A program made the position numbers and the translations under genes. A stretch of DNA of 64,000 bases from Prevotella sp. (GTDB lineage Bacteria; Bacteroidota; Bacteroidia; Bacteroidales; Bacteroidaceae), in NCBI GenBank assembly GCA_017458225.1, contig JAFTFX010000031.1, forward strand, positions 17,784-81,783. The letters run 5' to 3'. Of the stretch, positions 1 through 64,000 are shown in pieces. Position 1 is the stretch's first letter; each line of letters opens with the position of its first letter. The notes beneath the pieces are model-generated. The model saw only the letters and a program-made list of their open reading frames with translations. It had not been told where the DNA came from and did not search any database.

Positions 1-1211
1 CCTTTTACATACTTTTCCGGGTGATCATGGTAGAACTTGTCAATGACATAGCTCACACCAATATTTGAACTCACCTCCAGCGTACGGGCCACATTGATGT
101 CGCCGTAGCCGCCGCGATACCAGTTGTGGTCTTTCATGTTGCTGCCGTGCATGTTCATAATGCCATTACCTGTGTGGATGACGAAACTGGTGTCAACCAC
201 ACCGTCGTCGAGTGCCACGAGGAACGAAGCAGTCTTGAATACTGATCCCGGCTCGCAACGGTAGCTGATGGCGTGGTTCACTGTCTCGTGGTATTCGCCG
301 TCTTCGCATTTTGTCATGTTGACGATGGCTTTTACGTCGCCCGTCTTCACCTCCATCAGAATCGCTACGCCCATCGAAGCATTGTCTTTCTTCAGCTCTT
401 CAACAAGTGCGCGCTCTGCCATGTCCTGCATACCAACATCAATAGTTGTCACGATGTCGGCACCGTCGATGGGCGGTGCCACGGTGACTTTCACAAACTT
501 GTTGCGCACTTTCTGGCGGTGTGCAATGCCATTTGTTCCGCGCAACACAGAGTCGTAAGACAACTCAATGCCGCACTTGGCAGAGTCTATGGCACCGAAC
601 ATGGTGCCAACGGTGCGCTGAGCCAGTGAACCGAACGGATGTCGACGGGCATTGTACTGCTCCACATGGAAGCCTCCCTTTCCGGGCGACAGGCATAAGA
701 TGGGAAGTTTGCTCACTTCCTTATAGGTTCCGTAGTCGATGCGTCGGGGCCAGATAGGCCAGTGGCGTGCACCCTTCGAACCGTCTTTCATCACCTTTTT
801 CTTGCCGGTCAGCAAGTGCTCTTTGAATTCTGCGGCTGTTCTGGAAGGGAATATCTCGTGCAGTCCGTTGCACAGGCTGTCAATGTTTTGTGCCCAAAGA
901 GTGTCCAGCTTGTTGATGGCAGCGGTGTCGACAGGTACGTCTTTTTGTTTGCCTGGCTGGAAGTCCATGAAGATTTTGTATTCAGGTATACTTGAGGCCA
1001 TGAGCTGACCATCGCAGCTCAGTATGTTGCCGCGTGCAGGCTTCTCGCTGATACTGTCGTTTTTCATCTTCGAGGCCACCTCATCCCAGTAGCTCTTCTC
1101 TACTGTCATGGTCTTGGCGGCCTTGAAAACAACAAGGATACCCACCAGACTCAAGATGCCTGCAATGGCCAAATAGCGAGGTAAAACTTTTTTGTTTTCG
1201 AACTTGCTCAT
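1..1211 (-). CDS. ftsI: Penicillin-binding protein, FtsI/PBP3-type transpeptidase (partial, runs off left edge)
   Basis: Class B penicillin-binding protein that cross-links septal peptidoglycan in the periplasm. About 403 codons are present and the C-terminus lies outside the window. The start is ATG at 1211 (MSKFENKK), followed by one N-terminal membrane segment (about residues 13-33) and a dimerisation/pedestal region. The catalytic SxxK motif is seen as EPGSVFK with the serine near residue 323, and the SxN motif as SSN near residue 381. The KTG motif would lie beyond the edge. It follows mraZ, rsmH and ftsL on the same strand, the usual division-cluster order. It could be one of the sporulation or elongation class B PBPs, but position directly after ftsL favours FtsI. 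Confidence 0.93.
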   Translation of the reverse strand, partial: MSKFENKKVLPRYLAIAGILSLVGILVVFKAAKTMTVEKSYWDEVASKMKNDSISEKPARGNILSCDGQLMASSIPEYKIFMDFQPGKQKDVPVDTAAINKLDTLWAQNIDSLCNGLHEIFPSRTAAEFKEHLLTGKKKVMKDGSKGARHWPIWPRRIDYGTYKEVSKLPILCLSPGKGGFHVEQYNARRHPFGSLAQRTVGTMFGAIDSAKCGIELSYDSVLRGTNGIAHRQKVRNKFVKVTVAPPIDGADIVTTIDVGMQDMAERALVEELKKDNASMGVAILMEVKTGDVKAIVNMTKCEDGEYHETVNHAISYRCEPGSVFKTASFLVALDDGVVDTSFVIHTGNGIMNMHGSNMKDHNWYRGGYGDINVARTLEVSSNIGVSYVIDKFYHDHPEKYVK

Positions 1212-1262
1212 CTCCTAATCTCCTAATCTTCCAGTCTCCTAAACTTCTAAACTCCTTCACTC
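1212..1262. repeat. Short-word repeat between ftsL and ftsI
   Basis: The 59-bp gap between ftsL and ftsI is filled by imperfect copies of an 8-bp word. Read on the minus strand it is TTAGGAGA or TTTAGGAG or TTAGAAG, repeated about five times and ending right at the ftsI ATG. The AGGAGA part could act as a ribosome-binding purine tract, but the reiteration looks like slippage growth. Confidence 0.6.
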
Positions 1263-1270
1263 TACGCACG

Positions 1271-1714
1271 TCATTTCCCCTCGCGTACATATATTTTATA
1301 TGGGGGTTGATTGCTGGCATGCAGCATGCTGTCCTTGTTGGCCCGCAGAATCTCGAGTACTTGACTTTCACGACACCGCTCAGTCAGGTTGCTTGAACTC
1401 GACAGAGCCTTGTATTTTGCATCGGTCAGCTCGCTTTCCAGTTGTGCAATGTCAATCATGTCTTGTTGGCATTGGTATCTGAAAGCCACATAGACGGTCA
1501 GAAACAGAGCAATGAGCAGACATAGCCACACCTGTCGTCTCACCATCTGTGCCGATAGGATGTCGCCGCCAAGAATTTTTCGCAATGTCAGAGTACTGGC
1601 AGGTGCGTCATCGTCCTCGGTGACGCTCTGTTTCAGTTGCTGAAGAGTTGAAGTTTCCTGCGCCTCTTCTGCATTCATCTGCTCTTGTTCCTTGTCAATG
1701 TCTTTTTTGCTCAT
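1271..1714 (-). CDS. ftsL: FtsL-like division protein
   Basis: Small bitopic membrane protein of the divisome that, in known systems, forms a complex with the FtsB/DivIC and FtsQ proteins. It has 147 residues: a charged cytoplasmic N-terminus rich in Glu/Asp/Gln (residues 1-55), one hydrophobic segment (about 61-80, WLCLLIALFLTVYVAF) and a short periplasmic part with heptad-like leucines suitable for a coiled coil. Sequence similarity in this family is low, so the call rests on size, topology and position between rsmH (13 bp upstream) and ftsI. Start ATG at 1714. Confidence 0.75.
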   Translation of the reverse strand: MSKKDIDKEQEQMNAEEAQETSTLQQLKQSVTEDDDAPASTLTLRKILGGDILSAQMVRRQVWLCLLIALFLTVYVAFRYQCQQDMIDIAQLESELTDAKYKALSSSSNLTERCRESQVLEILRANKDSMLHASNQPPYKIYVREGK

Positions 1715-1726
1715 TTCCTTTTGTCG

Positions 1727-2677
1727 TTATTCTTGCGTCTTTTCTGCGATTCTCAGTTTTGCACTTCTGCTGCGAGGGTTGCGCTGTACCTCTTCTGCTG
1801 AGGGCTCAATAATCTTGTTGTTCACCGTTCTCAGCGGTGCCTTGCTGCGCCCGAAGAAATCCTGTTCCACCTTTCCCTCTGCGTTGCCGGCGCGCATCAT
1901 GTTCTTGACGATGCGATCCTCCAGCGAGTGATAAGTAATCACGCTCAGTCGGCCACCGGGCTTGAGCAGTTGCTGTGCGCCGTATAGCATCTCCTTCAGA
2001 GCTTGCATCTCGTGGTTCACCTCGATGCGGAGTGCCTGAAACAGCCGTGCCATGTCTTTCTTCAATTGAGAATTTGTAATTGACAATTGAGAATTGTCTT
2101 CAGCAGTGGCCTCTATGCCCAGTGCCATCAGCAGGTCGCCCGTAGTGCTGATGCGCTTGTTCGCACGGGCTTTCGCGATGCTCTTGGCTATGCGGCGGGC
2201 CTGTTTCAGTTCTCCGTAGAGGTAGAATACGTCGGCCAGTTGCTCTTCGCTGTAGTCGTTCAGCACGTCGGCTGCCGTCGTACCCGCCCGTTTGTTCATG
2301 CGCATGTCGAGAGGCGCGTCAAAGCGGAATGAGAATCCTCGGGTCTCATCGTCGAAGTGATGGCTCGAAACACCCAGGTCGGCCAGCAGCCCGTCTATAT
2401 GATCCACCTCGTAGTAGCGCATCCAGTTCTTGATATATCTAAAGTTGCTACGGACGAAGGTAAATCTATCATCGTCAACAATATTTTTTTCAGCGTCGGC
2501 ATCTTGGTCGAAACTGTACAGTCGACCGTTCGGTCCCAGATGCTTCAATATTTCGCGTGAGTGGCCGCCGCCACCGAAAGTTGCATCCACATAGATACCG
2601 CTTGGCAGGATGTTCAATCCGTCAATGCTTTCCCGCAGGAGTACGGGAACGTGATATGTTTCAGCAGTGGTTATCAT
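1727..2677 (-). CDS. rsmH: 16S rRNA (cytosine-1402-N4)-methyltransferase RsmH (MraW)
   Basis: Cytoplasmic SAM-dependent methyltransferase that modifies C1402 of 16S rRNA in the ribosomal P site. The 316-residue protein starts HVPVLLRESIDGL and has the SAM-binding loop DATFGGGGHS, the DLGVSS motif and the C-terminal ITYHSLEDRIVK and NPRSRSAKLR motifs typical of the family. It follows mraZ by 9 bp and precedes ftsL. One oddity: about residues 194-205 (NSQLSITNSQL) are encoded by a short interspersed repeat inserted in frame between the helical insert and the FQALRIEVN motif (see the repeat at 2063). Length is normal for the family apart from that insertion. Confidence 0.97.
   Translation of the reverse strand: MITTAETYHVPVLLRESIDGLNILPSGIYVDATFGGGGHSREILKHLGPNGRLYSFDQDADAEKNIVDDDRFTFVRSNFRYIKNWMRYYEVDHIDGLLADLGVSSHHFDDETRGFSFRFDAPLDMRMNKRAGTTAADVLNDYSEEQLADVFYLYGELKQARRIAKSIAKARANKRISTTGDLLMALGIEATAEDNSQLSITNSQLKKDMARLFQALRIEVNHEMQALKEMLYGAQQLLKPGGRLSVITYHSLEDRIVKNMMRAGNAEGKVEQDFFGRSKAPLRTVNNKIIEPSAEEVQRNPRSRSAKLRIAEKTQE
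2063..2097. repeat. Short repeat inserted in frame inside rsmH
   Basis: Two copies of CAATTGAGAATT(T)G separated by TAATTGA. Read on the coding strand they give the peptide NSQLSITNSQL. The word is AT-rich, near-palindromic and unlike the surrounding GC-richer codons, so it looks like an insertion that kept the frame. Confidence 0.75.
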
Positions 2678-2686
2678 TATGTAGCG

Positions 2687-3136
2687 TTATTCTTGCTTGC
2701 TCATGATCGCTTTCAAGCGAGCGGCAAAGTCGGTCTGTGACAGGAATGGCTTTTCAGTCTTCTCAGCGGCCCAGATCTCAATGGTGTCGTTCATGCCGAT
2801 GAAGCGAACGGCTTGGTCAATGCCGGCGGCCTGTTGTAGTCGACGGGAAATCAGAAAGCGGCCGTTGCCGTCGAGCGACAGTATCTCGGCTTGGGCCATG
2901 AATTCGCGAAGCACCATCTGCTCGTCCTCGTCCCATTCAGACACCTTTGCCGTTATCTCGTCAAGACGGCGGTTCCATGCACTCTCAGGATAGAGCACCA
3001 GACATTTTCCATGCACATCAGTGCGCAGCACCAACTGCTCCTCGCCAGCAGCTTGCAACTGCTTGCGGAAGGTGGCGGGCAGGAAAACACGTCCCTTAGC
3101 GTCGGTCTTGGCTTCTATATTACCTAAAAATCGCAT
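2687..3136 (-). CDS. mraZ: Transcriptional regulator MraZ
   Basis: DNA-binding regulator at the head of the division/cell-wall cluster; in E. coli it represses its own operon. The 149-residue protein has two SpoVT/AbrB-like repeats: residues 1-60 with MRFLGNIEAKTDAKGRVFLPATFRK, given here only as the short motif DAKGRVFLP, and a second half with LDGNGRFLISRRL. I start it at the ATG at 3136. A longer frame reaches 3211 but would run through the operator repeats, and MRFLGN matches the family's N-terminus and its usual ~150 residues. The rsmH start lies 9 bp downstream. Autoregulation is supported by the operator at 3184-3208. Confidence 0.95.
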   Translation of the reverse strand: MRFLGNIEAKTDAKGRVFLPATFRKQLQAAGEEQLVLRTDVHGKCLVLYPESAWNRRLDEITAKVSEWDEDEQMVLREFMAQAEILSLDGNGRFLISRRLQQAAGIDQAVRFIGMNDTIEIWAAEKTEKPFLSQTDFAARLKAIMSKQE

Positions 3137-3183
3137 GCGAACTATAAATAAGAAGAATCTTCGGTGCAAAGTTATATATTTTC

Positions 3184-3208
3184 CCCCACAATCCCCCACA
3201 ACTCCCCA
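3184..3208 (-). promoter_or_regulatory. MraZ operator: three TGGGG repeats spaced 10 bp
   Basis: On the minus strand TGGGG occurs at 3208-3204, 3198-3194 and 3188-3184, separated by exactly 5 bases each time (10-bp period), 48 bp upstream of the mraZ ATG. The E. coli MraZ site is known as TGGGN repeats with 5-nt spacers, so the match in word, spacing and position is direct. Confidence 0.85.
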
Positions 3209-3270
3209 CAAATTTTGTATTAAAAATACTAAAAAGATAGATTTTCTGTGATTAATTAAAAGAATTGTCG

Positions 3271-3278
3271 TATTTTTG
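3271..3278 (+). promoter_or_regulatory. -7 box TATTTTTG
   Basis: Matches the Bacteroidetes TAnnTTTG -7 element, followed by CA, 27 bp upstream of the acyltransferase ATG at 3305. No clear -33 TTTG is seen. Confidence 0.5.
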
Positions 3279-3304
3279 CAATCCCTAAATGTGAATATGG
3301 CATC

Positions 3305-4135
3305 ATGGAGGTAATAACCGAGAAAACAATTGACATTAAGAAAATACTAAAGAGCAAGATGGGGTCGAAGGCAAAATGGGTGCCTTCTCCTGTTGTTTGT
3401 TGGCTCAGACATATCATTCACGAGGATTTTCTTAATACATTCCTATGGCAGGCTCGCGACTTGAAAGGCACACCGTGGCTGGAAGCTTGTCTGGAGTATC
3501 AGGGAGTAACTCTTGAAGTTGAAGGTCTTGAGAATCTTCCTTCAAAAGATGATCCTAAGCGATATACTTTTGTTTCCAATCACCCTTTGGGCGGTATTGA
3601 CGGCGTGGCTATCGGCTCAGTGATAGGTAAGCACTATGACGATAATTTCCGTTATTTAGTCAACGATTTGCTGATGAATCTGCCTGGTCTGGCGCCACTC
3701 TGTATTCCCATTAACATGACGACTAAGAAAAGCCGTTCCTTCCCAGAAGTGATAGAGGCTGGTTTCCAGAGCAATCACCATATATTGATGTTTCCTGCCG
3801 GCCTGTGTTCCCGTCGGCGCAACGGCATTATTCGTGACTTGCCGTGGAAGAAGACGTTCATCTCGAAGAGCGTGGAGTATCAGCGCGATGTGGTTCCCAT
3901 TTATTTTGAGGGCCAGAATAGCAATTTCTTCTATCGCCTTTCCAATTTCAGCGACCGCTATGTGAAGAAAATAAATTTAGCCATGCTCTTCCTGGTCGAT
4001 GAAATGTACAAAAACAATGGTAAAACCTTCCGTATAAAATTTGGGAAGCCCATTCCCTGGCAGACCTTCGATCAGTCAAAATCGCCGATGGAATGGGCAG
4101 AATTTGTAAAAAATAAAGTCTATTCTCTATCATAG
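3305..4135 (+). CDS. Lysophospholipid-type O-acyltransferase (GlsA/OlsA-like)
   Basis: Probable membrane-associated acyltransferase that adds the second, ester-linked acyl chain to an N-acyl amino acid, giving glycine/ornithine-type aminolipids. The 276-residue protein carries the acyltransferase block SNHPLGGIDG (an H-x5-D variant of HX4D, near residue 92), a PLCIPIN segment and FPAGLCSRRRNG in place of the usual FPEG block. The next gene, 6 bp downstream, is a GNAT-fold N-acyltransferase of the OlsB type, which is the pairing known for Bacteroides glsA and glsB. Substrate is inferred from context. A plain 1-acylglycerol-3-phosphate acyltransferase is the alternative. Confidence 0.8.
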   Translation: MEVITEKTIDIKKILKSKMGSKAKWVPSPVVCWLRHIIHEDFLNTFLWQARDLKGTPWLEACLEYQGVTLEVEGLENLPSKDDPKRYTFVSNHPLGGIDGVAIGSVIGKHYDDNFRYLVNDLLMNLPGLAPLCIPINMTTKKSRSFPEVIEAGFQSNHHILMFPAGLCSRRRNGIIRDLPWKKTFISKSVEYQRDVVPIYFEGQNSNFFYRLSNFSDRYVKKINLAMLFLVDEMYKNNGKTFRIKFGKPIPWQTFDQSKSPMEWAEFVKNKVYSLS

Positions 4136-4141
4136 CAAGAC

Positions 4142-5134
4142 ATGGAACAACCCATTATCGCCCCCATACCTGTAGATATGCTCAAGCGGGAACTGACCCC
4201 TGAGCGCCAGTTGCGAATGACCAATAAGAGCCATAACGAAATCTATATTGTGACGGCTCACAATGCTCCTAATGTGATGCGTGAAATTGGCCGACTGCGT
4301 GAGATTGCTTTCCGCGAGGCCGGCGGAGGAACGGGAAAGGAATGCGATATTGATGAATTCGACACATGTGAGAACTGCTATAAGCAGCTTATAGTGTGGA
4401 ATCCTGAGGCCAATGAGATTATTGGTGGCTACCGCTATCTGGAGGGAACGAAATGGGAGATGGATGAACACGGGCAGCCCAAACTGGCAACCAGCCACAT
4501 GTTCCACTTCTCTGAGAAGTTCTTGCGCGACTATATGCCTTACACCATCGAGCTGGGCCGTTCTTTTGTCTCGCTGCCCTACCAGTCATCGCGCATGGGC
4601 GCTAAAAGCCTGTTTGCCTTGGATAATTTGTGGGATGGCTTGGGTGCACTAACTGTCATCATGCCCAACGTGAAATACTTCTTCGGTAAGATGACCATGT
4701 ATCCCAGCTATATACGTGAGGGCCGCGACATGATTCTCTATTTTCTGAAGAAGCATTTCGATGACAAGGAGAACCTTGCCATCCCGATGAAACCGCTGAA
4801 AATTGAGACTGATGAGGCTGAACTGGCCAAAATGTTCTGCGAAGATGACTTCCGTGCAGACTATCGCATTCTGAACCGTGAGGTGCGCCGTTTGGGCTAT
4901 AATATTCCGCCGCTGGTGAATGCCTATATGAACCTGTCGCCCACCATGAAACTCTTTGGCACAGCTATCAACTATGGCTTTGGCGATGTCGAGGAGACAG
5001 GCATCTTGATTGCAATGGACGAGGTGTTAGAGGAGAAGCGTGTCCGCCACATCGACTCTTTCATTAAAGAGCACCCCGAAGCACTCAAGATTACGAGTGG
5101 TGCCGGAAAGGTAATCTATCGCGACAACTATTGA
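4142..5134 (+). CDS. GNAT-fold N-acyltransferase (GlsB/OlsB-like)
   Basis: Likely transfers a 3-hydroxy fatty acyl group from acyl-ACP to an amino acid nitrogen, the first step of glycine/ornithine lipid synthesis. The 330-residue protein has an OlsB-type core: REIGRLREIAFREAGGGTG near the N-terminus (quoted here as its key part), IIGGYRYLEG, and IELGRSFVSLPYQ with FALDNLWDGLG, all hallmarks of this acyltransferase family. The C-terminal 100 residues hold a more helical extension. It is 6 bp behind the O-acyltransferase gene and surely co-transcribed. Which amino acid is used cannot be read from sequence; glycine is the known one in Bacteroides. Confidence 0.82.
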   Translation: MEQPIIAPIPVDMLKRELTPERQLRMTNKSHNEIYIVTAHNAPNVMREIGRLREIAFREAGGGTGKECDIDEFDTCENCYKQLIVWNPEANEIIGGYRYLEGTKWEMDEHGQPKLATSHMFHFSEKFLRDYMPYTIELGRSFVSLPYQSSRMGAKSLFALDNLWDGLGALTVIMPNVKYFFGKMTMYPSYIREGRDMILYFLKKHFDDKENLAIPMKPLKIETDEAELAKMFCEDDFRADYRILNREVRRLGYNIPPLVNAYMNLSPTMKLFGTAINYGFGDVEETGILIAMDEVLEEKRVRHIDSFIKEHPEALKITSGAGKVIYRDNY

Positions 5135-5172
5135 TATCAGCCGAAAATGTTTTTTTGATGTAAGCTGGAGTC

Positions 5173-6249
5173 CTATTTCGGTTGTTCGGCTTCAAATCTG
5201 TCGATGGCTCCGGTCAGCGTGTTGAGCCACAGGTGTGTAGCGTAGTGCTTGTTGAACAGTTCGCCACTCAGCAGTTCCACATTGCCGAATTGCCCTGCAG
5301 GAAATTCTTTCTTTGACAAGACGTTCCGTCCTTGGTAGATGGTAGCTCGCATGCGTCCGGCTACATTGATGTAGACACCGCTCTCTGGTTGTTTCTTTTT
5401 CTTGGCGTTTGGAATCTCGCTGACGGGTGGAACCGTTTTCAAGTCTTCCACGGTGATGTAGTATGGTTCGCCCGACAGGTCGTCGGCATCCACCATTCCC
5501 CTTCTTTGCGACAGTCGGAACAGTACTTGTTTGTCCATTGCTCCGTCAGGAATCACGGTGAGAACGACCTCTGTGGTGTCTTTCACCGTTGTGCCGGCAA
5601 ACAGTTGTGTCAGTGCACGATCTTGTTGCTCCAGCCGGTCCAGCATCATCTTCATTTGTGCCCCGTCGTTGGGCATGAAGTCAGCTTGTCCTTTGATCAG
5701 CAGATTTCTGTTCTCGCGCAAATCGTAGATTTCACGGGCAGTAAGCTCCGCCATTTTTGCCGAGCTGCCGGCAGCAATGATTTCCTCGTTCATGAATTGT
5801 CGTGGATTCAAGGGCTTTTCTTTTGGAGAAGCCTTGAAGGGTGCAGGCAGTTCTTGATCCTTCCCCTGCGCATTGATGGCCAGTAAGCGTCCGTCTTCAC
5901 TCAGTGAGAAGTTGGCAGCCACGGTCTTTGCGTTGAACTTCACTACGTATGCCTTCGTCGTGTCGGCCACGGCAAAGGGCGTTTGGCTGACGCTGACAAC
6001 CCTATAGGTGGTGCTGGGCTCTTGCGATACGTCCTTCAAGCGCAGGTAGCGCATGGCATAGTTGCTGAAGTCGCCTGGCGTATAGACGCTTTTCTCAATC
6101 AGTATGTTCACCTGTATGGCCGTCTTTGGCAGGAAGTAGACGGCTCCTTCGGCAGTAATGCCTGGACGATAGTCGGTAAGAACTGTTTGAGCCATGCTGG
6201 CAGACAGTCCGCAGCAGCAAAATAGTAAGGCGAAGACTTTTCTTTTCAT
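5173..6249 (-). CDS. DUF4831 family exported protein
   Basis: Function unknown. The protein has 358 residues from the ATG at 6249, beginning MKRKVFALLFCCCGLSASMAQ, a good Sec signal peptide. A longer frame starts at 6303, but its extra codons read through a tandem copy of the nnr 3' end, so I reject that start. The mature part begins with TDYRPGITAEGAVYFLPKT and is rich in beta-strand-like segments, as expected for DUF4831 proteins of Bacteroidetes. It is followed by no partner in the same direction and converges with the acyltransferase pair. It may belong to the nnr transcript, whose stop is 83 bp upstream. Confidence 0.75.
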   Translation of the reverse strand: MKRKVFALLFCCCGLSASMAQTVLTDYRPGITAEGAVYFLPKTAIQVNILIEKSVYTPGDFSNYAMRYLRLKDVSQEPSTTYRVVSVSQTPFAVADTTKAYVVKFNAKTVAANFSLSEDGRLLAINAQGKDQELPAPFKASPKEKPLNPRQFMNEEIIAAGSSAKMAELTAREIYDLRENRNLLIKGQADFMPNDGAQMKMMLDRLEQQDRALTQLFAGTTVKDTTEVVLTVIPDGAMDKQVLFRLSQRRGMVDADDLSGEPYYITVEDLKTVPPVSEIPNAKKKKQPESGVYINVAGRMRATIYQGRNVLSKKEFPAGQFGNVELLSGELFNKHYATHLWLNTLTGAIDRFEAEQPK

Positions 6250-6287
6250 ATAGATGTATTCCTTATGTTCCTTTTTTTGTTTTTTTT

Positions 6288-6345
6288 TCAGCCTGATGAG
6301 CATTCTTTTTTAGTCTGATGAGTATTCTTTTTTAGTTTTTCAGCC
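6288..6345. repeat. Tandem copies of the nnr 3' end
   Basis: The last coding bases of nnr (CATCAGGCTGAAAAA on the minus strand) are followed by two further imperfect copies (CATCAGACTAAAAAAG and CATCAGGCTGAAAAA) at about 22-24 bp spacing, filling the gap to the DUF4831 gene. Confidence 0.65.
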
Positions 6346-7846
6346 TGATGAATGCCTTGGGCAGATAGTTGATCAGGTCGCTGGCAATCAGACTCTCCTG
6401 TCCCAACTCGCGTGCAGCCAGGTCGCCGGCCAGTCCGTGCAGATAGACTCCCAGGACGCAGGCCACCTGTCGGTCGTAGCCATTGGCCAGCAGACCGGTG
6501 ATGATGCCTGTCAGCACGTCGCCGCTGCCGGCTGTTGCCATGCCGGCATTGCCCGTGGTATTGAAGACGATGTGTCCGTCGGGCATGCAGATGGCGGTGT
6601 GCTGTCCTTTCAGGATGACGTAGCCCTGCAGTCGTTCTGCCAGTTCGCGTGCTTTGGTCAGACGCTCATAAGAGTCAACGCATTTTCCTTCAATCCGTTC
6701 CAGTTCTTTGGGATGCGGTGTCAGAATGATACCCTTGGGCAGTTGTTGCAGCCAAGCCCGTCGGTTAGCCAGGATGTTCAGTGCGTCAGCGTCGACCACC
6801 AGTGGGCACTGTGTGCGTCGCAGCTGGGCTATCAGCGTGATTGATGTCTGTTCGCTGGTGCCCAGTCCCGGTCCGATGCCCACCGCCTGATAGTCTTCTG
6901 TGGGTACACCCTCGCTGAAGGTGGTCTCTTCGTGGTCTATGCTGACGATAGCTTCCGGTACGGCAGTCTGTATGATGGGCACATTGCGTTTGGGCGTGTG
7001 CAGCGTCACCTTGCCCACGCCAGATCGCAGACAGGCTTTCGTTGCCAGGATGGCAGCACCAGCCATGCCGTAGCTGCCGGCAATGATCAGTGCATGTCCC
7101 ATCTCGCCTTTGTGGGCGAAGCGGTTGCGTGGCCTGAGCAGTTGTCTCATCTGCTCTTCTTCCAGCAATGTGTAGTGGGCATCCATCTTGTTGATGCCTT
7201 CCTGGCTGAGGCGTATGTCGAGAATGCGCAGTTGTCCGATGTAAGCCTGGTTCTCGGCGAAGAGGAACGACAACTTGATATGTCCGAGCGTTAAGGTCTG
7301 GGTAGCGCGGATGATGTTGGCGCTGACGTTGTAGGTGTTGTCTTCCGTCATCAGCCCCGATGGTACGTCGATGCTGACGACATCGGCCTTCGAGGCGTTG
7401 ATATATTTCACCAGCGCGGCAAAGCCGCCGGCCAGCGGCTTGTTCAGCCCCGAGCCGAACAGTCCGTCGACCACCAGCATGCCCTGTTCCAGTTTGGGCG
7501 GGTCGAACTCTTGTGTGATTTCAGTCAGCAGGGGCATGCCCTTCTTGTCGCACAGGCGTTTTTTGTTTTCTGTGCAGTCGGCCGACAGGTGTCCTGTGAT
7601 ATTGAAGAGATAGGTCTGCACCTGATAGTCCTGTTCTATCAGCATACGGGCAACGGCCATTGCGTCGCCGCCATTGTTGCCCGGTCCGGCAAAGACCACC
7701 ACGGGTACTGTTCTGGGCCATCGTTCGGTGATGGCTCTTGTCAGTGTGCGTGCTGCCCGCTCCATTAAATCAATCGACTTGATGGGTTCGTGCTCAATGG
7801 TGTATTTGTCCAGTTCGCGTATCTGGGTGCTCGTAAATATCTTCAT
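6332..7846 (-). CDS. nnr: Bifunctional NAD(P)H-hydrate epimerase / ADP-dependent dehydratase
   Basis: Repairs hydrated NADH and NADPH in the cytoplasm. The 504-residue protein is the usual two-domain form. The N-terminal YjeF epimerase domain (about 1-215) shows VVVFAGPGNNGGDAMAVAR. The C-terminal ribokinase-like dehydratase (about 225-500) shows GMAGAAILA, GPGLGTSEQ, VVDADALNIL, TPHPKELERI and TGNAGMATAGSGDVLTG; each is a family motif. Start ATG at 7846 is preceded by a -7 box at 7855-7862, so the leader would be very short. Downstream on the same strand is DUF4831. Confidence 0.95.
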   Translation of the reverse strand: MKIFTSTQIRELDKYTIEHEPIKSIDLMERAARTLTRAITERWPRTVPVVVFAGPGNNGGDAMAVARMLIEQDYQVQTYLFNITGHLSADCTENKKRLCDKKGMPLLTEITQEFDPPKLEQGMLVVDGLFGSGLNKPLAGGFAALVKYINASKADVVSIDVPSGLMTEDNTYNVSANIIRATQTLTLGHIKLSFLFAENQAYIGQLRILDIRLSQEGINKMDAHYTLLEEEQMRQLLRPRNRFAHKGEMGHALIIAGSYGMAGAAILATKACLRSGVGKVTLHTPKRNVPIIQTAVPEAIVSIDHEETTFSEGVPTEDYQAVGIGPGLGTSEQTSITLIAQLRRTQCPLVVDADALNILANRRAWLQQLPKGIILTPHPKELERIEGKCVDSYERLTKARELAERLQGYVILKGQHTAICMPDGHIVFNTTGNAGMATAGSGDVLTGIITGLLANGYDRQVACVLGVYLHGLAGDLAARELGQESLIASDLINYLPKAFIRLKN

Positions 7847-7854
7847 AGCGTCGA

Positions 7855-7862
7855 CAAAAATA
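7855..7862 (-). promoter_or_regulatory. -7 box TATTTTTG for nnr
   Basis: TATTTTTG on the minus strand, 8 bp upstream of the nnr start codon. The very short distance implies a near-leaderless mRNA, or that the box is a chance match. Confidence 0.35.
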
Positions 7863-7948
7863 CAAAACTTTTGTAATAATAGGAAACAATTGGACTTTAA
7901 AAAATGTTTTTTGACACGTTTTTTGTCCGCATGTTGACAAATCTGTTT

Positions 7949-9613
7949 CTATTCAACTTGTATGATATGGTCGCAATAGTCAACAACAGCCTGCCGGTGA
8001 GTGACGAATATGACCGTGCGCTGCTGGTTGCGCAGCAGGTTGTCAAGCAGTTGCCGCTCGGTGTCGGCATCCAGTGCGCTGGTGGCTTCGTCGAGCAGGA
8101 TGATGCTGCCCGGGCGCAGCAGTGCCCTGGCGATGGCGATGCGCTGTGCCTGTCCTTCCGACAGTCCGCCGCCTTGTTCGGCAAATGTGGTGTCGAGCCC
8201 GTCGGGCAGTTCGAGAGCGAACTGTGCGCAGGCTGTTTGCAGCGCCTCCGTCATCTGCTCGTCGGTAGCGTCGGGGGCACCTATGCGCAGGTTGTCGCGC
8301 AGTGTGCCGCTCAGCAGGGTGTTGCCTTGCGGTACATAGACGAAGTTGCAGCGGTGGAGTGGGGTAAGGGCCTGTTCATGCTCGCCGTTGTAGATGGCTA
8401 TTCTGCCTTGCTGTGGTGTGATGAGCGCCAGCAGCAACCTGATCATGGTGGTCTTGCCAGAGCCTGTCTCGCCCAGGATGGCTGTGCAGGTGCCGGGGGC
8501 AAAGTCGTAGGTGGCGTTGACAACGGTGGGCAACGGGTTCTGCGGATACTGATAGGTCACGTTCTCGAACCTTACGCCGCAGGGCGCTTCCAGCAGGTGC
8601 GCGTCGCCTTGCAACTCTTCGGGTATCTCCTCCAGTTCCATCAGTCGTTCTGCCGAAGTGAACACGCTGACGAATGCCGGTGCCAGCTTGGTCAGGTCGC
8701 GTGCCGGTCCCTGTATGCGGTAGACCAGCTGCAGGAAGGCCGTCATGGCTCCGAAGGTGATGGTGCCGTCGTGCAGCCGCAGCAGTCCCCAGAGGAAGGC
8801 AATCAGATAGCCCAGTGAAAAGCCTGTGTTCAGAAACAGGTTCGACGTGACGGAGAAAGCCGTGCGTCTCTTGACGCGCTGCCTCAGCTCCGACTGGCTG
8901 TCCTCCAACCGGTCCAGCATCTGTTCGTCGGCCTCCATCGTCTTCACCAGCATGCGGTGCTGCATGGTCTCGGTCAGCACGCTCTGTATCACGCTGTCGC
9001 TTTCGCGCACCTTGCGGCTGAGCTGTCTCATCTTGGCAATGTAGAAGCGGCTCAGCAGGATGAAGACGGGCAGGATGCCCACGGTCACGATGGCCAGCCA
9101 GGTGTCCATTTGCAACAAGTAGAAGAAGGCACCGATGAACATGGCAATCGTTGAGATGGTTGACGGCAGCGTCTCGGTCAGGAAGTTCACCACGTGGTTA
9201 ACGTCGGTTTGCAGACGGTTGATCACGTCGCCTGAATGCATGGCTTCGCGTCCGCGCCATTCCGAGCGAAGCAGTCGGGCCAGCGTGTGCTGCTGCATGC
9301 GGTTGCGGGCTCTGACACCCAGGATGTTCTTGATCCAGACACGCGAGATGCCGATGGCAAATTCGCACAGCACGAGAGCCGCCATGATGCCCACGGCACC
9401 GTAGATGGAACCTTCGCGGGCTCCCGAACCAATGTCGATGGCGCGCTGCATGGCCCATACGGTCAGTAGACTGATGGCCACTCCCAGCAGACCGATGGTG
9501 GCATTCAACGTGGCCTGCAGGCGGTTGCCTTTCCATACGTTCCACAGCCATGCGACCATCTGCCGTATGGTGAACTTATTGTCTGTCGTTTGAAAAAAGT
9601 GCCGTATATTCAA
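7949..9613 (-). CDS. ABC exporter, fused membrane and ATPase domains
   Basis: Half-transporter of the MsbA/LmrA type: six predicted membrane helices in residues 1-330, then a nucleotide-binding domain with Walker A GETGSGKT, Q-loop VPQGN, signature LSEGQAQR, Walker B IILLDEATSALD and the switch histidine in THRQ. With 554 residues it is a little shorter than MsbA. The signature starts LSEGQ instead of LSGGQ, which is common. It follows nadK by 8 bp and is probably co-transcribed. The substrate cannot be told; lipids, peptides or drugs are all possible. Confidence 0.9.
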   Translation of the reverse strand: MNIRHFFQTTDNKFTIRQMVAWLWNVWKGNRLQATLNATIGLLGVAISLLTVWAMQRAIDIGSGAREGSIYGAVGIMAALVLCEFAIGISRVWIKNILGVRARNRMQQHTLARLLRSEWRGREAMHSGDVINRLQTDVNHVVNFLTETLPSTISTIAMFIGAFFYLLQMDTWLAIVTVGILPVFILLSRFYIAKMRQLSRKVRESDSVIQSVLTETMQHRMLVKTMEADEQMLDRLEDSQSELRQRVKRRTAFSVTSNLFLNTGFSLGYLIAFLWGLLRLHDGTITFGAMTAFLQLVYRIQGPARDLTKLAPAFVSVFTSAERLMELEEIPEELQGDAHLLEAPCGVRFENVTYQYPQNPLPTVVNATYDFAPGTCTAILGETGSGKTTMIRLLLALITPQQGRIAIYNGEHEQALTPLHRCNFVYVPQGNTLLSGTLRDNLRIGAPDATDEQMTEALQTACAQFALELPDGLDTTFAEQGGGLSEGQAQRIAIARALLRPGSIILLDEATSALDADTERQLLDNLLRNQQRTVIFVTHRQAVVDYCDHIIQVE

Positions 9614-9621
9614 TGTTCAAT

Positions 9622-10509
9622 TCATCTTAAGTCTGCTCCCCACATCATCTTCTCGCGCAGGGTGGCGAAATAGCGCGTGCCGCTGCGCTTCACGATCTTG
9701 GCTGAATAAGGCGCACGCGACAGCCGGAGCGTGGTGCCTTCCGGCAGTTTGCACGACCTGCCGTCGATGCCCACCAGGAATGTGTGACTGCGGCTGCTGA
9801 CGGTCAGCTCTATCTGAGCCGTGTCGGGCAGTACGATAGGGCGCACGTTCAGTGAATGCGGCGCAACGGCAGTCATCACGATGACCCCCGTTCGCGGCAC
9901 GATGATAGGCCCTCCGTTCGACAGCGAGTAGGCCGTAGAGCCCGTCGGTGTCGACACCACCAGTCCGTCGGCCTGATAGGTGGTCAGGTATTCGCCGTTG
10001 ATGCTGGCGCGAATGGAAATCATCGATGCTGTGTCGCGTTTCAGTATCGACACATCGTTGAGTGCACACTCGTTGCCTTCAATCGGTTCGCCGTTGGTCT
10101 CTACACGAATCAAGGCGCGGCTCTCCACCGAGTAGTCGCCGCAGAACAGCGCATCGATGGTGTCTTCAATGTCGTTCACGCTGGTGTCGGCCAGAAAGCC
10201 CAGCCGCCCCATGTTCACACCCACGATGGGAGTCTCTGTCGGCCCCACCATGCTGGCAGTCTTCAACAGTGTTCCGTCGCCGCCCATGGAGATGGCAAAG
10301 TCTGCATTGATGTCGGCCAGACTGACAAACTCGGTAAAGTCGGGCGAGTCAGTGAAATCCTGGAAGGCAGAGCTCAGGAATGTGTAGTATTCCTTTTCAA
10401 TGAATATCTTTGCACCGTGATTGCGCAGACTGCTCAGTACCGACCGGATGGCAATCGACTTGTGCTGTTGATAGACATTGCCGAAAAGGGCGAAACGAAG
10501 TGTTGACAT
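9622..10509 (-). CDS. nadK: NAD kinase
   Basis: Phosphorylates NAD to NADP in the cytoplasm. The 295-residue protein has the diagnostic GGDGTLLKTA motif, the NDVSILKR motif (NE/D motif), the glycine-rich GSTAYSLSNGGPII segment and a conserved HSLNVRPIVLP. Length fits the family. Start ATG at 10509; a -7 box lies at 10535-10542. It heads a transcript with the ABC exporter gene and is divergent from the PfpI gene across the region that holds the 22-bp array at 10628. Confidence 0.96.
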   Translation of the reverse strand: MSTLRFALFGNVYQQHKSIAIRSVLSSLRNHGAKIFIEKEYYTFLSSAFQDFTDSPDFTEFVSLADINADFAISMGGDGTLLKTASMVGPTETPIVGVNMGRLGFLADTSVNDIEDTIDALFCGDYSVESRALIRVETNGEPIEGNECALNDVSILKRDTASMISIRASINGEYLTTYQADGLVVSTPTGSTAYSLSNGGPIIVPRTGVIVMTAVAPHSLNVRPIVLPDTAQIELTVSSRSHTFLVGIDGRSCKLPEGTTLRLSRAPYSAKIVKRSGTRYFATLREKMMWGADLR

Positions 10510-10534
10510 ATACCTTATTATATTTTATCGGGTG

Positions 10535-10542
10535 CAAAGGTA
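10535..10542 (-). promoter_or_regulatory. -7 box TACCTTTG for nadK
   Basis: TACCTTTGCA on the minus strand, 26 bp upstream of the nadK ATG, a standard Bacteroidetes -7 element. No convincing -33 TTTG seen. Confidence 0.6.
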
Positions 10543-10627
10543 ATGATTTTCCTTTAAATGCGCAAATAATAAAGGAATGGATGTCAATGAAAGTTTAAAT
10601 GAAAGGTGGTTAACAATGAATCGTTTT

Positions 10628-10693
10628 ACAAACTCGTCGACTTTGTTAAACAAACTCGTCGACTTTGTTAAACAAACTCGTCGACTTTGTAAG
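10628..10693. repeat. 22-bp tandem array, three units
   Basis: Three direct copies of a 22-bp unit with core ACAAACTCGTCGACTTTG (10628-10649, 10650-10671, 10672-10693). The first two are identical and the third differs only in its last bases. Each unit has CAAA, nine bases, then TTTG, with GTCGAC inside. It lies in the 301-bp gap between divergent nadK and PfpI genes; the rest of that gap is AT-rich and holds the two promoters. Confidence 0.9.
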
Positions 10694-10767
10694 ACGGTTT
10701 GCCGTCGGTTGTTTTCTGTTTTGTAAAAAAATACAATCAAAATCACGGTTTATTCCGTTTTTCTTCG

Positions 10768-10775
10768 TACATTTG
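10768..10775 (+). promoter_or_regulatory. -7 box TACATTTG for the PfpI gene
   Basis: TACATTTGCA, 36 bp upstream of the ATG at 10812. Confidence 0.6.
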
Positions 10776-10811
10776 CATCACAAAGAACCTGTAATTGAAA
10801 AAAGTAAGCAA

Positions 10812-11381
10812 ATGGCAAAAGTTTATGTTTTCCTGGCCAACGGCTTCGAAGATGTCGAAGCGTTGATTCCCGTCGACGTGTTGCGTCGCGGTGGCATAGA
10901 AGTGGTAACCGTCAGCGTGGTCGACGATTCCCAGGTGGTGGAGACGGCTCATCGTGTGCGCATTGAGGCAGACCGGATGTTTGCCGATTGCGACTTCAGC
11001 GATGCCGACCTGCTGATGCTGCCGGGCGGAATGCCTGGGGCCAGCAACCTGAACAATCACGACGGCGTGCGCAGTGCACTGCTGAAACAGCATGCTGCAG
11101 GCAAGCGGGTGGCTGCCATCTGTGCCGCTCCGCTGGTGCTGGGCGGACTGGGCATCCTGCGCGGCAAGCGGGCCACCTGTTATCCAGGCTTCGAGCAGAC
11201 GCTGGAAGGCGCTACCTATACAGGCAACCTCTGCACCGTCGACGGCAATGTGACCACTGGTGAGGGTCCTGCTGCTGCCTTCCCCTTTGCCTACGCCCTG
11301 CTCTCGCAGCTGAAGGACGAACAGACGGCCCGGCAAGTGGCTGTGGGCATGCGATATGCACACTTAATGGAGCGCGAGTGA
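10812..11381 (+). CDS. DJ-1/PfpI family protein
   Basis: DJ-1/ThiJ/PfpI superfamily protein of 189 residues; members act as glyoxalases, deglycases, chaperones or amidotransferase-like enzymes. It begins [20 protein letters not shown], typical of DJ-1-like sequences, with the acidic residue in GFEDVE, a [10 protein letters not shown] loop and the nucleophile cysteine in [10 protein letters not shown]. The longer upstream frame starts within the repeat array and is rejected, as the ATG at 10812 sits correctly behind the -7 box. Its stop overlaps the ispD start (TGATG), so the two are co-transcribed, as is common in Bacteroidetes. The exact reaction is unknown. Confidence 0.9.
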
Positions 11382-12034
11382 TGGATTATGTAATCATCGT
11401 GGCAGGCGGCAAAGGCCTGCGAATGGGTGGCGACATTCCCAAGCAGTTCCTGCCGGTGGCAGGACTGCCGGTGCTGATGCGTACCATGCTGCGCTTCCGC
11501 GAGGCGCTGCCCGAATTGCAGATTATCCTGGTACTGCCCAAGGCTCAGCAGGAATACTGGCGAGGCCTGTGTGCTGCCCATCAGTTTAACATCGACTATC
11601 TGTTGGCCGATGGCGGCAAGACACGCTTCCACTCCGTTCAGAGCGGACTGGCACTCGTGCCCGACGATGCTGAGGGCGTGGTGGGTGTTCACGACGGCGT
11701 GCGTCCCTTCGTGTCGGTAGAGGTCATCCGCCGTTGCTATGAGGAGGCTCGCACGGCCAAGGCCGTCATTCCCGTCATTCCCGTTGTGGAGACCTTGCGC
11801 CACGTCACCGAGGGCACCAAGCCGCGCGATGAATACCGGCTGGTGCAGACACCCCAGTGCTTCGACATCCAGTTGCTGAAGGCTGCCAACAGTCAGCCCT
11901 ATCGCGACTCGTTCACCGACGATGCCTCGGTGGTGGAGGCCTACGGACATGCCGTCACACTCGTAGACGGCAACCGCGAGAACATCAAAATCACCACCCC
12001 TGCCGACCTGCTCTTAGCCGAATCATTGTTGTAA
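11381..12034 (+). CDS. ispD: 2-C-methyl-D-erythritol 4-phosphate cytidylyltransferase
   Basis: Third step of the MEP isoprenoid pathway: makes CDP-ME from MEP and CTP. The 217-residue protein begins [20 protein letters not shown] with the CTP-binding GGKGLRMG...PKQF motif, DGVRPFVS in the middle and [12 protein letters not shown] near the C-terminus, all conserved in IspD. The ATG at 11381 overlaps the PfpI stop; a GTG one codon earlier is possible. recG follows 3 bp after the stop. Confidence 0.96.
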
Positions 12035-12037
12035 AAA

Positions 12038-14134
12038 TTGGACATCCTCTCACAAGACATCATGTACTTGCCGGGCGTAGGCCCTAACCGCAAGAAAATG
12101 CTGAGTCAGGAACTCGGCATAGAGAGCTATGGCGACTTGTTGGAGTACTATCCCTATAAGTATGTCGACAGGAGCAAGGTCTACGAGGTGCGCGAGCTGA
12201 CGGGCGACATGCCCTTCGTGCAAGTGGTGGGACATATCCTGAGTTTTGAGACCTTCCCGATGGGGCCGCGCAAGGAACGGGTGGTCGCCCACTTCAGCGA
12301 CGGCACGGGCATCATGGATCTGGTGTGGTTCAATGGCGGAAAATATGCCAAGCAGAGCTACAAGATAGGCAAGGACTATCTGGTCTTTGGAAGACCGTCG
12401 GTGTTCAACAACCGCATTCAGGTGCAGCATCCTGACATTGATGATGCAACGAAGGTGGACACGACGGCCATGGGCATGCAGCCCTACTACAACACGACGG
12501 AGAAGATGAAGAAGGTGAACTTCAACTCGCGTGCGGTAGAACGGCTGACCAAGACACTGCTGGAGAAACTGAAAGAGCCGCTGCCTGAGACTATCATCCC
12601 TGACATACTCGCCAGCCGTCATCTGATGTCGCGCAACGAAGCCCTGCGTACCATTCATTATCCGCAGAATGCACGCGATCTGGAGCGTGCCCGTCTGCGC
12701 ATGAAGTTCGAGGAACTCTTTTTCGTACAATTAAATATATTAAGGTATGCAAGCGACCTGCGGCGCAAATATCGCGGCTATGTGTTCAATCGCATCGGTG
12801 AGCTGTTCAATACCTTTTATAAAGAGAACCTGCCTTTCGAGTTGACCAACGCCCAGAAACGGGTGATTCGCGAGATACGGCAGGACACCTGTTCGGGTCG
12901 GCAGATGAACCGTCTGTTGCAAGGCGATGTAGGTTCGGGCAAGACTCTTGTGGCACTGATGTCGATGCTTATTGCACTTGATAATGGCTATCAGGCCTGC
13001 ATCATGGCACCTACGGAGATTCTCGCTGAGCAACATCTGGTGACCATCAAGGATTTCCTGAAAGACATGCCTGTCCGAGTGGAACTGCTCACGGGCATCG
13101 TGAAGGGCAAGCGCCGGCAGGAAGTGCTCGACGGCCTGCTTACGGGCGAAGTGCAGATACTGGTGGGCACCCATGCGGTGATTGAAGACACCGTGCAGTT
13201 CCAGAAACTGGGCATGGTGGTGGTCGACGAACAGCATCGCTTCGGCGTGGCTCAGCGTGCTAAGCTGTGGAGCAAAAGTGAACAGCCGCCCCATGTGCTG
13301 GTGATGACGGCAACGCCCATTCCGCGCACACTGGCCATGACGCTCTATGGCGACCTGGACGTGAGCGTCATTGATGAACTGCCGCCCGGACGTAAGCCCA
13401 TCCAGACGACACATGTCTTTGACAATCGCATGACCTCGCTCTATGAGGGCATTCGCAGGCAGATTCGTGAAGGTCGGCAGGTCTACATCGTGTTCCCCTT
13501 GATCGAGGAGAGCGAGAAATCGGATTTGAAGAATCTGGAACAGGGCTTCGAAGTGCTCCGTGAGGCTTTCCCTGAGTTCCGCCTGAGCAAGGTGCACGGC
13601 AAGATGAAGCCTAAGGACAAGGAAGAAGAAATGCAGAAGTTCGTTCGTGGGGAGACGCAGATACTCGTGGCAACAACCGTGATCGAGGTGGGGGTCAATG
13701 TGCCCAATGCCTCTGTGATGGTCATCCTCGATGCCCAGCGGTTCGGACTTTCGCAGCTCCATCAGCTCAGAGGCCGCGTGGGGCGCGGTGCCGACCAGTC
13801 GTTTTGCATCCTGGTTACTACCTATAAACTCAGCGAGGACACACGCAAGCGTATTGATATCATGTGCGAAACGAACGATGGCTTCCGCATTGCCGAGGCC
13901 GACCTGAAGTTGCGTGGCCCCGGCGATCTGGAGGGAACCCAGCAGAGCGGTATGGCCTTCGACCTGAAGATTGCCGATATTGCCCGCGACGGACAAGTGG
14001 TGCAGATGGCCCGCGACGAGGCCCAGAAAGTGATTGACGAGGATCCCCTGTGCCAATCGCTTAAATATCAGATGCTTTGGAACCGACTGAAGGAATTACG
14101 TAAAACCAATGTTAATTGGGCGGCCATTTCCTGA
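12038..14134 (+). CDS. recG: ATP-dependent DNA helicase RecG
   Basis: Branch-migrating helicase that reverses stalled replication forks and processes Holliday junctions. The 698-residue protein has the N-terminal wedge/OB domain (MYLPGVGPNRKKML near the start, VVAHFSDGTGIMDLVWF), then superfamily 2 helicase motifs: LLQGDVGSGKTLVAL (Walker A), APTEILAEQH, VVDEQHRFGV (DEAH-type box), TATPIPRTLA, and the C-terminal QLRGRVGRG and RGPGDLEGTQQSG motifs. Start is taken as TTG at 12038, three bases after the ispD stop, because MDILSQDIMYLPGVGP matches the family's N-terminus; ATG at 12062 is the alternative. Confidence 0.96.
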   Translation: MDILSQDIMYLPGVGPNRKKMLSQELGIESYGDLLEYYPYKYVDRSKVYEVRELTGDMPFVQVVGHILSFETFPMGPRKERVVAHFSDGTGIMDLVWFNGGKYAKQSYKIGKDYLVFGRPSVFNNRIQVQHPDIDDATKVDTTAMGMQPYYNTTEKMKKVNFNSRAVERLTKTLLEKLKEPLPETIIPDILASRHLMSRNEALRTIHYPQNARDLERARLRMKFEELFFVQLNILRYASDLRRKYRGYVFNRIGELFNTFYKENLPFELTNAQKRVIREIRQDTCSGRQMNRLLQGDVGSGKTLVALMSMLIALDNGYQACIMAPTEILAEQHLVTIKDFLKDMPVRVELLTGIVKGKRRQEVLDGLLTGEVQILVGTHAVIEDTVQFQKLGMVVVDEQHRFGVAQRAKLWSKSEQPPHVLVMTATPIPRTLAMTLYGDLDVSVIDELPPGRKPIQTTHVFDNRMTSLYEGIRRQIREGRQVYIVFPLIEESEKSDLKNLEQGFEVLREAFPEFRLSKVHGKMKPKDKEEEMQKFVRGETQILVATTVIEVGVNVPNASVMVILDAQRFGLSQLHQLRGRVGRGADQSFCILVTTYKLSEDTRKRIDIMCETNDGFRIAEADLKLRGPGDLEGTQQSGMAFDLKIADIARDGQVVQMARDEAQKVIDEDPLCQSLKYQMLWNRLKELRKTNVNWAAIS

Positions 14135-14206
14135 CAGCGTAAACGTTTAAGTGTTAAAAGACCCCAAAAAACACACTTGAGTTGCCGTTTTCTTGCGGTT
14201 TTGTAT

Positions 14207-14214
14207 TACTTTTG
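14207..14214 (+). promoter_or_regulatory. -7 box TACTTTTG for the M23/LysM gene
   Basis: TACTTTTGCA with a TTG about 23 bp upstream (14182). Lies 80 bp before the ATG at 14294, which rules out the longer upstream frame. Confidence 0.6.
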
Positions 14215-14293
14215 CACCGTCTATTTGAATAGCCGATATTGTTTTCCATTTGGAACAAGGCTGCTTTTTGACCCTAAAAACATTAACCAAAAA

Positions 14294-15238
14294 ATGATGA
14301 TTCTTAAGAAAATTAGAAATATTGCAGTTATTGTCGCCACCTCATTTGCCGTGCTTCCCGTCATGGGACAGGACCTGCTGGCCAATCAGGCTCCCATTGA
14401 TCGCAAGATGAAGTCAGTGGATGCTGAGATGCTGAAGCAACTGGTTGAGATTGAGGAGTATGACTCGCCTGCCGATGAGTTGTATGAAGATTGGGACAAT
14501 ACCTATGCACACCGCCAGACAGCATTGCCCGATTCGTTCCGCATTGACTTGCGCGACTTCTATATGCCTACTCCGAGTCGCGTGATAACGTCGAACTTCG
14601 GTTCACGCTGGGGCCGTCAGCACAAGGGCCTTGACATCAAGGTGTATATAGGCGATACAATCCGTGCTGCATTCAGCGGAAAGGTGCGTGTGGTGCGCTA
14701 CGAGGGACGAGGCTACGGCAAATACGTCGTTATTCGTCACCCCAACGGACTGGAGACCATCTACGGACACATGTCGAAACAGCTTGTTGCTGAAAATCAG
14801 GATGTGAAGGCCGGCGAACCCATCGGACTGGGTGGCAATACGGGCCGCAGCACAGGCTCGCACCTGCATTTCGAGACCCGTCTCTGCGGCGTGGCACTGA
14901 ATCCTGCCATCATGTTCGACTTTGTCAACCAGGACATCGTGAACGACTTCTATGTGTTCCATAAGGATTCCTACGAGCAGGATGGTCGTTTGGCCACACA
15001 GCTTCGCGGAGCCAATGGCAAGCACGGCTACGATCCTGCTATGGTGAACAGTCCCAATGTGGGTAAGTCGCACCAGGCTTCCAGCGGTGGTTCTGCTCGC
15101 TATCATAAGGTTCGCAAAGGCGAGACGCTCTCGTCGATTGCACGTAAGCATGGCACCAGTGTGAAGGCTATCTGCAAGCTGAACCGCATCAGTCAGAACG
15201 TTCGCCTGCGTCCAGGACAAATTTTGAAGTACAATTGA
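14294..15238 (+). CDS. Exported M23 peptidase with LysM domain
   Basis: Probable periplasmic peptidoglycan endopeptidase or divisome activator of the NlpD/EnvC sort. The 314-residue protein has a signal peptide ending near VLPVMGQ, then an M23 (LytM) domain at about residues 100-215 with HKGLD (first His and Asp of HxxxD), YGHMS and HLHFE (HxH), so the zinc ligands are intact. A LysM domain follows at about 270-314 (HKVRKGETLSSIARKHGTS). Start at the ATG-ATG pair at 14294 behind the promoter. A strong terminator follows at 15260. Confidence 0.9.
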   Translation: MMILKKIRNIAVIVATSFAVLPVMGQDLLANQAPIDRKMKSVDAEMLKQLVEIEEYDSPADELYEDWDNTYAHRQTALPDSFRIDLRDFYMPTPSRVITSNFGSRWGRQHKGLDIKVYIGDTIRAAFSGKVRVVRYEGRGYGKYVVIRHPNGLETIYGHMSKQLVAENQDVKAGEPIGLGGNTGRSTGSHLHFETRLCGVALNPAIMFDFVNQDIVNDFYVFHKDSYEQDGRLATQLRGANGKHGYDPAMVNSPNVGKSHQASSGGSARYHKVRKGETLSSIARKHGTSVKAICKLNRISQNVRLRPGQILKYN

Positions 15239-15259
15239 TTCTTCAATAGCAATAAATTG

Positions 15260-15297
15260 AATAACGGCCAAAATTTTCAAAATTTTGGCCATTATTC
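15260..15297 (+). terminator. Terminator hairpin after the M23/LysM gene
   Basis: AATAACGGCCAAAATTTT pairs with AAAATTTTGGCCATTATT across a TC loop (one C-A mismatch), followed by CTTT. A second, partial copy of the AAATTTTAGCCAAAATT word follows at 15300. Confidence 0.7.
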
Positions 15298-15320
15298 TTT
15301 AAATTTTAGCCAAAATTCTT

Positions 15321-15349
15321 TTTGACCTCTATTAATATTTGTAATTTTG
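15321..15349 (+). promoter_or_regulatory. Promoter for hpt: TTTG - 17 bp - TAATTTTG
   Basis: Full Bacteroidetes-type promoter: TTTG at 15321-15324 and TAATTTTG at 15342-15349, 26 bp before the hpt ATG. Confidence 0.7.
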
Positions 15350-15375
15350 TACCCACAACATAATATAGAACCGCA

Positions 15376-15915
15376 ATGAGCAGAGTGACCATTAAAGACA
15401 AAACGTTTGAGACATCGATGCCGGAGGCGCAAATCAAGTGGCGCGTCAAAGAGCTGGCCCAACAGATTTCAAAGGATATGGAGGGTAAGAATCCATTGTT
15501 TCTGGCCGTACTGAACGGAGCCTTTATCTTTGCTGCAGACCTGATGCGCGAGATGACTATCCCCTGCGAGATATCGTTTGTGAAGCTGGCCAGTTATCAA
15601 GGCACCACGTCGACAGGAAAAATCAAGGAGGTGATGGGCATCAACGAAGACTTGAGCGGCCGCACGGTCATCATCTTGGAGGACATCGTGGAGACTGGAC
15701 TCACCATCCGCCAGATGATAGAGTCGCTGGGCACTCGCAATCCGGCCTCCATCCATGTATGCACCTTGTTCTTTAAGCCGGAGAAATTGCAGGAAGACCT
15801 CAATCTGGAGTATGTGGCCTTCCGCATTCCTAATGATTTCATCTTGGGCTATGGCCTCGACTACGACCAGCAGGGCCGCGGTCTGAAAGACCTCTACACG
15901 CTGGTTTCGGAATAA
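15376..15915 (+). CDS. hpt: Hypoxanthine phosphoribosyltransferase
   Basis: Purine salvage: converts hypoxanthine (and guanine) plus PRPP to IMP or GMP in the cytoplasm. The 179-residue protein has the PRPP-binding loop VIILEDIVETGLT, the FVKLASYQGT flexible-loop region with its SY pair, and the C-terminal FILGYGLDYDQ that holds the catalytic/nucleobase site. It precedes adk by 84 bp of repeat-rich DNA; both act in purine nucleotide metabolism. Confidence 0.95.
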   Translation: MSRVTIKDKTFETSMPEAQIKWRVKELAQQISKDMEGKNPLFLAVLNGAFIFAADLMREMTIPCEISFVKLASYQGTTSTGKIKEVMGINEDLSGRTVIILEDIVETGLTIRQMIESLGTRNPASIHVCTLFFKPEKLQEDLNLEYVAFRIPNDFILGYGLDYDQQGRGLKDLYTLVSE

Positions 15916-15930
15916 AGACGGGAAAAAGAA

Positions 15931-15992
15931 GTATCGAAATCGCGGAATTTCGAAATCTCGAAATAACGTGAAACGACATAACGAAATAACGA
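15931..15992. repeat. Short-word repeat between hpt and adk
   Basis: CGAAAT words (ATCGAAATCGCGG, TTTCGAAATCTCGAAATAACG, AACGAAATAACG) recur about five times in 60 bp, ending just before the adk ATG. Same style as the ftsL-ftsI and adk-obgE spacers but a different word. Confidence 0.6.
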
Positions 15993-15999
15993 CAACAAT

Positions 16000-16572
16000 A
16001 TGAAGAATATCGTGATTTTTGGTGCACCAGGCTCAGGCAAGGGCACACAGAGCGACAAGTTAATTGAGAAATATGGTCTGGAGCATATCTCTACGGGTGA
16101 TGTACTGCGTGCTGAAATCAAGAAAGGCACCGAACTGGGCAAGACGGCTCAGCAGTTCATTGACAACGGACAGCTGATTCCCGACGACCTGATGGTGAGC
16201 ATCCTGGCCAGCGTCTACGACTCTTTCGGCCGCGAGCACAAGGGCGTTATCTTCGACGGCTTCCCTCGCACCATTCCGCAGGCAGAGGCTTTGAAGAAGA
16301 TGCTCAACGAGCGTGGCGACAAGATTGCAGCCATGCTGGAACTTGATGTGCCCGAAGATGAGCTGATGAAGCGCCTCATTCTGCGTGGACAGCAGAGTGG
16401 CCGTGCCGACGATAACGAGGAGACCATCAAGAAACGCCTTGTGGTCTATCACTCACAGACACAGCCGCTCATTGAGTGGTACAAGCAGGAAGGACTGCAT
16501 CACCACATCGACGGTCTGGGCAGCCTGGATCGTATCTTCGCAGATATCTGTGCGGTGGTTGAAAAAATCTAG
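16000..16572 (+). CDS. adk: Adenylate kinase
   Basis: Cytoplasmic enzyme that interconverts ATP + AMP and 2 ADP. The 190-residue protein has the P-loop GAPGSGKGTQ, ISTGDVLRAEIK (AMP site), the FDGFPRTIPQAE signature and RADDNEETIKKRL. The LID is the short type, as in Bacteroidetes, so there is no zinc-cysteine cluster. obgE follows after an 81-bp spacer made of repeated CTAG words. Confidence 0.97.
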   Translation: MKNIVIFGAPGSGKGTQSDKLIEKYGLEHISTGDVLRAEIKKGTELGKTAQQFIDNGQLIPDDLMVSILASVYDSFGREHKGVIFDGFPRTIPQAEALKKMLNERGDKIAAMLELDVPEDELMKRLILRGQQSGRADDNEETIKKRLVVYHSQTQPLIEWYKQEGLHHHIDGLGSLDRIFADICAVVEKI

Positions 16573-16645
16573 TAAACTAGTTGCTAGTATTGCTAGTATT
16601 ACTAGTATCACTAGGATAACTAGTATCACTAGGCATACTAGCTAA
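16573..16645. repeat. CTAGTAT-word repeat between adk and obgE
   Basis: Starting at the adk stop (CTAG), the spacer is seven or eight imperfect copies of a CTAGTATYRCTAG-like word at about 9-11 bp spacing, including self-complementary ACTAGT. It ends just before the obgE ATG. Confidence 0.7.
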
Positions 16646-16653
16646 ATCATTTT

Positions 16654-17841
16654 ATGGAGAGCAATTTCGTTGATTATGTGAAGATAGTGTGCCGCTCGGG
16701 CAAGGGCGGTAAGGGCTCTATGCACCTGCGGCATGTGAAATACAACCCGAATGGCGGTCCGGATGGCGGCGACGGTGGCAAGGGCGGTAGCATCATTTTG
16801 CGCGGAAACCACAACTACTGGACACTGTTGCACCTGAAGTATTCCCGTCATATCTTTGCCGAGCATGGCGGCAACGGCGGACGCGACAAGTGTCACGGCA
16901 CCGATGGCAAGGATGTCTATATCGACGTGCCGCCCGGTACGGTGGTCTATAATGCTGAGACGGGCAAGTTCGTCTGCGATGTGGCCTACGACGGGCAGGA
17001 GATTGTGCTGCTGAAAGGCGGACGCGGCGGCTTGGGCAACTTCCAGTTCCGCACGTCGACCAATCAGGCACCGCGCTATGCACAGCCGGGCGAACCCATG
17101 CAGGAGATGACCGTCATTCTGGAGCTGAAATTGCTGGCCGATGTCGGTCTGGTGGGCTTCCCCAATGCAGGAAAGTCGACACTGGTGTCGGCACTATCGA
17201 ACGCAAAGCCGAAAATAGCCAACTATCCCTTCACTACGATGGAGCCCTCGCTGGGCATCGTGGGCTATCGCGACAACAAGTCGTTTGTGATGGCTGATAT
17301 CCCAGGTATCATCGAGGGAGCCGCCGAGGGCAAAGGCTTGGGACTGCGCTTCCTGCGCCATATAGAGCGCAACTCGCTGTTGCTGTTCATGGTGCCCGGC
17401 GATACTGACGATATCAAGCGTGAATACGAGATTCTGCTGAACGAACTGCGACAGTTCAACCCGGAAATGCTTGATAAACACCGTGTGCTTGCAGTTACCA
17501 AGTGCGACCTGCTTGACGACGAGCTGATAGAGATGTTGCGCGAGACGCTGCCGCAGGACTTGCCCGTCGTGTTCATCTCAGCCGTCACGGGCTTTGGTCT
17601 CGAAGAACTGAAAGACGTGCTCTGGAAAGAGTTGAATGCCGAAAGCAATAAGCTGCAGGCGATTACGGCCGAGGATACGCTCGTCCATCGCGATAAGGAC
17701 ATGACGACCTTTGCCGCCGAACTGGAAGACGAACTCGATGATGATTTCGACTACGCCGACGAGGACGAGACGGATGATGTGGACGATCTCGACGACGTGG
17801 AATATCTTGAGGATTTCGAGTACGTAGACGATGAAACCTAA
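16654..17841 (+). CDS. obgE: GTPase Obg
   Basis: Essential ribosome-associated GTPase of the large subunit and stress control. In 395 residues: an N-terminal glycine-rich Obg fold (1-158, e.g. [10 protein letters not shown]), a G domain (160-330) with G1 [10 protein letters not shown]3 [10 protein letters not shown]4 TKCD and G5 SAVTGFG, and a long acidic tail (about 350-395) made almost only of D, E, Y and V. Such acidic tails are common in Bacteroidetes Obg. A peptidase lipoprotein gene starts 15 bp downstream. Confidence 0.97.
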
Positions 17842-17856
17842 CGAAAACAGTGGTAT

Positions 17857-18522
17857 ATGAATGTAAAAAGGATTCTTTCTAGTCTCTGTCTGTGTACGGC
17901 TTTGCAGGCCTGTTCGCAGAGCACTTTCACACCCAGAAAGTATCCTTTTCCCATACCCGTTGAGGCTCCTCCGCAGCTTACTATGCAGGAGCAGGCTGAG
18001 ACGCAGGCAGAAGAGCGCAAACGACTGCTGGGCGACCCTTTCAAGGGGAAAACCGTGCTGACAGTAGACCTGCGCGATATTCCTGATGATGCATGGTGCT
18101 ATCCGCTGCCGGGGGCAAAGGTGATCAGTGCCTATGGAGCCCGTGGCGGTCGGGGACATTCGGGTGTAGACCTGAAGACCAGGGCCAATGACACTATTCT
18201 GGCCGCCTTCGATGGCATTGTGACGATGTCGCAGCCGTTTGCCGGCTATGGCAACTGCATCATTGTGCGCCATTACAACGGCTTGGAGACACTCTATAGT
18301 CACAATGTGAAAAACCTGGTGAGAGAAGGGCAACGGGTAACGGCAGGACAGAAAATCGCCCTGACGGGGCGCACAGGGCGCGCCACAACGGAGCATTTGC
18401 ATTTCGAAGTACGTGTGAGCGGTCGCCACTACGATCCTCAGATTATCTTCGATCATGCATCAAAAAAACTGAAACGACGTCAACTGAACTTCACAAAAGG
18501 CGGCGGAGTAACGGCAAAATAG
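17857..18522 (+). CDS. M23 peptidase lipoprotein
   Basis: Probable lipid-anchored peptidoglycan endopeptidase, 221 residues. Signal peptide with lipobox LQACS gives a lipidated cysteine at residue 19. The M23 domain (about 85-200) has GHSGVD (HxxxD), a YSHN loop and HLHFEV (HxH), so zinc ligands appear complete. It lacks a LysM domain, unlike the M23 gene at 14294, and its core is clearly related to that gene. It is 15 bp after obgE, so probably co-transcribed. Confidence 0.88.
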   Translation: MNVKRILSSLCLCTALQACSQSTFTPRKYPFPIPVEAPPQLTMQEQAETQAEERKRLLGDPFKGKTVLTVDLRDIPDDAWCYPLPGAKVISAYGARGGRGHSGVDLKTRANDTILAAFDGIVTMSQPFAGYGNCIIVRHYNGLETLYSHNVKNLVREGQRVTAGQKIALTGRTGRATTEHLHFEVRVSGRHYDPQIIFDHASKKLKRRQLNFTKGGGVTAK

Positions 18523-18585
18523 CCTATTTTCCATTCTTTTTGAAAAATATGCCGCAATTTAAGGTCTAATATGATTTTTTTTGTT

Positions 18586-18593
18586 TAATTTTG
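18586..18593 (+). promoter_or_regulatory. -7 box TAATTTTG for the receptor gene
   Basis: TAATTTTGCA, 37 bp upstream of the ATG at 18631, preceded by a long T tract. Confidence 0.6.
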
Positions 18594-18630
18594 CAGCGTA
18601 AATAAAAAAACTTAAAAAACATCTGATTAT

Positions 18631-21600
18631 ATGCAGAAAAGAATTCTTTTTCTGGTGTCCATGCTCTTTATGCTTTCGCTATCAGCAGTGGCACAAATCA
18701 CAACATCAAGCCTTACGGGTAAAGTGGTAGTTGACGGCTCTAAGGAAGAAGCTGTCGGAGCTACAGTGCAGGCCGTCCACGAGCCTTCAGGAACACGCTA
18801 TGCAGCAGTGACGAACGCCAGTGGCCGTTTTGTCATTCAGGGCATGCGTACGGGTGGCCCTTACACGGTGACCATTTCCTACATTGGCTTCCAGCCCAAG
18901 AACCTGAAGAACATCGTTCTTGAACTGGGTGAGACCTTCAATATCAACGCATCGCTTTCTGAAAATGCCAGCGAGCTGGGCGAGGTCATCGTGAGTGGAA
19001 AGGCATCGAAGTTTGCAACGGAGAAGACCGGTGCTTCGACCAACATCAACAATGCAACGTTGACCCGTCTGCCGACTATCAGCCGTTCTATCACTGAGGT
19101 AACTCGTCTTTCGCCCTATGCCAACGGCATGAGCTTTGGCGGTTCCAATGGTCGTATGTCGAACTTCACACTCGACGGTGCCAACCTGAACAACAACTTC
19201 GGTCTTTCTTCCAATCTGCCTGGTGGCGGAACACCTGTTTCGGTCGATGCTATCGACGAGGTGCAGGTGGTGGTGTCGCCCTTCGACGTGCGTCAGTCCA
19301 ACTTCGTCAGCGGTGGTATCAACGCCATTACGAAGTCGGGTACTAACTTGTTCAAGGGAACGGCCTACATCTACTACACCAATGAGAACATGCACGGCAA
19401 CCGTGTGAATGAGCAGACATTGTCTGATCCTGGCAAGGATCGCAAAACGACCTACGGCTTCACGCTGGGCGGCCCCATTGTGAAAAACAAACTGTTCTTC
19501 TTCGCTAACTTTGAACAGGCCATCGTGCCAACAATAACAACTCGTTGGCGTGGCTCTTTGGACGGCGTTGCCGATCCCACACAGAATATCTCACGCGCTA
19601 AGCTGAGCGACTTGCAGCAGGTTTCTCAGTTTGTCAAACAGAGATATGGCTACGACACTGGTTCGTGGACCGATTTCCCTGCTGACGAGAAGAATATCAA
19701 ATACCTGGCTCGTTTGGATTGGAATATCAGCCAGAACCACCACTTCATGGTTCGCTTCAACCACACGAACAACGAGGTGTGGAACGTGCCTACCCCCGTC
19801 TCTAATGACTTCGGTCAAAGTTTCAACTATAACACGGAGGGACGCTTCTCGCAGTCGGCCATGAGCTATGTCAACAGTTTGTATAAACAGCAAAACAAGG
19901 TGACAACTGTTTCGTCAAGCTTGAATAGTCGTTTTGGCAAGGCTTTCTCTAACGAACTGCTGTTTACCTATTCGGATATTGATGATGTTCGCGACAGCAA
20001 TTCGTCGAAGTTCCCCTTTGTCGATATCTATGAGCCTGATGCCAACGGTGTTCCCAAGCCCTATATCACATTAGGCTACGAGTTCTGTACACCGGGCAAC
20101 CGCGTTCGCAACAAGATTACAACCATTACTGACAATGCCACCCTGTTCCTGGGCAGTCACAAACTGATGGCTGGTGTGAGCTGGGAGCACCAGATTGCCT
20201 ATAACACCTATCTGCGCAGCTTCTATGGCTCATACGCCTATAACAGCCTGAATGATTTTTATACAGGAGCCGCTCCTGCCAACGTGGCGCTGACCTGGGG
20301 CTATAACGGCGAGGCCGAGCCTACCGATAAAGTGACATTCAACCAGTTTGGCGTCTATCTGCAAGACGAGTGGAATGCTTTCGACCGTTTGAAACTGACT
20401 TTGGGTGTCCGTGTAGACAATATGATGTTCAACAACAACGACCTGATGGCCAATGCAGCCATTGATGCCCTTGACTATGCTGGCACGCATCTCACTACAG
20501 GTGAGTGGCCGAAGAACAACTTGAGCATTTCGCCTCGTTTCGGCTTTGTCTGGGATGTGCTGGGCAACAAGAACCTGAAGGTGCGTGGCGGTACTGGCCT
20601 GTTCGTTGGTCGTTTGCCGTTGGTGTTCTTCACCAATATGCCAGGCAGCACAGGTATGTCGAAATACCTCTATAAGAGCAGCAGCGACAAGACCTATGGT
20701 GCAGCTGTGCTGGGCGCTCTCACTGGTGGTCTGAAGACCAATCCAGACGAGTTGCGCGATATCATCGTGGCCAACAATCCGAATGCCAAGACAACGATTA
20801 CGCCTGAAGACGGTGCTGTTCCCAGCAGTATTTCAGCTGTCGACAAGAATTTCAAGATGCCGCAGGTGTGGAAATCGTCGATAGCTGTCGACTACAACCT
20901 GCCGGTATCGTTCCCACTGTCAGTCACGGGTGAGTTCACCTATACACAAGTGGTTAACGACGTGTTCCTGGAAGATATCAGTATCAAGAACAATACCGAT
21001 GGCTGGGATCGTCTGAAAGGTGCTGACAACCGTTTCATTTATCCGGCTGGCAACTATCGACTGACCTATACCGATGCAGCAGGCAAGGTGTCTAATATGC
21101 CCAACGCCTATATGCTGACGAACACCAATCACGGTTATGGCTACACAGCCAATGTATCGCTGAATGCAGAACCGGTGAAGAACCTGCACTTGATGGCTGC
21201 CTATACCTATACGAAGATGAAGGAACGTTCGTCTATGCCGGGTAGCAGTGCCAGCTCAGTACTGCAGGCAATGTATACCGTTAACGGAACACGCTTTGCC
21301 GATCTGCAGAGCACCAGCTTCGTGCTGCCTCACCGTATCATTGCCAACGTCAGCTATGACTACAACAAAGAACATTTCGCCCTGTTCTATGAGGGAACAC
21401 CTTCTAACACGCCATACACCTATTATTATTCAGGTGATATCAATGGCGACGGACAGACAACTGACCTGATGTATATTCCTGCCAACGATAATGAGATTCA
21501 CTTTGCCAGTGAGGCCGACCGTTTCGCTTATTGGAGATTTGTTGAGCAGGACGACTATCTGAAGAATCACAAGGGTGAGTATGCCGGTGCTTACGATGTG

Positions 21601-22434
21601 CACACACCGATGGTTCATCGTTTTGACTTCCGCTATGCTCACGATTTCACCTTCTGTCTGGGCAAGACGCATCACAAGCTGCAACTCTCTGCTGATGTGA
21701 AGAACATCGGCAACTTGTTCAACTCGAAGTGGGGCGTGTTCAAAAACATGGCACCAGCCAATGGCGGACAGATCCTGAATGTGGCAAAGGTAGACAAGGG
21801 CATCCCTTACTTCTCAATGAATAAGTACAAGGGTGAGTATATCAACAAGACTTGGGACTATATTTATGATTATAGCCAGTGCTGGAAGCTCCAGGTGGGT
21901 GCGAAGTACTTCTTCGACCAGCTGAGCGACGAGGACCGTGACCGTCTGTGCAAGCCCTGTCAGCAGGAACTTTCAAAAGGCGAGGTGGATCGTTTGAACG
22001 CCATGATTGCCGAGCGCGATGCTGAGAATGCACGCCTGAAAGAAGAGCTGGCCAACAAGCCCGAGCCGAAGACGGAGGTGAAGGTCGTTGAGAAGGAAGT
22101 GAAAGTGGTGGATGTCGTGACGGCTCCTGCTTCGGTGTTCTTCGCCAGCGGCAAGTCTACTATTGCCTCGAAGAAAGATCTGGAGGATGTCAAGGTGTTG
22201 GCACAGATTGCACGCGACAGCAACAAGAAGATTGTGGTGACAGGCTATGCTGACAGTCAGACGGGTGATGCCGAACTGAACCAGCGTCTCAGCCAGCAGC
22301 GTGCCGAGACCGTTGCCAACCAGCTGGTGGCAATGGGTGTCAGCCGCGACAACATCGAGATTGTTGCTGCCGGCGGTGTGGACGAGCTGAACCCCTATAA
22401 CTATAACCGTCGTGTAACCGTGGTTGTGAAATAG
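18631..22434 (+). CDS. TonB-dependent receptor (Oar-like) with C-terminal OmpA domain
   Basis: Large outer-membrane protein of 1267 residues. Order: signal peptide (1-22, ending AVAQ); a carboxypeptidase-like regulatory domain (about 28-110, SLTGKVVVDGS...YIGFQP); a plug domain (about 115-260, TRLPTISRSITEVTRLSP, FTLDGANLNN, ITKSGTNLFKGT); a long beta-barrel (to about 1110); then a cysteine pair (KPCQQ) and coiled coil with Glu/Lys repeats (about 1115-1160); then an OmpA-like peptidoglycan-binding domain (about 1165-1267, VFFASGKSTIASKKDLED, NQRLSQQRAE, NRRVTVVV). The barrel matches Oar-type receptors. The fused OmpA end would tie the barrel to the cell wall. lptF/G overlaps its stop codon. 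Confidence 0.88.
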   Translation: MQKRILFLVSMLFMLSLSAVAQITTSSLTGKVVVDGSKEEAVGATVQAVHEPSGTRYAAVTNASGRFVIQGMRTGGPYTVTISYIGFQPKNLKNIVLELGETFNINASLSENASELGEVIVSGKASKFATEKTGASTNINNATLTRLPTISRSITEVTRLSPYANGMSFGGSNGRMSNFTLDGANLNNNFGLSSNLPGGGTPVSVDAIDEVQVVVSPFDVRQSNFVSGGINAITKSGTNLFKGTAYIYYTNENMHGNRVNEQTLSDPGKDRKTTYGFTLGGPIVKNKLFFFANFEQAIVPTITTRWRGSLDGVADPTQNISRAKLSDLQQVSQFVKQRYGYDTGSWTDFPADEKNIKYLARLDWNISQNHHFMVRFNHTNNEVWNVPTPVSNDFGQSFNYNTEGRFSQSAMSYVNSLYKQQNKVTTVSSSLNSRFGKAFSNELLFTYSDIDDVRDSNSSKFPFVDIYEPDANGVPKPYITLGYEFCTPGNRVRNKITTITDNATLFLGSHKLMAGVSWEHQIAYNTYLRSFYGSYAYNSLNDFYTGAAPANVALTWGYNGEAEPTDKVTFNQFGVYLQDEWNAFDRLKLTLGVRVDNMMFNNNDLMANAAIDALDYAGTHLTTGEWPKNNLSISPRFGFVWDVLGNKNLKVRGGTGLFVGRLPLVFFTNMPGSTGMSKYLYKSSSDKTYGAAVLGALTGGLKTNPDELRDIIVANNPNAKTTITPEDGAVPSSISAVDKNFKMPQVWKSSIAVDYNLPVSFPLSVTGEFTYTQVVNDVFLEDISIKNNTDGWDRLKGADNRFIYPAGNYRLTYTDAAGKVSNMPNAYMLTNTNHGYGYTANVSLNAEPVKNLHLMAAYTYTKMKERSSMPGSSASSVLQAMYTVNGTRFADLQSTSFVLPHRIIANVSYDYNKEHFALFYEGTPSNTPYTYYYSGDINGDGQTTDLMYIPANDNEIHFASEADRFAYWRFVEQDDYLKNHKGEYAGAYDVHTPMVHRFDFRYAHDFTFCLGKTHHKLQLSADVKNIGNLFNSKWGVFKNMAPANGGQILNVAKVDKGIPYFSMNKYKGEYINKTWDYIYDYSQCWKLQVGAKYFFDQLSDEDRDRLCKPCQQELSKGEVDRLNAMIAERDAENARLKEELANKPEPKTEVKVVEKEVKVVDVVTAPASVFFASGKSTIASKKDLEDVKVLAQIARDSNKKIVVTGYADSQTGDAELNQRLSQQRAETVANQLVAMGVSRDNIEIVAAGGVDELNPYNYNRRVTVVVK

Positions 22435-24425
22435 TGCTGAGAATAAAGAAGCTCGACATATTCATTGTCAAGCAGTTCGGACTGCTTTTCGTGGGAACCT
22501 TCTTCATCTGCCAGTTTGTGCTGATGATGCAGTTCCTGTGGCGCTATGTCGATGAACTGATAGGTAAGGGACTTACCATTGATGTACTGGCAAAGTTCTT
22601 CTGGTACATGGGCCTGATGCTGATGCCTCAGGCCTTTCCCTTAGCTATCCTGTTGTCTTCGCTGATAGCCTTCGGTAACCTGGGCGAGAGCTCAGAGCTG
22701 ACGGCCATCAAGGCAGCAGGTATCTCGCTGATGCAGGCCATGCGGTCACTCATCTTTGTAGTGTGCTGCATCGCTTGCATGTCGTATTTCTTTCAGGATG
22801 TAGTAGGCCCTGAGGCTAACCGCTCGTTCGGACGCTTGCTGCTGGCCATGAAGCAGACCAGCCCGGAACTGGAGATTCCCGAGGGAATCTTCTACGACGG
22901 ACTGCCTGAGACCAATCTCTATGTACAGAAGAAAGACATGGAGACGGGTCATCTGTATGGCATTATGATCTACCGCCGTACCGGCAGCTATGAAGATCAG
23001 GCCATTATCTTGGCCGACTCGGGCATGCTGCAGTCTACCGAGGAAAAGAAGCACCTGCTACTGACGCTGTGGAACGGCGAGTGGTTCGAAAACATGCGCA
23101 CTCAGGATATTGGCGGGTCGGCTGAAATACCCTATCGGCGCGAGACCTTTGCAAATAAACAGATTCTGCTCGACTATGACGGCGGCTTCAGCATGGACGA
23201 CGTGTCAGACATGAGCCATAATGCGAAGTCGAAGAGCAGTAAGCGCATCTTGCACGACCTTGACTCTATTCGTCACCGTTGCGACAGTATCGGCCTGCAG
23301 TTCTACCAGAATGCTTACGATTATGTGCTGAAGATTCCTGTTGCGAAAGGCGAAGACTCACTGAGAATTGAACAGCAGTTGAGCGAGGGTCTCAACTACG
23401 ATTCCGTTTATGCCGCCTTGAACGGTGAAAAGAGACTGCAGGTGATGAAGGAGGCCGTTGCGCAGGCACAGACTGCCACCAACGATCTGGTGATGAAGGA
23501 AGACTACAGCTTCTATGAGAACCGTGAGTACCGCTCGCACCAGATGGAGCTCCTTTCCAAGATCACACTATCGCTGTCGTGCATCGTGTTCTTCTTTATA
23601 GGTGCACCGTTGGGAGCCATCATCCGCAAGGGCGGACTGGGTGTTCCTGTCATCATCTCGGTGCTGGTGTTCATCATCTATTACATCTTTGAAAACTCAG
23701 GCATGCGCATGGCGCGTGCCGACGAGTGGTCGGTATGGTTCGGCAAGTGGATATCTACGATGGTGCTGGCACCGCTGGCCGTCTTCTTCACCTATAAGGC
23801 CAACAAAGACTCTACCGTCTTCAGCATGGATGCCTATAAGCTGCTGCTCATGCGCATACTGGGCTTGCGCCAGAAACGCAGTGTGATGGCCAAGGAAGTA
23901 ATCATCTCCGACCCGAAATATCTGCTTGACGTGAAGATGCTGGATTGCATCAGCCGTGAGATTGAGGCCTACTCCGACCATCATAAGCTGTTGCGGTGGC
24001 CGTCGCCCATTGACGTGTTCTTCCGTCCCGGCGACGATCATGAGATTGAACATATCAACGAGGTGCTTGAGGTGGTGGTGGATGACTTGGGCTATACGAA
24101 AGATCCCGTCATTCTTGAAGAACTCAACCACTATCCCATTTTGGCTACCCATGCCCACACGCGCCCGTTTGAGCGCAAGTGGCTCAACATTTTGACAGGA
24201 CTGATTCTGCCGCTTGGCATCTTCTTCTATTTCCGCATGCTGCGCTTCCGCTTCAGGCTCTATCGCGACCTGCGCGATATTGTGCAGACCAGTGAGAAGA
24301 TTGTCCCCCGTGCCTTGAAGTTGGCCGAGCAGAACCCTGACGATGTGGTTGCGGTAGAAGACCTCTTTGCCGACCCGTCAAAGCTAAGTAAGTATCTAAA
24401 AAATTCGCAAGAAGAATATGAATAA
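22434..24425 (+). CDS. LptF/LptG family permease with long C-terminal extension
   Basis: Inner-membrane permease of the LPS export ABC complex, which with LptB extracts LPS and passes it to the periplasmic bridge. The 663-residue protein has an N-terminal membrane pair ([11 protein letters not shown]..., then a [13 protein letters not shown]-like segment read as [14 protein letters not shown]), a periplasmic beta-jellyroll region (about 150-230), and further membrane helices near 385-460. The last 200 residues are an extension with a final hydrophobic segment ([14 protein letters not shown]), as seen in other Bacteroidetes LptF/G. Start is GTG at 22434, overlapping the receptor's TAG stop. 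The stop overlaps ribBA. Confidence 0.87.
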
Positions 24426-25626
24426 TTTCCAACTGAGCACCATCGATGAGGCCGTTGCTGATTTCCGCGATGGTAAGTTTGTGATAGTCGTTGACGATGA
24501 AGACCGCGAGAACGAGGGCGACCTGATTTGTGCGGCCGAGAAGATCACCCCCGAGATGGTCAACTTCATGCTGAAATATGCCCGTGGCGTGCTGTGCGCC
24601 CCCATCACTATCAGCCGTAGCGAAGAGCTCGACCTGCCCCGACAGGTGGCCGATAACACATCGGTGCTGGGCACCCCCTTCACCATCACTGTTGACAAGT
24701 TGGAAGGCTGCACAACTGGCGTGTCGGCCCACGACCGCGCCGCCACCATTCAGGCATTGGCCGACCCCACATCAACTCCTCAGACCTTCGGTCGTCCCGG
24801 CCATATCAACCCCCTCTATGCTCAAGACAACGGTGTGCTGCGCCGTTCGGGCCATACTGAGGCAGCCGTCGACTTGTGCAAGTTGGCCGGTCTCTATCCT
24901 GCCGGCGCACTCATGGAGATTATGAACGACGACGGCACCATGGCTCGCATGCCCGAGTTGCAGGTCTTCGCCAAAGAACACGGTCTGAAGATCATCACCA
25001 TCAAAGACCTCATTGCCTATCGTTTGCAGAAGGAGTCGCTCATTGAGGTGGGTGTCGAGGTCGACATGCCTACCGACCACGGCCACTTCCGCATCATCCC
25101 CTTCCGTCAGAAGAGTAACGGACAGGAGCACTTCGCCCTGATCAAGGGTGAGTGGAAGGAAGACGAGCCCATCCTCGTTCGCGTACATTCTTCATGTATG
25201 ACGGGCGATATTCTCGGTTCGAAGCGTTGCGACTGCGGCGAACAGCTGCACAAGGCGATGGAGATGATTGAGCAGGAAGGCAAAGGCGTGATTGTCTACA
25301 TGCAGCAAGAGGGTAGGGGCATCGGCTTGATGAACAAGTTGGCCGCCTACAAACTGCAAGAAGAAGGCTACGACACCGTGGATGCCAACCTGTGTCTGGG
25401 CTTCAAAGCCGACGAGCGCGACTATGGTTGCGGTGCACAGATGCTGCGCCATCTGGGCGTGCACAAGATGCGCCTGATGACCAACAACCCCGTGAAGCGC
25501 GTCGGACTGGAAGCCTACGGTCTGGAGATTATAGAAAATGTACCCATCGAGGTGTCCCCCAATGAGTACAATCTGCGCTATCTGAAGACCAAGCAGGAGC
25601 GCATGGGTCACACGCTGCACCTGTAA
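24418..25626 (+). CDS. ribBA: Bifunctional 3,4-dihydroxy-2-butanone-4-phosphate synthase / GTP cyclohydrolase II
   Basis: Supplies both precursors of riboflavin. N-terminal RibB domain (about 1-205) with [20 protein letters not shown] and [10 protein letters not shown]-terminal RibA domain (about 210-402) with [13 protein letters not shown], the zinc ligands in [10 protein letters not shown], and [12 protein letters not shown]. Length 402 is standard. It overlaps lptF/G by 8 bp, so it has no independent promoter or FMN riboswitch in front of it here. No terminator is evident; the next 350 bp are the 22-bp array and the duplicated block. Confidence 0.97.
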
Positions 25627-25643
25627 GTTGAAAGCTTGTTGTT

Positions 25644-25841
25644 GTAGAAAACAACTTATATTACGGTGCAAAGCATCGTTGCTTGCAGTACAAAGCATCG
25701 TTGTTTGCGGTACAAATCAATTCACATTGCAACTTTTGCTTGTAAGCAAACGACCTTCTGCTTACAAGCAAAAGGCCATTCGGTTGTAAGCAAATGAACT
25801 TTTGCTTACAAGCAAAAACCTGTTAGCAGCGATTTTCTGAC
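25644..25841. repeat. 22-bp period array, nine units
   Basis: Nine consecutive 22-bp units (starts at 25644, 25666, 25688, 25710, 25732, 25754, 25776, 25798, 25820) with no gaps. Units 2-4 share GTACAAAGCATCGTTG; units 5-8 share a GCTTGTAAGC core that alternates with its reverse complement GCTTACAAGC; unit 9 runs into the duplicated block. The same two word families, in the same order and phase, occur in the array at 63690. Confidence 0.9.
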
Positions 25842-25970
25842 TTTTCCTGATTTCACTAGACACTTTTTCTCTTTATTAACTGAGTCAGTAGACAGTTGTT
25901 ATGTTGTCATACTGGTTTGATAGACACAAGCGAAAAAGCTGTGCCGTTTTTGTTGACGCTTCGGTCATGC
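25838..25970 (+). repeat. 133-bp duplicated block, copy 1
   Basis: Identical to 63862-63994 except for one base (A at 25910, G in the other copy), ungapped, 38,024 bp apart and in the same orientation. It holds the palindrome ACTGAGTCAGT at 25879-25889 and most of a short ORF starting at 25901. The similarity fades at the start of the next gene. Confidence 0.95.
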
Positions 25971-25981
25971 TCGACCTATGA
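25901..25981 (+). CDS. Short ORF in the duplicated block, overlapping the HTH-like gene
   Basis: A 26-codon frame beginning MLSYWFDRHKRKSC and ending LDL, with its TGA overlapping the next gene's ATG (ATGA at 25978). In the other copy of the block both base differences inside the frame (TCA/TCG and CTC/CTG) are synonymous, which is what a translated sequence would show. It could be a coupled leader peptide, or the N-terminus of a longer protein that is frameshifted in this copy. No family is recognised; VFVDAS recalls the first strand of NYN-type nucleases, but this is too short to judge. Confidence 0.35.
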   Translation: MLSYWFDRHKRKSCAVFVDASVMLDL

Positions 25982-26586
25982 ATACGAGTAACGACGAAGT
26001 GATGGCTCTGCTGCGCCAGACTATCGAACAGGTATCGGGCATGACCGTTCATACGCCCAGCGACTACGAACAACTGAGCAGTCTGATTTTCAGTCAGCAG
26101 CATGCCACCATCAGCGCCTCAACGCTGAAACGGCTATGGGGCTATGCCGGACAGGACACACGCCCCCGTGTGTTTACGCTCGATGTGCTGGCCCGATTTG
26201 TCGGCTACAAGGATTTTAGTGCTTTTGAAAAGTCGGTTGGACAGGAGCAGCAACAGCAGAGTCAGCTGTTCCTCACTGATGCACTCACTGCCGACTTGCT
26301 GGCCATAGGCGACCGTCTGCTGTTGACGTGGCACCCCGACCGTCGTTGCGTGATAGAACATTTGGGCAGCGGGCATTTTCGCATTGTAGAGGCACAAAAC
26401 ACAAAGCTGTCTGTAGGCGACACTTTCGAATGCCACCTTTTCATTAATCACGAGCCGCTCTACATAGACCGGCTGATATATAACGGACTGCCCCCGATGA
26501 GCTATGTGGCCGGACGCATAGACGGGGTGATGGCCCAAAGACTGCCTGCAACGGGCCGACGGGACGGAGACGGAAAAGCAATCTGA
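25978..26586 (+). CDS. Uncharacterised protein with HTH-like N-terminus
   Basis: 202 residues, function unknown. The N-terminal 90 residues (SSLIFSQQHATISASTLKRLWGY, quoted by its key part STLKRLWGY, then TLDVLARFVGYKDFSAFE) look like a helical DNA-binding or HTH-type module that I know as a recurrent hypothetical family in Bacteroidetes. The C-terminal half (110-190) is predicted mostly beta: LLLTWHPDRRC, GDTFECHLFINHEPLYIDRL. No signal peptide or membrane segment. It stands alone downstream of the 22-bp array and duplicated block, with ATGA overlap to the short ORF. A second copy of the upstream block at 63.9 kb suggests a paralogue just beyond the right edge. Confidence 0.7.
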   Translation: MNTSNDEVMALLRQTIEQVSGMTVHTPSDYEQLSSLIFSQQHATISASTLKRLWGYAGQDTRPRVFTLDVLARFVGYKDFSAFEKSVGQEQQQQSQLFLTDALTADLLAIGDRLLLTWHPDRRCVIEHLGSGHFRIVEAQNTKLSVGDTFECHLFINHEPLYIDRLIYNGLPPMSYVAGRIDGVMAQRLPATGRRDGDGKAI

Positions 26587-26651
26587 TGCCTTTTACGGTG
26601 AAAAAATATGAAAAATGTAGGCATTCGTATAGGAAAAACGAAATAAATGCT

Positions 26652-26659
26652 TACTTTTG
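26652..26659 (+). promoter_or_regulatory. -7 box TACTTTTG for the aminotransferase gene
   Basis: TACTTTTGCA, 27 bp upstream of the ATG at 26687. Confidence 0.6.
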
Positions 26660-26686
26660 CACGTTCATTTATACAAAACGCATATT

Positions 26687-27886
26687 ATGGCACAACTATC
26701 CAACCGTCTGCAGAGACTGGCCCCTTCGGCAACACTGGCCATGTCGCAGAAAAGCTCAGAGATGAAGGCTCAGGGCATCGATGTGATTAACATGAGCGTC
26801 GGCGAACCCGACTTCAACACCCCCGACCACATCAAGCAGGCTGCCAAGCTGGCTATCGACGAGAACTATTCGCGCTATTCGCCCGTGCCGGGCTATCCCG
26901 ATTTGAGGCAGGCCATCGCCCGAAAGCTGGAACGCGAGAACCACTTGTCGTACACTCCAGCGGAAATTCTCGTTTCTAACGGTGCCAAGCAGAGTGTCTG
27001 CAATACCGTGATGGCACTGGTGAACCCAAGCGAGGAAGTCATTATTCCCGCGCCCTACTGGGTAAGCTATCCGCAGATGGTGAAACTGGCTGGCGGCGAA
27101 CCTGTCATTGTGGAGGCCACCTTCGAACAGAACTTCAAGATGACCCCTGAACAGTTGGAAGTCGCCATCACACCGAAGACGCGCATGATTATTCTCTGCT
27201 CGCCCAGCAATCCTACGGGCTCTGTTTATAATAAAGAGGAATTGCGCGCGCTCGCGAACGTTATATTAAAACATGAAGACCTCTTTGTGCTGGCCGATGA
27301 GATTTATGAGCACATTAACTACGTGGGCCACCATGAGTCAATAGCCCAGTTCCCCGGCATGAAGGAACGCGCCATCATTGTCAACGGAGTGTCGAAGGCT
27401 TACGCCATGACAGGCTGGCGCATTGGCTATATTGCAGCGCCCGAATGGATTGTAAAGGGTTGTAACAAACTGCAGGGACAGTACACCAGCGGCCCTTGCT
27501 CAGTAAGTCAGAAGGCAGCCGAGTTTGCCTACACCCAGAGCCAGGAGTGCGTCGAGGAAATGCGCAAGGCCTTTGAGCGCCGCCGCAACCTCATTGTGGA
27601 ACTGGCCAAGCAGATTCCGGGACTGGAAGTGAACGTGCCCGAGGGCGCCTTCTATCTGTTCCCCAAGTGCAGCAGTTTCTATGGCAGTACAACGCCTAAG
27701 GGCAATGCTGTCGCCAACAGCACCGACCTGGCCATGTATCTGCTGGAAGAGGCCCATGTGGCCACGGTGGGCGGCGATGCCTTTGGCGATCCCGACTGCT
27801 TCCGCATGAGCTATGCCACAAGCGACGACAACATCCGTGAGGCTATGCGGCGCATTGGCGTGGCACTCGAAAAACTGAAAAAATAA
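26687..27886 (+). CDS. Pyridoxal-phosphate aminotransferase, aspartate aminotransferase type
   Basis: Class I aminotransferase, 399 residues, probably aspartate:2-oxoglutarate in the cytoplasm. Visible motifs: SVGEPDFNTP, RYSPVPGYPDLRQAIA, SNGAKQSV, CSPSNPTGSVY with the substrate-binding Asn, ADEIYEHINY with the PLP-binding Asp and Tyr, and the Schiff-base lysine in GVSKAYAMTGWRIGY. The C-terminal RMSYATSD has the carboxylate-binding Arg. Start at ATG 26687 (MAQLSNRLQRL); an upstream frame begins within the promoter and is rejected. Alanine or tyrosine as alternative substrates cannot be excluded. Confidence 0.9.
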   Translation: MAQLSNRLQRLAPSATLAMSQKSSEMKAQGIDVINMSVGEPDFNTPDHIKQAAKLAIDENYSRYSPVPGYPDLRQAIARKLERENHLSYTPAEILVSNGAKQSVCNTVMALVNPSEEVIIPAPYWVSYPQMVKLAGGEPVIVEATFEQNFKMTPEQLEVAITPKTRMIILCSPSNPTGSVYNKEELRALANVILKHEDLFVLADEIYEHINYVGHHESIAQFPGMKERAIIVNGVSKAYAMTGWRIGYIAAPEWIVKGCNKLQGQYTSGPCSVSQKAAEFAYTQSQECVEEMRKAFERRRNLIVELAKQIPGLEVNVPEGAFYLFPKCSSFYGSTTPKGNAVANSTDLAMYLLEEAHVATVGGDAFGDPDCFRMSYATSDDNIREAMRRIGVALEKLKK

Positions 27887-27941
27887 GAGAAAAGGTACGT
27901 TAAAAGTGGTTAATTGATACGGAAGTCCACATTAATTTACT

Positions 27942-27949
27942 ATCTTTGC
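27942..27949 (+). promoter_or_regulatory. -7 box TATCTTTG for the exb-ton operon
   Basis: TATCTTTGCG, 120 bp upstream of the exbB ATG at 28070; the leader between holds no recognised structure. Confidence 0.55.
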
Positions 27950-28069
27950 GCGTGATTCTGCCAAGTTGGACACTCAATGTGGCCCAATTTGTCGGCAGAT
28001 AGCCTTAAATTGGAAGAACTTTATCAAATTATATTTCTTAATAACCAAAAACAAAAAATTAAATCAATT

Positions 28070-28897
28070 ATGGCAACAACAACAAAGGCTGCAGCCCCAG
28101 CTAAAAAAACGGGCTTCACTGGAATGAAGGAAGCATGGATTATCCTCGCCGTCTGCTGCGCAGCAGGTTACAGTGTGTGGTATTTCGTGATGGGTAACCC
28201 CGACAACTTCGTAGGCGGCGACCGCAGCGGTCACCCCGCAAACCTGCTTGGTACTGTGTATAAAGGCGGTTTCGTGGTAGGTCTGATCCTCACCCTTCTG
28301 TTCACCGTTATCTGCCTTGGCTTCGAGCGTTTCCTGGCCATCAAGAATGCTTCTGGTAAGATGAACCTGGCTAAGTTCACCGCTCAGGTGAAGAGCGCCA
28401 TCAAGGCTCAGAAGTTTGACGAGGCTCGTGCTCTGTGCGACAAGATGCAGGGTTCGGTTGCCAACGTGGTGCTGGCTTCTATCAATATGTATCAGACCGT
28501 TGAGACCGACGACACACTGAAGAAGGCTGCTAAGATTGCCAAGATTCAGCAGGCTCACGAAGAGGCCATCCAGTTGGAGATGCCTACGCTGCAGATGAAT
28601 ATGCCTATGGTTGCAACCATCGTTTCTCTGGGTACCCTGACCGCTCTGTTCGGTACTGTGCTCGGTATGATCGGATCGTTCCAGGCTCTGTCTGCTGGTG
28701 GCGGTGCTGACTCAATGGCTCTGTCTGCAGGTATTTCTGAGGCCCTTGTGAACACGGCTTCTGGTATTTTGACCTCTTGGGTTGCTACCGTTGTTTATAA
28801 CTTCTTCTCTAACAAGATCGATAAGCTGACTTACGCTCTCGATGAGATTGGCTTCACCATCGCAGCCACCTACGATTCTAACCACAACGAGGCTTAA
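28070..28897 (+). CDS. exbB: MotA/TolQ/ExbB proton channel family protein
   Basis: Inner-membrane proton-channel subunit that with ExbD powers TonB. The 275-residue protein has a short Ala/Lys-rich N-terminus, hydrophobic segments near 23-42 and 66-86, a long cytoplasmic helical region, and the TolQ/ExbB signature LTALFGTVLGMIGSF followed by a last membrane pair (ASGILTSWVATVVYNFF). The ATG at 28070 (MATTTKAAAP) is chosen because it matches family N-termini; the frame opens earlier in the leader. It is first in an operon exbB-exbD-exbD-tonB-pstS-like-TPR. Confidence 0.9.
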   Translation: MATTTKAAAPAKKTGFTGMKEAWIILAVCCAAGYSVWYFVMGNPDNFVGGDRSGHPANLLGTVYKGGFVVGLILTLLFTVICLGFERFLAIKNASGKMNLAKFTAQVKSAIKAQKFDEARALCDKMQGSVANVVLASINMYQTVETDDTLKKAAKIAKIQQAHEEAIQLEMPTLQMNMPMVATIVSLGTLTALFGTVLGMIGSFQALSAGGGADSMALSAGISEALVNTASGILTSWVATVVYNFFSNKIDKLTYALDEIGFTIAATYDSNHNEA

Positions 28898-28938
28898 TCG
28901 TTTTACCTTTATTAATTAATTGCTTAAAGAGTTAATCA

Positions 28939-29559
28939 ATGGGTAAAATTCAAATTAAGAAGAAAGACATCTGGATCGACATGACGCCTATGTCGGACGT
29001 GATGACGCTGCTTCTGTGCTTCTTCATGTTGACTTCAACATTCTTGACGCCGGAACCAGTATCTGTCAACACGCCTTCATCAGTGTCGCAGGTCAAGGTG
29101 CCCGAAAATGATGTGCTCAACATTCTGGTATCACCAGAGGGCAACATCTATGTGGGCTCTGAGAACCGCAACACGATGAACGACATGCTCGATGAGGTGA
29201 CCGGCAAGTTTGGCATAAGCCTGACTGGCGCTCAGCTCAAGAACTTCAAGGAGGATCCCATGATCGGTGCCCCCCTGAGCGTTCTGCCTTCCTATCTCAG
29301 CCTCGAAAAGGAGAAGATGGGTGAGGAGATCCAGAAGTTGAGCATCCCCCTCGATAGTATCGACGGCGGAATGAGTGAGTTCCAGGAATGGGTGAAGGCA
29401 GCTCGTAACTCCAACCCCGACCTTCGTCTGGCCATTAAGTGCGATGCTACCACATCGTATGCCGTGGTGAAGAAGATGATGTCGGAACTTCAGGATATGA
29501 ACGAGAACCGCTATCAGCTCATCACTAATCTTGACACCAAAAAGTTAGCGGAGGAATAA
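28939..29559 (+). CDS. exbD: ExbD/TolR family protein, first copy
   Basis: 206-residue bitopic protein with one membrane helix that carries the proton-conducting Asp: IDMTPMSDVMTLLLCFFML, given by its key part TPMSDVM. The periplasmic part is longer than E. coli ExbD (141 residues) and includes an insert of about 60 residues before the usual C-terminal fold (LRLAIKCDATTSYAVVKKMM). It lies 41 bp after exbB and 3 bp before a second, diverged exbD. Paired exbD genes are usual in Bacteroidetes. Confidence 0.88.
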   Translation: MGKIQIKKKDIWIDMTPMSDVMTLLLCFFMLTSTFLTPEPVSVNTPSSVSQVKVPENDVLNILVSPEGNIYVGSENRNTMNDMLDEVTGKFGISLTGAQLKNFKEDPMIGAPLSVLPSYLSLEKEKMGEEIQKLSIPLDSIDGGMSEFQEWVKAARNSNPDLRLAIKCDATTSYAVVKKMMSELQDMNENRYQLITNLDTKKLAEE

Positions 29560-29562
29560 AGT

Positions 29563-30246
29563 ATGGCAAAAAAAGGTGGTTCTAAGCAGAAAAAAATGGA
29601 TACCCGCGTGAACTTCACGCCAATGGTAGACATGATGATGCTTCTGATTACGTTCTTCATGCTCTGTACCACGCTGAGCAAGCCGCAGGCAATGCAGCTG
29701 ACGATGCCGAGTAATGATGAGAATATGACCAAGGAAGACAAGTCGGTGACGAAGGCTTCGTACACTATCACGCTGTTCCTTGGTGGTGAAGATAAGATTT
29801 ACTATGTTGAAGGTCTGCCCGACTACGAAAACCCCGAATGCATCAAGGAGACCACTTGGGGCAAGGAGGGCGTTCGCAAACTGCTCATTGAGCATATCAC
29901 CGAGGACGGCTTCTCGCCTGTGGCACGTGTCATGATGGCGAAGAAGAAGCTGGACGAGAAGAGAGCTCAGCTGGGTGACAAAATGACGACCGAGGCTTAC
30001 GAGAAAGAACTCTCTGACATCCGTAATGGTAAGGCAGAGGAGTTCCTGGCCGAATTTGGCGATCAGGGTATGCAGACGCTGACCGTGATCATCAAGCCGA
30101 TGGACGTTTCGACCTATAACAACATGGTTCAGGCCCTTGACGAGATGCTGATTTGCAGTATTGGTAAGTATGTGATTGATAAGGTCAATGAGGACGATGA
30201 GAAGCTTCTCGAACTCAAAGGCATAAAGTATACTAACGAGAAATAA
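29563..30246 (+). CDS. ExbD/TolR family protein, second copy
   Basis: 227 residues with a Lys-rich cytoplasmic start, one membrane helix with the conserved Asp (NFTPMVDMMMLLITFF) and a periplasmic domain with its own large insert (KEDKSVTKASYTITLFLGG onward; GEDKIYYVEGLPDYENPE as the key region). It differs from the first ExbD outside the helix, so the two probably form a heteromeric pair with ExbB rather than being redundant. It starts 3 bp after the first exbD stop. Confidence 0.88.
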   Translation: MAKKGGSKQKKMDTRVNFTPMVDMMMLLITFFMLCTTLSKPQAMQLTMPSNDENMTKEDKSVTKASYTITLFLGGEDKIYYVEGLPDYENPECIKETTWGKEGVRKLLIEHITEDGFSPVARVMMAKKKLDEKRAQLGDKMTTEAYEKELSDIRNGKAEEFLAEFGDQGMQTLTVIIKPMDVSTYNNMVQALDEMLICSIGKYVIDKVNEDDEKLLELKGIKYTNEK

Positions 30247-30263
30247 AAGAAAGGTATAGAACT

Positions 30264-31097
30264 ATGTCAAGAATTGATCTTATAGATAATGGATGGGTTG
30301 ACCTCGTATTTGAGGGCAAAAACCAGACCTACGGTGCTTATCAGCTGCGCCAGGAAACAGGTAAGCGCAACTTCTACTCCCTGCTCATCATGGCTGGTAT
30401 CGGCCTCGCCATTGCCATTACGGTGGCTGTGGTCGGTGTCGTGCAGAATGCCATGAAGAGCGACGTGGCCATTGAGACCGACGTCGAGCTCTCTAAGCTG
30501 GCTCAGAAGAAGGAAGCCAAGGTGGAGCGCAAAGAGCCTGTCAAGGTTGAAGTTGAGCAGAAAGTTGTAGAGAAGGTGAAGAGCTCAGTGAAGTTCACAG
30601 CACCTGAGATTAAGAAGGACGACGAGGTGAAGCCTGAGGACGAAATCAAGTCGCAGGACGACCTCGCCAAGACGAACACTGCCATCGGTACTTTCGATGT
30701 GAAAGGTAACGACGAGGCTGAAGGCGAAGTGCTGAAGGCCAAGGAGGTTATCGCCGACGAAAAGCCGAAGGAGGAAGAAACCAAGGTCTTCGACGTGGTA
30801 GAGCAGATGCCTGAGTTCCCCGGTGGACAGGCTGCCCTGCTGAAGTGGATCAGCGATCATATCCGCTATCCGGCCGTTGCCGAGGAGAATGGTATCCAGG
30901 GTCGCGTGGTATGTACCTTCGTGGTGGAGCGCGATGGCTCGGTGACCGACGTGCAGGTAGCACGTTCTATCGACCCCTCACTGGATAAGGAGGCTGTGCG
31001 CGTGCTGAAGCAGATGCCTCGCTGGAATCCTGGTAAGCAGAACGGTTCGTCTGTACGTGTGAAGTACACCGTACCTGTAACCTTCAGACTACAATAA
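30264..31097 (+). CDS. tonB: TonB-type energy transducer
   Basis: Carries proton-motive energy from ExbBD to outer-membrane receptors. 277 residues: a 35-residue cytoplasmic start with FEGKNQTYGAYQLRQ (typical of Bacteroidetes TonB), one membrane helix (about 40-62), a charged Lys/Glu linker rather than the Pro-rich one of E. coli, and a C-terminal TonB domain (about 180-277) with EQMPEFPGGQAALLKWI, ENGIQGRVVC, KQMPRWNPGKQNG and VPVTF. Likely partner of receptors such as the one at 18631. Confidence 0.93.
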   Translation: MSRIDLIDNGWVDLVFEGKNQTYGAYQLRQETGKRNFYSLLIMAGIGLAIAITVAVVGVVQNAMKSDVAIETDVELSKLAQKKEAKVERKEPVKVEVEQKVVEKVKSSVKFTAPEIKKDDEVKPEDEIKSQDDLAKTNTAIGTFDVKGNDEAEGEVLKAKEVIADEKPKEEETKVFDVVEQMPEFPGGQAALLKWISDHIRYPAVAEENGIQGRVVCTFVVERDGSVTDVQVARSIDPSLDKEAVRVLKQMPRWNPGKQNGSSVRVKYTVPVTFRLQ

Positions 31098-31107
31098 AAT
31101 TAAAAGT

Positions 31108-32088
31108 ATGAACAGAACTCGATTCAACAAGATCGTTGGATTATCACTCTTTTTAGGCTTGTTCCTCGCTTGTGGGAACAAGCCTAAAACTGATTTAGGC
31201 TATGATTACGAGGCTGCAGCATCGTTCTTTGCAGCCGACGAGAGTTTCCATCCCATTCTCGATGAGGAATTGGAAGTTTTTACCCGGGTGTTCAATCGCA
31301 ATGCGGTTCATCAGGACACGCTGAAAGCACTCTACACCAGTGAGCAGGAGGCTATTGAGATGCTCATGAAGAACGAGACGTGGCTGGCTTTCACCACCCG
31401 TTCGCTCACCGAGAAGGAACTGAGCAACCTCAAGGCACGTTCGTTTGCACCGCGCATCATGCCCATCGGCTACGACGGACTGGCTATCATCGTCAATAAT
31501 GTCAATACCGACACCTGCATTACGGTGAAGGACATTGCACGCATTCTGAAGGGTGAGGTGACCTCTTGGAGCGATATCTATCCGAAGTCGAAACTCGGTA
31601 AGATTGAGGTGGTGTTCGACAATCCGCGTTCCAGTGCCGTGCGCTATTGTGTCGACTCCATCCTTGGCGGACAGCCCATCAACAGCGACATGCAGGAGAA
31701 TATCGGTGCCATGCTGAAGAGTGCCGAGGTGGTAGACTACGTGGAGCGCACGCCGAATGCCTTTGGCATCATCGGGTCTAACTGGCTGAACGACCAGCGC
31801 GACACGACCAATGTCACATTCAAGAAGAACATAACGGTGATGAAGGTGTCGAGGCTCGACTCTGCTACAGTGCAGAACAGCCGCCGCCCTTATCAGTACT
31901 ATATATATAATGGCAGCTACCCGTTGGTGCGCACCATCTATGCCATCATCAATGAGCCGCGAACAGGTCAGCCCACGGGCTTTGCCAACTTCTGCCGACT
32001 GCCTCAGGGACAGCGCGTCATCTTCAACGCAGGCCTGTTGCCCATCATGCGCGACCTGAACGTCCGACAGGTAAATGTTGTTAAATAA
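31108..32088 (+). CDS. PstS-like phosphate-binding lipoprotein in the TonB operon
   Basis: 326-residue lipoprotein with lipobox FLACG (Cys about residue 22). The fold is PstS-like: FTTRSLTEKEL, IGYDGLAIIVNN, TVKDIARILKGEVTSWSDI and NAFGIIGSNWL are the segments that in PstS line the anion site. No pst permease or ATPase genes are near; it sits 10 bp after tonB. In Bacteroidetes this gene recurs in exb-tonB operons, so a role in sensing or feeding phosphate to the Ton system, or a re-purposed binding protein, is possible. Ligand is inferred only. Confidence 0.8.
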   Translation: MNRTRFNKIVGLSLFLGLFLACGNKPKTDLGYDYEAAASFFAADESFHPILDEELEVFTRVFNRNAVHQDTLKALYTSEQEAIEMLMKNETWLAFTTRSLTEKELSNLKARSFAPRIMPIGYDGLAIIVNNVNTDTCITVKDIARILKGEVTSWSDIYPKSKLGKIEVVFDNPRSSAVRYCVDSILGGQPINSDMQENIGAMLKSAEVVDYVERTPNAFGIIGSNWLNDQRDTTNVTFKKNITVMKVSRLDSATVQNSRRPYQYYIYNGSYPLVRTIYAIINEPRTGQPTGFANFCRLPQGQRVIFNAGLLPIMRDLNVRQVNVVK

Positions 32089-32227
32089 TGGCTTGAAAAC
32101 ATACTATTCAGTAGCTTTTCTTGTTAATGTTATTAAACATCGATTAACTTCGAGCACGCTAAATCGTCAGAAAAATAAGGGATATAATCCAGGAGAGTAA
32201 ATAAACAATTAATCAAATAAATTGATT

Positions 32228-33646
32228 ATGAAAACATTAAAATATCTATTCATTGGCGCACTGTCGCTCAGCTTCAGTGCCCCGGCTATGGCTCAGGATG
32301 AGTCGCCCGTAGAGACTGTGAAGGCTCTGATCAAGAGCAATACGCCCGACGCAGAGAAGCAGATTAAGTCTATCTACAAGAAGAACAAGAAGAATGGTGA
32401 AGTCATTGTGGGTATTGCCCGCGCCTACTATGAGGCTAAGGATACGGCGAATGCCCATCTCTATGCTGACTATGCCACGAAGTTGAACTACGGTCCTGCC
32501 TATATCGTGCTGGGCGATATTGCAGCCCTCTCTGACGATGGTGGTGCTGCTGCCCGTATGTACGACCAGGCCATCTATTTCGACCCAAAGAACCCCGATG
32601 CTTACTATAAGTATGCCAGCGTTTACCGCAAGGTGAGCCCGAAGGTGGCTGCCGATAAGCTGGAGGATCTGCGCGTGCAGCGTCCTGACCTGCCCGTGGA
32701 TGCTTTGAAGGGTCGTATCCTTTACCTGGCCAATGAGTTCGACAGCGCTATCGAGGCTTTCAAGAAGGCCGATCTCTCCAAGATGGAAGAGCGCGATGTG
32801 CGCAGTTTCGCCATGGCTTACTATCTTACAGGTAAGCACCAGCCTTCGCTGGAGGTAGCCGAGTTCGCCCTGCAGAAGTCTCCCCGTGATGCAGGCTTCA
32901 ACCGCTTAGCTTTCTTCACCAATACCGACCTGAAGAACTTCGAAAAGGCTCTGGAGTATGCCGATCGCCTGTTCAACAAGAGCGACTCTGCCAAGTTCAC
33001 CTACTTCGACTACTCTTACTATGGCAACGCCCTGAATGGTGCCAAGAAGCACGACGAGGCTATCGCCGCTTATAAGAAGGCTCTGGAGCAGGAGTTCGAC
33101 TCTAACGACAAGCGTGCCGGTGTCATCAAGCAGCTGGCCGATGCCTATAAGGGTGTTGACGACTATGCAAATGCCGTCAACTACTACGATCAGTTCTTGA
33201 AGGAAGTGTCGCACGCCACGCTGACCGACTATGCCGACCTGGGCCGTCTCTATGTTCAGTATGCTGGCACACTGGAGGGTGATGCTAAGATGGAGAAACT
33301 GCAGAAGGCCGATCAAATCTATGCTGACCTGGCTGCCAAGAATGCCGATGCCAAGGAATACTCGCTGTTCTGGCGTGCTCGTGTAGGCACCATGATGGAT
33401 CCGGAGGCTGCTCAGGGACTGGCCCAGCCGTTCTACGAGGAACTGTTCAACATCATTGCCGAGAAAGCTGAGAAAGACAAGTCAGATGTTGCCCGTATGA
33501 AGGAGAGCGGCAACTTCCTGATGGTCTACTATCTGAAGATAAAGGACGATACCGCTAAGTCTGGTGAGTTCGCTCAGAAAGTGATTGAGATCGATCCTGA
33601 GAACGAGACAGCCAAACAAATTATGGAACTGTTCAAGAAGGACTAA
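32228..33646 (+). CDS. Exported tetratricopeptide-repeat protein
   Basis: 472 residues with a signal peptide (MKTLKYLFIGALSLSFSAPA, cleavage about AMAQ) and a series of degenerate TPR helices throughout (for example ALEYADRLFNKSDS, IAAYKKALEQEFDS, AVNYYDQFLKEVS). Such proteins act as scaffolds. It is last in the exb-ton operon, 139 bp after the PstS-like gene, and is followed by a hairpin terminator at 33657. The ATG at 32228 is preferred over a TTG two codons earlier. Precise role unknown; association with Ton energy transduction is inferred from position. Confidence 0.85.
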   Translation: MKTLKYLFIGALSLSFSAPAMAQDESPVETVKALIKSNTPDAEKQIKSIYKKNKKNGEVIVGIARAYYEAKDTANAHLYADYATKLNYGPAYIVLGDIAALSDDGGAAARMYDQAIYFDPKNPDAYYKYASVYRKVSPKVAADKLEDLRVQRPDLPVDALKGRILYLANEFDSAIEAFKKADLSKMEERDVRSFAMAYYLTGKHQPSLEVAEFALQKSPRDAGFNRLAFFTNTDLKNFEKALEYADRLFNKSDSAKFTYFDYSYYGNALNGAKKHDEAIAAYKKALEQEFDSNDKRAGVIKQLADAYKGVDDYANAVNYYDQFLKEVSHATLTDYADLGRLYVQYAGTLEGDAKMEKLQKADQIYADLAAKNADAKEYSLFWRARVGTMMDPEAAQGLAQPFYEELFNIIAEKAEKDKSDVARMKESGNFLMVYYLKIKDDTAKSGEFAQKVIEIDPENETAKQIMELFKKD

Positions 33647-33656
33647 ATAAAAAAGA

Positions 33657-33686
33657 AAGGAGGCGCTCTGTTAAGAGTGCCTCCTT
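33657..33686 (+). terminator. Hairpin after the TPR gene, convergent with ferredoxin
   Basis: AAGGAGGC(G)CTC pairs with GAG(T)GCCTCCTT around GTTAA, followed by CATTTTG. It lies between the convergent TPR and ferredoxin genes, so it may serve both. Confidence 0.65.
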
Positions 33687-33720
33687 CATTTTGATTTGGT
33701 TTATGAAGCTAATGTTAGGA

Positions 33721-33888
33721 TTAGCCTAAGCTGATGGCCTCAGAAGGACAAACGCTTGCGCATGTGCCACACTCGGTGCACAGATCAGCGTTGATTGAAT
33801 ACTTCTCACCTTCAGAAATTGCCTCTACGGGGCACTCACCTGCGCATGTTCCACATGCAATGCAGTCATCACCAATTACGTATGCCAT
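33721..33888 (-). CDS. Ferredoxin, 2[4Fe-4S]
   Basis: Small electron carrier of 55 residues, read directly from the minus strand: start MAYVIGDDC, first cluster motif CIACGTCAGECP and second motif CTECGTCASVCP, both CxxCxxCxxxCP, ending AISLG. All eight cysteines are present and the two halves are internally similar, as in clostridial-type ferredoxins. A -7 box lies at 33934-33941 and it appears monocistronic. Partner enzymes (for example pyruvate:ferredoxin oxidoreductase) are not in the window. Confidence 0.95.
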   Translation of the reverse strand: MAYVIGDDCIACGTCAGECPVEAISEGEKYSINADLCTECGTCASVCPSEAISLG

Positions 33889-33933
33889 AATGTTTTTTGA
33901 ATTTTGATTAGTTAATACTTAATTTTGATGATG

Positions 33934-33941
33934 CAAAAGTA
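33934..33941 (-). promoter_or_regulatory. -7 box TACTTTTG for ferredoxin
   Basis: TACTTTTGCA on the minus strand, 46 bp upstream of the ferredoxin ATG. Confidence 0.6.
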
Positions 33942-34054
33942 ATAACTTTTTCCTAATCATACCAATATTTTGGTATTTATTTTTGCAATTTATACGCCGT
34001 CGAAATAGAATGTGATATAATAACTTTCCCTTTTCTTCGTTATTAAATATACTG

Positions 34055-34798
34055 ATGCGACGTTTACTGATATGTCTCACTCTGGCACTGTCGGCACTGT
34101 GTGCCACGGCCCAGGAACGCAAAGTGCAGAACAAGCCTTACATAGACTTGCGCCCTTTGCATTTCGGCGTTTCCATTGGTCTGCACATGCAGGATGCTGA
34201 GTTTGTGAACGTGGGGCCCCAGACTGTGCTGATGCCCGACGGGCAAAGTCAGCAGGGCTACGTGCTTTGCGATGCCGACATGTGGAATCCGGGCTTCAGT
34301 GTGGGCGTGTTGGCCGACCTGCGCCTGCACCAGCATTTCTCCCTGCGCGTCACGCCCACCATGCATTTCGGCGCGAAGCATTTGGTCTATCGCAACATGC
34401 TGGAACTGACGGAGTCTGGACGGCCTGTGGAGACTACTCAAGACCTGAAAAACACCTATCTCTCCATTCCTGTTGATATCAAGTTCTCAGCCGAACGCTT
34501 CAATAACTACCGGCCTTACCTCATTGCCGGTGTCAGCCCGATGATCAATCTGACGGGAAAAGATCAAGACTATGTTCAGCTGAAACGCTACGATCTGATG
34601 CTTGAGGTGGGACTGGGCTGCGATTTCTATCTTCCCTTCTTCAAACTGATACCAGAGTTGAAGTTCTGCTACGGCCTGACCAATGCCCTCGACAAGTCGC
34701 ATGTAGACGAACTGACTGATATCAACAAGCGTGTGTTCGCCCAAAGCGTGTCAAGTGCCCACACCAAGATGTTCGTGCTGACACTCTATTTCGAATAG
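34055..34798 (+). CDS. porT: PorT-like outer-membrane beta-barrel protein
   Basis: 247 residues with signal peptide (cleavage near CATAQ) and an 8-stranded-barrel pattern of alternating residues. The start of the mature part, PYIDLRPLHFGVSIGLHMQD, resembles PorT of Porphyromonas, a component needed for type IX secretion, and the end FVLTLYFE is a typical barrel terminus. T9SS use is consistent with the sorting-type tail on the surface protein at 37291. It could be another barrel of the same family, but the HFG...GL motif and length favour PorT. Confidence 0.8.
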   Translation: MRRLLICLTLALSALCATAQERKVQNKPYIDLRPLHFGVSIGLHMQDAEFVNVGPQTVLMPDGQSQQGYVLCDADMWNPGFSVGVLADLRLHQHFSLRVTPTMHFGAKHLVYRNMLELTESGRPVETTQDLKNTYLSIPVDIKFSAERFNNYRPYLIAGVSPMINLTGKDQDYVQLKRYDLMLEVGLGCDFYLPFFKLIPELKFCYGLTNALDKSHVDELTDINKRVFAQSVSSAHTKMFVLTLYFE

Positions 34799-34808
34799 TC
34801 TTCAGTGC

Positions 34809-35654
34809 CTATTTCTTCCCAAACTCCAGTTTCATCTTGGCCGTGAAGCAACCGTGCTTTCCGTTCTGGTTGACAGGAACAGGCTTTCCGTCCAAGTCGT
34901 TCACATACTCCAGATGTTTAAAATAGGTATGTGAGTGGCCGTCGAGTACAAGGTCGATGCCGCGTGTTTGGGGAATCACTTTGTTGCAGGGATATTCCGT
35001 TACCTCCCAGCCCAGATGGCTCAGGCAGATCACGACATCGCATTTCTTCTCTTTCTTCAGCACGTCCACCATCTTCTGTGCACACACTATCGGGTCGAGG
35101 AATTTCAGTGGCCCGTAGTTCTGCGTCGCCACCAAACCAATCAGTGGCGGGCAAAGGGCGAAGATGCCGATCTTCAGTCCGTTGCGCTTGATGATGGTGT
35201 AGGGCTTCACAATCTGTGCCAGTTCCGTGTCGGCGAAGTCGTAGTTTGAGCACACCACGGGGAACTTCGCCATCTTGAACAGTCGGACCATGTTGTCCAG
35301 TCCGAAGTCGAACTCATGATTGCCTATCGTGGTGGCATCATAGCCCATCTGGTTCATCAGTCCTATCTCTACGTCGCCCTTATACAGGCTGTAGTAGCTG
35401 CTACCCTGCGAGAAGTCGCCGCTGTCCAACAGCAGCAGTTTCGGCTCTTTCTGTCGTTCCTCGTTGATGAGTGCGATGCGGCGCAGATAGCCGCCCCTGT
35501 TGGCCAACATGGTGTCGGCCAGGTTCGGGTTCATGGGCATGATGCACGAGTGAGTATCGTTGGTGTGCAGAATGGTCAGTGACTTCTGCGCCTGCATGGT
35601 TGCAAGTCCCAGGCAATATATTGCGATGATAAGAAATGTACGTCTCATAGTCAT
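34809..35654 (-). CDS. Metallophosphatase, N-terminal half of a split 5'-nucleotidase
   Basis: 281 residues: signal peptide (MRRTFLIIAIYCLGLATMQAQ, about 22 residues) and a calcineurin-like phosphoesterase domain with ILHTNDTHS, LLDSGDFSQGSSYY, TIGNHEFDFG (GNHE), VICLSHLGWE and LVLDGHSHTYF. These are the metal ligands of the UshA/5'-nucleotidase catalytic domain. It lacks the C-terminal substrate-binding domain, which is encoded by the preceding gene with a 4-bp ATGA overlap. Likely periplasmic nucleotide dephosphorylation. Confidence 0.9.
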   Translation of the reverse strand: MTMRRTFLIIAIYCLGLATMQAQKSLTILHTNDTHSCIMPMNPNLADTMLANRGGYLRRIALINEERQKEPKLLLLDSGDFSQGSSYYSLYKGDVEIGLMNQMGYDATTIGNHEFDFGLDNMVRLFKMAKFPVVCSNYDFADTELAQIVKPYTIIKRNGLKIGIFALCPPLIGLVATQNYGPLKFLDPIVCAQKMVDVLKKEKKCDVVICLSHLGWEVTEYPCNKVIPQTRGIDLVLDGHSHTYFKHLEYVNDLDGKPVPVNQNGKHGCFTAKMKLEFGKK

Positions 35655-36418
35655 TTTGCAATTTTGATTCTTCCTTCAACCTTCGCGCTGACAGCTTCGC
35701 CCTTGGCAGCTCTCTCCTTGAAGTAATTGATGATGATGAAGCGTGTGTTGTTCTTGCTCTCCTGTGGCGACACCAGTTGGGTGCCGTCCTTGAAGGCCGT
35801 CATACCGTCGTTGCCCTGCGACAGGTAGTCGATGGTGGTGATGCGGTAGTCGGCCTTCGGGTCAATCTCCTTGCCGTGCAGTCGGGCCGACAGCAGTTTG
35901 CCTTCGGGGCTGATGACGAGCTCGGCACCGTGGCTGACACCCTCGCCACCACGCGCTGCCATCTGGCTGAACAGCAGCAATAGCTTTTCGCCCGTCAGCG
36001 TGAGGAAACATATCTTGTTCTCAAACGGTGCAATGTCCAGCACGTCGCCATAGGTGACATTGCCTTCTGGCAGTGCCGTTCTGATGCCCCCTATGTTGTA
36101 TACACCCAGCACGGGCTCCTCTCCATAGTCCTTGGCGGCCCACACCAGAATATCGCTCAGCAGGTTCGACAAGGCACTCTCGGGCCTGTCGGCAGCCATG
36201 TAGTGAGCCGATTGTCCCACGATGGGCCCCATAATCGAGTCGACAACGTGCTTATAGGGTTTCAGAAACTCGGCAGCCGCCTGGTCCGGCTGTGCATCAA
36301 AGCGCTGGTCTATCGTGATGCGTTGATGCTGAATGCCCGTAAGTGCATAGTGGGAAGAGCATGCCGTCAGTAGTGCAAAACAGGCAATCCCAGTGCTGAT
36401 TTTTAGTGTTTTGTTCAT
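35651..36418 (-). CDS. 5'-nucleotidase C-terminal domain lipoprotein
   Basis: 255 residues, lipobox LLTACS (Cys about 20). The mature part is the substrate-binding domain of 5'-nucleotidases: ESALSNLLSDIL, YNIGGIRTALPEGNVTYGDVL (key parts GGIR and TYGDV), IAPFENKI, and the C-terminal IDYLSQGNDGMTAF that holds the base-stacking aromatic. It comes before, not after, the catalytic-domain gene, so the usual domain order is reversed at the gene level. Overlap ATGA with that gene implies coupled translation and a two-subunit enzyme. Confidence 0.9.
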   Translation of the reverse strand: MNKTLKISTGIACFALLTACSSHYALTGIQHQRITIDQRFDAQPDQAAAEFLKPYKHVVDSIMGPIVGQSAHYMAADRPESALSNLLSDILVWAAKDYGEEPVLGVYNIGGIRTALPEGNVTYGDVLDIAPFENKICFLTLTGEKLLLLFSQMAARGGEGVSHGAELVISPEGKLLSARLHGKEIDPKADYRITTIDYLSQGNDGMTAFKDGTQLVSPQESKNNTRFIIINYFKERAAKGEAVSAKVEGRIKIAK

Positions 36419-36441
36419 AGAAGAATCATGATTATACCCTG

Positions 36442-36472
36442 CAAATGTACAAAAAAAAGATGAAAAAACAAA
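36442..36472 (-). promoter_or_regulatory. Promoter TTTG - 19 bp - TACATTTG for the split nucleotidase
   Basis: On the minus strand TTTG at 36472-36469 and TACATTTG at 36449-36442, 24 bp upstream of the ATG at 36418. Confidence 0.65.
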
Positions 36473-36477
36473 TAAAA

Positions 36478-36509
36478 TTTGGTTTTTTGCCCACTAATTC
36501 GTACCTTTG
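36478..36509 (+). promoter_or_regulatory. Promoter TTTG - 20 bp - TACCTTTG for rplS
   Basis: TTTG at 36478-36481 and TACCTTTG at 36502-36509, divergent from the nucleotidase promoter. The leader to rplS is about 90 nt, a plausible place for ribosomal-protein control. Confidence 0.65.
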
Positions 36510-36606
36510 CAGCCGCTTTCCGCGTAATCGCTGGCAGGAAGATAGGAGAGTTGCCTGTTATGTTGCGTTGGAACGATAACAACAAATTTAATTACTTTAA
36601 GTACAA

Positions 36607-36972
36607 ATGAACTTAATTAAAGTTGCTGAAGAAGCATTTGCAACCGGCAAGCAGCACCCCACCTTCAAGGCTGGTGACACTGTGACTGTCGCTTACAAAA
36701 TTATCGAGGGTTCGAAAGAGCGTATCCAGCTCTATCGTGGTGTAGTCATTAAGATTGTCGGTCATGGCGAGAAGAAGCGTTTCACCGTTCGCAAGATGTC
36801 GGGAACGGTTGGCGTAGAGCGTATCTTCCCCTTGGAGTCGCCCAACATTGAAAGCATTGAGGTGAACAAGATTGGTAAGGTTCGTCGCGCTAAGCTCTAC
36901 TATCTGCGCAAACTCACCGGTAAGGCTGCCCGCATCAAGGAGAAGCGTTCTGGTAACATCGTTGCCGAGTAA
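36607..36972 (+). CDS. rplS: 50S ribosomal protein L19
   Basis: 121 residues with the L19 core: [45 protein letters not shown] (key part [17 protein letters not shown]) and [20 protein letters not shown]. It sits at the 30S-50S interface. It is not next to trmD or rimM here, as often in Bacteroidetes. Followed by a strong terminator. Confidence 0.98.
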
Positions 36973-36992
36973 TTCTCTAAGGCAAAGGATAA

Positions 36993-37030
36993 GAAAAAGA
37001 CGTTGTCATTTGGTTGGCAACGTCTTTTTC
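36993..37030 (+). terminator. Rho-independent terminator after rplS
   Basis: GAAAAAGACGTTG pairs with CAACGTCTTTTTC, ending in a T run. It is also placed to end the minus-strand transcript of the small acidic protein. Confidence 0.9.
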
Positions 37031-37049
37031 TGTGTGTACGCTTTCTATT

Positions 37050-37271
37050 TCAATACTGCAAGTCGTCATCGTCCTCGCCGTCGTCATACGGATTGCGCGA
37101 CGAGCGCCGACCGGCTTGACGGCCGAAGCCCTCGTCGTCGAAGTCGAATTCTCGTGAGCCCGGCTCTTCGTTGTTTGCGCCCGGGGTGATGACGCTGCCG
37201 GCCAGCAGCGTCATGCCCGTGCTTATTTCGAAGATTTCTATGAGTGGAGTTTTATACGTTTTTGCTGTCAT
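37050..37271 (-). CDS. Small acidic-tailed protein, unknown
   Basis: 73 residues from ATG at 37271 (MTAKTYKTPLIEIFEIS). It has a short basic start, an aliphatic stretch with MTLLAGSVITPGAN, and a tail rich in Asp, Glu and Arg (EFDFDDEGFG, DDGEDDDD). I know the pattern of Y-x-x-P...LLAGS followed by an acidic tail from many small Bacteroidetes proteins, often next to surface-protein or transporter genes, but not a function. It starts 19 bp after the end of the surface-protein gene and is probably co-transcribed. The upstream extension of the frame has no support. Confidence 0.6.
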   Translation of the reverse strand: MTAKTYKTPLIEIFEISTGMTLLAGSVITPGANNEEPGSREFDFDDEGFGRQAGRRSSRNPYDDGEDDDDLQY

Positions 37272-37290
37272 TGCTGTCACTCCTCCTTTT

Positions 37291-39593
37291 CTATTTAATG
37301 AAAACTTTCTTTCCACCGCTGATGTACAGACCCTTGGCAGGCTTTTCTACGCGGCGACCCTGCAGGTCATAGTAGCTGTGAGCTTTCAGCTGTTTTGAAC
37401 TTTCAACTGTTTTGATGCCCGTTGTCTCGCCTTCGTCCTCAATGAACGTGATTGGGCGTGCATAGCTGACACCATCCTTGTCGGTGGCGCGCAGAATCCA
37501 GCGATAGGGACCCACGGTGACTGAGGTGCCGTAGCAGATGTTGCCATTCACGCTGATGTAGTAGAACGGACTGCCTGCTGTTGCAGTCGTGTTGTCGTAG
37601 GTGCCATAGTAGTCGTAGTTGGTCTGTGCCGTTTCGGTGTGCAGCACCGAGGCATCGGTCTTGGCCAGCAGTGTGGTGTTCTCGATGGAGAACACATAGT
37701 CGGTCACGGCCTCCTTCGGCTTGTAGACGTAGGGCTTGTTACCCTTCAGCACGGTGCCTGCTTCTACGGGATTCACGAAGATGTACACCTCGTCGCTCTC
37801 AGGATTCTCGCCCGGATGCTCAGCATTGGCAATCATGTTGATCTTGTAGAACGTGAACTTCTCCAAGTCGGCGGCCGTCACGGTGTAGTCGAACGGCATG
37901 AACCACGCCTGGAACTTGTCCACGCGCTCGCTGTCGAACGAGCGCTTGTAGGTGACGTTGATATTCTTTGCGTTGGTTATTCTGGTATAAGCCACGCCTT
38001 CCTCTATTTCAAAATCAGTGGGCGGATATTCTATCCAGAACTTGACGCTGGGTCTTTCTCTTGTTTCGTCATAAGGTTTCTCGGTGTTGGTGACATCCGC
38101 ATATTCTTCACGATAGCTCTCACCACGCTTGAGGCTTGGATATAGGAGAGGATTGGCGTCGTAATACACTGATGTATTATAATATGTCAAGTTAAAATTC
38201 GCATTACTTGCCGACTTACAGACCACGACTACCAAATTGTCGGTGCCGTTGTACGCAAACACTCCGCCATTCTCGTTGAAGTCTAACTTCTCCCAGCCTG
38301 TTGTCGTTCCTAATGTGGGAGACTGCCTGAATAAACCAGTGTCAGGTCGCTGGCAGGGAAATAGTCAGTTGGGCTGGTGAACCAAGCTTTGTTCTTATGG
38401 GCCAAATATATCTTAACAGAAGTTGTAGTATATGAAGAGGCTGTAGCAACTTTAAAGGCAATAGATCGGATATCTCCCGCCTGTCCTACTTCTGCAGGGG
38501 TATAAATCATCTGATAAGTGCTGTACTTGCAAAAGTTAAAATAAGCTGTAACGTAACTGCTGTTCGTGGCATCGTCACCAATCGCTACTTCGCCGATGAC
38601 AACTGTGGCAGGGAAGGTGAATGTGCAATATTTGTCTGTACCGGAACCGTCGTAGGTGCCTGCGTAGTAAGTGCCACCAATCTTGAACCAAACGGTGGGC
38701 GTTTCGGCTAAGGAGAATCCTGAATTCGCTGCAACTCTAATACTAACGGTATACACCGTACCGGCCTCTGCTGTGGTATGTGCAGGGGTATAGGTCGGGG
38801 TATAGGTTGTCATAGGACTGTTCATGGCGCATGTGGCCCCGGCAATCTCACTGTTAGCCAGAGTTTCGTAGTAGCCATTTACAGTAACCGATTTATCCAG
38901 ATCTTTCTCAGCCACAGGAGCGTCAAGGTCGCTGATGACAATGGTCTTAATGATTGGGTCGAAGCCTACGGTGCGCTCCGCGCTGCCTGTCAGCGTCATG
39001 CTCTTCAGGGTAATACTCTGAGTACTGGGATAGGTGTTGCCTGAAATGGTCGACTCGCCGTTGTAGTTCTGACCAACGATGGCTCCTGCATATTTCGTCA
39101 CATGGGGAGCCGTAATGTCGACTCTTCCGGTGTTTCCGGTAACAGTAGAGTATCTTACATAGCCTGCGATGCCGCCCAGATTACCTTCGGCTGCCCTCTG
39201 GTAGTCACCCTGAGTGATAGTGCCTTCTGCAGTACAACCTGTAATTTACATACTCTTCACCGGTGACATTGAGTCCACGGATGGTGTGACCATTGCCCTT
39301 GAAGTTGCCTCCAAGTCTCAAAGGCAGCCAGGGATAGTTATTCAGGTTGATGTCAGCATCCAGGCTGATGTTGATACTGTTATACACACCTGTCCAATGG
39401 GTCACGTAGTCAGCGTAGGTGGCCAACTGCTTGGCAGTGGTGAAGTGATACCATTCGACATCATCTACTGTGGTCTTGGTGATACCCCATGAGCTGTAAT
39501 TGAAACTCGAAGAAGTACTGTAATAAGTACCGTCCCATGTGTCCTCTGCACTTGCTGCCGTCGACAAACACAACATGGCAGCAGCACCATCTT
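37291..39593 (-). pseudogene. Surface protein with sorting-type tail, broken by two frame disruptions and loss of its start
   Basis: Three frames on the minus strand make up one protein. Piece 1 (39593 to about 39205) has the end of a signal peptide (LCLSTAASAEDTWDG) and a GLUG-like region (GNFKGNGHTIRGLNV). Piece 2 (to about 38315, opened in another frame from about 39225: GCTAEGTITQGDY onward) continues the GLUG-type repeats and a beta-rich domain. Piece 3 (to 37291; the frame resumes as PTLGTTTGWEKLDF before 38262) ends with a T9SS-like tail, YYDLQGRRVEKPAKGLYI. Disruption 1 looks like a deletion near 39230; disruption 2 is a 1- or 2-base shift near 38318. The start codon and signal-peptide N-terminus are missing. 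Sequencing error could explain disruption 2. Confidence 0.75.
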
Positions 39594-39761
39594 GTTCAGA
39601 AACACGGCGACGGCCAGCAAGGCAGGCATGGCGAAGATGACGCGCGAACGGTCGGGTACCTCCTTGCGCTTCCAGAGCAACAGCAGGCCGCACACCAAGC
39701 CCGTCACGACGTTCATGAGTGATACAGCAAAAACAATGAGTGTTGTCAGATTGTAGGTCAT
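39590..39761 (-). pseudogene. 5' fragment of a membrane protein gene, truncated into the surface-protein remnant
   Basis: From ATG at 39761, about 57 codons read MTYNLTTLIVFAVSLMN... with two hydrophobic helices separated by WKRKEVPDRSR. It then runs into the signal-peptide part of the surface protein in another frame at about 39590. It resembles the N-terminus of membrane-anchored AraC-type regulators of Bacteroidetes, but this is uncertain. It begins 5 bp from the 3' end of tRNA-Leu. Confidence 0.45.
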
Positions 39762-39766
39762 CTTGC

Positions 39767-39851
39767 TGGTGCGCCTGACAGGACTCGAACCTGCACGTCG
39801 TGAGACACTAGATCCTAAGTCTAGCGCGTCTACCAATTCCGCCACAGGCGC
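39767..39851 (-). tRNA. tRNA-Leu (anticodon TAG)
   Basis: Minus strand: acceptor GCGCCTG...CAGGCGC with discriminator A and encoded CCA, D-arm with GGTAGACGCG, anticodon stem CTAGA/TCTAG with loop CTTAGGA (anticodon TAG), a class II variable arm (TGTCTCACGACGT) and T-arm GCAGGTTCGAGTCCTGT. 85 nt including CCA. A -7 box is at 39881. Confidence 0.96.
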
Positions 39852-39880
39852 ATAACCGACATTATTGTCTTTTGTGCGTG

Positions 39881-39888
39881 CAAAGGTA
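39881..39888 (-). promoter_or_regulatory. -7 box TACCTTTG for tRNA-Leu
   Basis: TACCTTTGCA on the minus strand, 29 bp upstream of the tRNA 5' end, with TTTG repeats 12-20 bp further upstream. Confidence 0.6.
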
Positions 39889-39972
39889 CTGTTTTTTCAT
39901 CAAACAAAGGAATAATTCCAAAGAAAAAACACACTTGTCTGATGTTTTTTTTGCATAAATCTACTGAATACC

Positions 39973-40998
39973 TTACTGCACCAGCAAGCGGCGGGCAAAC
40001 TCGATGATGGTGTCTTCGCCCTTTTGGAAGTCGGCATCGGTGAGTTGTACGTTGTAGTCGGGCTCCAGGCCAAACTCTGCCGAAGCCTTGTTGCGGTCGT
40101 AGGTGGGAACGGCTGAAAAACGCACAATCCATCCGTTGGGCAGCGTGCTTGCGAAAGGCATGCCTGCACCGCCGCCCGTATGGTCGCCCACAATCTTGGC
40201 CTGCGGCAGGGCTTTCATGTACATGGTGAACTCGTTGGCGGCACTGAACACATGGCGGTTAGTGAGCACGCAGACACCCTTATGCCAACGCATGCCTGAC
40301 GAGGGCTCCAGATAGCGTTCCTCCATCGGCGAGAAGTCGCTGTGCCCTTTGCCGGTCTTGTGCTGTATGTAGCCTACGAGGGTCTTCGCGTTGCAGAAAC
40401 GGGCAGCCAGTTTCTCGGCATTCGTCAGTTCGCCGCCGCCGTTGCCGCGAATGTCGATGATGATGCCTCGGCAGAGAATCATGTGCGACAGCACCTCGTC
40501 GAGGTTGCCGTCGCCGATGCCGTTGCTGAAGCTCTCGTAGCGTATGTAGCCGATGTTGTCATCCAGTATTTTGTATTGCAGTCCTGCGGCAATCTTGTAG
40601 TCGGTGCCCATGTAGCGGCGCAACAGCGAGTCGCTCAGGTTGGCCGGGTAGTTCTCGTGCCACGACCAGTTGCGGGCAAAGTCGTACGAGGATGTCAGGT
40701 TCACGTGGCCGTCACGCAGTTCCGCCAGCATGTCGGCCAGTACTTCGAATAGCTGGCTGTTGCTCATGTCGTTGTCTATGCGTACCTGATACTTGGCGTA
40801 GACGGCCTGCCAGTCCAGTCCTATCGCGTGCTGCTTGTAGTCCAGAAAGCAGTAGTGCTCGTCGATGATTTTCCAGAGGGCTTCGAAGTTGCCCTGCGGT
40901 GTGTCGTCGAACTCCTCGGTGTCGACACACGACATTAGGAGGAACGACAGCAGCAGTGCCGGCAGCCAGTGGGGAAGTAGGGTGGTAAGGCGTTTCAT
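39973..40998 (-). CDS. S41 family peptidase lipoprotein
   Basis: 341 residues, lipobox LLMSC (Cys about 24). The protein has a helical N-terminal region ([16 protein letters not shown]), a tail-specific protease core with [21 protein letters not shown], and the nucleophile region [11 protein letters not shown] (Ser after VF) with GDHTGGGAG, consistent with a C-terminal-processing or Tricorn-core peptidase. No clear PDZ domain is visible. It overlaps the DUF3316 gene by ATGA. Target unknown; envelope location is expected. Confidence 0.88.
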
Positions 40999-41819
40999 GG
41001 GCGGTAGTTGATCAGTTGGAAGCGTTTGACGATGCCGATCATCACACTATTATTATAGATGTGTTGCTTCAGGTTGTTCACCTGAGCCTGCTGCACATCG
41101 CTCAGATAGCCCAGCGAGAGCGTCAGCGTGCGGCTCAGGTTGCACTGCACGCTGAGTTGCTGGCGGAAGTTGGGAGCCGAGACGAAGGTGGTAGCCACCA
41201 CGTTGTGGTCGTAGTTGCCCTGTGTGAACAGCTCGTAGTAGGACTGTCCGAAGTTGGGACTGAACATCACGCCCAGCAGGGGCAGGTCCAGTTCGTAGCG
41301 AGCAGCCCAGCGGCGTTTCAGGAAAGTGAACTGATAGGTGGCAATGCCCGATGGCATCACGTTCAGCGACAGCCGTCCCTGTGCCGGATTGTTGCCATTG
41401 CTACGGGTGTTGTAGATGAATCCCAGTCCCAGGTTGGCCAGTGCGCCGGCCTGCAGTCGCAGGTTGCCGTCGAGCAGTCGCCAGTCGTGGTAGCGGCCTA
41501 CGTAGAGGTTGTAGCAGCCCTCCAGTACCGACTCGTTCTCCCTGCGGTCCTTGGCGGTGGACAGGTGCAGCTGGTTCTGAACGATGGTCGACCACTGGCT
41601 GCCCTCCTTCTGTCGCTCGCGGATGCTGAGGGCGGTGACGACGGTACCCCTGAACTTCTCTTGCGAGAGGTAGGTGTCCAAGATGTTCACGCCGCCGATG
41701 CCTATCTGGTAGCTCTGCGTGGTGACGTAGTGCGACCGGATGGCGTCGCCCTGCTGCGCCACCATTTTGCCAGGAGTCAGCAGCAAGGTGCAGAAAATGA
41801 TGATTTTGGCCGATTTCAT
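40995..41819 (-). CDS. DUF3316 family exported protein
   Basis: 274 residues with a signal peptide ([17 protein letters not shown]) and a pattern of alternating beta strands ending in FQLIN, likely an outer-membrane barrel. The mature start, [23 protein letters not shown], is typical of DUF3316 (key part [11 protein letters not shown]). Function unknown. It lies between parC and the S41 peptidase, overlapping the latter's start, so the two products probably work together. Confidence 0.75.
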
Positions 41820-41821
41820 CG

Positions 41822-41885
41822 CGTTATTCTTTATCGGTGGAGCTCGGTTCCTGTTTGTTCTTCATCAGTGGAGCTCGTTGCCTGT
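41822..41885. repeat. 31-bp tandem copies of the parC 3' end
   Basis: The parC stop region (GATGAAGAATAAACAGG... on the minus strand) is followed by a second copy (GATGAAGAACAAACAGG...) and a third start (GATAAAGAATAA). Both full copies contain GAGCTCCAC. This fills the parC-DUF3316 gap. Confidence 0.75.
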
Positions 41886-44651
41886 TTATTCTTCATCGGG
41901 GAACAGCCTCAGTTGACCAGTCATCTCGTCGATGATCTGCTGCTGGCTCTTGCCTGCATCGGGGTCCAGGTCTTCGTCGGGGGTCTCGGAGTTGTCGGAG
42001 TGATCTGAGTATTCTGAATACTCTGAGGATTCTGAGTTGTCAGATGATTTCTGCTCTTCTGGGAAGCGCGTGGGCTCCAGTTCCTCAATGCTGCCTATCT
42101 CGTTGGTGCTGATGCGCTTTCCCTTGGCCTTGAAGCCCTTCACACCGATAAACTGCTCGGCATCAATCTCTTCTGAGCCGCGGAACTCGTCGGCACCGCC
42201 GTAGGTCACCTTGATGAGCGGATAGACCACATCGGTGAGCAGCACCAGTCGCGAAGCCTGGTTCTCGCCGATGAAGTTCTGCTTGCGCTTCGAAGCCTCC
42301 ATCAGGAAGCGCTTCATGTAAGGGAAGCCCTGGTTGTCGGCATCGAAGAGCACCGCCGTCCACACCTTGTCGGCCTGGAACTTCTCGATGCGCAGGATGT
42401 TCTCCTCGTAGTGGTTGTTTACGTCGAAGTTCGACAGATAGAAATCGCCGTTCTGCAGCACCACCAGTATCTGGTCGTCATCGAAGAACTCGCCCAGCAG
42501 TCGGCCGTGCTCGTCGTAGTTCAGACGGTTCACGTCGGGATCGTACCACACCTTGCGGCCGCCCAGCGTGCTGTGGCCGTGGCTCTTCAGGCCTATCTTG
42601 TGCACGGGTTTCTTCGTGAGCAGGTTGCCTTTCGAGGCACGCCCCTTGATCATCACGTCGGCGAAACTGCGCTCCAGGAAGATGCTCATGCGCTTGTTTG
42701 TGGCCTGTACAGAAGCATCGAGGGTAATCTTGATGACCTCGGCCTCGCCGTTGGGGTTGGCGCTGAAGTACATCACCTTCGAGCCGTCGGTGCCCTGCGT
42801 CAGGTCGTACTCACGGTCGCGAGTGATGCCTGTGATGTTGAAACGCTTGATGTAGCACGGGCCCTTGCGACCGTCGCGGTACACCACATTATATATAGTA
42901 CGCTTGTCGCTCTTCTTGAACACGCCCAGCCACAGCACGTTTTTGCCCACGAACAGCTTTTCGGCCACGCGCACCACCTTGTATTTGCCGTCCTTGTAGA
43001 ACAGGATGATGTCGTCGATGTCAGAGCAGTTGCACACGAACTCGTCCTTCTTCAGACCCGTTCCGATGAAGCCGTCCTGCCGGTTGATGTACAGTTTCTG
43101 GTTGGCCTCCACCACCTTCGTGGCCTCGATGGTGTCGAAGTTTCGTATCTCGGTCATGCGCGGATGGTCTTTGCCGTACTTGTCTTTCAGGAACTGGAAC
43201 CACGCCGCGGTCACCTCAGTCAGGTTGGCCAGGTCGTGGTCTATCTGGTCAATCTCGGCCTTGATGCGTGCCATCAGCTCGTCGGCTTTCTCCTTGTTGA
43301 ACTTCAGGATGCGCTGCATCTTGATTTCCAGCAGTCGCAGAATGTCGTCCTTCGTCACCTCGCGCACCAGCTGCGGATAGTAGGGCGTCAGGCGTTCGTC
43401 GATATGCTCGCACACCTTGTCCACGTTGGGAGCTTCCTCGAATTTCTTGTCCTTGTAGATGCGCTCCTCGATGAAGATTTTTTCCAGCGACTGGAAGTGC
43501 AACTGCTCCAGCAGCTCGTTCTTGCGGATTTCCAGTTCCTGCCGGATCAAGTCTTTCGTGCGTTCTGCCGAGTGGCGCAGCACGTCGCTCACGGTGAGGA
43601 ACTGCGGCTTTTGGTCGCTGATGACGCAGCAGTTGGGCGAAATGTTGATTTCGCAGTCGGTGAAGGCGTAGAGGGCATCGAGTGTTTTGTCTGACGACAC
43701 GCCCGGTGCCAGGTGAATCTGAATCTCCACCTGCGCCGAGGTCAGGTCGGTCACGTTGCGTGCCTTGATCTTGCCCTTCTCAATAGCCTTGGTGATGCTC
43801 TCGATGAGCGTGCCCACCGTCTTCGAGAACGGCAGCTCGCGAATCACCAGCGTCTTCTGATCCAGCTTCTCAATCTTGGCCCTTACCTTCAGCACGCCGC
43901 CGCGCTGGCCGTCGTTGTATTTCGACACGTCGATTGAGCCGCCCGTCTGGAAGTCGGGGTACAGCTGAAACGGCTCGCCATGCAGGTAGCTGATGGCGGC
44001 ATCGCATATCTCGTTGAAGTTATGGGGAAGAATCTTCGACGACAGACCCACGGCGATGCCCTCGGCACCCTGCGACAGCAGCAGGGGGAACTTCACGGGC
44101 AGCGTGATGGGCTCTTTGTTGCGGCCGTCGTAGCTCAGCTGCCACTCGGTGGTCTTGGGGTTGAATACGCAATCCAGTGCGAACTTGCTCAGGCGAGCCT
44201 CGATATATCGGGGAGCGGCGGCACGGTCGCCCGTCAGAATGTTGCCCCAGTTGCCCTGTGTGTCCACCAGCAAGTCCTTCTGTCCCAGCTGCACCAGCGC
44301 GTCACCGATAGAGGCATCGCCGTGAGGGTGGAACTGCATGGTGTGGCCCACAATGTTGGCCACCTTGTTGTAGCGTCCGTCGTCCATGCGCTTCATGGAG
44401 TGCAGTATGCGTCGCTGCACGGGCTTCAGTCCGTCCTCGATGTGGGGCACGGCACGCTCCAGAATCACATACGAGGCATAGTCGAGGAACCAGTTCTGGT
44501 ACATGCCGCTCAGGTGGTGAACGGCCGATGCGTCGAAGCGGTTCACCGGCTTGTAGTCGCTATGTCCCTCGGCAGTGTCCGAAGCTTCGGCGTTCTCCTC
44601 ACTTCTCTCTTCTCTCTCCTCCAAGATGTCGTCTTTGATTTCGTCGTCCAT
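41886..44651 (-). CDS. parC: DNA topoisomerase IV subunit A
   Basis: Type II topoisomerase breakage-reunion subunit that unlinks daughter chromosomes. 921 residues: acidic N-terminal extension (1-35), winged-helix core from RFDASAVHHLSGMY, with HPHGDASIGDALV and the catalytic Tyr149 in AAAPRYIEARLS, then tower and coiled coil, and a C-terminal DNA-wrapping beta-propeller from about 520. The absence of a clean GyrA box and the FNPKTTEWQLSYDG segment favour ParC over GyrA. Near the C-terminus a Ser/Glu/Asp stretch (about 868-888) is encoded by reiterated short words. No parE is adjacent. Confidence 0.88.
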   Translation of the reverse strand: MDDEIKDDILEEREERSEENAEASDTAEGHSDYKPVNRFDASAVHHLSGMYQNWFLDYASYVILERAVPHIEDGLKPVQRRILHSMKRMDDGRYNKVANIVGHTMQFHPHGDASIGDALVQLGQKDLLVDTQGNWGNILTGDRAAAPRYIEARLSKFALDCVFNPKTTEWQLSYDGRNKEPITLPVKFPLLLSQGAEGIAVGLSSKILPHNFNEICDAAISYLHGEPFQLYPDFQTGGSIDVSKYNDGQRGGVLKVRAKIEKLDQKTLVIRELPFSKTVGTLIESITKAIEKGKIKARNVTDLTSAQVEIQIHLAPGVSSDKTLDALYAFTDCEINISPNCCVISDQKPQFLTVSDVLRHSAERTKDLIRQELEIRKNELLEQLHFQSLEKIFIEERIYKDKKFEEAPNVDKVCEHIDERLTPYYPQLVREVTKDDILRLLEIKMQRILKFNKEKADELMARIKAEIDQIDHDLANLTEVTAAWFQFLKDKYGKDHPRMTEIRNFDTIEATKVVEANQKLYINRQDGFIGTGLKKDEFVCNCSDIDDIILFYKDGKYKVVRVAEKLFVGKNVLWLGVFKKSDKRTIYNVVYRDGRKGPCYIKRFNITGITRDREYDLTQGTDGSKVMYFSANPNGEAEVIKITLDASVQATNKRMSIFLERSFADVMIKGRASKGNLLTKKPVHKIGLKSHGHSTLGGRKVWYDPDVNRLNYDEHGRLLGEFFDDDQILVVLQNGDFYLSNFDVNNHYEENILRIEKFQADKVWTAVLFDADNQGFPYMKRFLMEASKRKQNFIGENQASRLVLLTDVVYPLIKVTYGGADEFRGSEEIDAEQFIGVKGFKAKGKRISTNEIGSIEELEPTRFPEEQKSSDNSESSEYSEYSDHSDNSETPDEDLDPDAGKSQQQIIDEMTGQLRLFPDEE
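41987..42052. repeat. In-frame short-word repeat inside parC
   Basis: Words of the type GAGTATTCTGA, GAATACTCTGA, GAGGATTCTGA and GAGTTGTCAGA recur with 6-12 bp spacing, giving the peptide DNSESSEYSEYSDHSDNSE in the linker near the ParC C-terminus. Confidence 0.6.
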
Positions 44652-44692
44652 ATTGCTTGCTTAGGTCGAGCCCTTAATTTATAGATTTTGCG

Positions 44693-44700
44693 CAAAGTTA
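44693..44700 (-). promoter_or_regulatory. -7 box TAACTTTG for parC
   Basis: TAACTTTGCG on the minus strand, 42 bp upstream of the parC ATG. The inverted repeat at 44704 occupies the -33 region. Confidence 0.6.
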
Positions 44701-44703
44701 CTA

Positions 44704-44752
44704 AAAATAATGCTAAAAGCCGCATTTCTCATGCTCCTTTTAGCATTATTTT
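44704..44752. repeat. 15-bp perfect inverted repeat upstream of parC
   Basis: AAAATAATGCTAAAA at 44704-44718 and its exact complement TTTTAGCATTATTTT at 44738-44752, 19-bp loop. Directly upstream of the parC -7 box, so it may be an operator or a hairpin. Confidence 0.8.
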
Positions 44753-44823
44753 GAAAAAAACATCCAAAAACTCTATTCCTATTCGTCTCTATCTATCGAA
44801 AAAAGTTTTGCGCGTATTTGCTG

Positions 44824-44888
44824 TTTTGCTGTCACTTGTCATTTGGAAATCCCTTTGTACAAAGGCGTTTTGACAGGTGACAGCAAAA
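44824..44888. repeat. 18-bp inverted repeat enclosing a 14-bp palindrome
   Basis: TTTTGCTGTCACTTGTCA at 44824-44841 pairs with TGACAGGTGACAGCAAAA at 44871-44888 (one mismatch). Between them is the perfect palindrome CCTTTGTACAAAGG. Together they could fold as a branched hairpin of 65 nt. No open frame and no target duplication recognised. Confidence 0.8.
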
Positions 44889-44916
44889 TGTAAGAAAAAA
44901 AGTGGAGTAGGCAGTA

Positions 44917-45092
44917 TTGCAATCGGCGTCATCTTCTGCTGCAATCTGCCTTAGATTTCGCTCTGATTAACGTCAAACTTCGCTCTGGTTAATATCAGAT
45001 TGCAGCGAAGTTTGACGTTAATTAGAGCAGAGTTTGACGTTAACTATAGCAGAAAATGACGTTAATCGTGCCAGAGTTTGCCGCAATTCAAA
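44917..45092. repeat. 22-bp period array, eight units
   Basis: Eight contiguous 22-bp units starting at 44917, 44939, 44961, 44983, 45005, 45027, 45049 and 45071. Units 5-7 share GCAGAGTTTGACGTTAA; unit 3 has its reverse complement (TTAACGTCAAACTTCG), so the word is present in both orientations without losing phase. The last unit contains the TTTG at 45077, which is 21 bp from the -7 box of the MFS gene. The 559-bp gap between parC and the MFS gene also holds the two inverted repeats and a GC-richer 100-nt leader. Confidence 0.88.
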
Positions 45093-45109
45093 AATTTTTT
45101 GTACTTTTG
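45077..45109 (+). promoter_or_regulatory. Promoter TTTG - 21 bp - TACTTTTG for the MFS gene
   Basis: TTTG at 45077-45080, inside the last 22-bp repeat unit, and TACTTTTGCA at 45102. The roughly 95-nt leader to the ATG at 45211 has potential small hairpins (TAGCT/AGCTA, GCC/GGC) but I could not assign it to a riboswitch class. Confidence 0.65.
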
Positions 45110-45210
45110 CAGCCGAATTCTACAATAATGACTCTATAGCTTGGTAGAGCTAAGCCGCTCGGCAACGCCGTTTGCTACTGGAAGGGCGAAAGAACTCCAC
45201 AGATTTTTTT

Positions 45211-46416
45211 ATGGAAAAGAAAAACGTCTCTAAACGGGTGACGGCCACTATCCTGTCGATGTCGCTGCTCACCGTGATGGCCGGAGCCGCCATCGCGCCC
45301 GCACTGGGCATCATGAAGGCTCATTTCAGTGGGGCAAATCCCCTGCTGGTGCAACTCATCGTCAGCATGCCTGCACTGCTGATTATCGTTACCAACCTGT
45401 TCTTCCTGCCCGTCAGCCGACTTTTGCGCACGCGGGCCATCGCCACCACAGGGCTGCTGCTCTATGTCCTGGCTGGTGCGGGCTGCTTTTTTGTCAATGA
45501 CATTTATGTGCTGCTTGTGATGCGAGCACTGCTTGGCATCAGCGTGGGACTCATCATGCCGCTATCCACGGGGCTGCTGGCTTACTATTTTCCGCCTGAG
45601 GAACAAGCCCGGCTGATGGGACTGTCGGCAGCGATGAACCAGATGGGGGGCGTTGTTGCCACGCTGCTGGCAGGACTGCTGGCTACTATTGAGTGGAACT
45701 ACGCCTTTCTGGTCTATCTGATGGGGCTGATAGCCGTCGTGATGGTGTGGCTGTGGCTGCCCGACGAGCAGCTGGGGTCGGCCAACAAACGGGGCATTCC
45801 GTTCCAGCCGCGCCAGTTGCTTAAGTTCCATCCGTCAGTCGTGGGCATGCTTCTGCTGATGATGATCTTCTTCATCTTTCCCACAAACTTCGCCATCATC
45901 GCCCGTCAGCAGACGACGCTTTCTACCGAGGCTGTCACGATGATCATGGTGGGTCTCGATGTCGTGGCGTTCTTCGTCGGAATGTTTTTCGGCACGTTGA
46001 TGCACGCTTTCCGCCAGCCAGTCAAATACTTCGCCCCTCTGTTCTTCCTTTTGGGCTATGCAGCCTATTTGGCACCCTCGGAATTGTCTGTTGCCAATGA
46101 ACAATCGTCAATCGCTTTCATCGTTCTTGGTTCTGTGTTTATCGGTATCGCCAACGGTGTGGGTGTTCCCTATCTGAACACCATTGCCAGCATTAAGGGA
46201 GGCAAGAACTCGGCCACCACTGTCATGCCTCTGCTTTCGGCAGCCCTCTATCTGGGGCAGTTCCTTTCGCCGCTGATTGTCATGCCTCTGTCGCGCACCC
46301 TGTTTGGAGCCGACCTGACGGCTCCCTACAAAGTGGGCATCCTGCTCTGCCTTGTATTCCTTGTCCAGGTGTGGGCCACTCGCCACTTCCAGAGCTTGCC
46401 GCCAAAACAAAAATAA
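45211..46416 (+). CDS. MFS transporter
   Basis: Major facilitator of 401 residues with about 12 predicted membrane helices. Visible features: TILSMSLLTVMAGAAIAPALG in the first helix, a DRxxRR-like loop read as PVSRLLRTRA between helices 2 and 3, MRALLGISVGLIMPLSTGL in helix 4, and a central cytoplasmic loop near residue 200 (NKRGIPFQPRQ). Drug efflux is the usual role for this subgroup, but the substrate is not readable. The ATG at 45211 (MEKKNVSKRV) is chosen over an earlier frame that reads into the leader. It is monocistronic behind the third 22-bp array. Confidence 0.85.
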   Translation: MEKKNVSKRVTATILSMSLLTVMAGAAIAPALGIMKAHFSGANPLLVQLIVSMPALLIIVTNLFFLPVSRLLRTRAIATTGLLLYVLAGAGCFFVNDIYVLLVMRALLGISVGLIMPLSTGLLAYYFPPEEQARLMGLSAAMNQMGGVVATLLAGLLATIEWNYAFLVYLMGLIAVVMVWLWLPDEQLGSANKRGIPFQPRQLLKFHPSVVGMLLLMMIFFIFPTNFAIIARQQTTLSTEAVTMIMVGLDVVAFFVGMFFGTLMHAFRQPVKYFAPLFFLLGYAAYLAPSELSVANEQSSIAFIVLGSVFIGIANGVGVPYLNTIASIKGGKNSATTVMPLLSAALYLGQFLSPLIVMPLSRTLFGADLTAPYKVGILLCLVFLVQVWATRHFQSLPPKQK

Positions 46417-46526
46417 GCTGCCGCGATGCCACCATTTCCGAGCCTCTCTGTGCAATTATAAAATAAGGTTTTAGGGTAAAAATGAAAAAAAAAGGGCAGA
46501 TGCGCCTGTTGATAGACAAAATTTTG

Positions 46527-46534
46527 TAACTTTG
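46527..46534 (+). promoter_or_regulatory. -7 box TAACTTTG for the DUF1599 cluster
   Basis: TAACTTTGCA, 26 bp upstream of the ATG at 46561. Confidence 0.55.
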
Positions 46535-46560
46535 CACCCGAAATCGACTTTGGTAGCTAC

Positions 46561-47124
46561 ATGGAAGTTATGGATAAGTTTGAAAGAACGAATGCACAGT
46601 TTGAAGAGGCCGTTGCCGAGTGTCGCTCGCTTTTCGAGAAGAAACTGCACGACTATGGGGCTTCGTGGCGCATCCTGCGCCCGTCGTCGCTGACCGACCA
46701 GCTCTTCATCAAGGCCAAGCGCATCCGTCAGCTGGAGACCACTGGGCTCTCGCTGGTGGGCGAGGGCATCCGTCCTGAGTTCATCGGACTGGTGAACTAC
46801 GGCATTGTGGGGCTGATACAACTGGCCAACGGCTACTGTGACACCGTCGACAAGACACCAGCTGAGGCCTTGGCGCTCTATGACCAGTATGCCACCGAGG
46901 CACTGGAGCTGATGAAGCGCAAGAACCACGACTACGACGAGGCTTGGCGCGGCATGCGCGTCAGCAGCTATACCGACCTGATCCTGACCAAGTTGCAGCG
47001 CATCAAGGAGATGGAAGACTTGGCCGGACAGACACTCGTCAGCGAGGGCATTGATGCCAACTATATGGACATTATCAATTACTCGGTGTTCGCACTGATT
47101 AAGCTGGTGCCGGGTGATGAGTGA
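46561..47124 (+). CDS. DUF1599 family protein
   Basis: 187 residues made of two internally similar halves: KLHDYGASWRILRPSSLTDQLFIKAKRI (key part KLHDYGASWR) and KNHDYDEAWRGMRVSSYTDLILTKLQRI (key part KNHDYDEAWR), each followed by a GEGI/SEGI segment and a VNYG/INYS helix. This doubled domain defines DUF1599; it recalls dUTPase/MazG-like all-alpha nucleotide pyrophosphohydrolases, but function is unproven. It heads a cluster with a DoxX-like protein, tpiA, a SPOR protein and folE that recurs in Bacteroidales. Confidence 0.88.
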   Translation: MEVMDKFERTNAQFEEAVAECRSLFEKKLHDYGASWRILRPSSLTDQLFIKAKRIRQLETTGLSLVGEGIRPEFIGLVNYGIVGLIQLANGYCDTVDKTPAEALALYDQYATEALELMKRKNHDYDEAWRGMRVSSYTDLILTKLQRIKEMEDLAGQTLVSEGIDANYMDIINYSVFALIKLVPGDE

Positions 47125-47133
47125 CGGGGTGAA

Positions 47134-49242
47134 ATGAGAAGCGTAGTCGTCAACATCTGCCGCTTCCTGCTCGGTGTCGTCTTCATCCTGTCGGGCTTCG
47201 TGAAAGCCGTAGACCCGCGAGGGACGCAGTACAAGATAGAAGACTATCTGGAGGCGATGGGCATGGGCGGACTGCTGTCGGATCTGGCTACCATCAGCCT
47301 GTCTATCCTGCAGTCGGCAGTGGAGTTCTGCTTGGGCATCTTCCTGCTGTTCGCCATCCGCCGGCGGCTTACGTCGAGGCTCGTCTTGCTCATCATGGCG
47401 GTGATGACCCCCTTGACGCTCTGGCTGGCACTCGCCAATCCCATCAGCGACTGCGGTTGCTTTGGCGATGCGGTGGTGCTGACCAACTGGCAGACCTTCG
47501 GCAAGAATGTGGTGCTGCTGGCAGCAGCCGTAGTGGTGACCGTGTGGCCGGGACGCATGTTCCGCTTCGTCAGCGAGTCGAACCAGTGGATTGTTGTCAA
47601 CTACTCGGCCCTGTTCATCCTGATTGTCTCGGCCCTGTGCATCTACGACCAGCCGATGTTCGACTTCCGCCCCTATCACGTGGGGGCCAACATACGAGAG
47701 GGTATGGAGATACCCGAGGGCGCACCGACGCCCCAGTTTGAAACGACTTTCATCTATGAAAAAGACGGCCGGCGCGAGGAGTTCACACTTGCCGACTATC
47801 CGGCAGCAGCACTCACAGCCGACTCGTCGTGGCACTTCGTAGACTCGCGCACGGTGATGATCAGCGAGGGCTATGTGCCGCCCATACACGACTTCTCGAT
47901 AGAGACCGTAGAGGGCGACGATATCACCGACGAGGTGCTCAGCGACACGGGCTATGTGTTCCTGCTGATAGCACCGCGACTGGAAACAGCCGACGACTCG
48001 CGACTGGATCGCATCAACGAGATCTACGAGTATGCCGAGGAACACGACTACCGCTTCTACGGACTGACGGCCAGCAACGGCCGCGCCATTGACCGCTGGT
48101 GTGAGAAGACGGGCGCTGAATATGCCTTCTGTCATACCGACGAGACGACGCTGAAGACCGTCGTGCGCAGCAATCCCGGTCTGATGCTGCTCAAGGGGGG
48201 CACCGTAATCCGCAAGTGGAGCAGCAACGGCCTGCCGGAGATCAGCGAAGAAGAGACCCTGCTGCCCCTGCAGCAGCTGGAGATAGGACAGATGCCTGAA
48301 GACACGGTGCCGGGCAAGGTGTCGAAACTGCTGCTGTGGTTCGTGCTGCCGCTGTCGCTGCTGGTGTTCGCCGACCGCACATGGATGTGGACGAAGTGGG
48401 TGAGGCGCAAGCGCAAGATTGCGAAGGCATGGGAAGAGAAACTTTTAACATCAACCCTTATAAAAACAAGTAAAACAAAAATGAGAAAGAAAATTGTAGC
48501 AGGCAACTGGAAGATGAACATGAACCTGCAAGACGGTATCGCTCTGGCAAAGGAGCTGAACGAGACACTGAAGGCCGACAAGCCCAACTGTGGCGTTGTG
48601 ATCTGCACGCCTTTCATCCACTTGGCAAGCATTGCCCAGTTCCTCGACCAGGACATCATCGGTCTGGGTGCTGAGAACTGCGCTGACAAGGAGAAGGGTG
48701 CCTTCACTGGTGAGGTGAGCGCCGAGATGGTGAAGTCGACGGGTGCGCAGTATGTCATCCTGGGCCACTCAGAGCGTCGCGAGTACTACAAGGAGACTCC
48801 CGAGATTCTGAAGGAGAAGGTGCTGCTGGCACAGAAGAACGACCTGAAGGTGATCTTCTGCATCGGCGAGAGCCTGGCAGAGCGCGAGGCCGGCAAGCAG
48901 AACGAGGTGGTGAAGGCAGAGCTGGAGGGCTCGGTGTTCAACCTCAGCGAGGAGGACTTCCGCAAGATTGTTATCGCCTACGAGCCCATCTGGGCCATCG
49001 GCACGGGCAAGACCGCTACTGCCGAGCAGGCTGAGGAGATTCATGCCTACATCCGCTCGATCATCGCTGAGAAGTATGGTCAGGCTGTTGCCGACGACAC
49101 CACTATTCTCTACGGTGGATCGTGCAAGGCTTCGAATGCCCCTGAGCTGTTTGCCAAGCCCGACATTGACGGTGGCCTGATTGGCGGTGCTTCGCTGAAG
49201 TGCGCCGACTTCAAGGGCATCATCGATGCTTGGAAGAAGTAA
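47134..49242 (+). CDS. DoxX-like membrane protein reading through into triosephosphate isomerase
   Basis: A single 702-codon frame. Residues 1-160 are a DoxX/MauE-type four-helix membrane domain ([18 protein letters not shown], and the Cys pair in DCGCFGD). Residues about 195-440 form a periplasmic part with a thioredoxin-like look and a last membrane helix ([14 protein letters not shown]). From residue 450 ([11 protein letters not shown]) it is complete TpiA. In related genomes, as I recall, these are two genes. Here the junction GAGAAACTTTTAACATC lacks a stop; with one T fewer it would read GAG AAA CTT TAA. So either a recent frameshift fused the genes or a base is miscalled. Confidence 0.7.
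48481..49242 (+). CDS. tpiA: Triosephosphate isomerase
   Basis: Glycolytic interconversion of DHAP and glyceraldehyde 3-phosphate. From ATG 48481 it is a full-length enzyme of 253 residues: VAGNWKMN with the catalytic Lys, [10 protein letters not shown] with the catalytic His, [15 protein letters not shown] with the catalytic Glu and flexible loop 6, [11 protein letters not shown] and [10 protein letters not shown] for phosphate binding. It is in frame with the upstream DoxX-like gene without a stop, yet this ATG is preceded by an AT-rich, spacer-like stretch (ATAAAAACAAGTAAAAC), so internal initiation is likely the functional route. A membrane-anchored glycolytic enzyme would be unexpected. 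Confidence 0.93.
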
Positions 49243-49316
49243 GAAAAAACGAAACCGACTGAGTGAGAAAGGTAGAAAAGTAAGAAACGTAATTAAGTAA
49301 AAAAGTGTATAGCGTT

Positions 49317-49964
49317 ATGGAGAACAAGAATTTCAGTTTGACTAAAAAGGTATGCATGCTTTTGCCTTTTTACCTACTTGCTTTTTTACCTTTGTCGGCT
49401 CAGACCTTCACCCAGCGCATCCAGAGCCATACCCAGAACGGGGCCTCGGTCACTATTCATCACGACAAGGCCATCGACAATCTGGTGAACGGTCCGCATG
49501 CCGGCACGGCGGCCAAGAAAGTGGTAGCTGTCGAAAAGCCAGTCACCCCCGTGGTGACTACCAAGCGGCAGGATCCCAAGCCAGAGACGCTGAAGCGTAC
49601 CGATCATAACGAGGCAGCCAGCACCACCGCCCAACAGGAGAACGAGACTGCTGCTGCAGTGGTTGACACCGTGACGGTGAAAAAGGCCACAGGACACACC
49701 ATCAAGACGACGGGCTATCGTGTACAGGTGTATGCCGGCGGCAATTCGCGCAAGGACCGGCAGACAGCTGAGCGCATTGGCAATGAACTGCGCATGCTCT
49801 TCCCCCAGGAGGCTGTCTACGTGCACTTCTATTCGCCGCGCTGGATCTGCCGCATGGGTAATTTCCGCACACAGGAAGAGGCACACCGCTCCCTGCAGGA
49901 AGTGAAGCGGCTGGGCTATTCGGCTGCCACCATCGTGAAGGGAAAAATTACTTTGCAATACTAA
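49317..49964 (+). CDS. SPOR-domain exported protein
   Basis: 215 residues: signal peptide (LLPFYLLAFLPLSAQ), a low-complexity linker rich in Thr, Lys and Glu (about 60-125), and a C-terminal SPOR domain (about 135-215) with YRVQVYAGGNSRKDRQTAE, RWICRMGNFRTQEEAH and LGYSAATIVKG. SPOR domains bind denuded peptidoglycan at septa. The ATG at 49317 is preferred; a GTG is 12 bp earlier. It lies 74 bp after tpiA and 20 bp before folE. Confidence 0.88.
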   Translation: MENKNFSLTKKVCMLLPFYLLAFLPLSAQTFTQRIQSHTQNGASVTIHHDKAIDNLVNGPHAGTAAKKVVAVEKPVTPVVTTKRQDPKPETLKRTDHNEAASTTAQQENETAAAVVDTVTVKKATGHTIKTTGYRVQVYAGGNSRKDRQTAERIGNELRMLFPQEAVYVHFYSPRWICRMGNFRTQEEAHRSLQEVKRLGYSAATIVKGKITLQY

Positions 49965-49984
49965 ACGTGTATTATTATTCATAG

Positions 49985-50581
49985 TTGCTATACGACGTGT
50001 ATCAACCAGAGAACGAAACATTCAGAGAAGGCCTCGACGAACTGGCCGCTCACTACAAACAAGTCATTGAGCTGTTGGGTGAAGACCCCAACCGCGAAGG
50101 ACTCCTGAAAACACCGCTGCGCGTGGCCAAGGCAATGCAAGTGCTGACGCGCGGCTACGGAATGGATGCCCACAAGGTGCTGACCGATGCCCTCTTCAAG
50201 GAGGACTATTCACAGATGGTCATCGTCAAGGACATTGATTTCTTCTCGCTCTGCGAGCACCACATGCTGCCTTTCTATGGCAAGGTGCATGTGGCCTATA
50301 TCCCCAACGGCTACATCACAGGGCTCTCAAAGATTGCCCGTGTGGTAGACATCTACAGCCATCGCCTGCAAGTGCAGGAACGCATGACGCTGCAAATCAA
50401 AGAGTGCATTGAGCAGACCCTCCATCCCCTTGGCGTGATGGTGGTTGTCGAGGCCAAGCACATGTGCATGCAGATGCGTGGCGTGGAGAAGCAGAACAGC
50501 GTCACCACGACCAGCGACTTCAGCGGAGCCTTCAATCAGGCAAAGACCCGCCAGGAGTTTATGAACCTCATCTCGCATTGA
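49985..50581 (+). CDS. folE: GTP cyclohydrolase I
   Basis: First step of folate (and pterin) synthesis: GTP to 7,8-dihydroneopterin triphosphate. 198 residues with [35 protein letters not shown] (zinc ligands in CEHH), [25 protein letters not shown] (key part SKIARVV) and [13 protein letters not shown] with the third zinc ligand. The start is uncertain because no ATG is near: TTG at 49985 gives [13 protein letters not shown] at 49997 is the alternative. Downstream is an uncharacterised membrane protein gene. Confidence 0.94.
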
Positions 50582-50624
50582 CACTTTACAGAACCGGAAA
50601 TAGACTAAAAAACAAAAGAATACT

Positions 50625-51191
50625 ATGTATCAGGCAGATCGCGGTGACTACCGCACCAAGGAGACCGTTTGGGGCATGTTCTATCACTCATGCCTCGGAA
50701 AAATCATTATTCTGGGTGTTCTGATGGGCATCCTGACTGTTATTGCCTATGCCACCTGTCCGTCAGAGCAGTACATGAGGGATGAGATGACTGACAATAT
50801 TCGCCAGTGCATCGAGAAGAACGACAGTTCGCAGATGGACCAGATTGACAGCTTCCTGGCCAACATCGGCTACATCTTCACCACTGCCGACTCGGTGGTC
50901 GACAAGGAACTGATGAATACCTTCTACAGGCACAACCGTCTGGAGGTGTATAATCATGGAGCGTATATCACCATGTATGTGTTCAATAACCTCAATGCCG
51001 AGGGCATCCGTTGTGGCATCGGCATCTTTGGCGTGGTCATACCCACCATTGACTTCAACGATCTGTTGCTGCGCGTGGAGCCTGTCAGGCGCGAATATGA
51101 GCGCAAAACCATTGAAACGGTGATTGAAGGCGAGCCGTACTACTTCGGTGAAACGCCCAATCTGATCTTCAAAGAAGACGAGTATTATTAA
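50625..51191 (+). CDS. Uncharacterised membrane-anchored protein
   Basis: 188 residues, not recognised. A 25-residue cytoplasmic start (MYQADRGDYRTKETVWGMF), one hydrophobic helix (about 28-45, IIILGVLMGILTVIAY), then a soluble, probably periplasmic, domain with EQYMRDEMTDNIRQC, YGHAY-like segment GAYITMYVFNN, and a conserved-looking end GEPYYFGETPNLIFKEDEYY (short form YFGETPNLIF). It follows folE by 43 bp and may be co-transcribed; no function is suggested by context. Confidence 0.7.
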   Translation: MYQADRGDYRTKETVWGMFYHSCLGKIIILGVLMGILTVIAYATCPSEQYMRDEMTDNIRQCIEKNDSSQMDQIDSFLANIGYIFTTADSVVDKELMNTFYRHNRLEVYNHGAYITMYVFNNLNAEGIRCGIGIFGVVIPTIDFNDLLLRVEPVRREYERKTIETVIEGEPYYFGETPNLIFKEDEYY

Positions 51192-51240
51192 AAACCTATA
51201 AATTCTTTGCGAAAAATTTGGCTGTTTCGCAAAAATATAC

Positions 51241-51248
51241 TACCTTTG
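51241..51248 (+). promoter_or_regulatory. -7 box TACCTTTG for tRNA-Pro
   Basis: TACCTTTGCA, 35 bp upstream of the tRNA 5' end; TTTG at about 51218-51221 is 19-20 bp further up. Confidence 0.6.
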
Positions 51249-51283
51249 CAGCCGCAAAAGCAGGAAACTGCTCTGCAGAGGAT

Positions 51284-51359
51284 CGGGATTTAGCGCAGTT
51301 GGTAGCGCACACGTCTGGGGGGCGCGAGGTCGCTGGTTCGAGTCCAGTAATCCCGACCA
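51284..51359 (+). tRNA. tRNA-Pro (anticodon GGG)
   Basis: Acceptor CGGGATT pairs with AATCCCG, discriminator A, encoded CCA; D-arm GCGCAGTTGGTAGCGC; anticodon loop CTGGGGG (anticodon GGG); T-arm GCTGGTTCGAGTCCAGT. 76 nt with CCA. The anticodon stem CACGT/GCGCG has one A-C mismatch (28-42) and a T-G pair, unusual for a working tRNA. Confidence 0.92.
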
Positions 51360-51398
51360 AACGAAAAAGAGTTGAGTTCGCTCAACTCTTTTTTCGTT
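51360..51398 (+). terminator. Terminator after tRNA-Pro
   Basis: AACGAAAAAGAGTTGAG pairs with CTCAACTCTTTTTTCGTT across TTCG (one extra T), a long stable hairpin with a UUCG loop directly after the CCA end. Confidence 0.9.
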
Positions 51399-51447
51399 TA
51401 AATAGTCTTTCCGTAATCGGTTAAGTAAAGATTTCTTTTAATTCGTA

Positions 51448-51477
51448 TTGTTAATTAAAAGAAAATGTGTACTTTTG
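51448..51477 (+). promoter_or_regulatory. Promoter TTG - 19 bp - TACTTTTG for the uronate cluster
   Basis: TTG at 51448-51450 and TACTTTTGCA at 51470, 40 bp before the ATG at 51518. Confidence 0.65.
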
Positions 51478-51517
51478 CACATGTTCTACACTAAAACAAA
51501 CAATATTAAGTTAAAAA

Positions 51518-52891
51518 ATGGAACAAGTATTTAGCTACATCATCAGTCTGGGTGCATCGGTCATGATGCCCATCCTCTTTACTATTATCGGCCTGTGCAT
51601 AGGCATGAAGTTTGGAAAGTCGCTCAAGAGCGGTCTTTATGTAGGTGTCGGCTTTGTGGGCCTTGGCATCGTTACGGCCCTGCTCACCACCAACTTCGAC
51701 AGTCCGTTGAAGATGATCTCCGAACTCTACGGCCTGCAGCTGAAAGTATTTGACATGGGCTGGCCGGCTGCTGCTGCCGTGGCTTACGGCACCGCTGTGG
51801 GTGCACTCATTATCCCTATCTGCTTAGGTGTGAACCTGCTGATGCTGCTCACCAAGTGCACGCGCACCATCAATATCGACCTGTGGAACTACTGGCACTT
51901 CGCCTTCATCGGCGCCGTGGCCTATTTCGTGATGGACCAGAGCCTGCTGTGGGGCTACTTTGCTGCCATCGTGTGCTATATCGTCACGCTCGTCATGGCC
52001 GACCTCACGGCTGAGAAGTTCCAGGAACACTATGACCTGCAGGGCATCAGCATCCCACAGCCGTTCTGTCAGAGCTTCACGGTGTTTGCCGTAGCCATTA
52101 ACTGGCTGCTCGACCGCATCCCCGGCTTCTCGAAGCTCGACATCGATGCCGAGGGCCTGAAGAAGAAGTTCGGTGTGCTGGGCGAGCCCCTCGTGCTGGG
52201 TGTCATTGTGGGCGCACTGATTGGCTGGGCTGCCCAGCTCGACATCAAGAAGGTGCTGTTCCTTGGTGTGACAATGGGCGCTGTGATGGAACTTATCCCC
52301 CGTATCACTTCGCTGTTCATCGATGGTCTGAAGCCTATTGCTGAGAAAACGCAGGAGGTGGCCAAGAAACGCTTTGGTGGCATGAAAGTGCACATCGGCA
52401 TGTCGCCGGCACTGGTCATCGGTCATCCCACCACGTTGGTATGCTCGGTCATCCTCATTCCCGTCATCCTGGCCATCGCCGTGTTCTTGCCAGGCAACCA
52501 GTTCCTGCCTCTGGCATCGCTGGCCGGCATGTTCTATCTGTTCCCCATGATTCTGCCTTATACCAAGGGTAATGTGGTGAAGAGTTTGATCATCGGTCTC
52601 ATCGCCCTCATCATCGGTCTTTATTTCGTCACCGATATGGCACCGGCCTTCACACTGGCTGCCGGCGAGGTGCTGAAAGCTGATCCCACGGCCTCGGCTG
52701 CCAAGATTCCAGAGGGCTTCGAGGGCGGCGCGCTCGATTTCGCTTCGTCACTCTTCGGCTATGTCATCTTCGCCTGCGTGAAATATCTGCAGTGGGTGGG
52801 CATGGGTGTGCTTACGCTCATCACCCTCGCCATGGTGGTGTGGAACCGCATGCGCATCACCCGCGAGGAAAAGAATACCAAAGATTTTTAA
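51518..52891 (+). CDS. PTS galactitol-type IIC component (orphan)
   Basis: 457-residue polytopic membrane protein of the GatC/SgcC PTS IIC family: IISLGASVMMPILFTIIGLCIG at the start, AAAAVAYGTAVGALIIPICLGVNLLM (key part YGTAVGALIIP), WNYWHFAFIGA, and GMSPALVIGHPTTLVCSVIL (key part GHPTT). No IIA, IIB, HPr or EI gene is nearby. It is first in a cluster with KduI and an ExuT-type MFS gene, so the substrate is probably a uronate or unsaturated uronate, moved by facilitated or ion-coupled transport rather than phosphorylation. That mechanism is inference. Confidence 0.88.
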   Translation: MEQVFSYIISLGASVMMPILFTIIGLCIGMKFGKSLKSGLYVGVGFVGLGIVTALLTTNFDSPLKMISELYGLQLKVFDMGWPAAAAVAYGTAVGALIIPICLGVNLLMLLTKCTRTINIDLWNYWHFAFIGAVAYFVMDQSLLWGYFAAIVCYIVTLVMADLTAEKFQEHYDLQGISIPQPFCQSFTVFAVAINWLLDRIPGFSKLDIDAEGLKKKFGVLGEPLVLGVIVGALIGWAAQLDIKKVLFLGVTMGAVMELIPRITSLFIDGLKPIAEKTQEVAKKRFGGMKVHIGMSPALVIGHPTTLVCSVILIPVILAIAVFLPGNQFLPLASLAGMFYLFPMILPYTKGNVVKSLIIGLIALIIGLYFVTDMAPAFTLAAGEVLKADPTASAAKIPEGFEGGALDFASSLFGYVIFACVKYLQWVGMGVLTLITLAMVVWNRMRITREEKNTKDF

Positions 52892-52952
52892 AGAAACGAA
52901 TTACAGCAATTTGTTTCCACAGAAGATCGCATAATGTTTAAAATTTAAATAT

Positions 52953-53948
52953 ATGAAAAAGAGAACATTTCTTTCTATTGCGCTGTTAGTTGGAACATTT
53001 GTTTCTGCTTCAGCCCAGCAAGATGTGAAGTTTCAGACGGCGTGCCATCCCGAGGATGTGAAACACTACGACACGAAGACGCTTCGCGATCGCTTCGTCA
53101 TGGAGAAAGTGATGGAAGCCGACAAGATCCATCTGACCTATTCGCACTACGATCGCTTCATCTTCGGTGGTGCCATGCCTGTGACCAAAGACCTGAAGCT
53201 GGAGAACTTTTTGGAACTCGGCCTTGATGTCGACAAGACCATTCAGGACAAGTATTTCATGTATAACCGTGAGCTCGGCGTAGTGAACTGCGGCGAGGGC
53301 GACGGATGGGTCATCGTCGACGGCAAGGAGTATGCCCTTTCGCCCAAGGAGGCCCTCTACATCGGTCGCGGCCATATCGGCAAGGACAAGAAGGGACAGT
53401 CAATTGACGTGAACAAGGAGGTGCTGTTCCGCTCGAAGGATGCACAGAAGCCTGCCAAGTTCTACCTGAACTCGGCCACAGCCCATCAGCACTACAAGAC
53501 GCAGTGGATCACCCTCGACGGTCGTAAGGGTTCGCTGAAAGCTGCCGTGTGGGGACCTGTGGGTTCGCTGGCAGAGTGCAACAACCGCACCGTCTATAAG
53601 CTCATCGTGAACGATGTGCTCGAGGAAGGCCCCTGCCAGCTGCAGCTCGGCTTGACCCAACTGAACGAGGGCGCTGCTTGGAACACCATGCCCCCTCACA
53701 CCCACGGTCGCCGCATAGAGGCCTACTACTATTTCAACCTGCCTCAGGAGCAGACCATCGCCCACATTATGGGTGAGCCACAGGAGAGCCGCGTCGTCTG
53801 GTTGCACAACGAGCAGGCCATCATGAGCCCCGAGTGGAGCATCCACGCCGCCGCCGGCACCTACTACTATACCTTTATCTGGGGTATGGCCGGCGAGAAC
53901 CTCTACTATAACGACAAGGACAATATCCCCGTCATTGATATCAAGTAA
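52953..53948 (+). CDS. kduI: 5-dehydro-4-deoxy-D-glucuronate isomerase, with signal peptide
   Basis: Cupin-fold isomerase of pectin and glycosaminoglycan breakdown: converts 5-keto-4-deoxyuronate to 2,5-diketo-3-deoxygluconate. 331 residues; the KduI body starts near residue 26 ([19 protein letters not shown]) and has the metal-binding [16 protein letters not shown] (His, His, Glu). The first 22 residues, [19 protein letters not shown], form a clear Sec signal with cleavage near SAQQ. KduI is normally cytoplasmic, ~280 residues, without a signal, so this form is likely periplasmic. Its neighbours are an orphan PTS IIC and ExuT. Confidence 0.92.
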
Positions 53949-54006
53949 AGGTTATCATAACGTAATAACGAATAAATTGCAATAACAAAAAACTATCAAA
54001 AAAACT

Positions 54007-55461
54007 ATGTCTGCAGTACAAACTACTAAGATGAGCAACTTCCGTTGGGTCATCTGCGGGTTGCTCTTCCTGGCAACTACCGTTAACTACATGGACCGTC
54101 AGGTCTTGTCACTAACTTGGAAGGACTTTATTGCCGTCGACTTTCACTGGACCGATGAGCATTATGGTTATATAACGGGTCTTTTCTCTGCTTTTTATGC
54201 CATTGCCAATATCTTCGCTGGTAAGTTTATCGACTGGATGGGCACCAAGAAGGGCTACCTGATTGCCATCTTTGTATGGTCAACAGGTGCCGTGCTGCAT
54301 GCCGGCTGCGGCTGGGCTACAATGAGTATCGAGGGCTATGCTGATATTGCAGCCTTGCGTGCTGTTCAGGCTGGTAGCGATGCAGCTGTTGCCATTGCCA
54401 CTATTTCTGTGTGGCTGTTCCTCTCTTGCCGTCTGATTCTTGCTGTCGGTGAGGCTGGCAACTTCCCTGCTGCCATCAAGGCTACTGCCGAGTACTTCCC
54501 CAAAAAAGACCGCGCCTTCTCTACCTCTATATTTAATAGTGGTGCCTCAGTGGGAGCTCTGGCTGCTCCTGCTACGATTCCCCTGCTGGCTCGTGCCTGG
54601 GGTTGGGAAATGGCCTTTATCATCATAGGTGTGCTGGGCTATGTATGGATGGGCCTTTGGATATGGGCCTATGATAAGCCTCGCCAGAACAAGCGCGTCA
54701 ATCAGGCTGAGCTGAATTACATTGAGCAGGACAATGATCTTGCAGAGGTGCAAGACCGTGGAGCTGTCAAGGAAGAGGCTGCTATTCCATTCTTCAAGTG
54801 TCTGACCTTCCGCCAGACATGGGCATTCCTGGTAGGTAAGTTCATGACTGATGGCGTGTGGTGGTTCTTCCTGTTCTGGGCACCTGCCTACTTCAGCGAC
54901 CAATATGGTTATACCAGCGACTCCACAATGGGTATTGCCCTTATCTTCACGCTCTATGCCATCGTCACCGTGCTCTCAATTGGTGGTGGCTACCTGCCTA
55001 AGATCTTTGTCGAGAAGCAGGGCATGAATCCCTATCTGGGTCGTATGCGTGCCATGTTGATTTTTGCTTGCTTCCCTGTGCTGGGCCTCTTTGCACAGCC
55101 CCTCGGTGCCTATAGCGCATGGTGGCCTGCCATCCTCATCGGTCTGCTGGGTGCTGGCCATCAGGCATGGTCGGCAAACCTCTTCTCCACCATCGGCGAT
55201 ATGTTCCCCAAGTCTACCATCGGTACGATTGTCGGTCTGGGTACTGCAATAGGCGGTTTGGGCTCTATGGCCATCAATATGGGTTCTGGTGTGTTCTTCA
55301 CATGGGCTGCCGGTCAGGGAGCTGCCTTCACGTTCATGGGCTTCGAGGGCAAACCTGCTGCCTACATGATTGTCTTCTCGTTCTGCGCCGTGGCCTACCT
55401 CATCGGCTGGTGCATCATGAAGACTCTTGTGCCGAAGTACAAGCCCGTCGTTGCTGAGTAA
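54007..55461 (+). CDS. MFS hexuronate transporter, ExuT-type
   Basis: 484-residue MFS protein of the anion:cation symporter group. Motifs: TVNYMDRQVLSLTWK in helix 1, FAGKFIDWMGTKKGYL (the D-x-x-G-x-K/R loop between helices 2 and 3), AVGEAGNFPAAIKATAEYFPKKDRA (key part GEAGNFPAAIK, diagnostic for ExuT/GarP types) and FNSGASVGALAAP. There is an extra segment between helices 3 and 4 (MSIEGYADIAALRAVQAGS). Together with KduI it points to import of galacturonate, glucuronate or a derivative. Codon choice here is somewhat more AT-rich than in its neighbours. Confidence 0.9.
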   Translation: MSAVQTTKMSNFRWVICGLLFLATTVNYMDRQVLSLTWKDFIAVDFHWTDEHYGYITGLFSAFYAIANIFAGKFIDWMGTKKGYLIAIFVWSTGAVLHAGCGWATMSIEGYADIAALRAVQAGSDAAVAIATISVWLFLSCRLILAVGEAGNFPAAIKATAEYFPKKDRAFSTSIFNSGASVGALAAPATIPLLARAWGWEMAFIIIGVLGYVWMGLWIWAYDKPRQNKRVNQAELNYIEQDNDLAEVQDRGAVKEEAAIPFFKCLTFRQTWAFLVGKFMTDGVWWFFLFWAPAYFSDQYGYTSDSTMGIALIFTLYAIVTVLSIGGGYLPKIFVEKQGMNPYLGRMRAMLIFACFPVLGLFAQPLGAYSAWWPAILIGLLGAGHQAWSANLFSTIGDMFPKSTIGTIVGLGTAIGGLGSMAINMGSGVFFTWAAGQGAAFTFMGFEGKPAAYMIVFSFCAVAYLIGWCIMKTLVPKYKPVVAE

Positions 55462-55480
55462 TCAGCAGAGTATAAACAAA

Positions 55481-55517
55481 GAAAAAGGGTTGTCGCTGAT
55501 TGTGACAACCCTTTTTC
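55481..55517. terminator. Bidirectional terminator between exuT-type gene and nadE
   Basis: GAAAAAGGGTTGTC pairs with GACAACCCTTTTTC around GCTGATTGT, with A and T runs on either side, between convergent genes. Confidence 0.9.
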
Positions 55518-55522
55518 TTGAC

Positions 55523-56371
55523 TTAATCCCCATACAGGCTGCGCTCAATGACGAGCGGCAGGCGCTTGCGCTTGAACTCAGAGTTGCGGTGACGACTGAG
55601 CACACGCTCCACGGTCTCTTCGCCATAGGCCTTTGTCAGGCGTTCCATCTGCTGGGCATCATCGCGTGCGGTGAGATAAGTATTCAGAATGTCGTCCACA
55701 TCCTCGTAGGTGTGTCCGGGTGCTATCTGTGCCATGTCGCCGCCGGCAGCCACGCCGTTGCCATCGGTGGGCATGATGTCGTAGGCAGCTTTCAGCGCCT
55801 GGTGGCGTGGATCGTTCTCGTCGCTGAACACCTCGGTGAAGAGGTACTTGCAAAGCTCGTAGACCTCATGCTTCCACAGTCCGCCGATGGGGTTGTAGTC
55901 GGCCACGTCGCCATGAATGGTGAAGAAGCCCAGGTAGTGCTCCGTCAGGTTGTCGGTGTCCATAACCAGTCCGCCGGTTACCGAGGCGAGATTGTAGAGG
56001 TAGAGCATGCGCAGACGTGCCTTGATATTGCCCTGCGAGATGTGGGTCGATGGGTAGCGCTGTTCGCAGGTGGCCTTCATCAGCAGATACTGAGCCTGCA
56101 GGTTCTCCACCCAGCACTCGGTGCTGAAGGCCTTCATGGCCATCGATGCCGAGTCGTTCTCTTCAACGCTGTTGGTGGAGCAGGGCATGCTCACGCCGAT
56201 GAATTTCAGTCCCATCTCGGGGTTGCGTCTTACCACTTCATGGCAGATGGCTGCCGTAACGGTCGAGTCGAGACCGCCCGAGAAGCCCAGTACCATGGTC
56301 TTCAGATGGCTGTTGGCGAGATACTTGGTTGTCTCGCTGACCATCGTCTCAAATGCTTTCTTGTAGTCCAT
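55523..56371 (-). CDS. nadE: NAD synthetase
   Basis: Amidates deamido-NAD to NAD. 282 residues, ammonia-dependent form (no glutaminase domain): the ATP-pyrophosphatase P-loop VLGFSGGLDSTVTAAI, TDNLTEHYLGFFTIHGDVADYNPIGGLWKHEVY (key parts DNLTEHYLG and DYNPIG) and RNSEFKRKRLP near the end. I start at ATG 56371 (MDYKKAFETMV); a frame opening at 56419 overlaps the GH2 stop and lacks family similarity. It is 11 bp after the GH2 gene, so it may be on the same transcript. Confidence 0.94.
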   Translation of the reverse strand: MDYKKAFETMVSETTKYLANSHLKTMVLGFSGGLDSTVTAAICHEVVRRNPEMGLKFIGVSMPCSTNSVEENDSASMAMKAFSTECWVENLQAQYLLMKATCEQRYPSTHISQGNIKARLRMLYLYNLASVTGGLVMDTDNLTEHYLGFFTIHGDVADYNPIGGLWKHEVYELCKYLFTEVFSDENDPRHQALKAAYDIMPTDGNGVAAGGDMAQIAPGHTYEDVDDILNTYLTARDDAQQMERLTKAYGEETVERVLSRHRNSEFKRKRLPLVIERSLYGD

Positions 56372-56382
56372 AAATGTAATTA

Positions 56383-58707
56383 TTAATGATTGAATTGTAG
56401 CGTTGCTGACTGTAGCCAAGGCGATGAGGCTTCAATCACGATGCGCCCCTCGGCTTGTGGCTGCAGATAGGCCACGAGTCGCCCTTGATGGGCACGCAGC
56501 GTGTTTCTGCGTTGCCGTCCGGCTACCGTGGCATCCATGATGTTGCCGTTCTCCATGCCCAGCAGACGGGCTCCTTGCACCCTCAGCGTCACCTCGTTGT
56601 CGGCCTGTCTTACAAGATTGCCATCTTCGTCGACGATGTCGATGAACACGTGACAGAGGGAATCGGTTGTTAGGCGCAAGGCATGGGGGGCCTTTGTGCT
56701 CTTCACCTCGTATGCTGCACCGTTGTCGGCCTCACAGCGCAGGGTGCCCGGCTGGTAGTCAATGTCCCAATAGAGCATGCCGCTGTTGTCGTCGCGTTGA
56801 GGCTCGCCCCCGATGGGACTGCCGTTCAGCAGCAGTCGTGCCGATGAGGCATTGGTGTAGCAGACCACGCGCGTTTGGTTTCCCCTGCGGCGGTTCCTTG
56901 TCTCTATAAAGCACACTGGCTCCTTGCTCCACAAGGCAGCACGATACCAGCCGAGGGGCTTTCTGAATCCCGCCAGATCGAGCAGTCCGGCACTGGAGCC
57001 ACGTGCCGGCCATGTGCCGCTCTCGCCTAAGTAGTCGATGCCCGTCCAAAGAAACTGTCCGAAGATGTGCTCTTTCTCGCTGACGGCACGCCATGCAGCA
57101 AGGTCGTGGCGGTTCTCTGAGCCGTAGATGACGCGGTTGGGGTATTTCTGATGGTCGCTGTCGTAGCGGCTTTCCGTGTAGTTATAGCCCACTACGTCGA
57201 CAGCCTCGGGATATTCCGTCTCGTTCGACATCACCACGCCGGCCAGTGCACCCGTCGTGGGTCGCGAAGGGTCGATGGTCTTCACAATCTTGGCCAGTCG
57301 CTTGGCAATTTTTCCGATGCGCTCGGCATGTGGCTGGTCGGGCTTGTAGCCGCCGTATGCCGGCTGTGTGAAGTCGGTGCCGTTGCCGTTGAGCACGGGG
57401 TGAGAGTAGGGGTCGTTGGGGTAGTCCACCTCGTTGCCTATCGACCACATGAAGATACTGGGATGGTTGCGGTCGCGCCGCACCATGTCGGCCACGTCGC
57501 GGTCAATCCACTGCTCAAAGTAGGTATAGGTGCCTTGGAATCCAGGTCTTCCCTGGTTCCAGCCCTTCATCCACTTGCGCTTGGGAAACTCCCACTCGTC
57601 GCTGGCCTCGTCCATGACCAGCAGACCAAGCTCGTCGCACAGGTCGTATAGCTCGGGCGTGTGTGGGTTATGGCTCATGCGGATGGCGTTCACGCCGATG
57701 GCTTTCAGTTCCTTGAGGCGGCGCTCCCACACAGCCTTGGGAACGGCAGTGCCCAGCACGCCGGCATCGTCGTGCAGACAAACACCCTTCACCTTCATCC
57801 ATTCACCGTTCAGCGCGAAGCCACGGGTGGGCGAGAAGTCCAGCGTGCGCAGACCGGCGGTGACCTCTGAGTGGTCGCCGTTGTTAAGGGTCGTCGTGAG
57901 CGTGTAAAGGTAAGGGTCGTCGAGATACCAGCGATGGGGATTCTTGACGGTGAGGGTGACGGTCTTCTTCTCCTGCGTGCCGATGTTCGTCGCAGTCTTA
58001 GCCACCACATTGCCTTGGGCATCCTTCAGTTCAACAGTGGCCTGTAGTCTATAGTCTGTGCTCTTTAGTCTCTCATCTGTGGTCTCCACATCCACCTCTA
58101 CCACTGCCTTTTTCTTGTCGATACTCTTCAGCCGATAGGCCGTGCCCCACTGTGCCAGATGCACCTCAGGAGCCTTGACGAGCCACACGTTGCGGTTGAT
58201 GCCCGAGCCTGTGTACCAGCGCGAGTCGGCATCCTGCGAGTGGTCAACGCGCACGGCAACCACATTGCTGCCCTCTTTATTTAAATAAGGTGTGATGTTG
58301 TAGAGCACCGAGGCAAACCCGCTGGGGCGACTGCCGGCCAACTGTCCGTTGACATAGACCTCAGCATGGTTGTAGATGCCTTCGAAGTAGAGGAAAACAT
58401 ACTCCCCCGATGCCTCCATGCTTCTCCTATACCAGCCTATTCCTCCCGTCAGATAGCCCTGGCAGCTGCCTTTGTCGGGCGACATGGGCTGCTCCACGCC
58501 CCAGTCGTGGGGGAGCGTCACCTGTCGCCAGCGCGAGTCATCATAGTCGCTGTTTCGCATGTCGGGGGCTTCAAATACGTTCCATGCGGTGTCCACACGC
58601 AGGAATCGCCATCCGTCGTTCAGCAGTTCCGCCTGGCCGAACGACACCTGTGCCTGTGCTTTCGTCAGAAAAAGTAGGCTGAGAATCAGTAGGTTAAATC
58701 TTTTCAT
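56383..58707 (-). CDS. Glycoside hydrolase family 2, beta-galactosidase/glucuronidase type
   Basis: 774 residues, exported (signal MKRFNLLILSLLFLTKAQAQ). Order: sugar-binding jelly roll (about 25-190), immunoglobulin-like domain (190-295, with a repeat-encoded insert at about 210-222), TIM barrel with acid/base Glu426 in WSIGNEVDYP and nucleophile Glu531 in YGSENRHD, then C-terminal domains of the DUF4982 type (YQPGTLRCEADNG) and a final beta domain. The QFLWTGIDYLGESG motif is typical of Bacteroidetes GH2 enzymes with galactosidase activity. Substrate cannot be told from sequence. It is not in a SusCD locus; it follows the MacAB-type genes by 29 bp. Confidence 0.9.
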   Translation of the reverse strand: MKRFNLLILSLLFLTKAQAQVSFGQAELLNDGWRFLRVDTAWNVFEAPDMRNSDYDDSRWRQVTLPHDWGVEQPMSPDKGSCQGYLTGGIGWYRRSMEASGEYVFLYFEGIYNHAEVYVNGQLAGSRPSGFASVLYNITPYLNKEGSNVVAVRVDHSQDADSRWYTGSGINRNVWLVKAPEVHLAQWGTAYRLKSIDKKKAVVEVDVETTDERLKSTDYRLQATVELKDAQGNVVAKTATNIGTQEKKTVTLTVKNPHRWYLDDPYLYTLTTTLNNGDHSEVTAGLRTLDFSPTRGFALNGEWMKVKGVCLHDDAGVLGTAVPKAVWERRLKELKAIGVNAIRMSHNPHTPELYDLCDELGLLVMDEASDEWEFPKRKWMKGWNQGRPGFQGTYTYFEQWIDRDVADMVRRDRNHPSIFMWSIGNEVDYPNDPYSHPVLNGNGTDFTQPAYGGYKPDQPHAERIGKIAKRLAKIVKTIDPSRPTTGALAGVVMSNETEYPEAVDVVGYNYTESRYDSDHQKYPNRVIYGSENRHDLAAWRAVSEKEHIFGQFLWTGIDYLGESGTWPARGSSAGLLDLAGFRKPLGWYRAALWSKEPVCFIETRNRRRGNQTRVVCYTNASSARLLLNGSPIGGEPQRDDNSGMLYWDIDYQPGTLRCEADNGAAYEVKSTKAPHALRLTTDSLCHVFIDIVDEDGNLVRQADNEVTLRVQGARLLGMENGNIMDATVAGRQRRNTLRAHQGRLVAYLQPQAEGRIVIEASSPWLQSATLQFNH
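58041..58086. repeat. In-frame short-word repeat inside the GH2 gene
   Basis: Words of TAGTCT/AGTCTGT type (coding strand AGACTAAAG, AGACTATAGACTACAG) encode TTDERLKSTDYRLQ in a linker-like loop of the GH2 immunoglobulin-like domain. Confidence 0.5.
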
Positions 58708-58736
58708 GTGTTGGTTGGTTATGGGGTTGCTATCAG

Positions 58737-59900
58737 TTAATTGCCAGTCTCTGTCAGGATTTGCGGACCGCGCACCTTCTCAGTTGCGTCGATGCCTTTC
58801 TTAACCTCGATGTTCACGCCGTCAGACAGTCCTGTCTCAATGGGTGTGCGGCGGTAAGTCGGCTTGCTGCCTTCGCCTTCAATGACGTAGACGAATGTTG
58901 AGTCGCCACTGAACTCGATGGCACTCTCAGGGATGGTGAGCACCTGCTGCACACTGGCCAGCACTATCTCGGCATTGGCCGAATAGCCGGAGCGCAAGGG
59001 CGATCCGCCAACAGGACCGTATGCCGGAATAACGGGCTCGCCAGTGTCTTTCTTCTGGAGCGAGTTCAGTTGGACGGCAGCCTTGATCTCGAACTGGTTG
59101 GCACCGTTGCTCTCAGTGGCCTTGGGCGAGATATACTCCAGGGCGGCATCGAACGACAAGTCCTGCAAGGCACCGACCGTGATTTTCATCGGCATGCCGA
59201 TGTGCAGTTGGCCCACCTCGGTCTCGTCTATGTTGCCACGGAAGATGAGGTCGCTCATGTTGGCCACCGACGCAATGGTCGTGCCGTCATTGAACGTGTT
59301 TGAGTTGATGACGCTGTTGCCCACCTTGACGGGAATGTCGAGGATGATGCCGCTGATAGTAGAGCGAACCAGGGTCGACGATGCCGAGGCATTCGACTTC
59401 GACACACCGTCGCGCACCACCTGCAGGGCATCTTGTGCAGCGGCCACCTCCTGATCGGCTTGGCGCAGCACCTGTGCAACCTTGTCGAACTCGTCGGCCG
59501 ACACCAGTTGCCGGTCGTAGAGGCTCTTCTCGCGTTCGAAGTCAATACGGGCCTGCCGCTGGTTGATCTCAGCCAAGCGCACGCGCGACTCTGCTGCCGA
59601 CAGTTGTCCCATGTCGGGAATCACCTTCACCTTGGCGATGATGTCGCCTTCGCGCACATAGTCGCCGGCTTGTTTCGTCAGTTCGGTGATGATGCCCGAT
59701 ATCTGCGGCTTCACGTTCACCTCGTTGCGAGGCTCAATCTTTCCGGTGATGACGGTTGTCTTCTCCACGTTGCCCACCGTGGGCGTGAACTCGTTGTACA
59801 CGACCTCCTGGGGCCGACTTTTCATCCACAGGAACACGAAGGTCCCGATAAAAATGATTGCTACGATGGCGGCAATAATCAGTTTGCTGTATTTCTTCAT
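58737..59900 (-). CDS. MacA/HlyD-type periplasmic adaptor
   Basis: 387 residues: one N-terminal membrane anchor (LIIAAIVAIIFIGTFVFLWM), then barrel-sandwich hybrid (VTGKIEPRNEV region, read as ITGKIEPRNEVNVKPQISG in part: KPQISGIITEL), a helical hairpin (about 105-170, QRQARIDFEREKSLYDRQ), lipoyl half LVRSTISGIILDIPVKVG, and beta-barrel domain (IDETEVGQLHIGMPMKITV). This is the membrane-fusion protein of a MacAB-like system. It is followed by no outer-membrane factor; the usual TolC-type gene is absent here. It lies 15 bp after a permease gene. Confidence 0.9.
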   Translation of the reverse strand: MKKYSKLIIAAIVAIIFIGTFVFLWMKSRPQEVVYNEFTPTVGNVEKTTVITGKIEPRNEVNVKPQISGIITELTKQAGDYVREGDIIAKVKVIPDMGQLSAAESRVRLAEINQRQARIDFEREKSLYDRQLVSADEFDKVAQVLRQADQEVAAAQDALQVVRDGVSKSNASASSTLVRSTISGIILDIPVKVGNSVINSNTFNDGTTIASVANMSDLIFRGNIDETEVGQLHIGMPMKITVGALQDLSFDAALEYISPKATESNGANQFEIKAAVQLNSLQKKDTGEPVIPAYGPVGGSPLRSGYSANAEIVLASVQQVLTIPESAIEFSGDSTFVYVIEGEGSKPTYRRTPIETGLSDGVNIEVKKGIDATEKVRGPQILTETGN

Positions 59901-59915
59901 TGTTGTTAATGTTTT

Positions 59916-61172
59916 TTATTCGTCTCTCATTGCATCGACCGGCTTGATGCTCATGGCGCGCGCTGCCGGGGCCAAGCCTGCCAGCACCCCCATGACCGAC
60001 ACCACAAAGGCGGCGAACAGGGCTGTCCAAAAGTCTACTTGGAAGTGGGCTTCCACCATGCCGTCAGTGGTATTGGCCAGTTCGAGCATCTGCAGCACCA
60101 TCACTGCCAGCAGAATGCCGGTCATGCCGGCAATCAGCGTGAGGACGATGCTCTCCGAGATGATCTGCGACAGAATCATGCGTGGCGTGGCTCCGATGGC
60201 ACGTCGGATGCCTATCTCGGTGGTGCGTTCGCGCACGGTGACCATCATGATGTTCGACACACCGATGGCTCCTGCCAGTAGAGTGCCCAGACCTACCAGC
60301 CATATCAGGAAGTTGACCCCTCGGAACAGGTTGTCGAGCAGTTGGAACAGCACTTCGGTGTTGAACACCATCAGGCCCTGCTCGTCGGCAGGATCAACAT
60401 AGTGTGCACGGGCGATGGTCTCACGGATGCGCGGTGTGATCTTGCTCATCACCACTCCCTTTCGTCCCGTCACGATGATCATGTCCACCTGGTTACCTCG
60501 GTTGTAGGTCTGCTGCACCAGCGACAGCGGCAGCGTGATTTTCTCCTCGGCGCGTCCGTTGAAGTTCATCGATGCATTGGTGTTATAGTCAACGCCCACC
60601 ACCTCGTAGTAGGTGGAGTCGATGCGTATTTTCTTGCCGCAGGGGTCGCCGCCCTCCTTGAACAGGTCCTTATAGACTTTCTTGCCGATGACGCACACCT
60701 TGCGGTGCTCGTGTATGTCCATGCTGTTGATGAAGCGGCCGTAACGCATGCGAGGGGCAACGACAAGGGCATAGTCGGGCGTGGTGCCCTGAATGCGCGG
60801 CGAGGTGCGCTGGTCGGAGTAGTAGGCGGTGTTCGAGAGTCCCCACGGTGCAAACAGGATGGGGGCCGTCACGTCGAGCTCGGGCACGCGCCGGCGCAGC
60901 CGTTCAATATCCTTATGGTCCATCGACCACCAGCGGCCTTTCCTGAAGCCCTTGTAGGGCTTGGTGGTCTGCTGTGCCCAGATCATGGCGGTGTTCTGTG
61001 CGAAGCCGTCGAAGTTTTTCTCCAGCATCTCCTTCAGACCTTTGCCGCCCCCCATCAGTGCGATGAGCATGAAGATGCCCCAGAACACGCCGAAGCCGGT
61101 CAGCAGTGAGCGCGACTTGTTGCGTGTCAGGGTGTCGATGATTTCGCGATAGCTGTCAATATCTATTCTCAT
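59916..61172 (-). CDS. MacB-type ABC permease (second)
   Basis: 418 residues: N-terminal membrane helix (TGFGVFWGIFMLIALMGGG), a large periplasmic domain (about 50-275), and three C-terminal helices of the FtsX fold beginning LIWLVGLGTLLAGAIGVSNIMMVTVRERTTEIGIRRAIGA (key part GVSNIMMVTVRERTTEIGIRRA). This is the MacB/FtsX membrane part without its ATPase domain. It is paired with the related permease 17 bp upstream and so likely forms a heterodimer. Substrate unknown; MacAB-like systems export peptides, toxins or lipoproteins. Confidence 0.92.
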   Translation of the reverse strand: MRIDIDSYREIIDTLTRNKSRSLLTGFGVFWGIFMLIALMGGGKGLKEMLEKNFDGFAQNTAMIWAQQTTKPYKGFRKGRWWSMDHKDIERLRRRVPELDVTAPILFAPWGLSNTAYYSDQRTSPRIQGTTPDYALVVAPRMRYGRFINSMDIHEHRKVCVIGKKVYKDLFKEGGDPCGKKIRIDSTYYEVVGVDYNTNASMNFNGRAEEKITLPLSLVQQTYNRGNQVDMIIVTGRKGVVMSKITPRIRETIARAHYVDPADEQGLMVFNTEVLFQLLDNLFRGVNFLIWLVGLGTLLAGAIGVSNIMMVTVRERTTEIGIRRAIGATPRMILSQIISESIVLTLIAGMTGILLAVMVLQMLELANTTDGMVEAHFQVDFWTALFAAFVVSVMGVLAGLAPAARAMSIKPVDAMRDE

Positions 61173-61189
61173 AGTCAGAGGGGCGTTTG

Positions 61190-62443
61190 TCAGTCGGCAC
61201 GTAGTGCCTCGATGGGGCGTATGCTGGCAGCTTTATAGGCTGGTATCAGTCCGGCCACCGTTCCTGCCAGCACCATCACGAGCGTGGCCTCCAGGCACAC
61301 GTCGAGACCCACGGTGGGATTGACGAACATGGTGGCTTTGAACAGGCCGGTGTCGATGGTGTCGTGGCCCAGTGTGGCATCCATATACTCGTTGGCCATG
61401 ATGCCCAGCAGCATGCCCAGATAGCCGAAGAAGGTGGTGATGATGACGCTCTCCACGATGATGAGGCGCAGAATGCTCCACGGCTTGGCGCCGATGGCCT
61501 TGCGGATGCCGAACTCATGGGTACGCTCGCGCACCGTGATGAGCATGATGTTCGAGACTCCCACGATGCCGCTCAGCAGCGTGAACAGTCCCACAATCCA
61601 CAGGGCAGTGCGAATGATGCCGATGCCCGTCTCCATCTGCATGTTCTGCGTGTAGCGGTTCCACAGCCACACGGCACTATGGTCGTCGGGGTGGGCCTGA
61701 TGGTTGGCGTTCAGCCGTTTGCGATAGGCCGTCTCGAACAGCTCGTTGGAGGCTTCGGTGGTCAGTCCGTGAAAGGTGAACTCAATGTCGCCGGCGCTGT
61801 TGTTGCCGGCACCGAAGATGCGCTTGATGGTGGTGTATGACGAGAAGGCTTCCGACGCGCCGCTCTCTTCGTCCTTGTAGATGCCCACCACGCGGAACAT
61901 TAGGTTGCCCACCTTGACATAGCGGCCGAAGAGGCGGCGGTAGTCGCGTGGCTGCAGCTCCTTGGCCTGCTTCGAACTGAGCACCAGCACCTTGCGCGAC
62001 TCTCGGATGTCCACCTCGTTGATGAAGCGGCCTTGCAGCATCTCCACCTTGTCAATCTTCGTGTGGTTGGGATAGACACCTCTCACCTCGGTCGCCATGT
62101 ATTCCTGGCCGTTGGTGATCACCACGCTCGTAGTGTAGCTGGCTCCCACCTCGTCGATAATGTCGGGGAACGCGGTGGCCGTGGCCGAAAGGTCGCCTTT
62201 CTGCAGTTGGATGGTGCGCCCCTCCTTCAGTCCCTGATAGGCCTTCGAGGTGCGGCCGCCGAACACCATCATGGAGTTCGACAGGAAGCGCTCTGACTCT
62301 TGCAGCTGGGCATTGATGAGACCGTTGCCGGCACCCAGCAGGACAATCAGCATGAAGATGCCCCAGGCAACGGCAAAGCCCGTCAGTGCAGTGCGCAGCC
62401 TATTGCGTCGCGCCGTCTGCCATATCTCCTTCAATAACTCCAT
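61190..62443 (-). CDS. MacB-type ABC permease (first)
   Basis: 417 residues with the same plan as the next gene: helix 1 (TGFAVAWGIFMLIVLLGAG), a periplasmic domain with a WNRYTQNMQ segment, and the C-terminal GVSNIMLITVRERTHEFGIRKA core with three helices. Its first 44 bp overlap the end of the ATPase gene, showing tight coupling. Sequence differs enough from its partner to be an old duplication. Confidence 0.92.
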   Translation of the reverse strand: MELLKEIWQTARRNRLRTALTGFAVAWGIFMLIVLLGAGNGLINAQLQESERFLSNSMMVFGGRTSKAYQGLKEGRTIQLQKGDLSATATAFPDIIDEVGASYTTSVVITNGQEYMATEVRGVYPNHTKIDKVEMLQGRFINEVDIRESRKVLVLSSKQAKELQPRDYRRLFGRYVKVGNLMFRVVGIYKDEESGASEAFSSYTTIKRIFGAGNNSAGDIEFTFHGLTTEASNELFETAYRKRLNANHQAHPDDHSAVWLWNRYTQNMQMETGIGIIRTALWIVGLFTLLSGIVGVSNIMLITVRERTHEFGIRKAIGAKPWSILRLIIVESVIITTFFGYLGMLLGIMANEYMDATLGHDTIDTGLFKATMFVNPTVGLDVCLEATLVMVLAGTVAGLIPAYKAASIRPIEALRAD

Positions 62444-63086
62444 CCTTGATGCGAATGATGCGGTTGGTCTGTTCGCCCACGTGGGGATCGTGGGTCACGA
62501 TGATCTGTGTGATGTGCTCCTCGGCATTCAGCTGCTTCAGCAGTTGCATCACCTCGATGCTGGTCTTCGAGTCGAGGGCACCAGTGGGCTCGTCGGCCAG
62601 AATCATCTGGGGCTTCGTGATGAGTGCGCGGGCGATGGCCACGCGCTGCTTCTGTCCGCCAGAGAGCTCGTTGGGATAGTGCTCTGCCCAGTCGAGCAGG
62701 CCCAGACGCTCCAGATATTCCAGCGCCAGCGTGTGCCGTTTGCGGCGCGACACGCCCTGATAGAACAGCGGAAGCTCTACATTCTCCACGGCGGTCTTAA
62801 ACGAAATGAGGTTGAACGACTGGAAGATGAAGCCTATCATGTGGTTGCGATACTCGGCAGCCTTTGCCTCCGAGAGGTTCCAGATGGGCACGCCGGCCAG
62901 CTCGTAGGTGCCCGAGTCGTAGTTGTCCAGAATGCCCAGGATGTTCAGCAGCGTAGACTTGCCCGAGCCCGATGCCCCCATGATGGAGACGAACTCGCCG
63001 CGCCGTATGTCGAGCGTGATGCCCTTCAGCACATGCAGCGGCTGGGCTCCCTGATAGGTCTTATGGATATCTTTCAAGTGTATCAT
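62400..63086 (-). CDS. ABC transporter ATPase, MacB/LolD type
   Basis: 228 residues from ATG 63086 (MIHLKDIHKTYQG). Walker A GASGSGKST, Q-loop with FIFQSFNLIS, signature LSGGQKQRVAIARALI, Walker B MILADEPTGALD, switch His in VTHDPHV. It powers the two FtsX-type permeases downstream, whose first gene overlaps its 3' end by 44 bp. An earlier frame start at 63158 would overlap the fur gene and is not supported. It follows fur by 40 bp. Confidence 0.95.
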   Translation of the reverse strand: MIHLKDIHKTYQGAQPLHVLKGITLDIRRGEFVSIMGASGSGKSTLLNILGILDNYDSGTYELAGVPIWNLSEAKAAEYRNHMIGFIFQSFNLISFKTAVENVELPLFYQGVSRRKRHTLALEYLERLGLLDWAEHYPNELSGGQKQRVAIARALITKPQMILADEPTGALDSKTSIEVMQLLKQLNAEEHITQIIVTHDPHVGEQTNRIIRIKDGVIEGDMADGATQ

Positions 63087-63126
63087 GCGAAAAACAGGTG
63101 TTCTGTGTGTAGGGTAGGGGTGACGG

Positions 63127-63558
63127 TCAGTGTGCTTGGTGCTTGGCGCAGTCGGCACAGATGCCCTTCACGATATATTCGGTCTCCTCGGGCACGAAGC
63201 CTTCCGGCAGAGCCACCGGCGGAATGCGCACATTGGTCAGGCAGAACGTCTTGTGGCACACATGGCAGCTCAGGTGCACATGCCCCATGCAATGACGGGT
63301 ATCGTCAACGTGGCACACGCAGTATTTCTGCGAACCGCTGCCGTCGTCGATGTCGTGCAGCAGATGGGCCTCGCTGAGCAGCGTCAGCGTGCGGAAGAGC
63401 GTAGAACGGTCTATCGTGGGCAATGCGGCTTCAAGGTCGGCCAGACTGAACGGACCGGCAAACGAGTGGCGCACCTTGCGCCAGATGAGCAGGCGGTTGG
63501 CAGTGATGCGGATGCCTGCATTGTCGAGCGATTGCTCGTCGGAGATGTCCATGTGCAT
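63127..63558 (-). CDS. Fur family transcriptional regulator
   Basis: 143 residues from ATG 63558. Winged-helix DNA-binding half (about 10-85: AGIRITANRLLIWRKV, then FSLADLEAALPTIDRSTLFRTLTLL; key part DRSTLFRTL) and a C-terminal dimer/metal half with HMGHVHLSCHVCHKTFC and ICADCAKH, giving the two CxxC zinc pairs and a His-rich site. An ATG at 63594 lies inside the promoter -7 box (63592) and is rejected; 63552 is another candidate. Fur, Zur or PerR type cannot be separated by eye; the short form and His pattern suggest Zur- or PerR-like. It heads the MacAB operon and may regulate it. Confidence 0.88.
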   Translation of the reverse strand: MHMDISDEQSLDNAGIRITANRLLIWRKVRHSFAGPFSLADLEAALPTIDRSTLFRTLTLLSEAHLLHDIDDGSGSQKYCVCHVDDTRHCMGHVHLSCHVCHKTFCLTNVRIPPVALPEGFVPEETEYIVKGICADCAKHQAH

Positions 63559-63591
63559 GTTGGTGAAATAGAGTTTTCTTCGTTCAACGTG

Positions 63592-63599
63592 CAAAATTA
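63592..63599 (-). promoter_or_regulatory. -7 box TAATTTTG for the fur-MacAB operon
   Basis: TAATTTTGCA on the minus strand, 33 bp upstream of the chosen fur ATG. The 90 bp between this and the array at 63690 hold nothing else recognised. Confidence 0.6.
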
Positions 63600-63689
63600 G
63601 TCATTATTTATCAATTGACTGCATCCTGCGCATAGTTTTTTTGTTTTCTTTATCAAGGACGGGGAATTGTGGCTATAGCACGGATGACA

Positions 63690-63865
63690 CTACAATGCAG
63701 CGCATATTGCAGTACAACACAGCATATATTACGGTACAACACAGTACAGATGGCGGTACAAAGCATCGTTGTTTCCAGCTTTTGCTTGTAAGCAAACGAC
63801 CATTCGCTTGTAAGCAAAAGGCCATTCGGTTGTAAGCAAGCGACCATTCACTTACAAGCAATGAC
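63690..63865. repeat. 22-bp period array, eight units
   Basis: Eight contiguous units starting at 63690, 63712, 63734, 63756, 63778, 63800, 63822 and 63844. Units 2-4 begin GTACAA (unit 4 has GTACAAAGCATCGTTG, as in the 25.6-kb array); units 5-8 share the TTGTAAGCAA core, inverted in unit 8 (CTTACAAGCA). The final unit runs in phase into the duplicated block. Confidence 0.9.
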
Positions 63866-63994
63866 TTTTCCTGATTTCACTAGACACTTTTTCTCTTTAT
63901 TAACTGAGTCAGTAGACAGTTGTTATGTTGTCGTACTGGTTTGATAGACACAAGCGAAAAAGCTGTGCCGTTTTTGTTGACGCTTCGGTCATGC
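63862..63994 (+). repeat. 133-bp duplicated block, copy 2
   Basis: Ungapped match to 25838-25970 with one mismatch at 63934. Palindrome ACTGAGTCAGT at 63903-63913. The window ends six bases later. Confidence 0.95.
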
Positions 63995-64000
63995 TGGACA
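63925..64000 (+). CDS. Short ORF in duplicated block, copy 2 (runs off right edge)
   Basis: Begins MLSYWFDRHKRKSC, same peptide as at 25901 as far as visible (25 codons), with two silent base changes. Unlike the first copy no stop is reached before the edge, so here it may continue into a longer protein or an in-frame fusion with an HTH-like gene. Confidence 0.35.
   Translation, partial: MLSYWFDRHKRKSCAVFVDASVMLD

Follow-up and report, generated by a model that had tools for sequence, protein, structure and literature searches.

Results

The window, a stretch of 64,000 nucleotides from a Prevotella sp. contig, holds a series of short tandem arrays, most of which share one period in spite of their different sequences (Table 1). 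TRF reported five arrays of period 22 (6284-6336, 10628-10690, 25669-25821, 45009-45066 and 63677-63861) and a single one of period 21 (15267-15321); the inverted half of the array at 45009-45066 begins near 44950. The repeat at 6284-6336 is the weakest case, and its membership in the array system is uncertain. The composite F7 arrays, with 16 loci in the genome, combine an A unit made of GGTACAA and a variable 15 bp with a B unit centred on the palindrome GCTTRYAAGC. Five copies of a 134-bp element that may be an insertion-sequence end were found in the genome, every one of them no more than about 25 bp from an F7 array. F2-like arrays were recognised by eye at five loci (L027, L029, L032, L035 and L036). 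In the relative CAMYVQ (L195), an F1 array takes the place of the 21-bp array downstream of the same gene.

Table 1. Repeat arrays and associated elements in the window
Feature	Position	Strand	Description
Weak 22-bp repeat, 2.4 copies	6284..6336		lies for the most part within the beginning of ORF 5173-6303
F1 array	10628..10690	+	three ACAAACTCGTCGACTTTGT units, 22-bp period; 1 of 15 dispersed copies in the genome
21-bp palindromic array	15267..15321		GGCCAAAATTTT-like
F7 composite array	25669..25821	+	A units, then four B units, all at 22 bp
134-bp element	25842..25975	+	beside the F7 array
F2 array	44950..45082		directional 22-bp units (TGACGTTAATTAGAGC), two inverted halves
F7 composite array, second window copy	63677..63861	+	
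134-bp element, second window copy	63866..63999	+	at the contig end

An ungapped lag scan of the window and of a 400-kb sample from its genome found lag 22 at 5 and 16 places, lag 21 at 1 and 7, lags 20 and 23 at none in either, and the double lag of 44 at 3 and 10, respectively. This sample was not picked by F1 hits, consisted mostly of contigs with F7 hits and included the window. Lag 22 stood 5.3 sd over the other lags in intergenic DNA, whereas coding DNA had no such excess (z -0.5), and therefore the periodicity is more than chance. The intergenic excess was present in the window's genome and in sampled Prevotella congeners, and was not found in seven genomes of other families. Thus the comparison with other lags, set beforehand in the preliminary description as a check able to refute the system, left lag 22 standing out, and arrays occur both elsewhere in the genome and in relatives. 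The proposal of a genome-wide 22-bp system that keeps the spacing and varies the word is supported by the lag scans and the dispersed families, on a larger scale than first reported. The word does vary among families, but not every array has its own, because those at 25669-25821 and 63677-63861 both belong to F7. The arrays fall into several families, each dispersed, whose words are mostly palindromic and have one period in common. Dyad symmetry over all 22-bp arrays showed only a weak excess (74 rows, set against 90 with other periods; p 0.01), since the units of F2 and the A units of F7 are directional and not palindromic.

The F1 family comprises arrays of three 19-bp near-palindromes each, set at 22-bp spacing and separated by free spacers. 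It has 15 copies in its own genome, and 54 were found in one relative. All 48 units counted in the own loci (45 distinct, as L106 repeats L042) and all 162 in CAMYVQ matched 16/16 fixed positions, and no unit at 14 or 15 of 16 was found in either set of loci, while the spacers between units vary; this all-or-none behaviour suggests selection on each site. A CRISPR repeat/spacer layout was not found, the F1 spacers being 3 bp between 19-bp units. Among 100 Prevotella genomes searched, more than three F1-pattern matches appeared only in G000, G008, G028 and G069, and G005 had 13 degenerate F1-like matches. With genes called by a simple ORF finder, the 62 F1 arrays for which both neighbours were called lay between tandem (30), convergent (18) or divergent (14) genes. 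These counts reject promoter-only placement for F1, and the initial impression that arrays always adjoin gene starts or promoters does not hold generally. Neighbour genes common across species, followed as a route to a partner, gave shared positions and no regulator.

A likely protein partner is the HU-HIG family, of the HU/IHF superfamily. Each of the five genomes that are rich in exact F1 and were tested (G000, G008, G028, G069 and CAMYVQ) has a related HU-HIG gene preceded, at 45-232 bp, by an F1 array; in G000 the word of 10628-10690 stands 45 bp upstream of the gene at C30:37379-37792, and the identity of the F1-linked proteins to that of G000 is 41-83%, the CAMYVQ relative reaching 83%. 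Five partner proteins scored 82.2, 78.2, 71.6, 69.3 and 71.8 bits against PF18291 (Pfam cut-off 26.2 bits), and three also pass the TIGR01201 (HU_rel) cut-off. Sequence comparison placed the HU/IHF core at about residues 30-89, with 5eka as best PDB match (E 1.6e-8, profile positions 30-83). Prevotella genomes have up to 30 PF18291 matches each.

The association extends beyond F1. A 20-23-bp TRF array lay within 400 bp of 52 of the 101 HU-HIG genes, upstream in 48 of these 52 cases, versus 76 of 723 sampled control ORFs of at least 100 aa from samples picked independently of F1 hits. The resulting odds ratio is 9.0 (p 3e-20, genes treated as independent), and since some HU-HIG genes are near-identical duplicates, such p-values overstate independence. 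In G003 alone, arrays accompanied 15/20 HU-HIG genes versus 4/46 sampled ORFs. The samples of G003, G004, G016, G024, G026 and G035 were picked independently of F1 hits; those of G005, G008, G028 and CAMYVQ were picked by them and are biased towards arrays. The remaining 49 of the 101 HU-HIG genes had no TRF array within 400 bp, a few loci being cut by contig ends; all eight of G024 and the two examined in G005 are without an array. Of further HU-HIG genes, 7/11 in G058 and 2/4 in G046 had none either. RUI320 contains the F1 word and gave no HU-HIG match. Four HU genes from named records of the plasmid collection had no array within 400 bp; at 584 bp upstream of one of them stands a 22-bp repeat of two copies. 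The plasmid and phage collections yielded only HU relatives of <60% identity. Over seven genomes, HU-HIG copy number did not correlate with lag-22 strength (rho 0.04).

The word varies from paralog to paralog, and most near-identical relatives have it in common. Pairs of HU-HIG proteins with similarity of at least 0.8 had a mean word score of 21, versus about 6 where similarity was below 0.4. The upper class consists of 19 pairs, 12 of these 19 being between genomes, and 14 of the 19 scored at least 14; paralogs at 0.4-0.8 mostly had no word in common. Between genomes, protein and word were correlated (Mantel r 0.49, 0/2000 permutations). The word TCATCATGATGA of an HU-HIG promoter in G003 and G026 (L296, L314) bore out the prediction of dispersal, with 25 and 40 pattern matches there, at 9 and 16 loci counted by eye, and none in seven other genomes; the reversed pattern gave 0. 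Likewise, within one genome, the F6 word precedes another HU-HIG gene by 67 bp and recurs in 5 dispersed places of the sample. For F2, F3, F4, F5, F7 and the word of 15267, no HU-HIG partner was found in G000, which is 75% complete and where three neighbourhoods of 4 HU-HIG matches were seen.

Discussion

Our findings point, with good though not full confidence, to the arrays as duplex-DNA binding sites of HU-HIG proteins, each array-bearing paralog with a word of its own. Such a paralog would recognise its short, usually palindromic word, with dimers lined up along one face of the DNA at intervals of two helical turns (21-23 bp, in Prevotella mostly 22), and this dimer spacing would keep the period fixed as the word changes along with its paralog. 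At the promoter of the HU-HIG gene itself, the word would allow autoregulation. The same word would recur at tens of further positions in the chromosome, mostly intergenic, and there the protein would probably serve as a sequence-specific nucleoid protein, bending or bridging DNA, and as a regulator near promoters. Binding, cooperativity, autoregulation and an architectural role of HU-HIG at the arrays are all putative. The early guess of modular binding arrays finds support, the candidate reader belonging to the HU/IHF superfamily instead of being a repeat protein, and the co-occurring protein family sought at that stage appears to be HU-HIG (PF18291).

A closely overlapping explanation, distinct solely in what the distant sites do, takes HU-HIG proteins for plain transcription factors whose regulon the dispersed arrays make up. 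The location of arrays upstream of HU-HIG genes agrees with it, as does the promoter-like site TAnnTTTG between array and gene in 19 of 47 upstream arrays, the site being found only before the array in 12 and in neither place in 16. However, the 18 F1 arrays flanked by convergent genes are poorly accommodated, and the words are less degenerate than general knowledge suggests for regulon sites; we regard ordinary operators as rather unlikely, if still the most serious of the alternatives. Structured RNA was also considered, in which arrays would form long hairpins in transcripts or give rise to small RNAs. F1 arrays do fold into long stems under RNA parameters, and inner arms differ in a partly compensatory manner between species (TCG/CGA, TAG/CTA, TTA/TAA); nevertheless, palindromic arrays produce long stems automatically, at unit junctions the G/C positions that face each other carry the same base in 107/108 cases and pair in 0, and pairing is broken in some G008 units. 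The small-RNA source envisaged in the preliminary description is disfavoured because paired flank positions of the F1 consensus dyad do not covary (107 flanks, z -4.1 to 1.9) and the Rfam matches in the window are just two tRNAs, none on the arrays, leaving this reading very improbable. A dyad without covariation, together with positions restricted to A/T or, beyond what the search pattern forced, to G/C, fits a protein that reads duplex DNA.

Mobility offers another route to dispersed arrays. Miniature elements of the BrickBuilt/MITE kind, a minisatellite within a non-autonomous transposon landing by chance beside HU genes, would agree with dispersed intergenic copies as numerous as the 54 of one relative, with array positions that mostly differ between two species where compared, with an F1 copy that sits within an ORF start in two species and with the 134-bp element beside F7. 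The eight gene-linked gaps compared by eye between species were too diverged for placing array borders. On the other hand, the surroundings of 69 F1 and 16 F7 arrays lack inverted repeats of the BrickBuilt type, no decayed F1 units occur in the own or CAMYVQ loci, the words remain constant although the spacers vary, and chance landing leaves the different words before different HU-HIG paralogs unexplained; we therefore hold this origin to be improbable. Palindromes of the REP/BIME kind, dispersed by a RAYT (Y1) transposase, would likewise be intergenic, arrayed and present in many copies, but G005 and G008 have no Y1_Tnp match and G000 has a single partial one, covering 54/121 model positions in a 432-aa frame at 25 bits against a cut-off of 23, which makes this the least credible of the explanations weighed.

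Nucleoid proteins with dispersed sites include MatP at matS and IHF at the RIB/RIP elements within BIMEs. The proposed system resembles them in joining a chromosomal protein to many conserved short sites, and differs in that one genome has several paralogs, a separate word for each of them, and phased arrays instead of single sites. Plasmid iterons, direct repeats of close to 22 bp, are recognised by a dimeric Rep protein that regulates itself; the repeat length, and the dimeric reader and autoregulation proposed here, recall them, whereas our arrays are dispersed and not at one origin, and the protein is HU-related. Within the HU-HIG family (PF18291/TIGR01201), the partner proteins share, judged by sequence, the HU/IHF core, and the putative private-word arrays constitute the difference. 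The HU superfamily is best known for weak sequence specificity. A literature search gave no word-specific dispersed array per HU-HIG paralog, and an earlier description is possible.

BrickBuilt of Porphyromonas gingivalis is a minisatellite-MITE with 19 dispersed intergenic tandem arrays, a 23-nt unit, leader and tail, and IS5-like terminal repeats, and BrickBuilt_14 adjoins a gene listed as 'DNA-binding protein (PF00216)' (PMC4596501). It is probably what the preliminary description meant by short repeats of Porphyromonas. Dispersed intergenic arrays that repeat at roughly two helical turns within a genome of the Bacteroidales are common to both; unlike the 23 nt of BrickBuilt, the unit here measures 22 bp, in some cases 21, both in the window and in the sample of its genome, and four patterns for the IS5-like ends gave 0 matches around the 69 F1 and 16 F7 arrays. 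The named records with F1 belong to Prevotella or Prevotellaceae and none to Porphyromonas.

We lean, by a modest degree, towards a more general formulation, in which a diversifying set of HU-like proteins, each with a private palindromic word whose phased arrays occupy the protein's own promoter as well as tens of intergenic sites, would provide a paralog-specific chromosome code; protein and word would co-diverge, gaps would swap words, and BrickBuilt would be another instance. The proposed system connects two unexplained features of Bacteroidales, the multiplied HU-like genes and the abundant unclassified minisatellites, and makes the role of the extra HU proteins directly testable, because each protein has a predicted target list. 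If true, it would mean that proteins of the HU superfamily can evolve new sequence specificity quickly, which would be unusual for the family.

A common period carried by different words

Twenty stretches of 20 kb were sampled from the window's own genome. Across sample and window (464 kb), period 22 topped the periods returned by Tandem Repeats Finder (TRF), with 36 rows. A scan for 22-bp windows with at least 18 matches at a given lag located 16 places at lag 22 in the sample and five in the window, seven and one at lag 21, and none in either at lags 20 and 23. Intergenic self-matching at lag 22 exceeded that at other lags in the window's own genome (z 5.3), in other sampled genomes (G016, 5.5; G024, 3.7; G003 with G004, 4.0; G026, 9.1; G028, 5.2; G005, 4.7) and in loci of the uncultured Prevotella relative CAMYVQ (6.8); G008 gave 2.7 at lag 22 and 5.0 at lag 21. 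After masking of TRF arrays, z was 5.5 in G026, 4.9 in G003 with G004, 4.2 in G016, 3.9 in G005, 2.7 in G028, 2.4 in CAMYVQ, 2.3 in G024, 1.3 in the own genome and −0.1 in G008, and coding DNA of the same genomes ranged from −0.5 to 2.3. Seven pooled genomes of other families showed no lag-22 excess (z −0.8; −1.5 to 1.4 when taken one by one), 21-bp arrays occurring in one of them and 23-bp arrays in one. The period is thus common to the sampled members of the genus and the words differ, which bears out the preliminary description, where spacing was said to be kept and the word to vary; the genome-wide excess and the arrays elsewhere in the genome and in relatives agree with it. Its view that each locus has its own word stood in part: word families do differ (Table), but the arrays at 25669 and 63677 are both copies of F7, one composite family with 16 loci in the genome. 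Relatives hold other words, such as AAACGTTT in G024. Allowing up to two mismatches, its pattern matches 82 times per strand and the reversed control 13 times; the matches listed span that genome's single 3.5-Mb contig between 14 kb and 3.44 Mb.

Table. Repeats of the window and array word families of the own-genome sample
Feature	Period (bp)	Window position	Word	Remark
Array	22	6284-6336		TRF; mostly within coding sequence
F1 array	22	10628-10690	ACAAACTCGTCGACTTTGT	TRF
Array	21	15267-15321		TRF
F7 array	22	25669-25821	composite	TRF
F2 array	22	45009-45066	TGACGTTAATTAGAGC, inverted halves	TRF; inverted half extends from about 44950
F7 array	22	63677-63861	composite	TRF
F3			GGAGTAnTACTCC	
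F4			TTACCA..TGGTAA	
F5				further word family
F6	21		AATTTATGCATAAATT	
134-bp repeat		25842-25975, 63866-63999		also at contig ends G000:C2, C27 and C28
CTAG-rich short repeats	9 and 18	16584-16641		near genes; also in locus L017

The 134-bp repeat adjoins an F7 array in five of five copies, as if the element targeted these arrays, and is perhaps an insertion-sequence end. In G053, from another family of the order, locus L228 carries 23-bp arrays (8231-8298 and 9647-9736) with the palindromic core CTCACAAGTTTGTCAGTTTTTAC, perhaps akin to BrickBuilt, the 23-nt minisatellite-MITE of Porphyromonas gingivalis. The commonest TRF period in the G008 sample is 7, and long period-21 repeats, some heptamer-based (TAAACCC-like), lie beside F1 arrays at its loci L087 and L092.

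Arrays and HU-HIG genes

A search with PF18291 (HU-HIG, HU/IHF superfamily) found genes at array positions, in line with the suggestion of a co-occurring protein family. A 20-23-bp array lies within 400 bp of 52 of the 101 HU-HIG genes, upstream in 48 of those 52, against 76 of 723 comparison ORFs (at least 100 aa, from samples not picked by F1 hits; Fisher p 3e-20, p-values being inflated by HU-HIG duplicates). For about half of the HU-HIG genes no array was found, the share with one being 15/20 in G003, 7/11 in G026, 5/7 in G008, 2/3 in the own genome, 2/7 in G028 and 0/8 in G024; with periods 19-24, arrays were present at 4/11 further HU-HIG genes in G058, from another family, and at 2/4 in G046. 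HU-HIG-adjacent arrays are more palindromic (mean z 2.2, n=52) than other-period arrays (0.5, n=58; p 2e-7), the samples' 21- and 22-bp arrays in general averaging 0.9 (n=68). Word and protein diverge together: HU-HIG pairs with similarity of at least 0.8 share the word in 14 of 19 cases and other pairs rarely, with a Mantel r of 0.49 between genomes (0/2000 permutations). To judge from these comparisons, array words follow the HU-HIG protein.

F1 precedes the HU-HIG gene G000:C30:37379-37792 by 45 bp, its 83% identical relative in CAMYVQ by 50 bp, and HU-HIG genes by 49 bp in G028 and G069 and by 232 bp in G008. Among 100 Prevotella genomes, more than three F1 matches occur only in the own genome, G008, G028 and G069 (G066 has three, G022 and G071 one each). 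Other genomes hold HU-HIG genes 46-52% identical to the F1-preceded gene of the window's genome and lack F1, and in G017, G108 and G109 an array with a different word lies beside a relative of the F1 partner. F6 is found 67 bp upstream of the HU-HIG gene C37:816 and at five places of the sample. No HU-HIG match was detected in RUI320, where F1 is present; G005 has F1-like matches and no array at two HU-HIG genes examined; and no partner was found for F2, F3, F4, F5, F7 or the 15267 word in the 75% complete own genome.

The words are dispersed through the chromosome. G003 and G026 hold near-identical HU-HIG genes whose promoters share a word. A pattern made from this word before the genome-wide search gave, at up to three mismatches, 25 matches in G003 and 40 in G026 (both strands, overlapping units counted), by our own count at 9 and 16 loci, HU-HIG promoters included; it gave none in seven other genomes, which may or may not hold an ortholog, and the reversed pattern gave none.

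In G024, four segments (L370-L373) have near-identical stretches in common, which hold a HU-HIG gene and a gene of 694 aa that is VapE-like in L370, the copy tested. The 694-aa gene is preceded at 28-29 bp by the AAACGTTT array, 2.4-5.9 kb from HU-HIG; L370 also has genes for a tyrosine integrase and for RloB plus AAA. These segments look like a satellite-type mobile element.

Anatomy and placement of F1

The 15 F1 copies found in the own genome have three nearly invariant units each, at 22 bp, with short variable spacers. A GTDB contig scan returned 59 stretches (CAMYVQ 54, UBA4332 four, RUI320 one). Across all 162 units of the 54 CAMYVQ arrays 16 of 19 positions are identical, position 10 is always A or T, and, one exception apart, positions 6 and 14 hold G or C, a choice that the scan pattern forced in two units per array; the 108 spacers take 26 different forms. 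The full unit score of 16/16 is reached by 48 counted units (45 distinct) in own loci and 162 in CAMYVQ, none there scoring 14 or 15, and single-unit near-misses in other samples amount to one site at 15 (G016) and one at 14 (G024). The inner arms read mostly TAG/CTA and TTA/TAA in G008 and G028.

The arrays had also been considered as small-RNA sources, and F1 flanks, weakly conserved and keeping the 22-bp phase, do contain a consensus dyad. Nevertheless, paired flank positions show no covariation (107 flanks, z −4.1 to 1.9), facing positions of adjacent CAMYVQ units are identical, hence unpaired, at 107 of 108 junctions, the remaining one being likewise unpaired, and the window's sole Rfam hits are two tRNAs, so that a small-RNA origin is not supported. 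This conservation pattern is as expected of a protein reading duplex DNA, and, judged from sequence, fits such reading, unlike the needs of RNA or a single-strand hairpin.

The arrays had further been described as always next to promoters or gene starts, which fails for F1: 18 of the 62 arrays with both neighbours lie between convergent genes (30 tandem, 14 divergent), gene pairs overall in the CAMYVQ, UBA4332 and RUI320 loci being 214 tandem, 45 convergent and 49 divergent. F1 placement is therefore intergenic and unrestricted to promoters. Some positions are common to the own genome and a relative (L109/L212, L106/L213). The same gene has F1 in L195 (CAMYVQ) and the 21-bp array in the window (15267), or F1 in L201 and F2 in L027, two weaker cases (L215, L184) being seen by eye, and no own-genome array was seen at the gene matching L187 or L175; several of these cross-species gap comparisons rest on one matched flanking gene. 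Comparison of L162 with L169 suggests inversion of palindromic pieces in array spread. In two species an F1 array sits at the matching place inside an ORF start (L042 17591-17653, L213 2897-2959), the ORF being lipoprotein-like by eye.

Implications

HU-HIG arrays were not found in the openly accessible literature searched; a 2017 paper on the superfamily may already describe them. As a model of HU-HIG and its arrays would predict, BrickBuilt_14 of P. gingivalis is placed in Table 1 of PMC4596501 between PGN_0871 (−) and PGN_0872 (+), the latter product being given there as a DNA-binding protein (PF00216). HU-HIG dimers would bind their own words two turns apart, would repress or tune their own promoter and may mark many chromosomal sites. 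The distant array sites may act in chromosome folding or in transcription, and the convergent placement favours a role that lies at least partly in folding.
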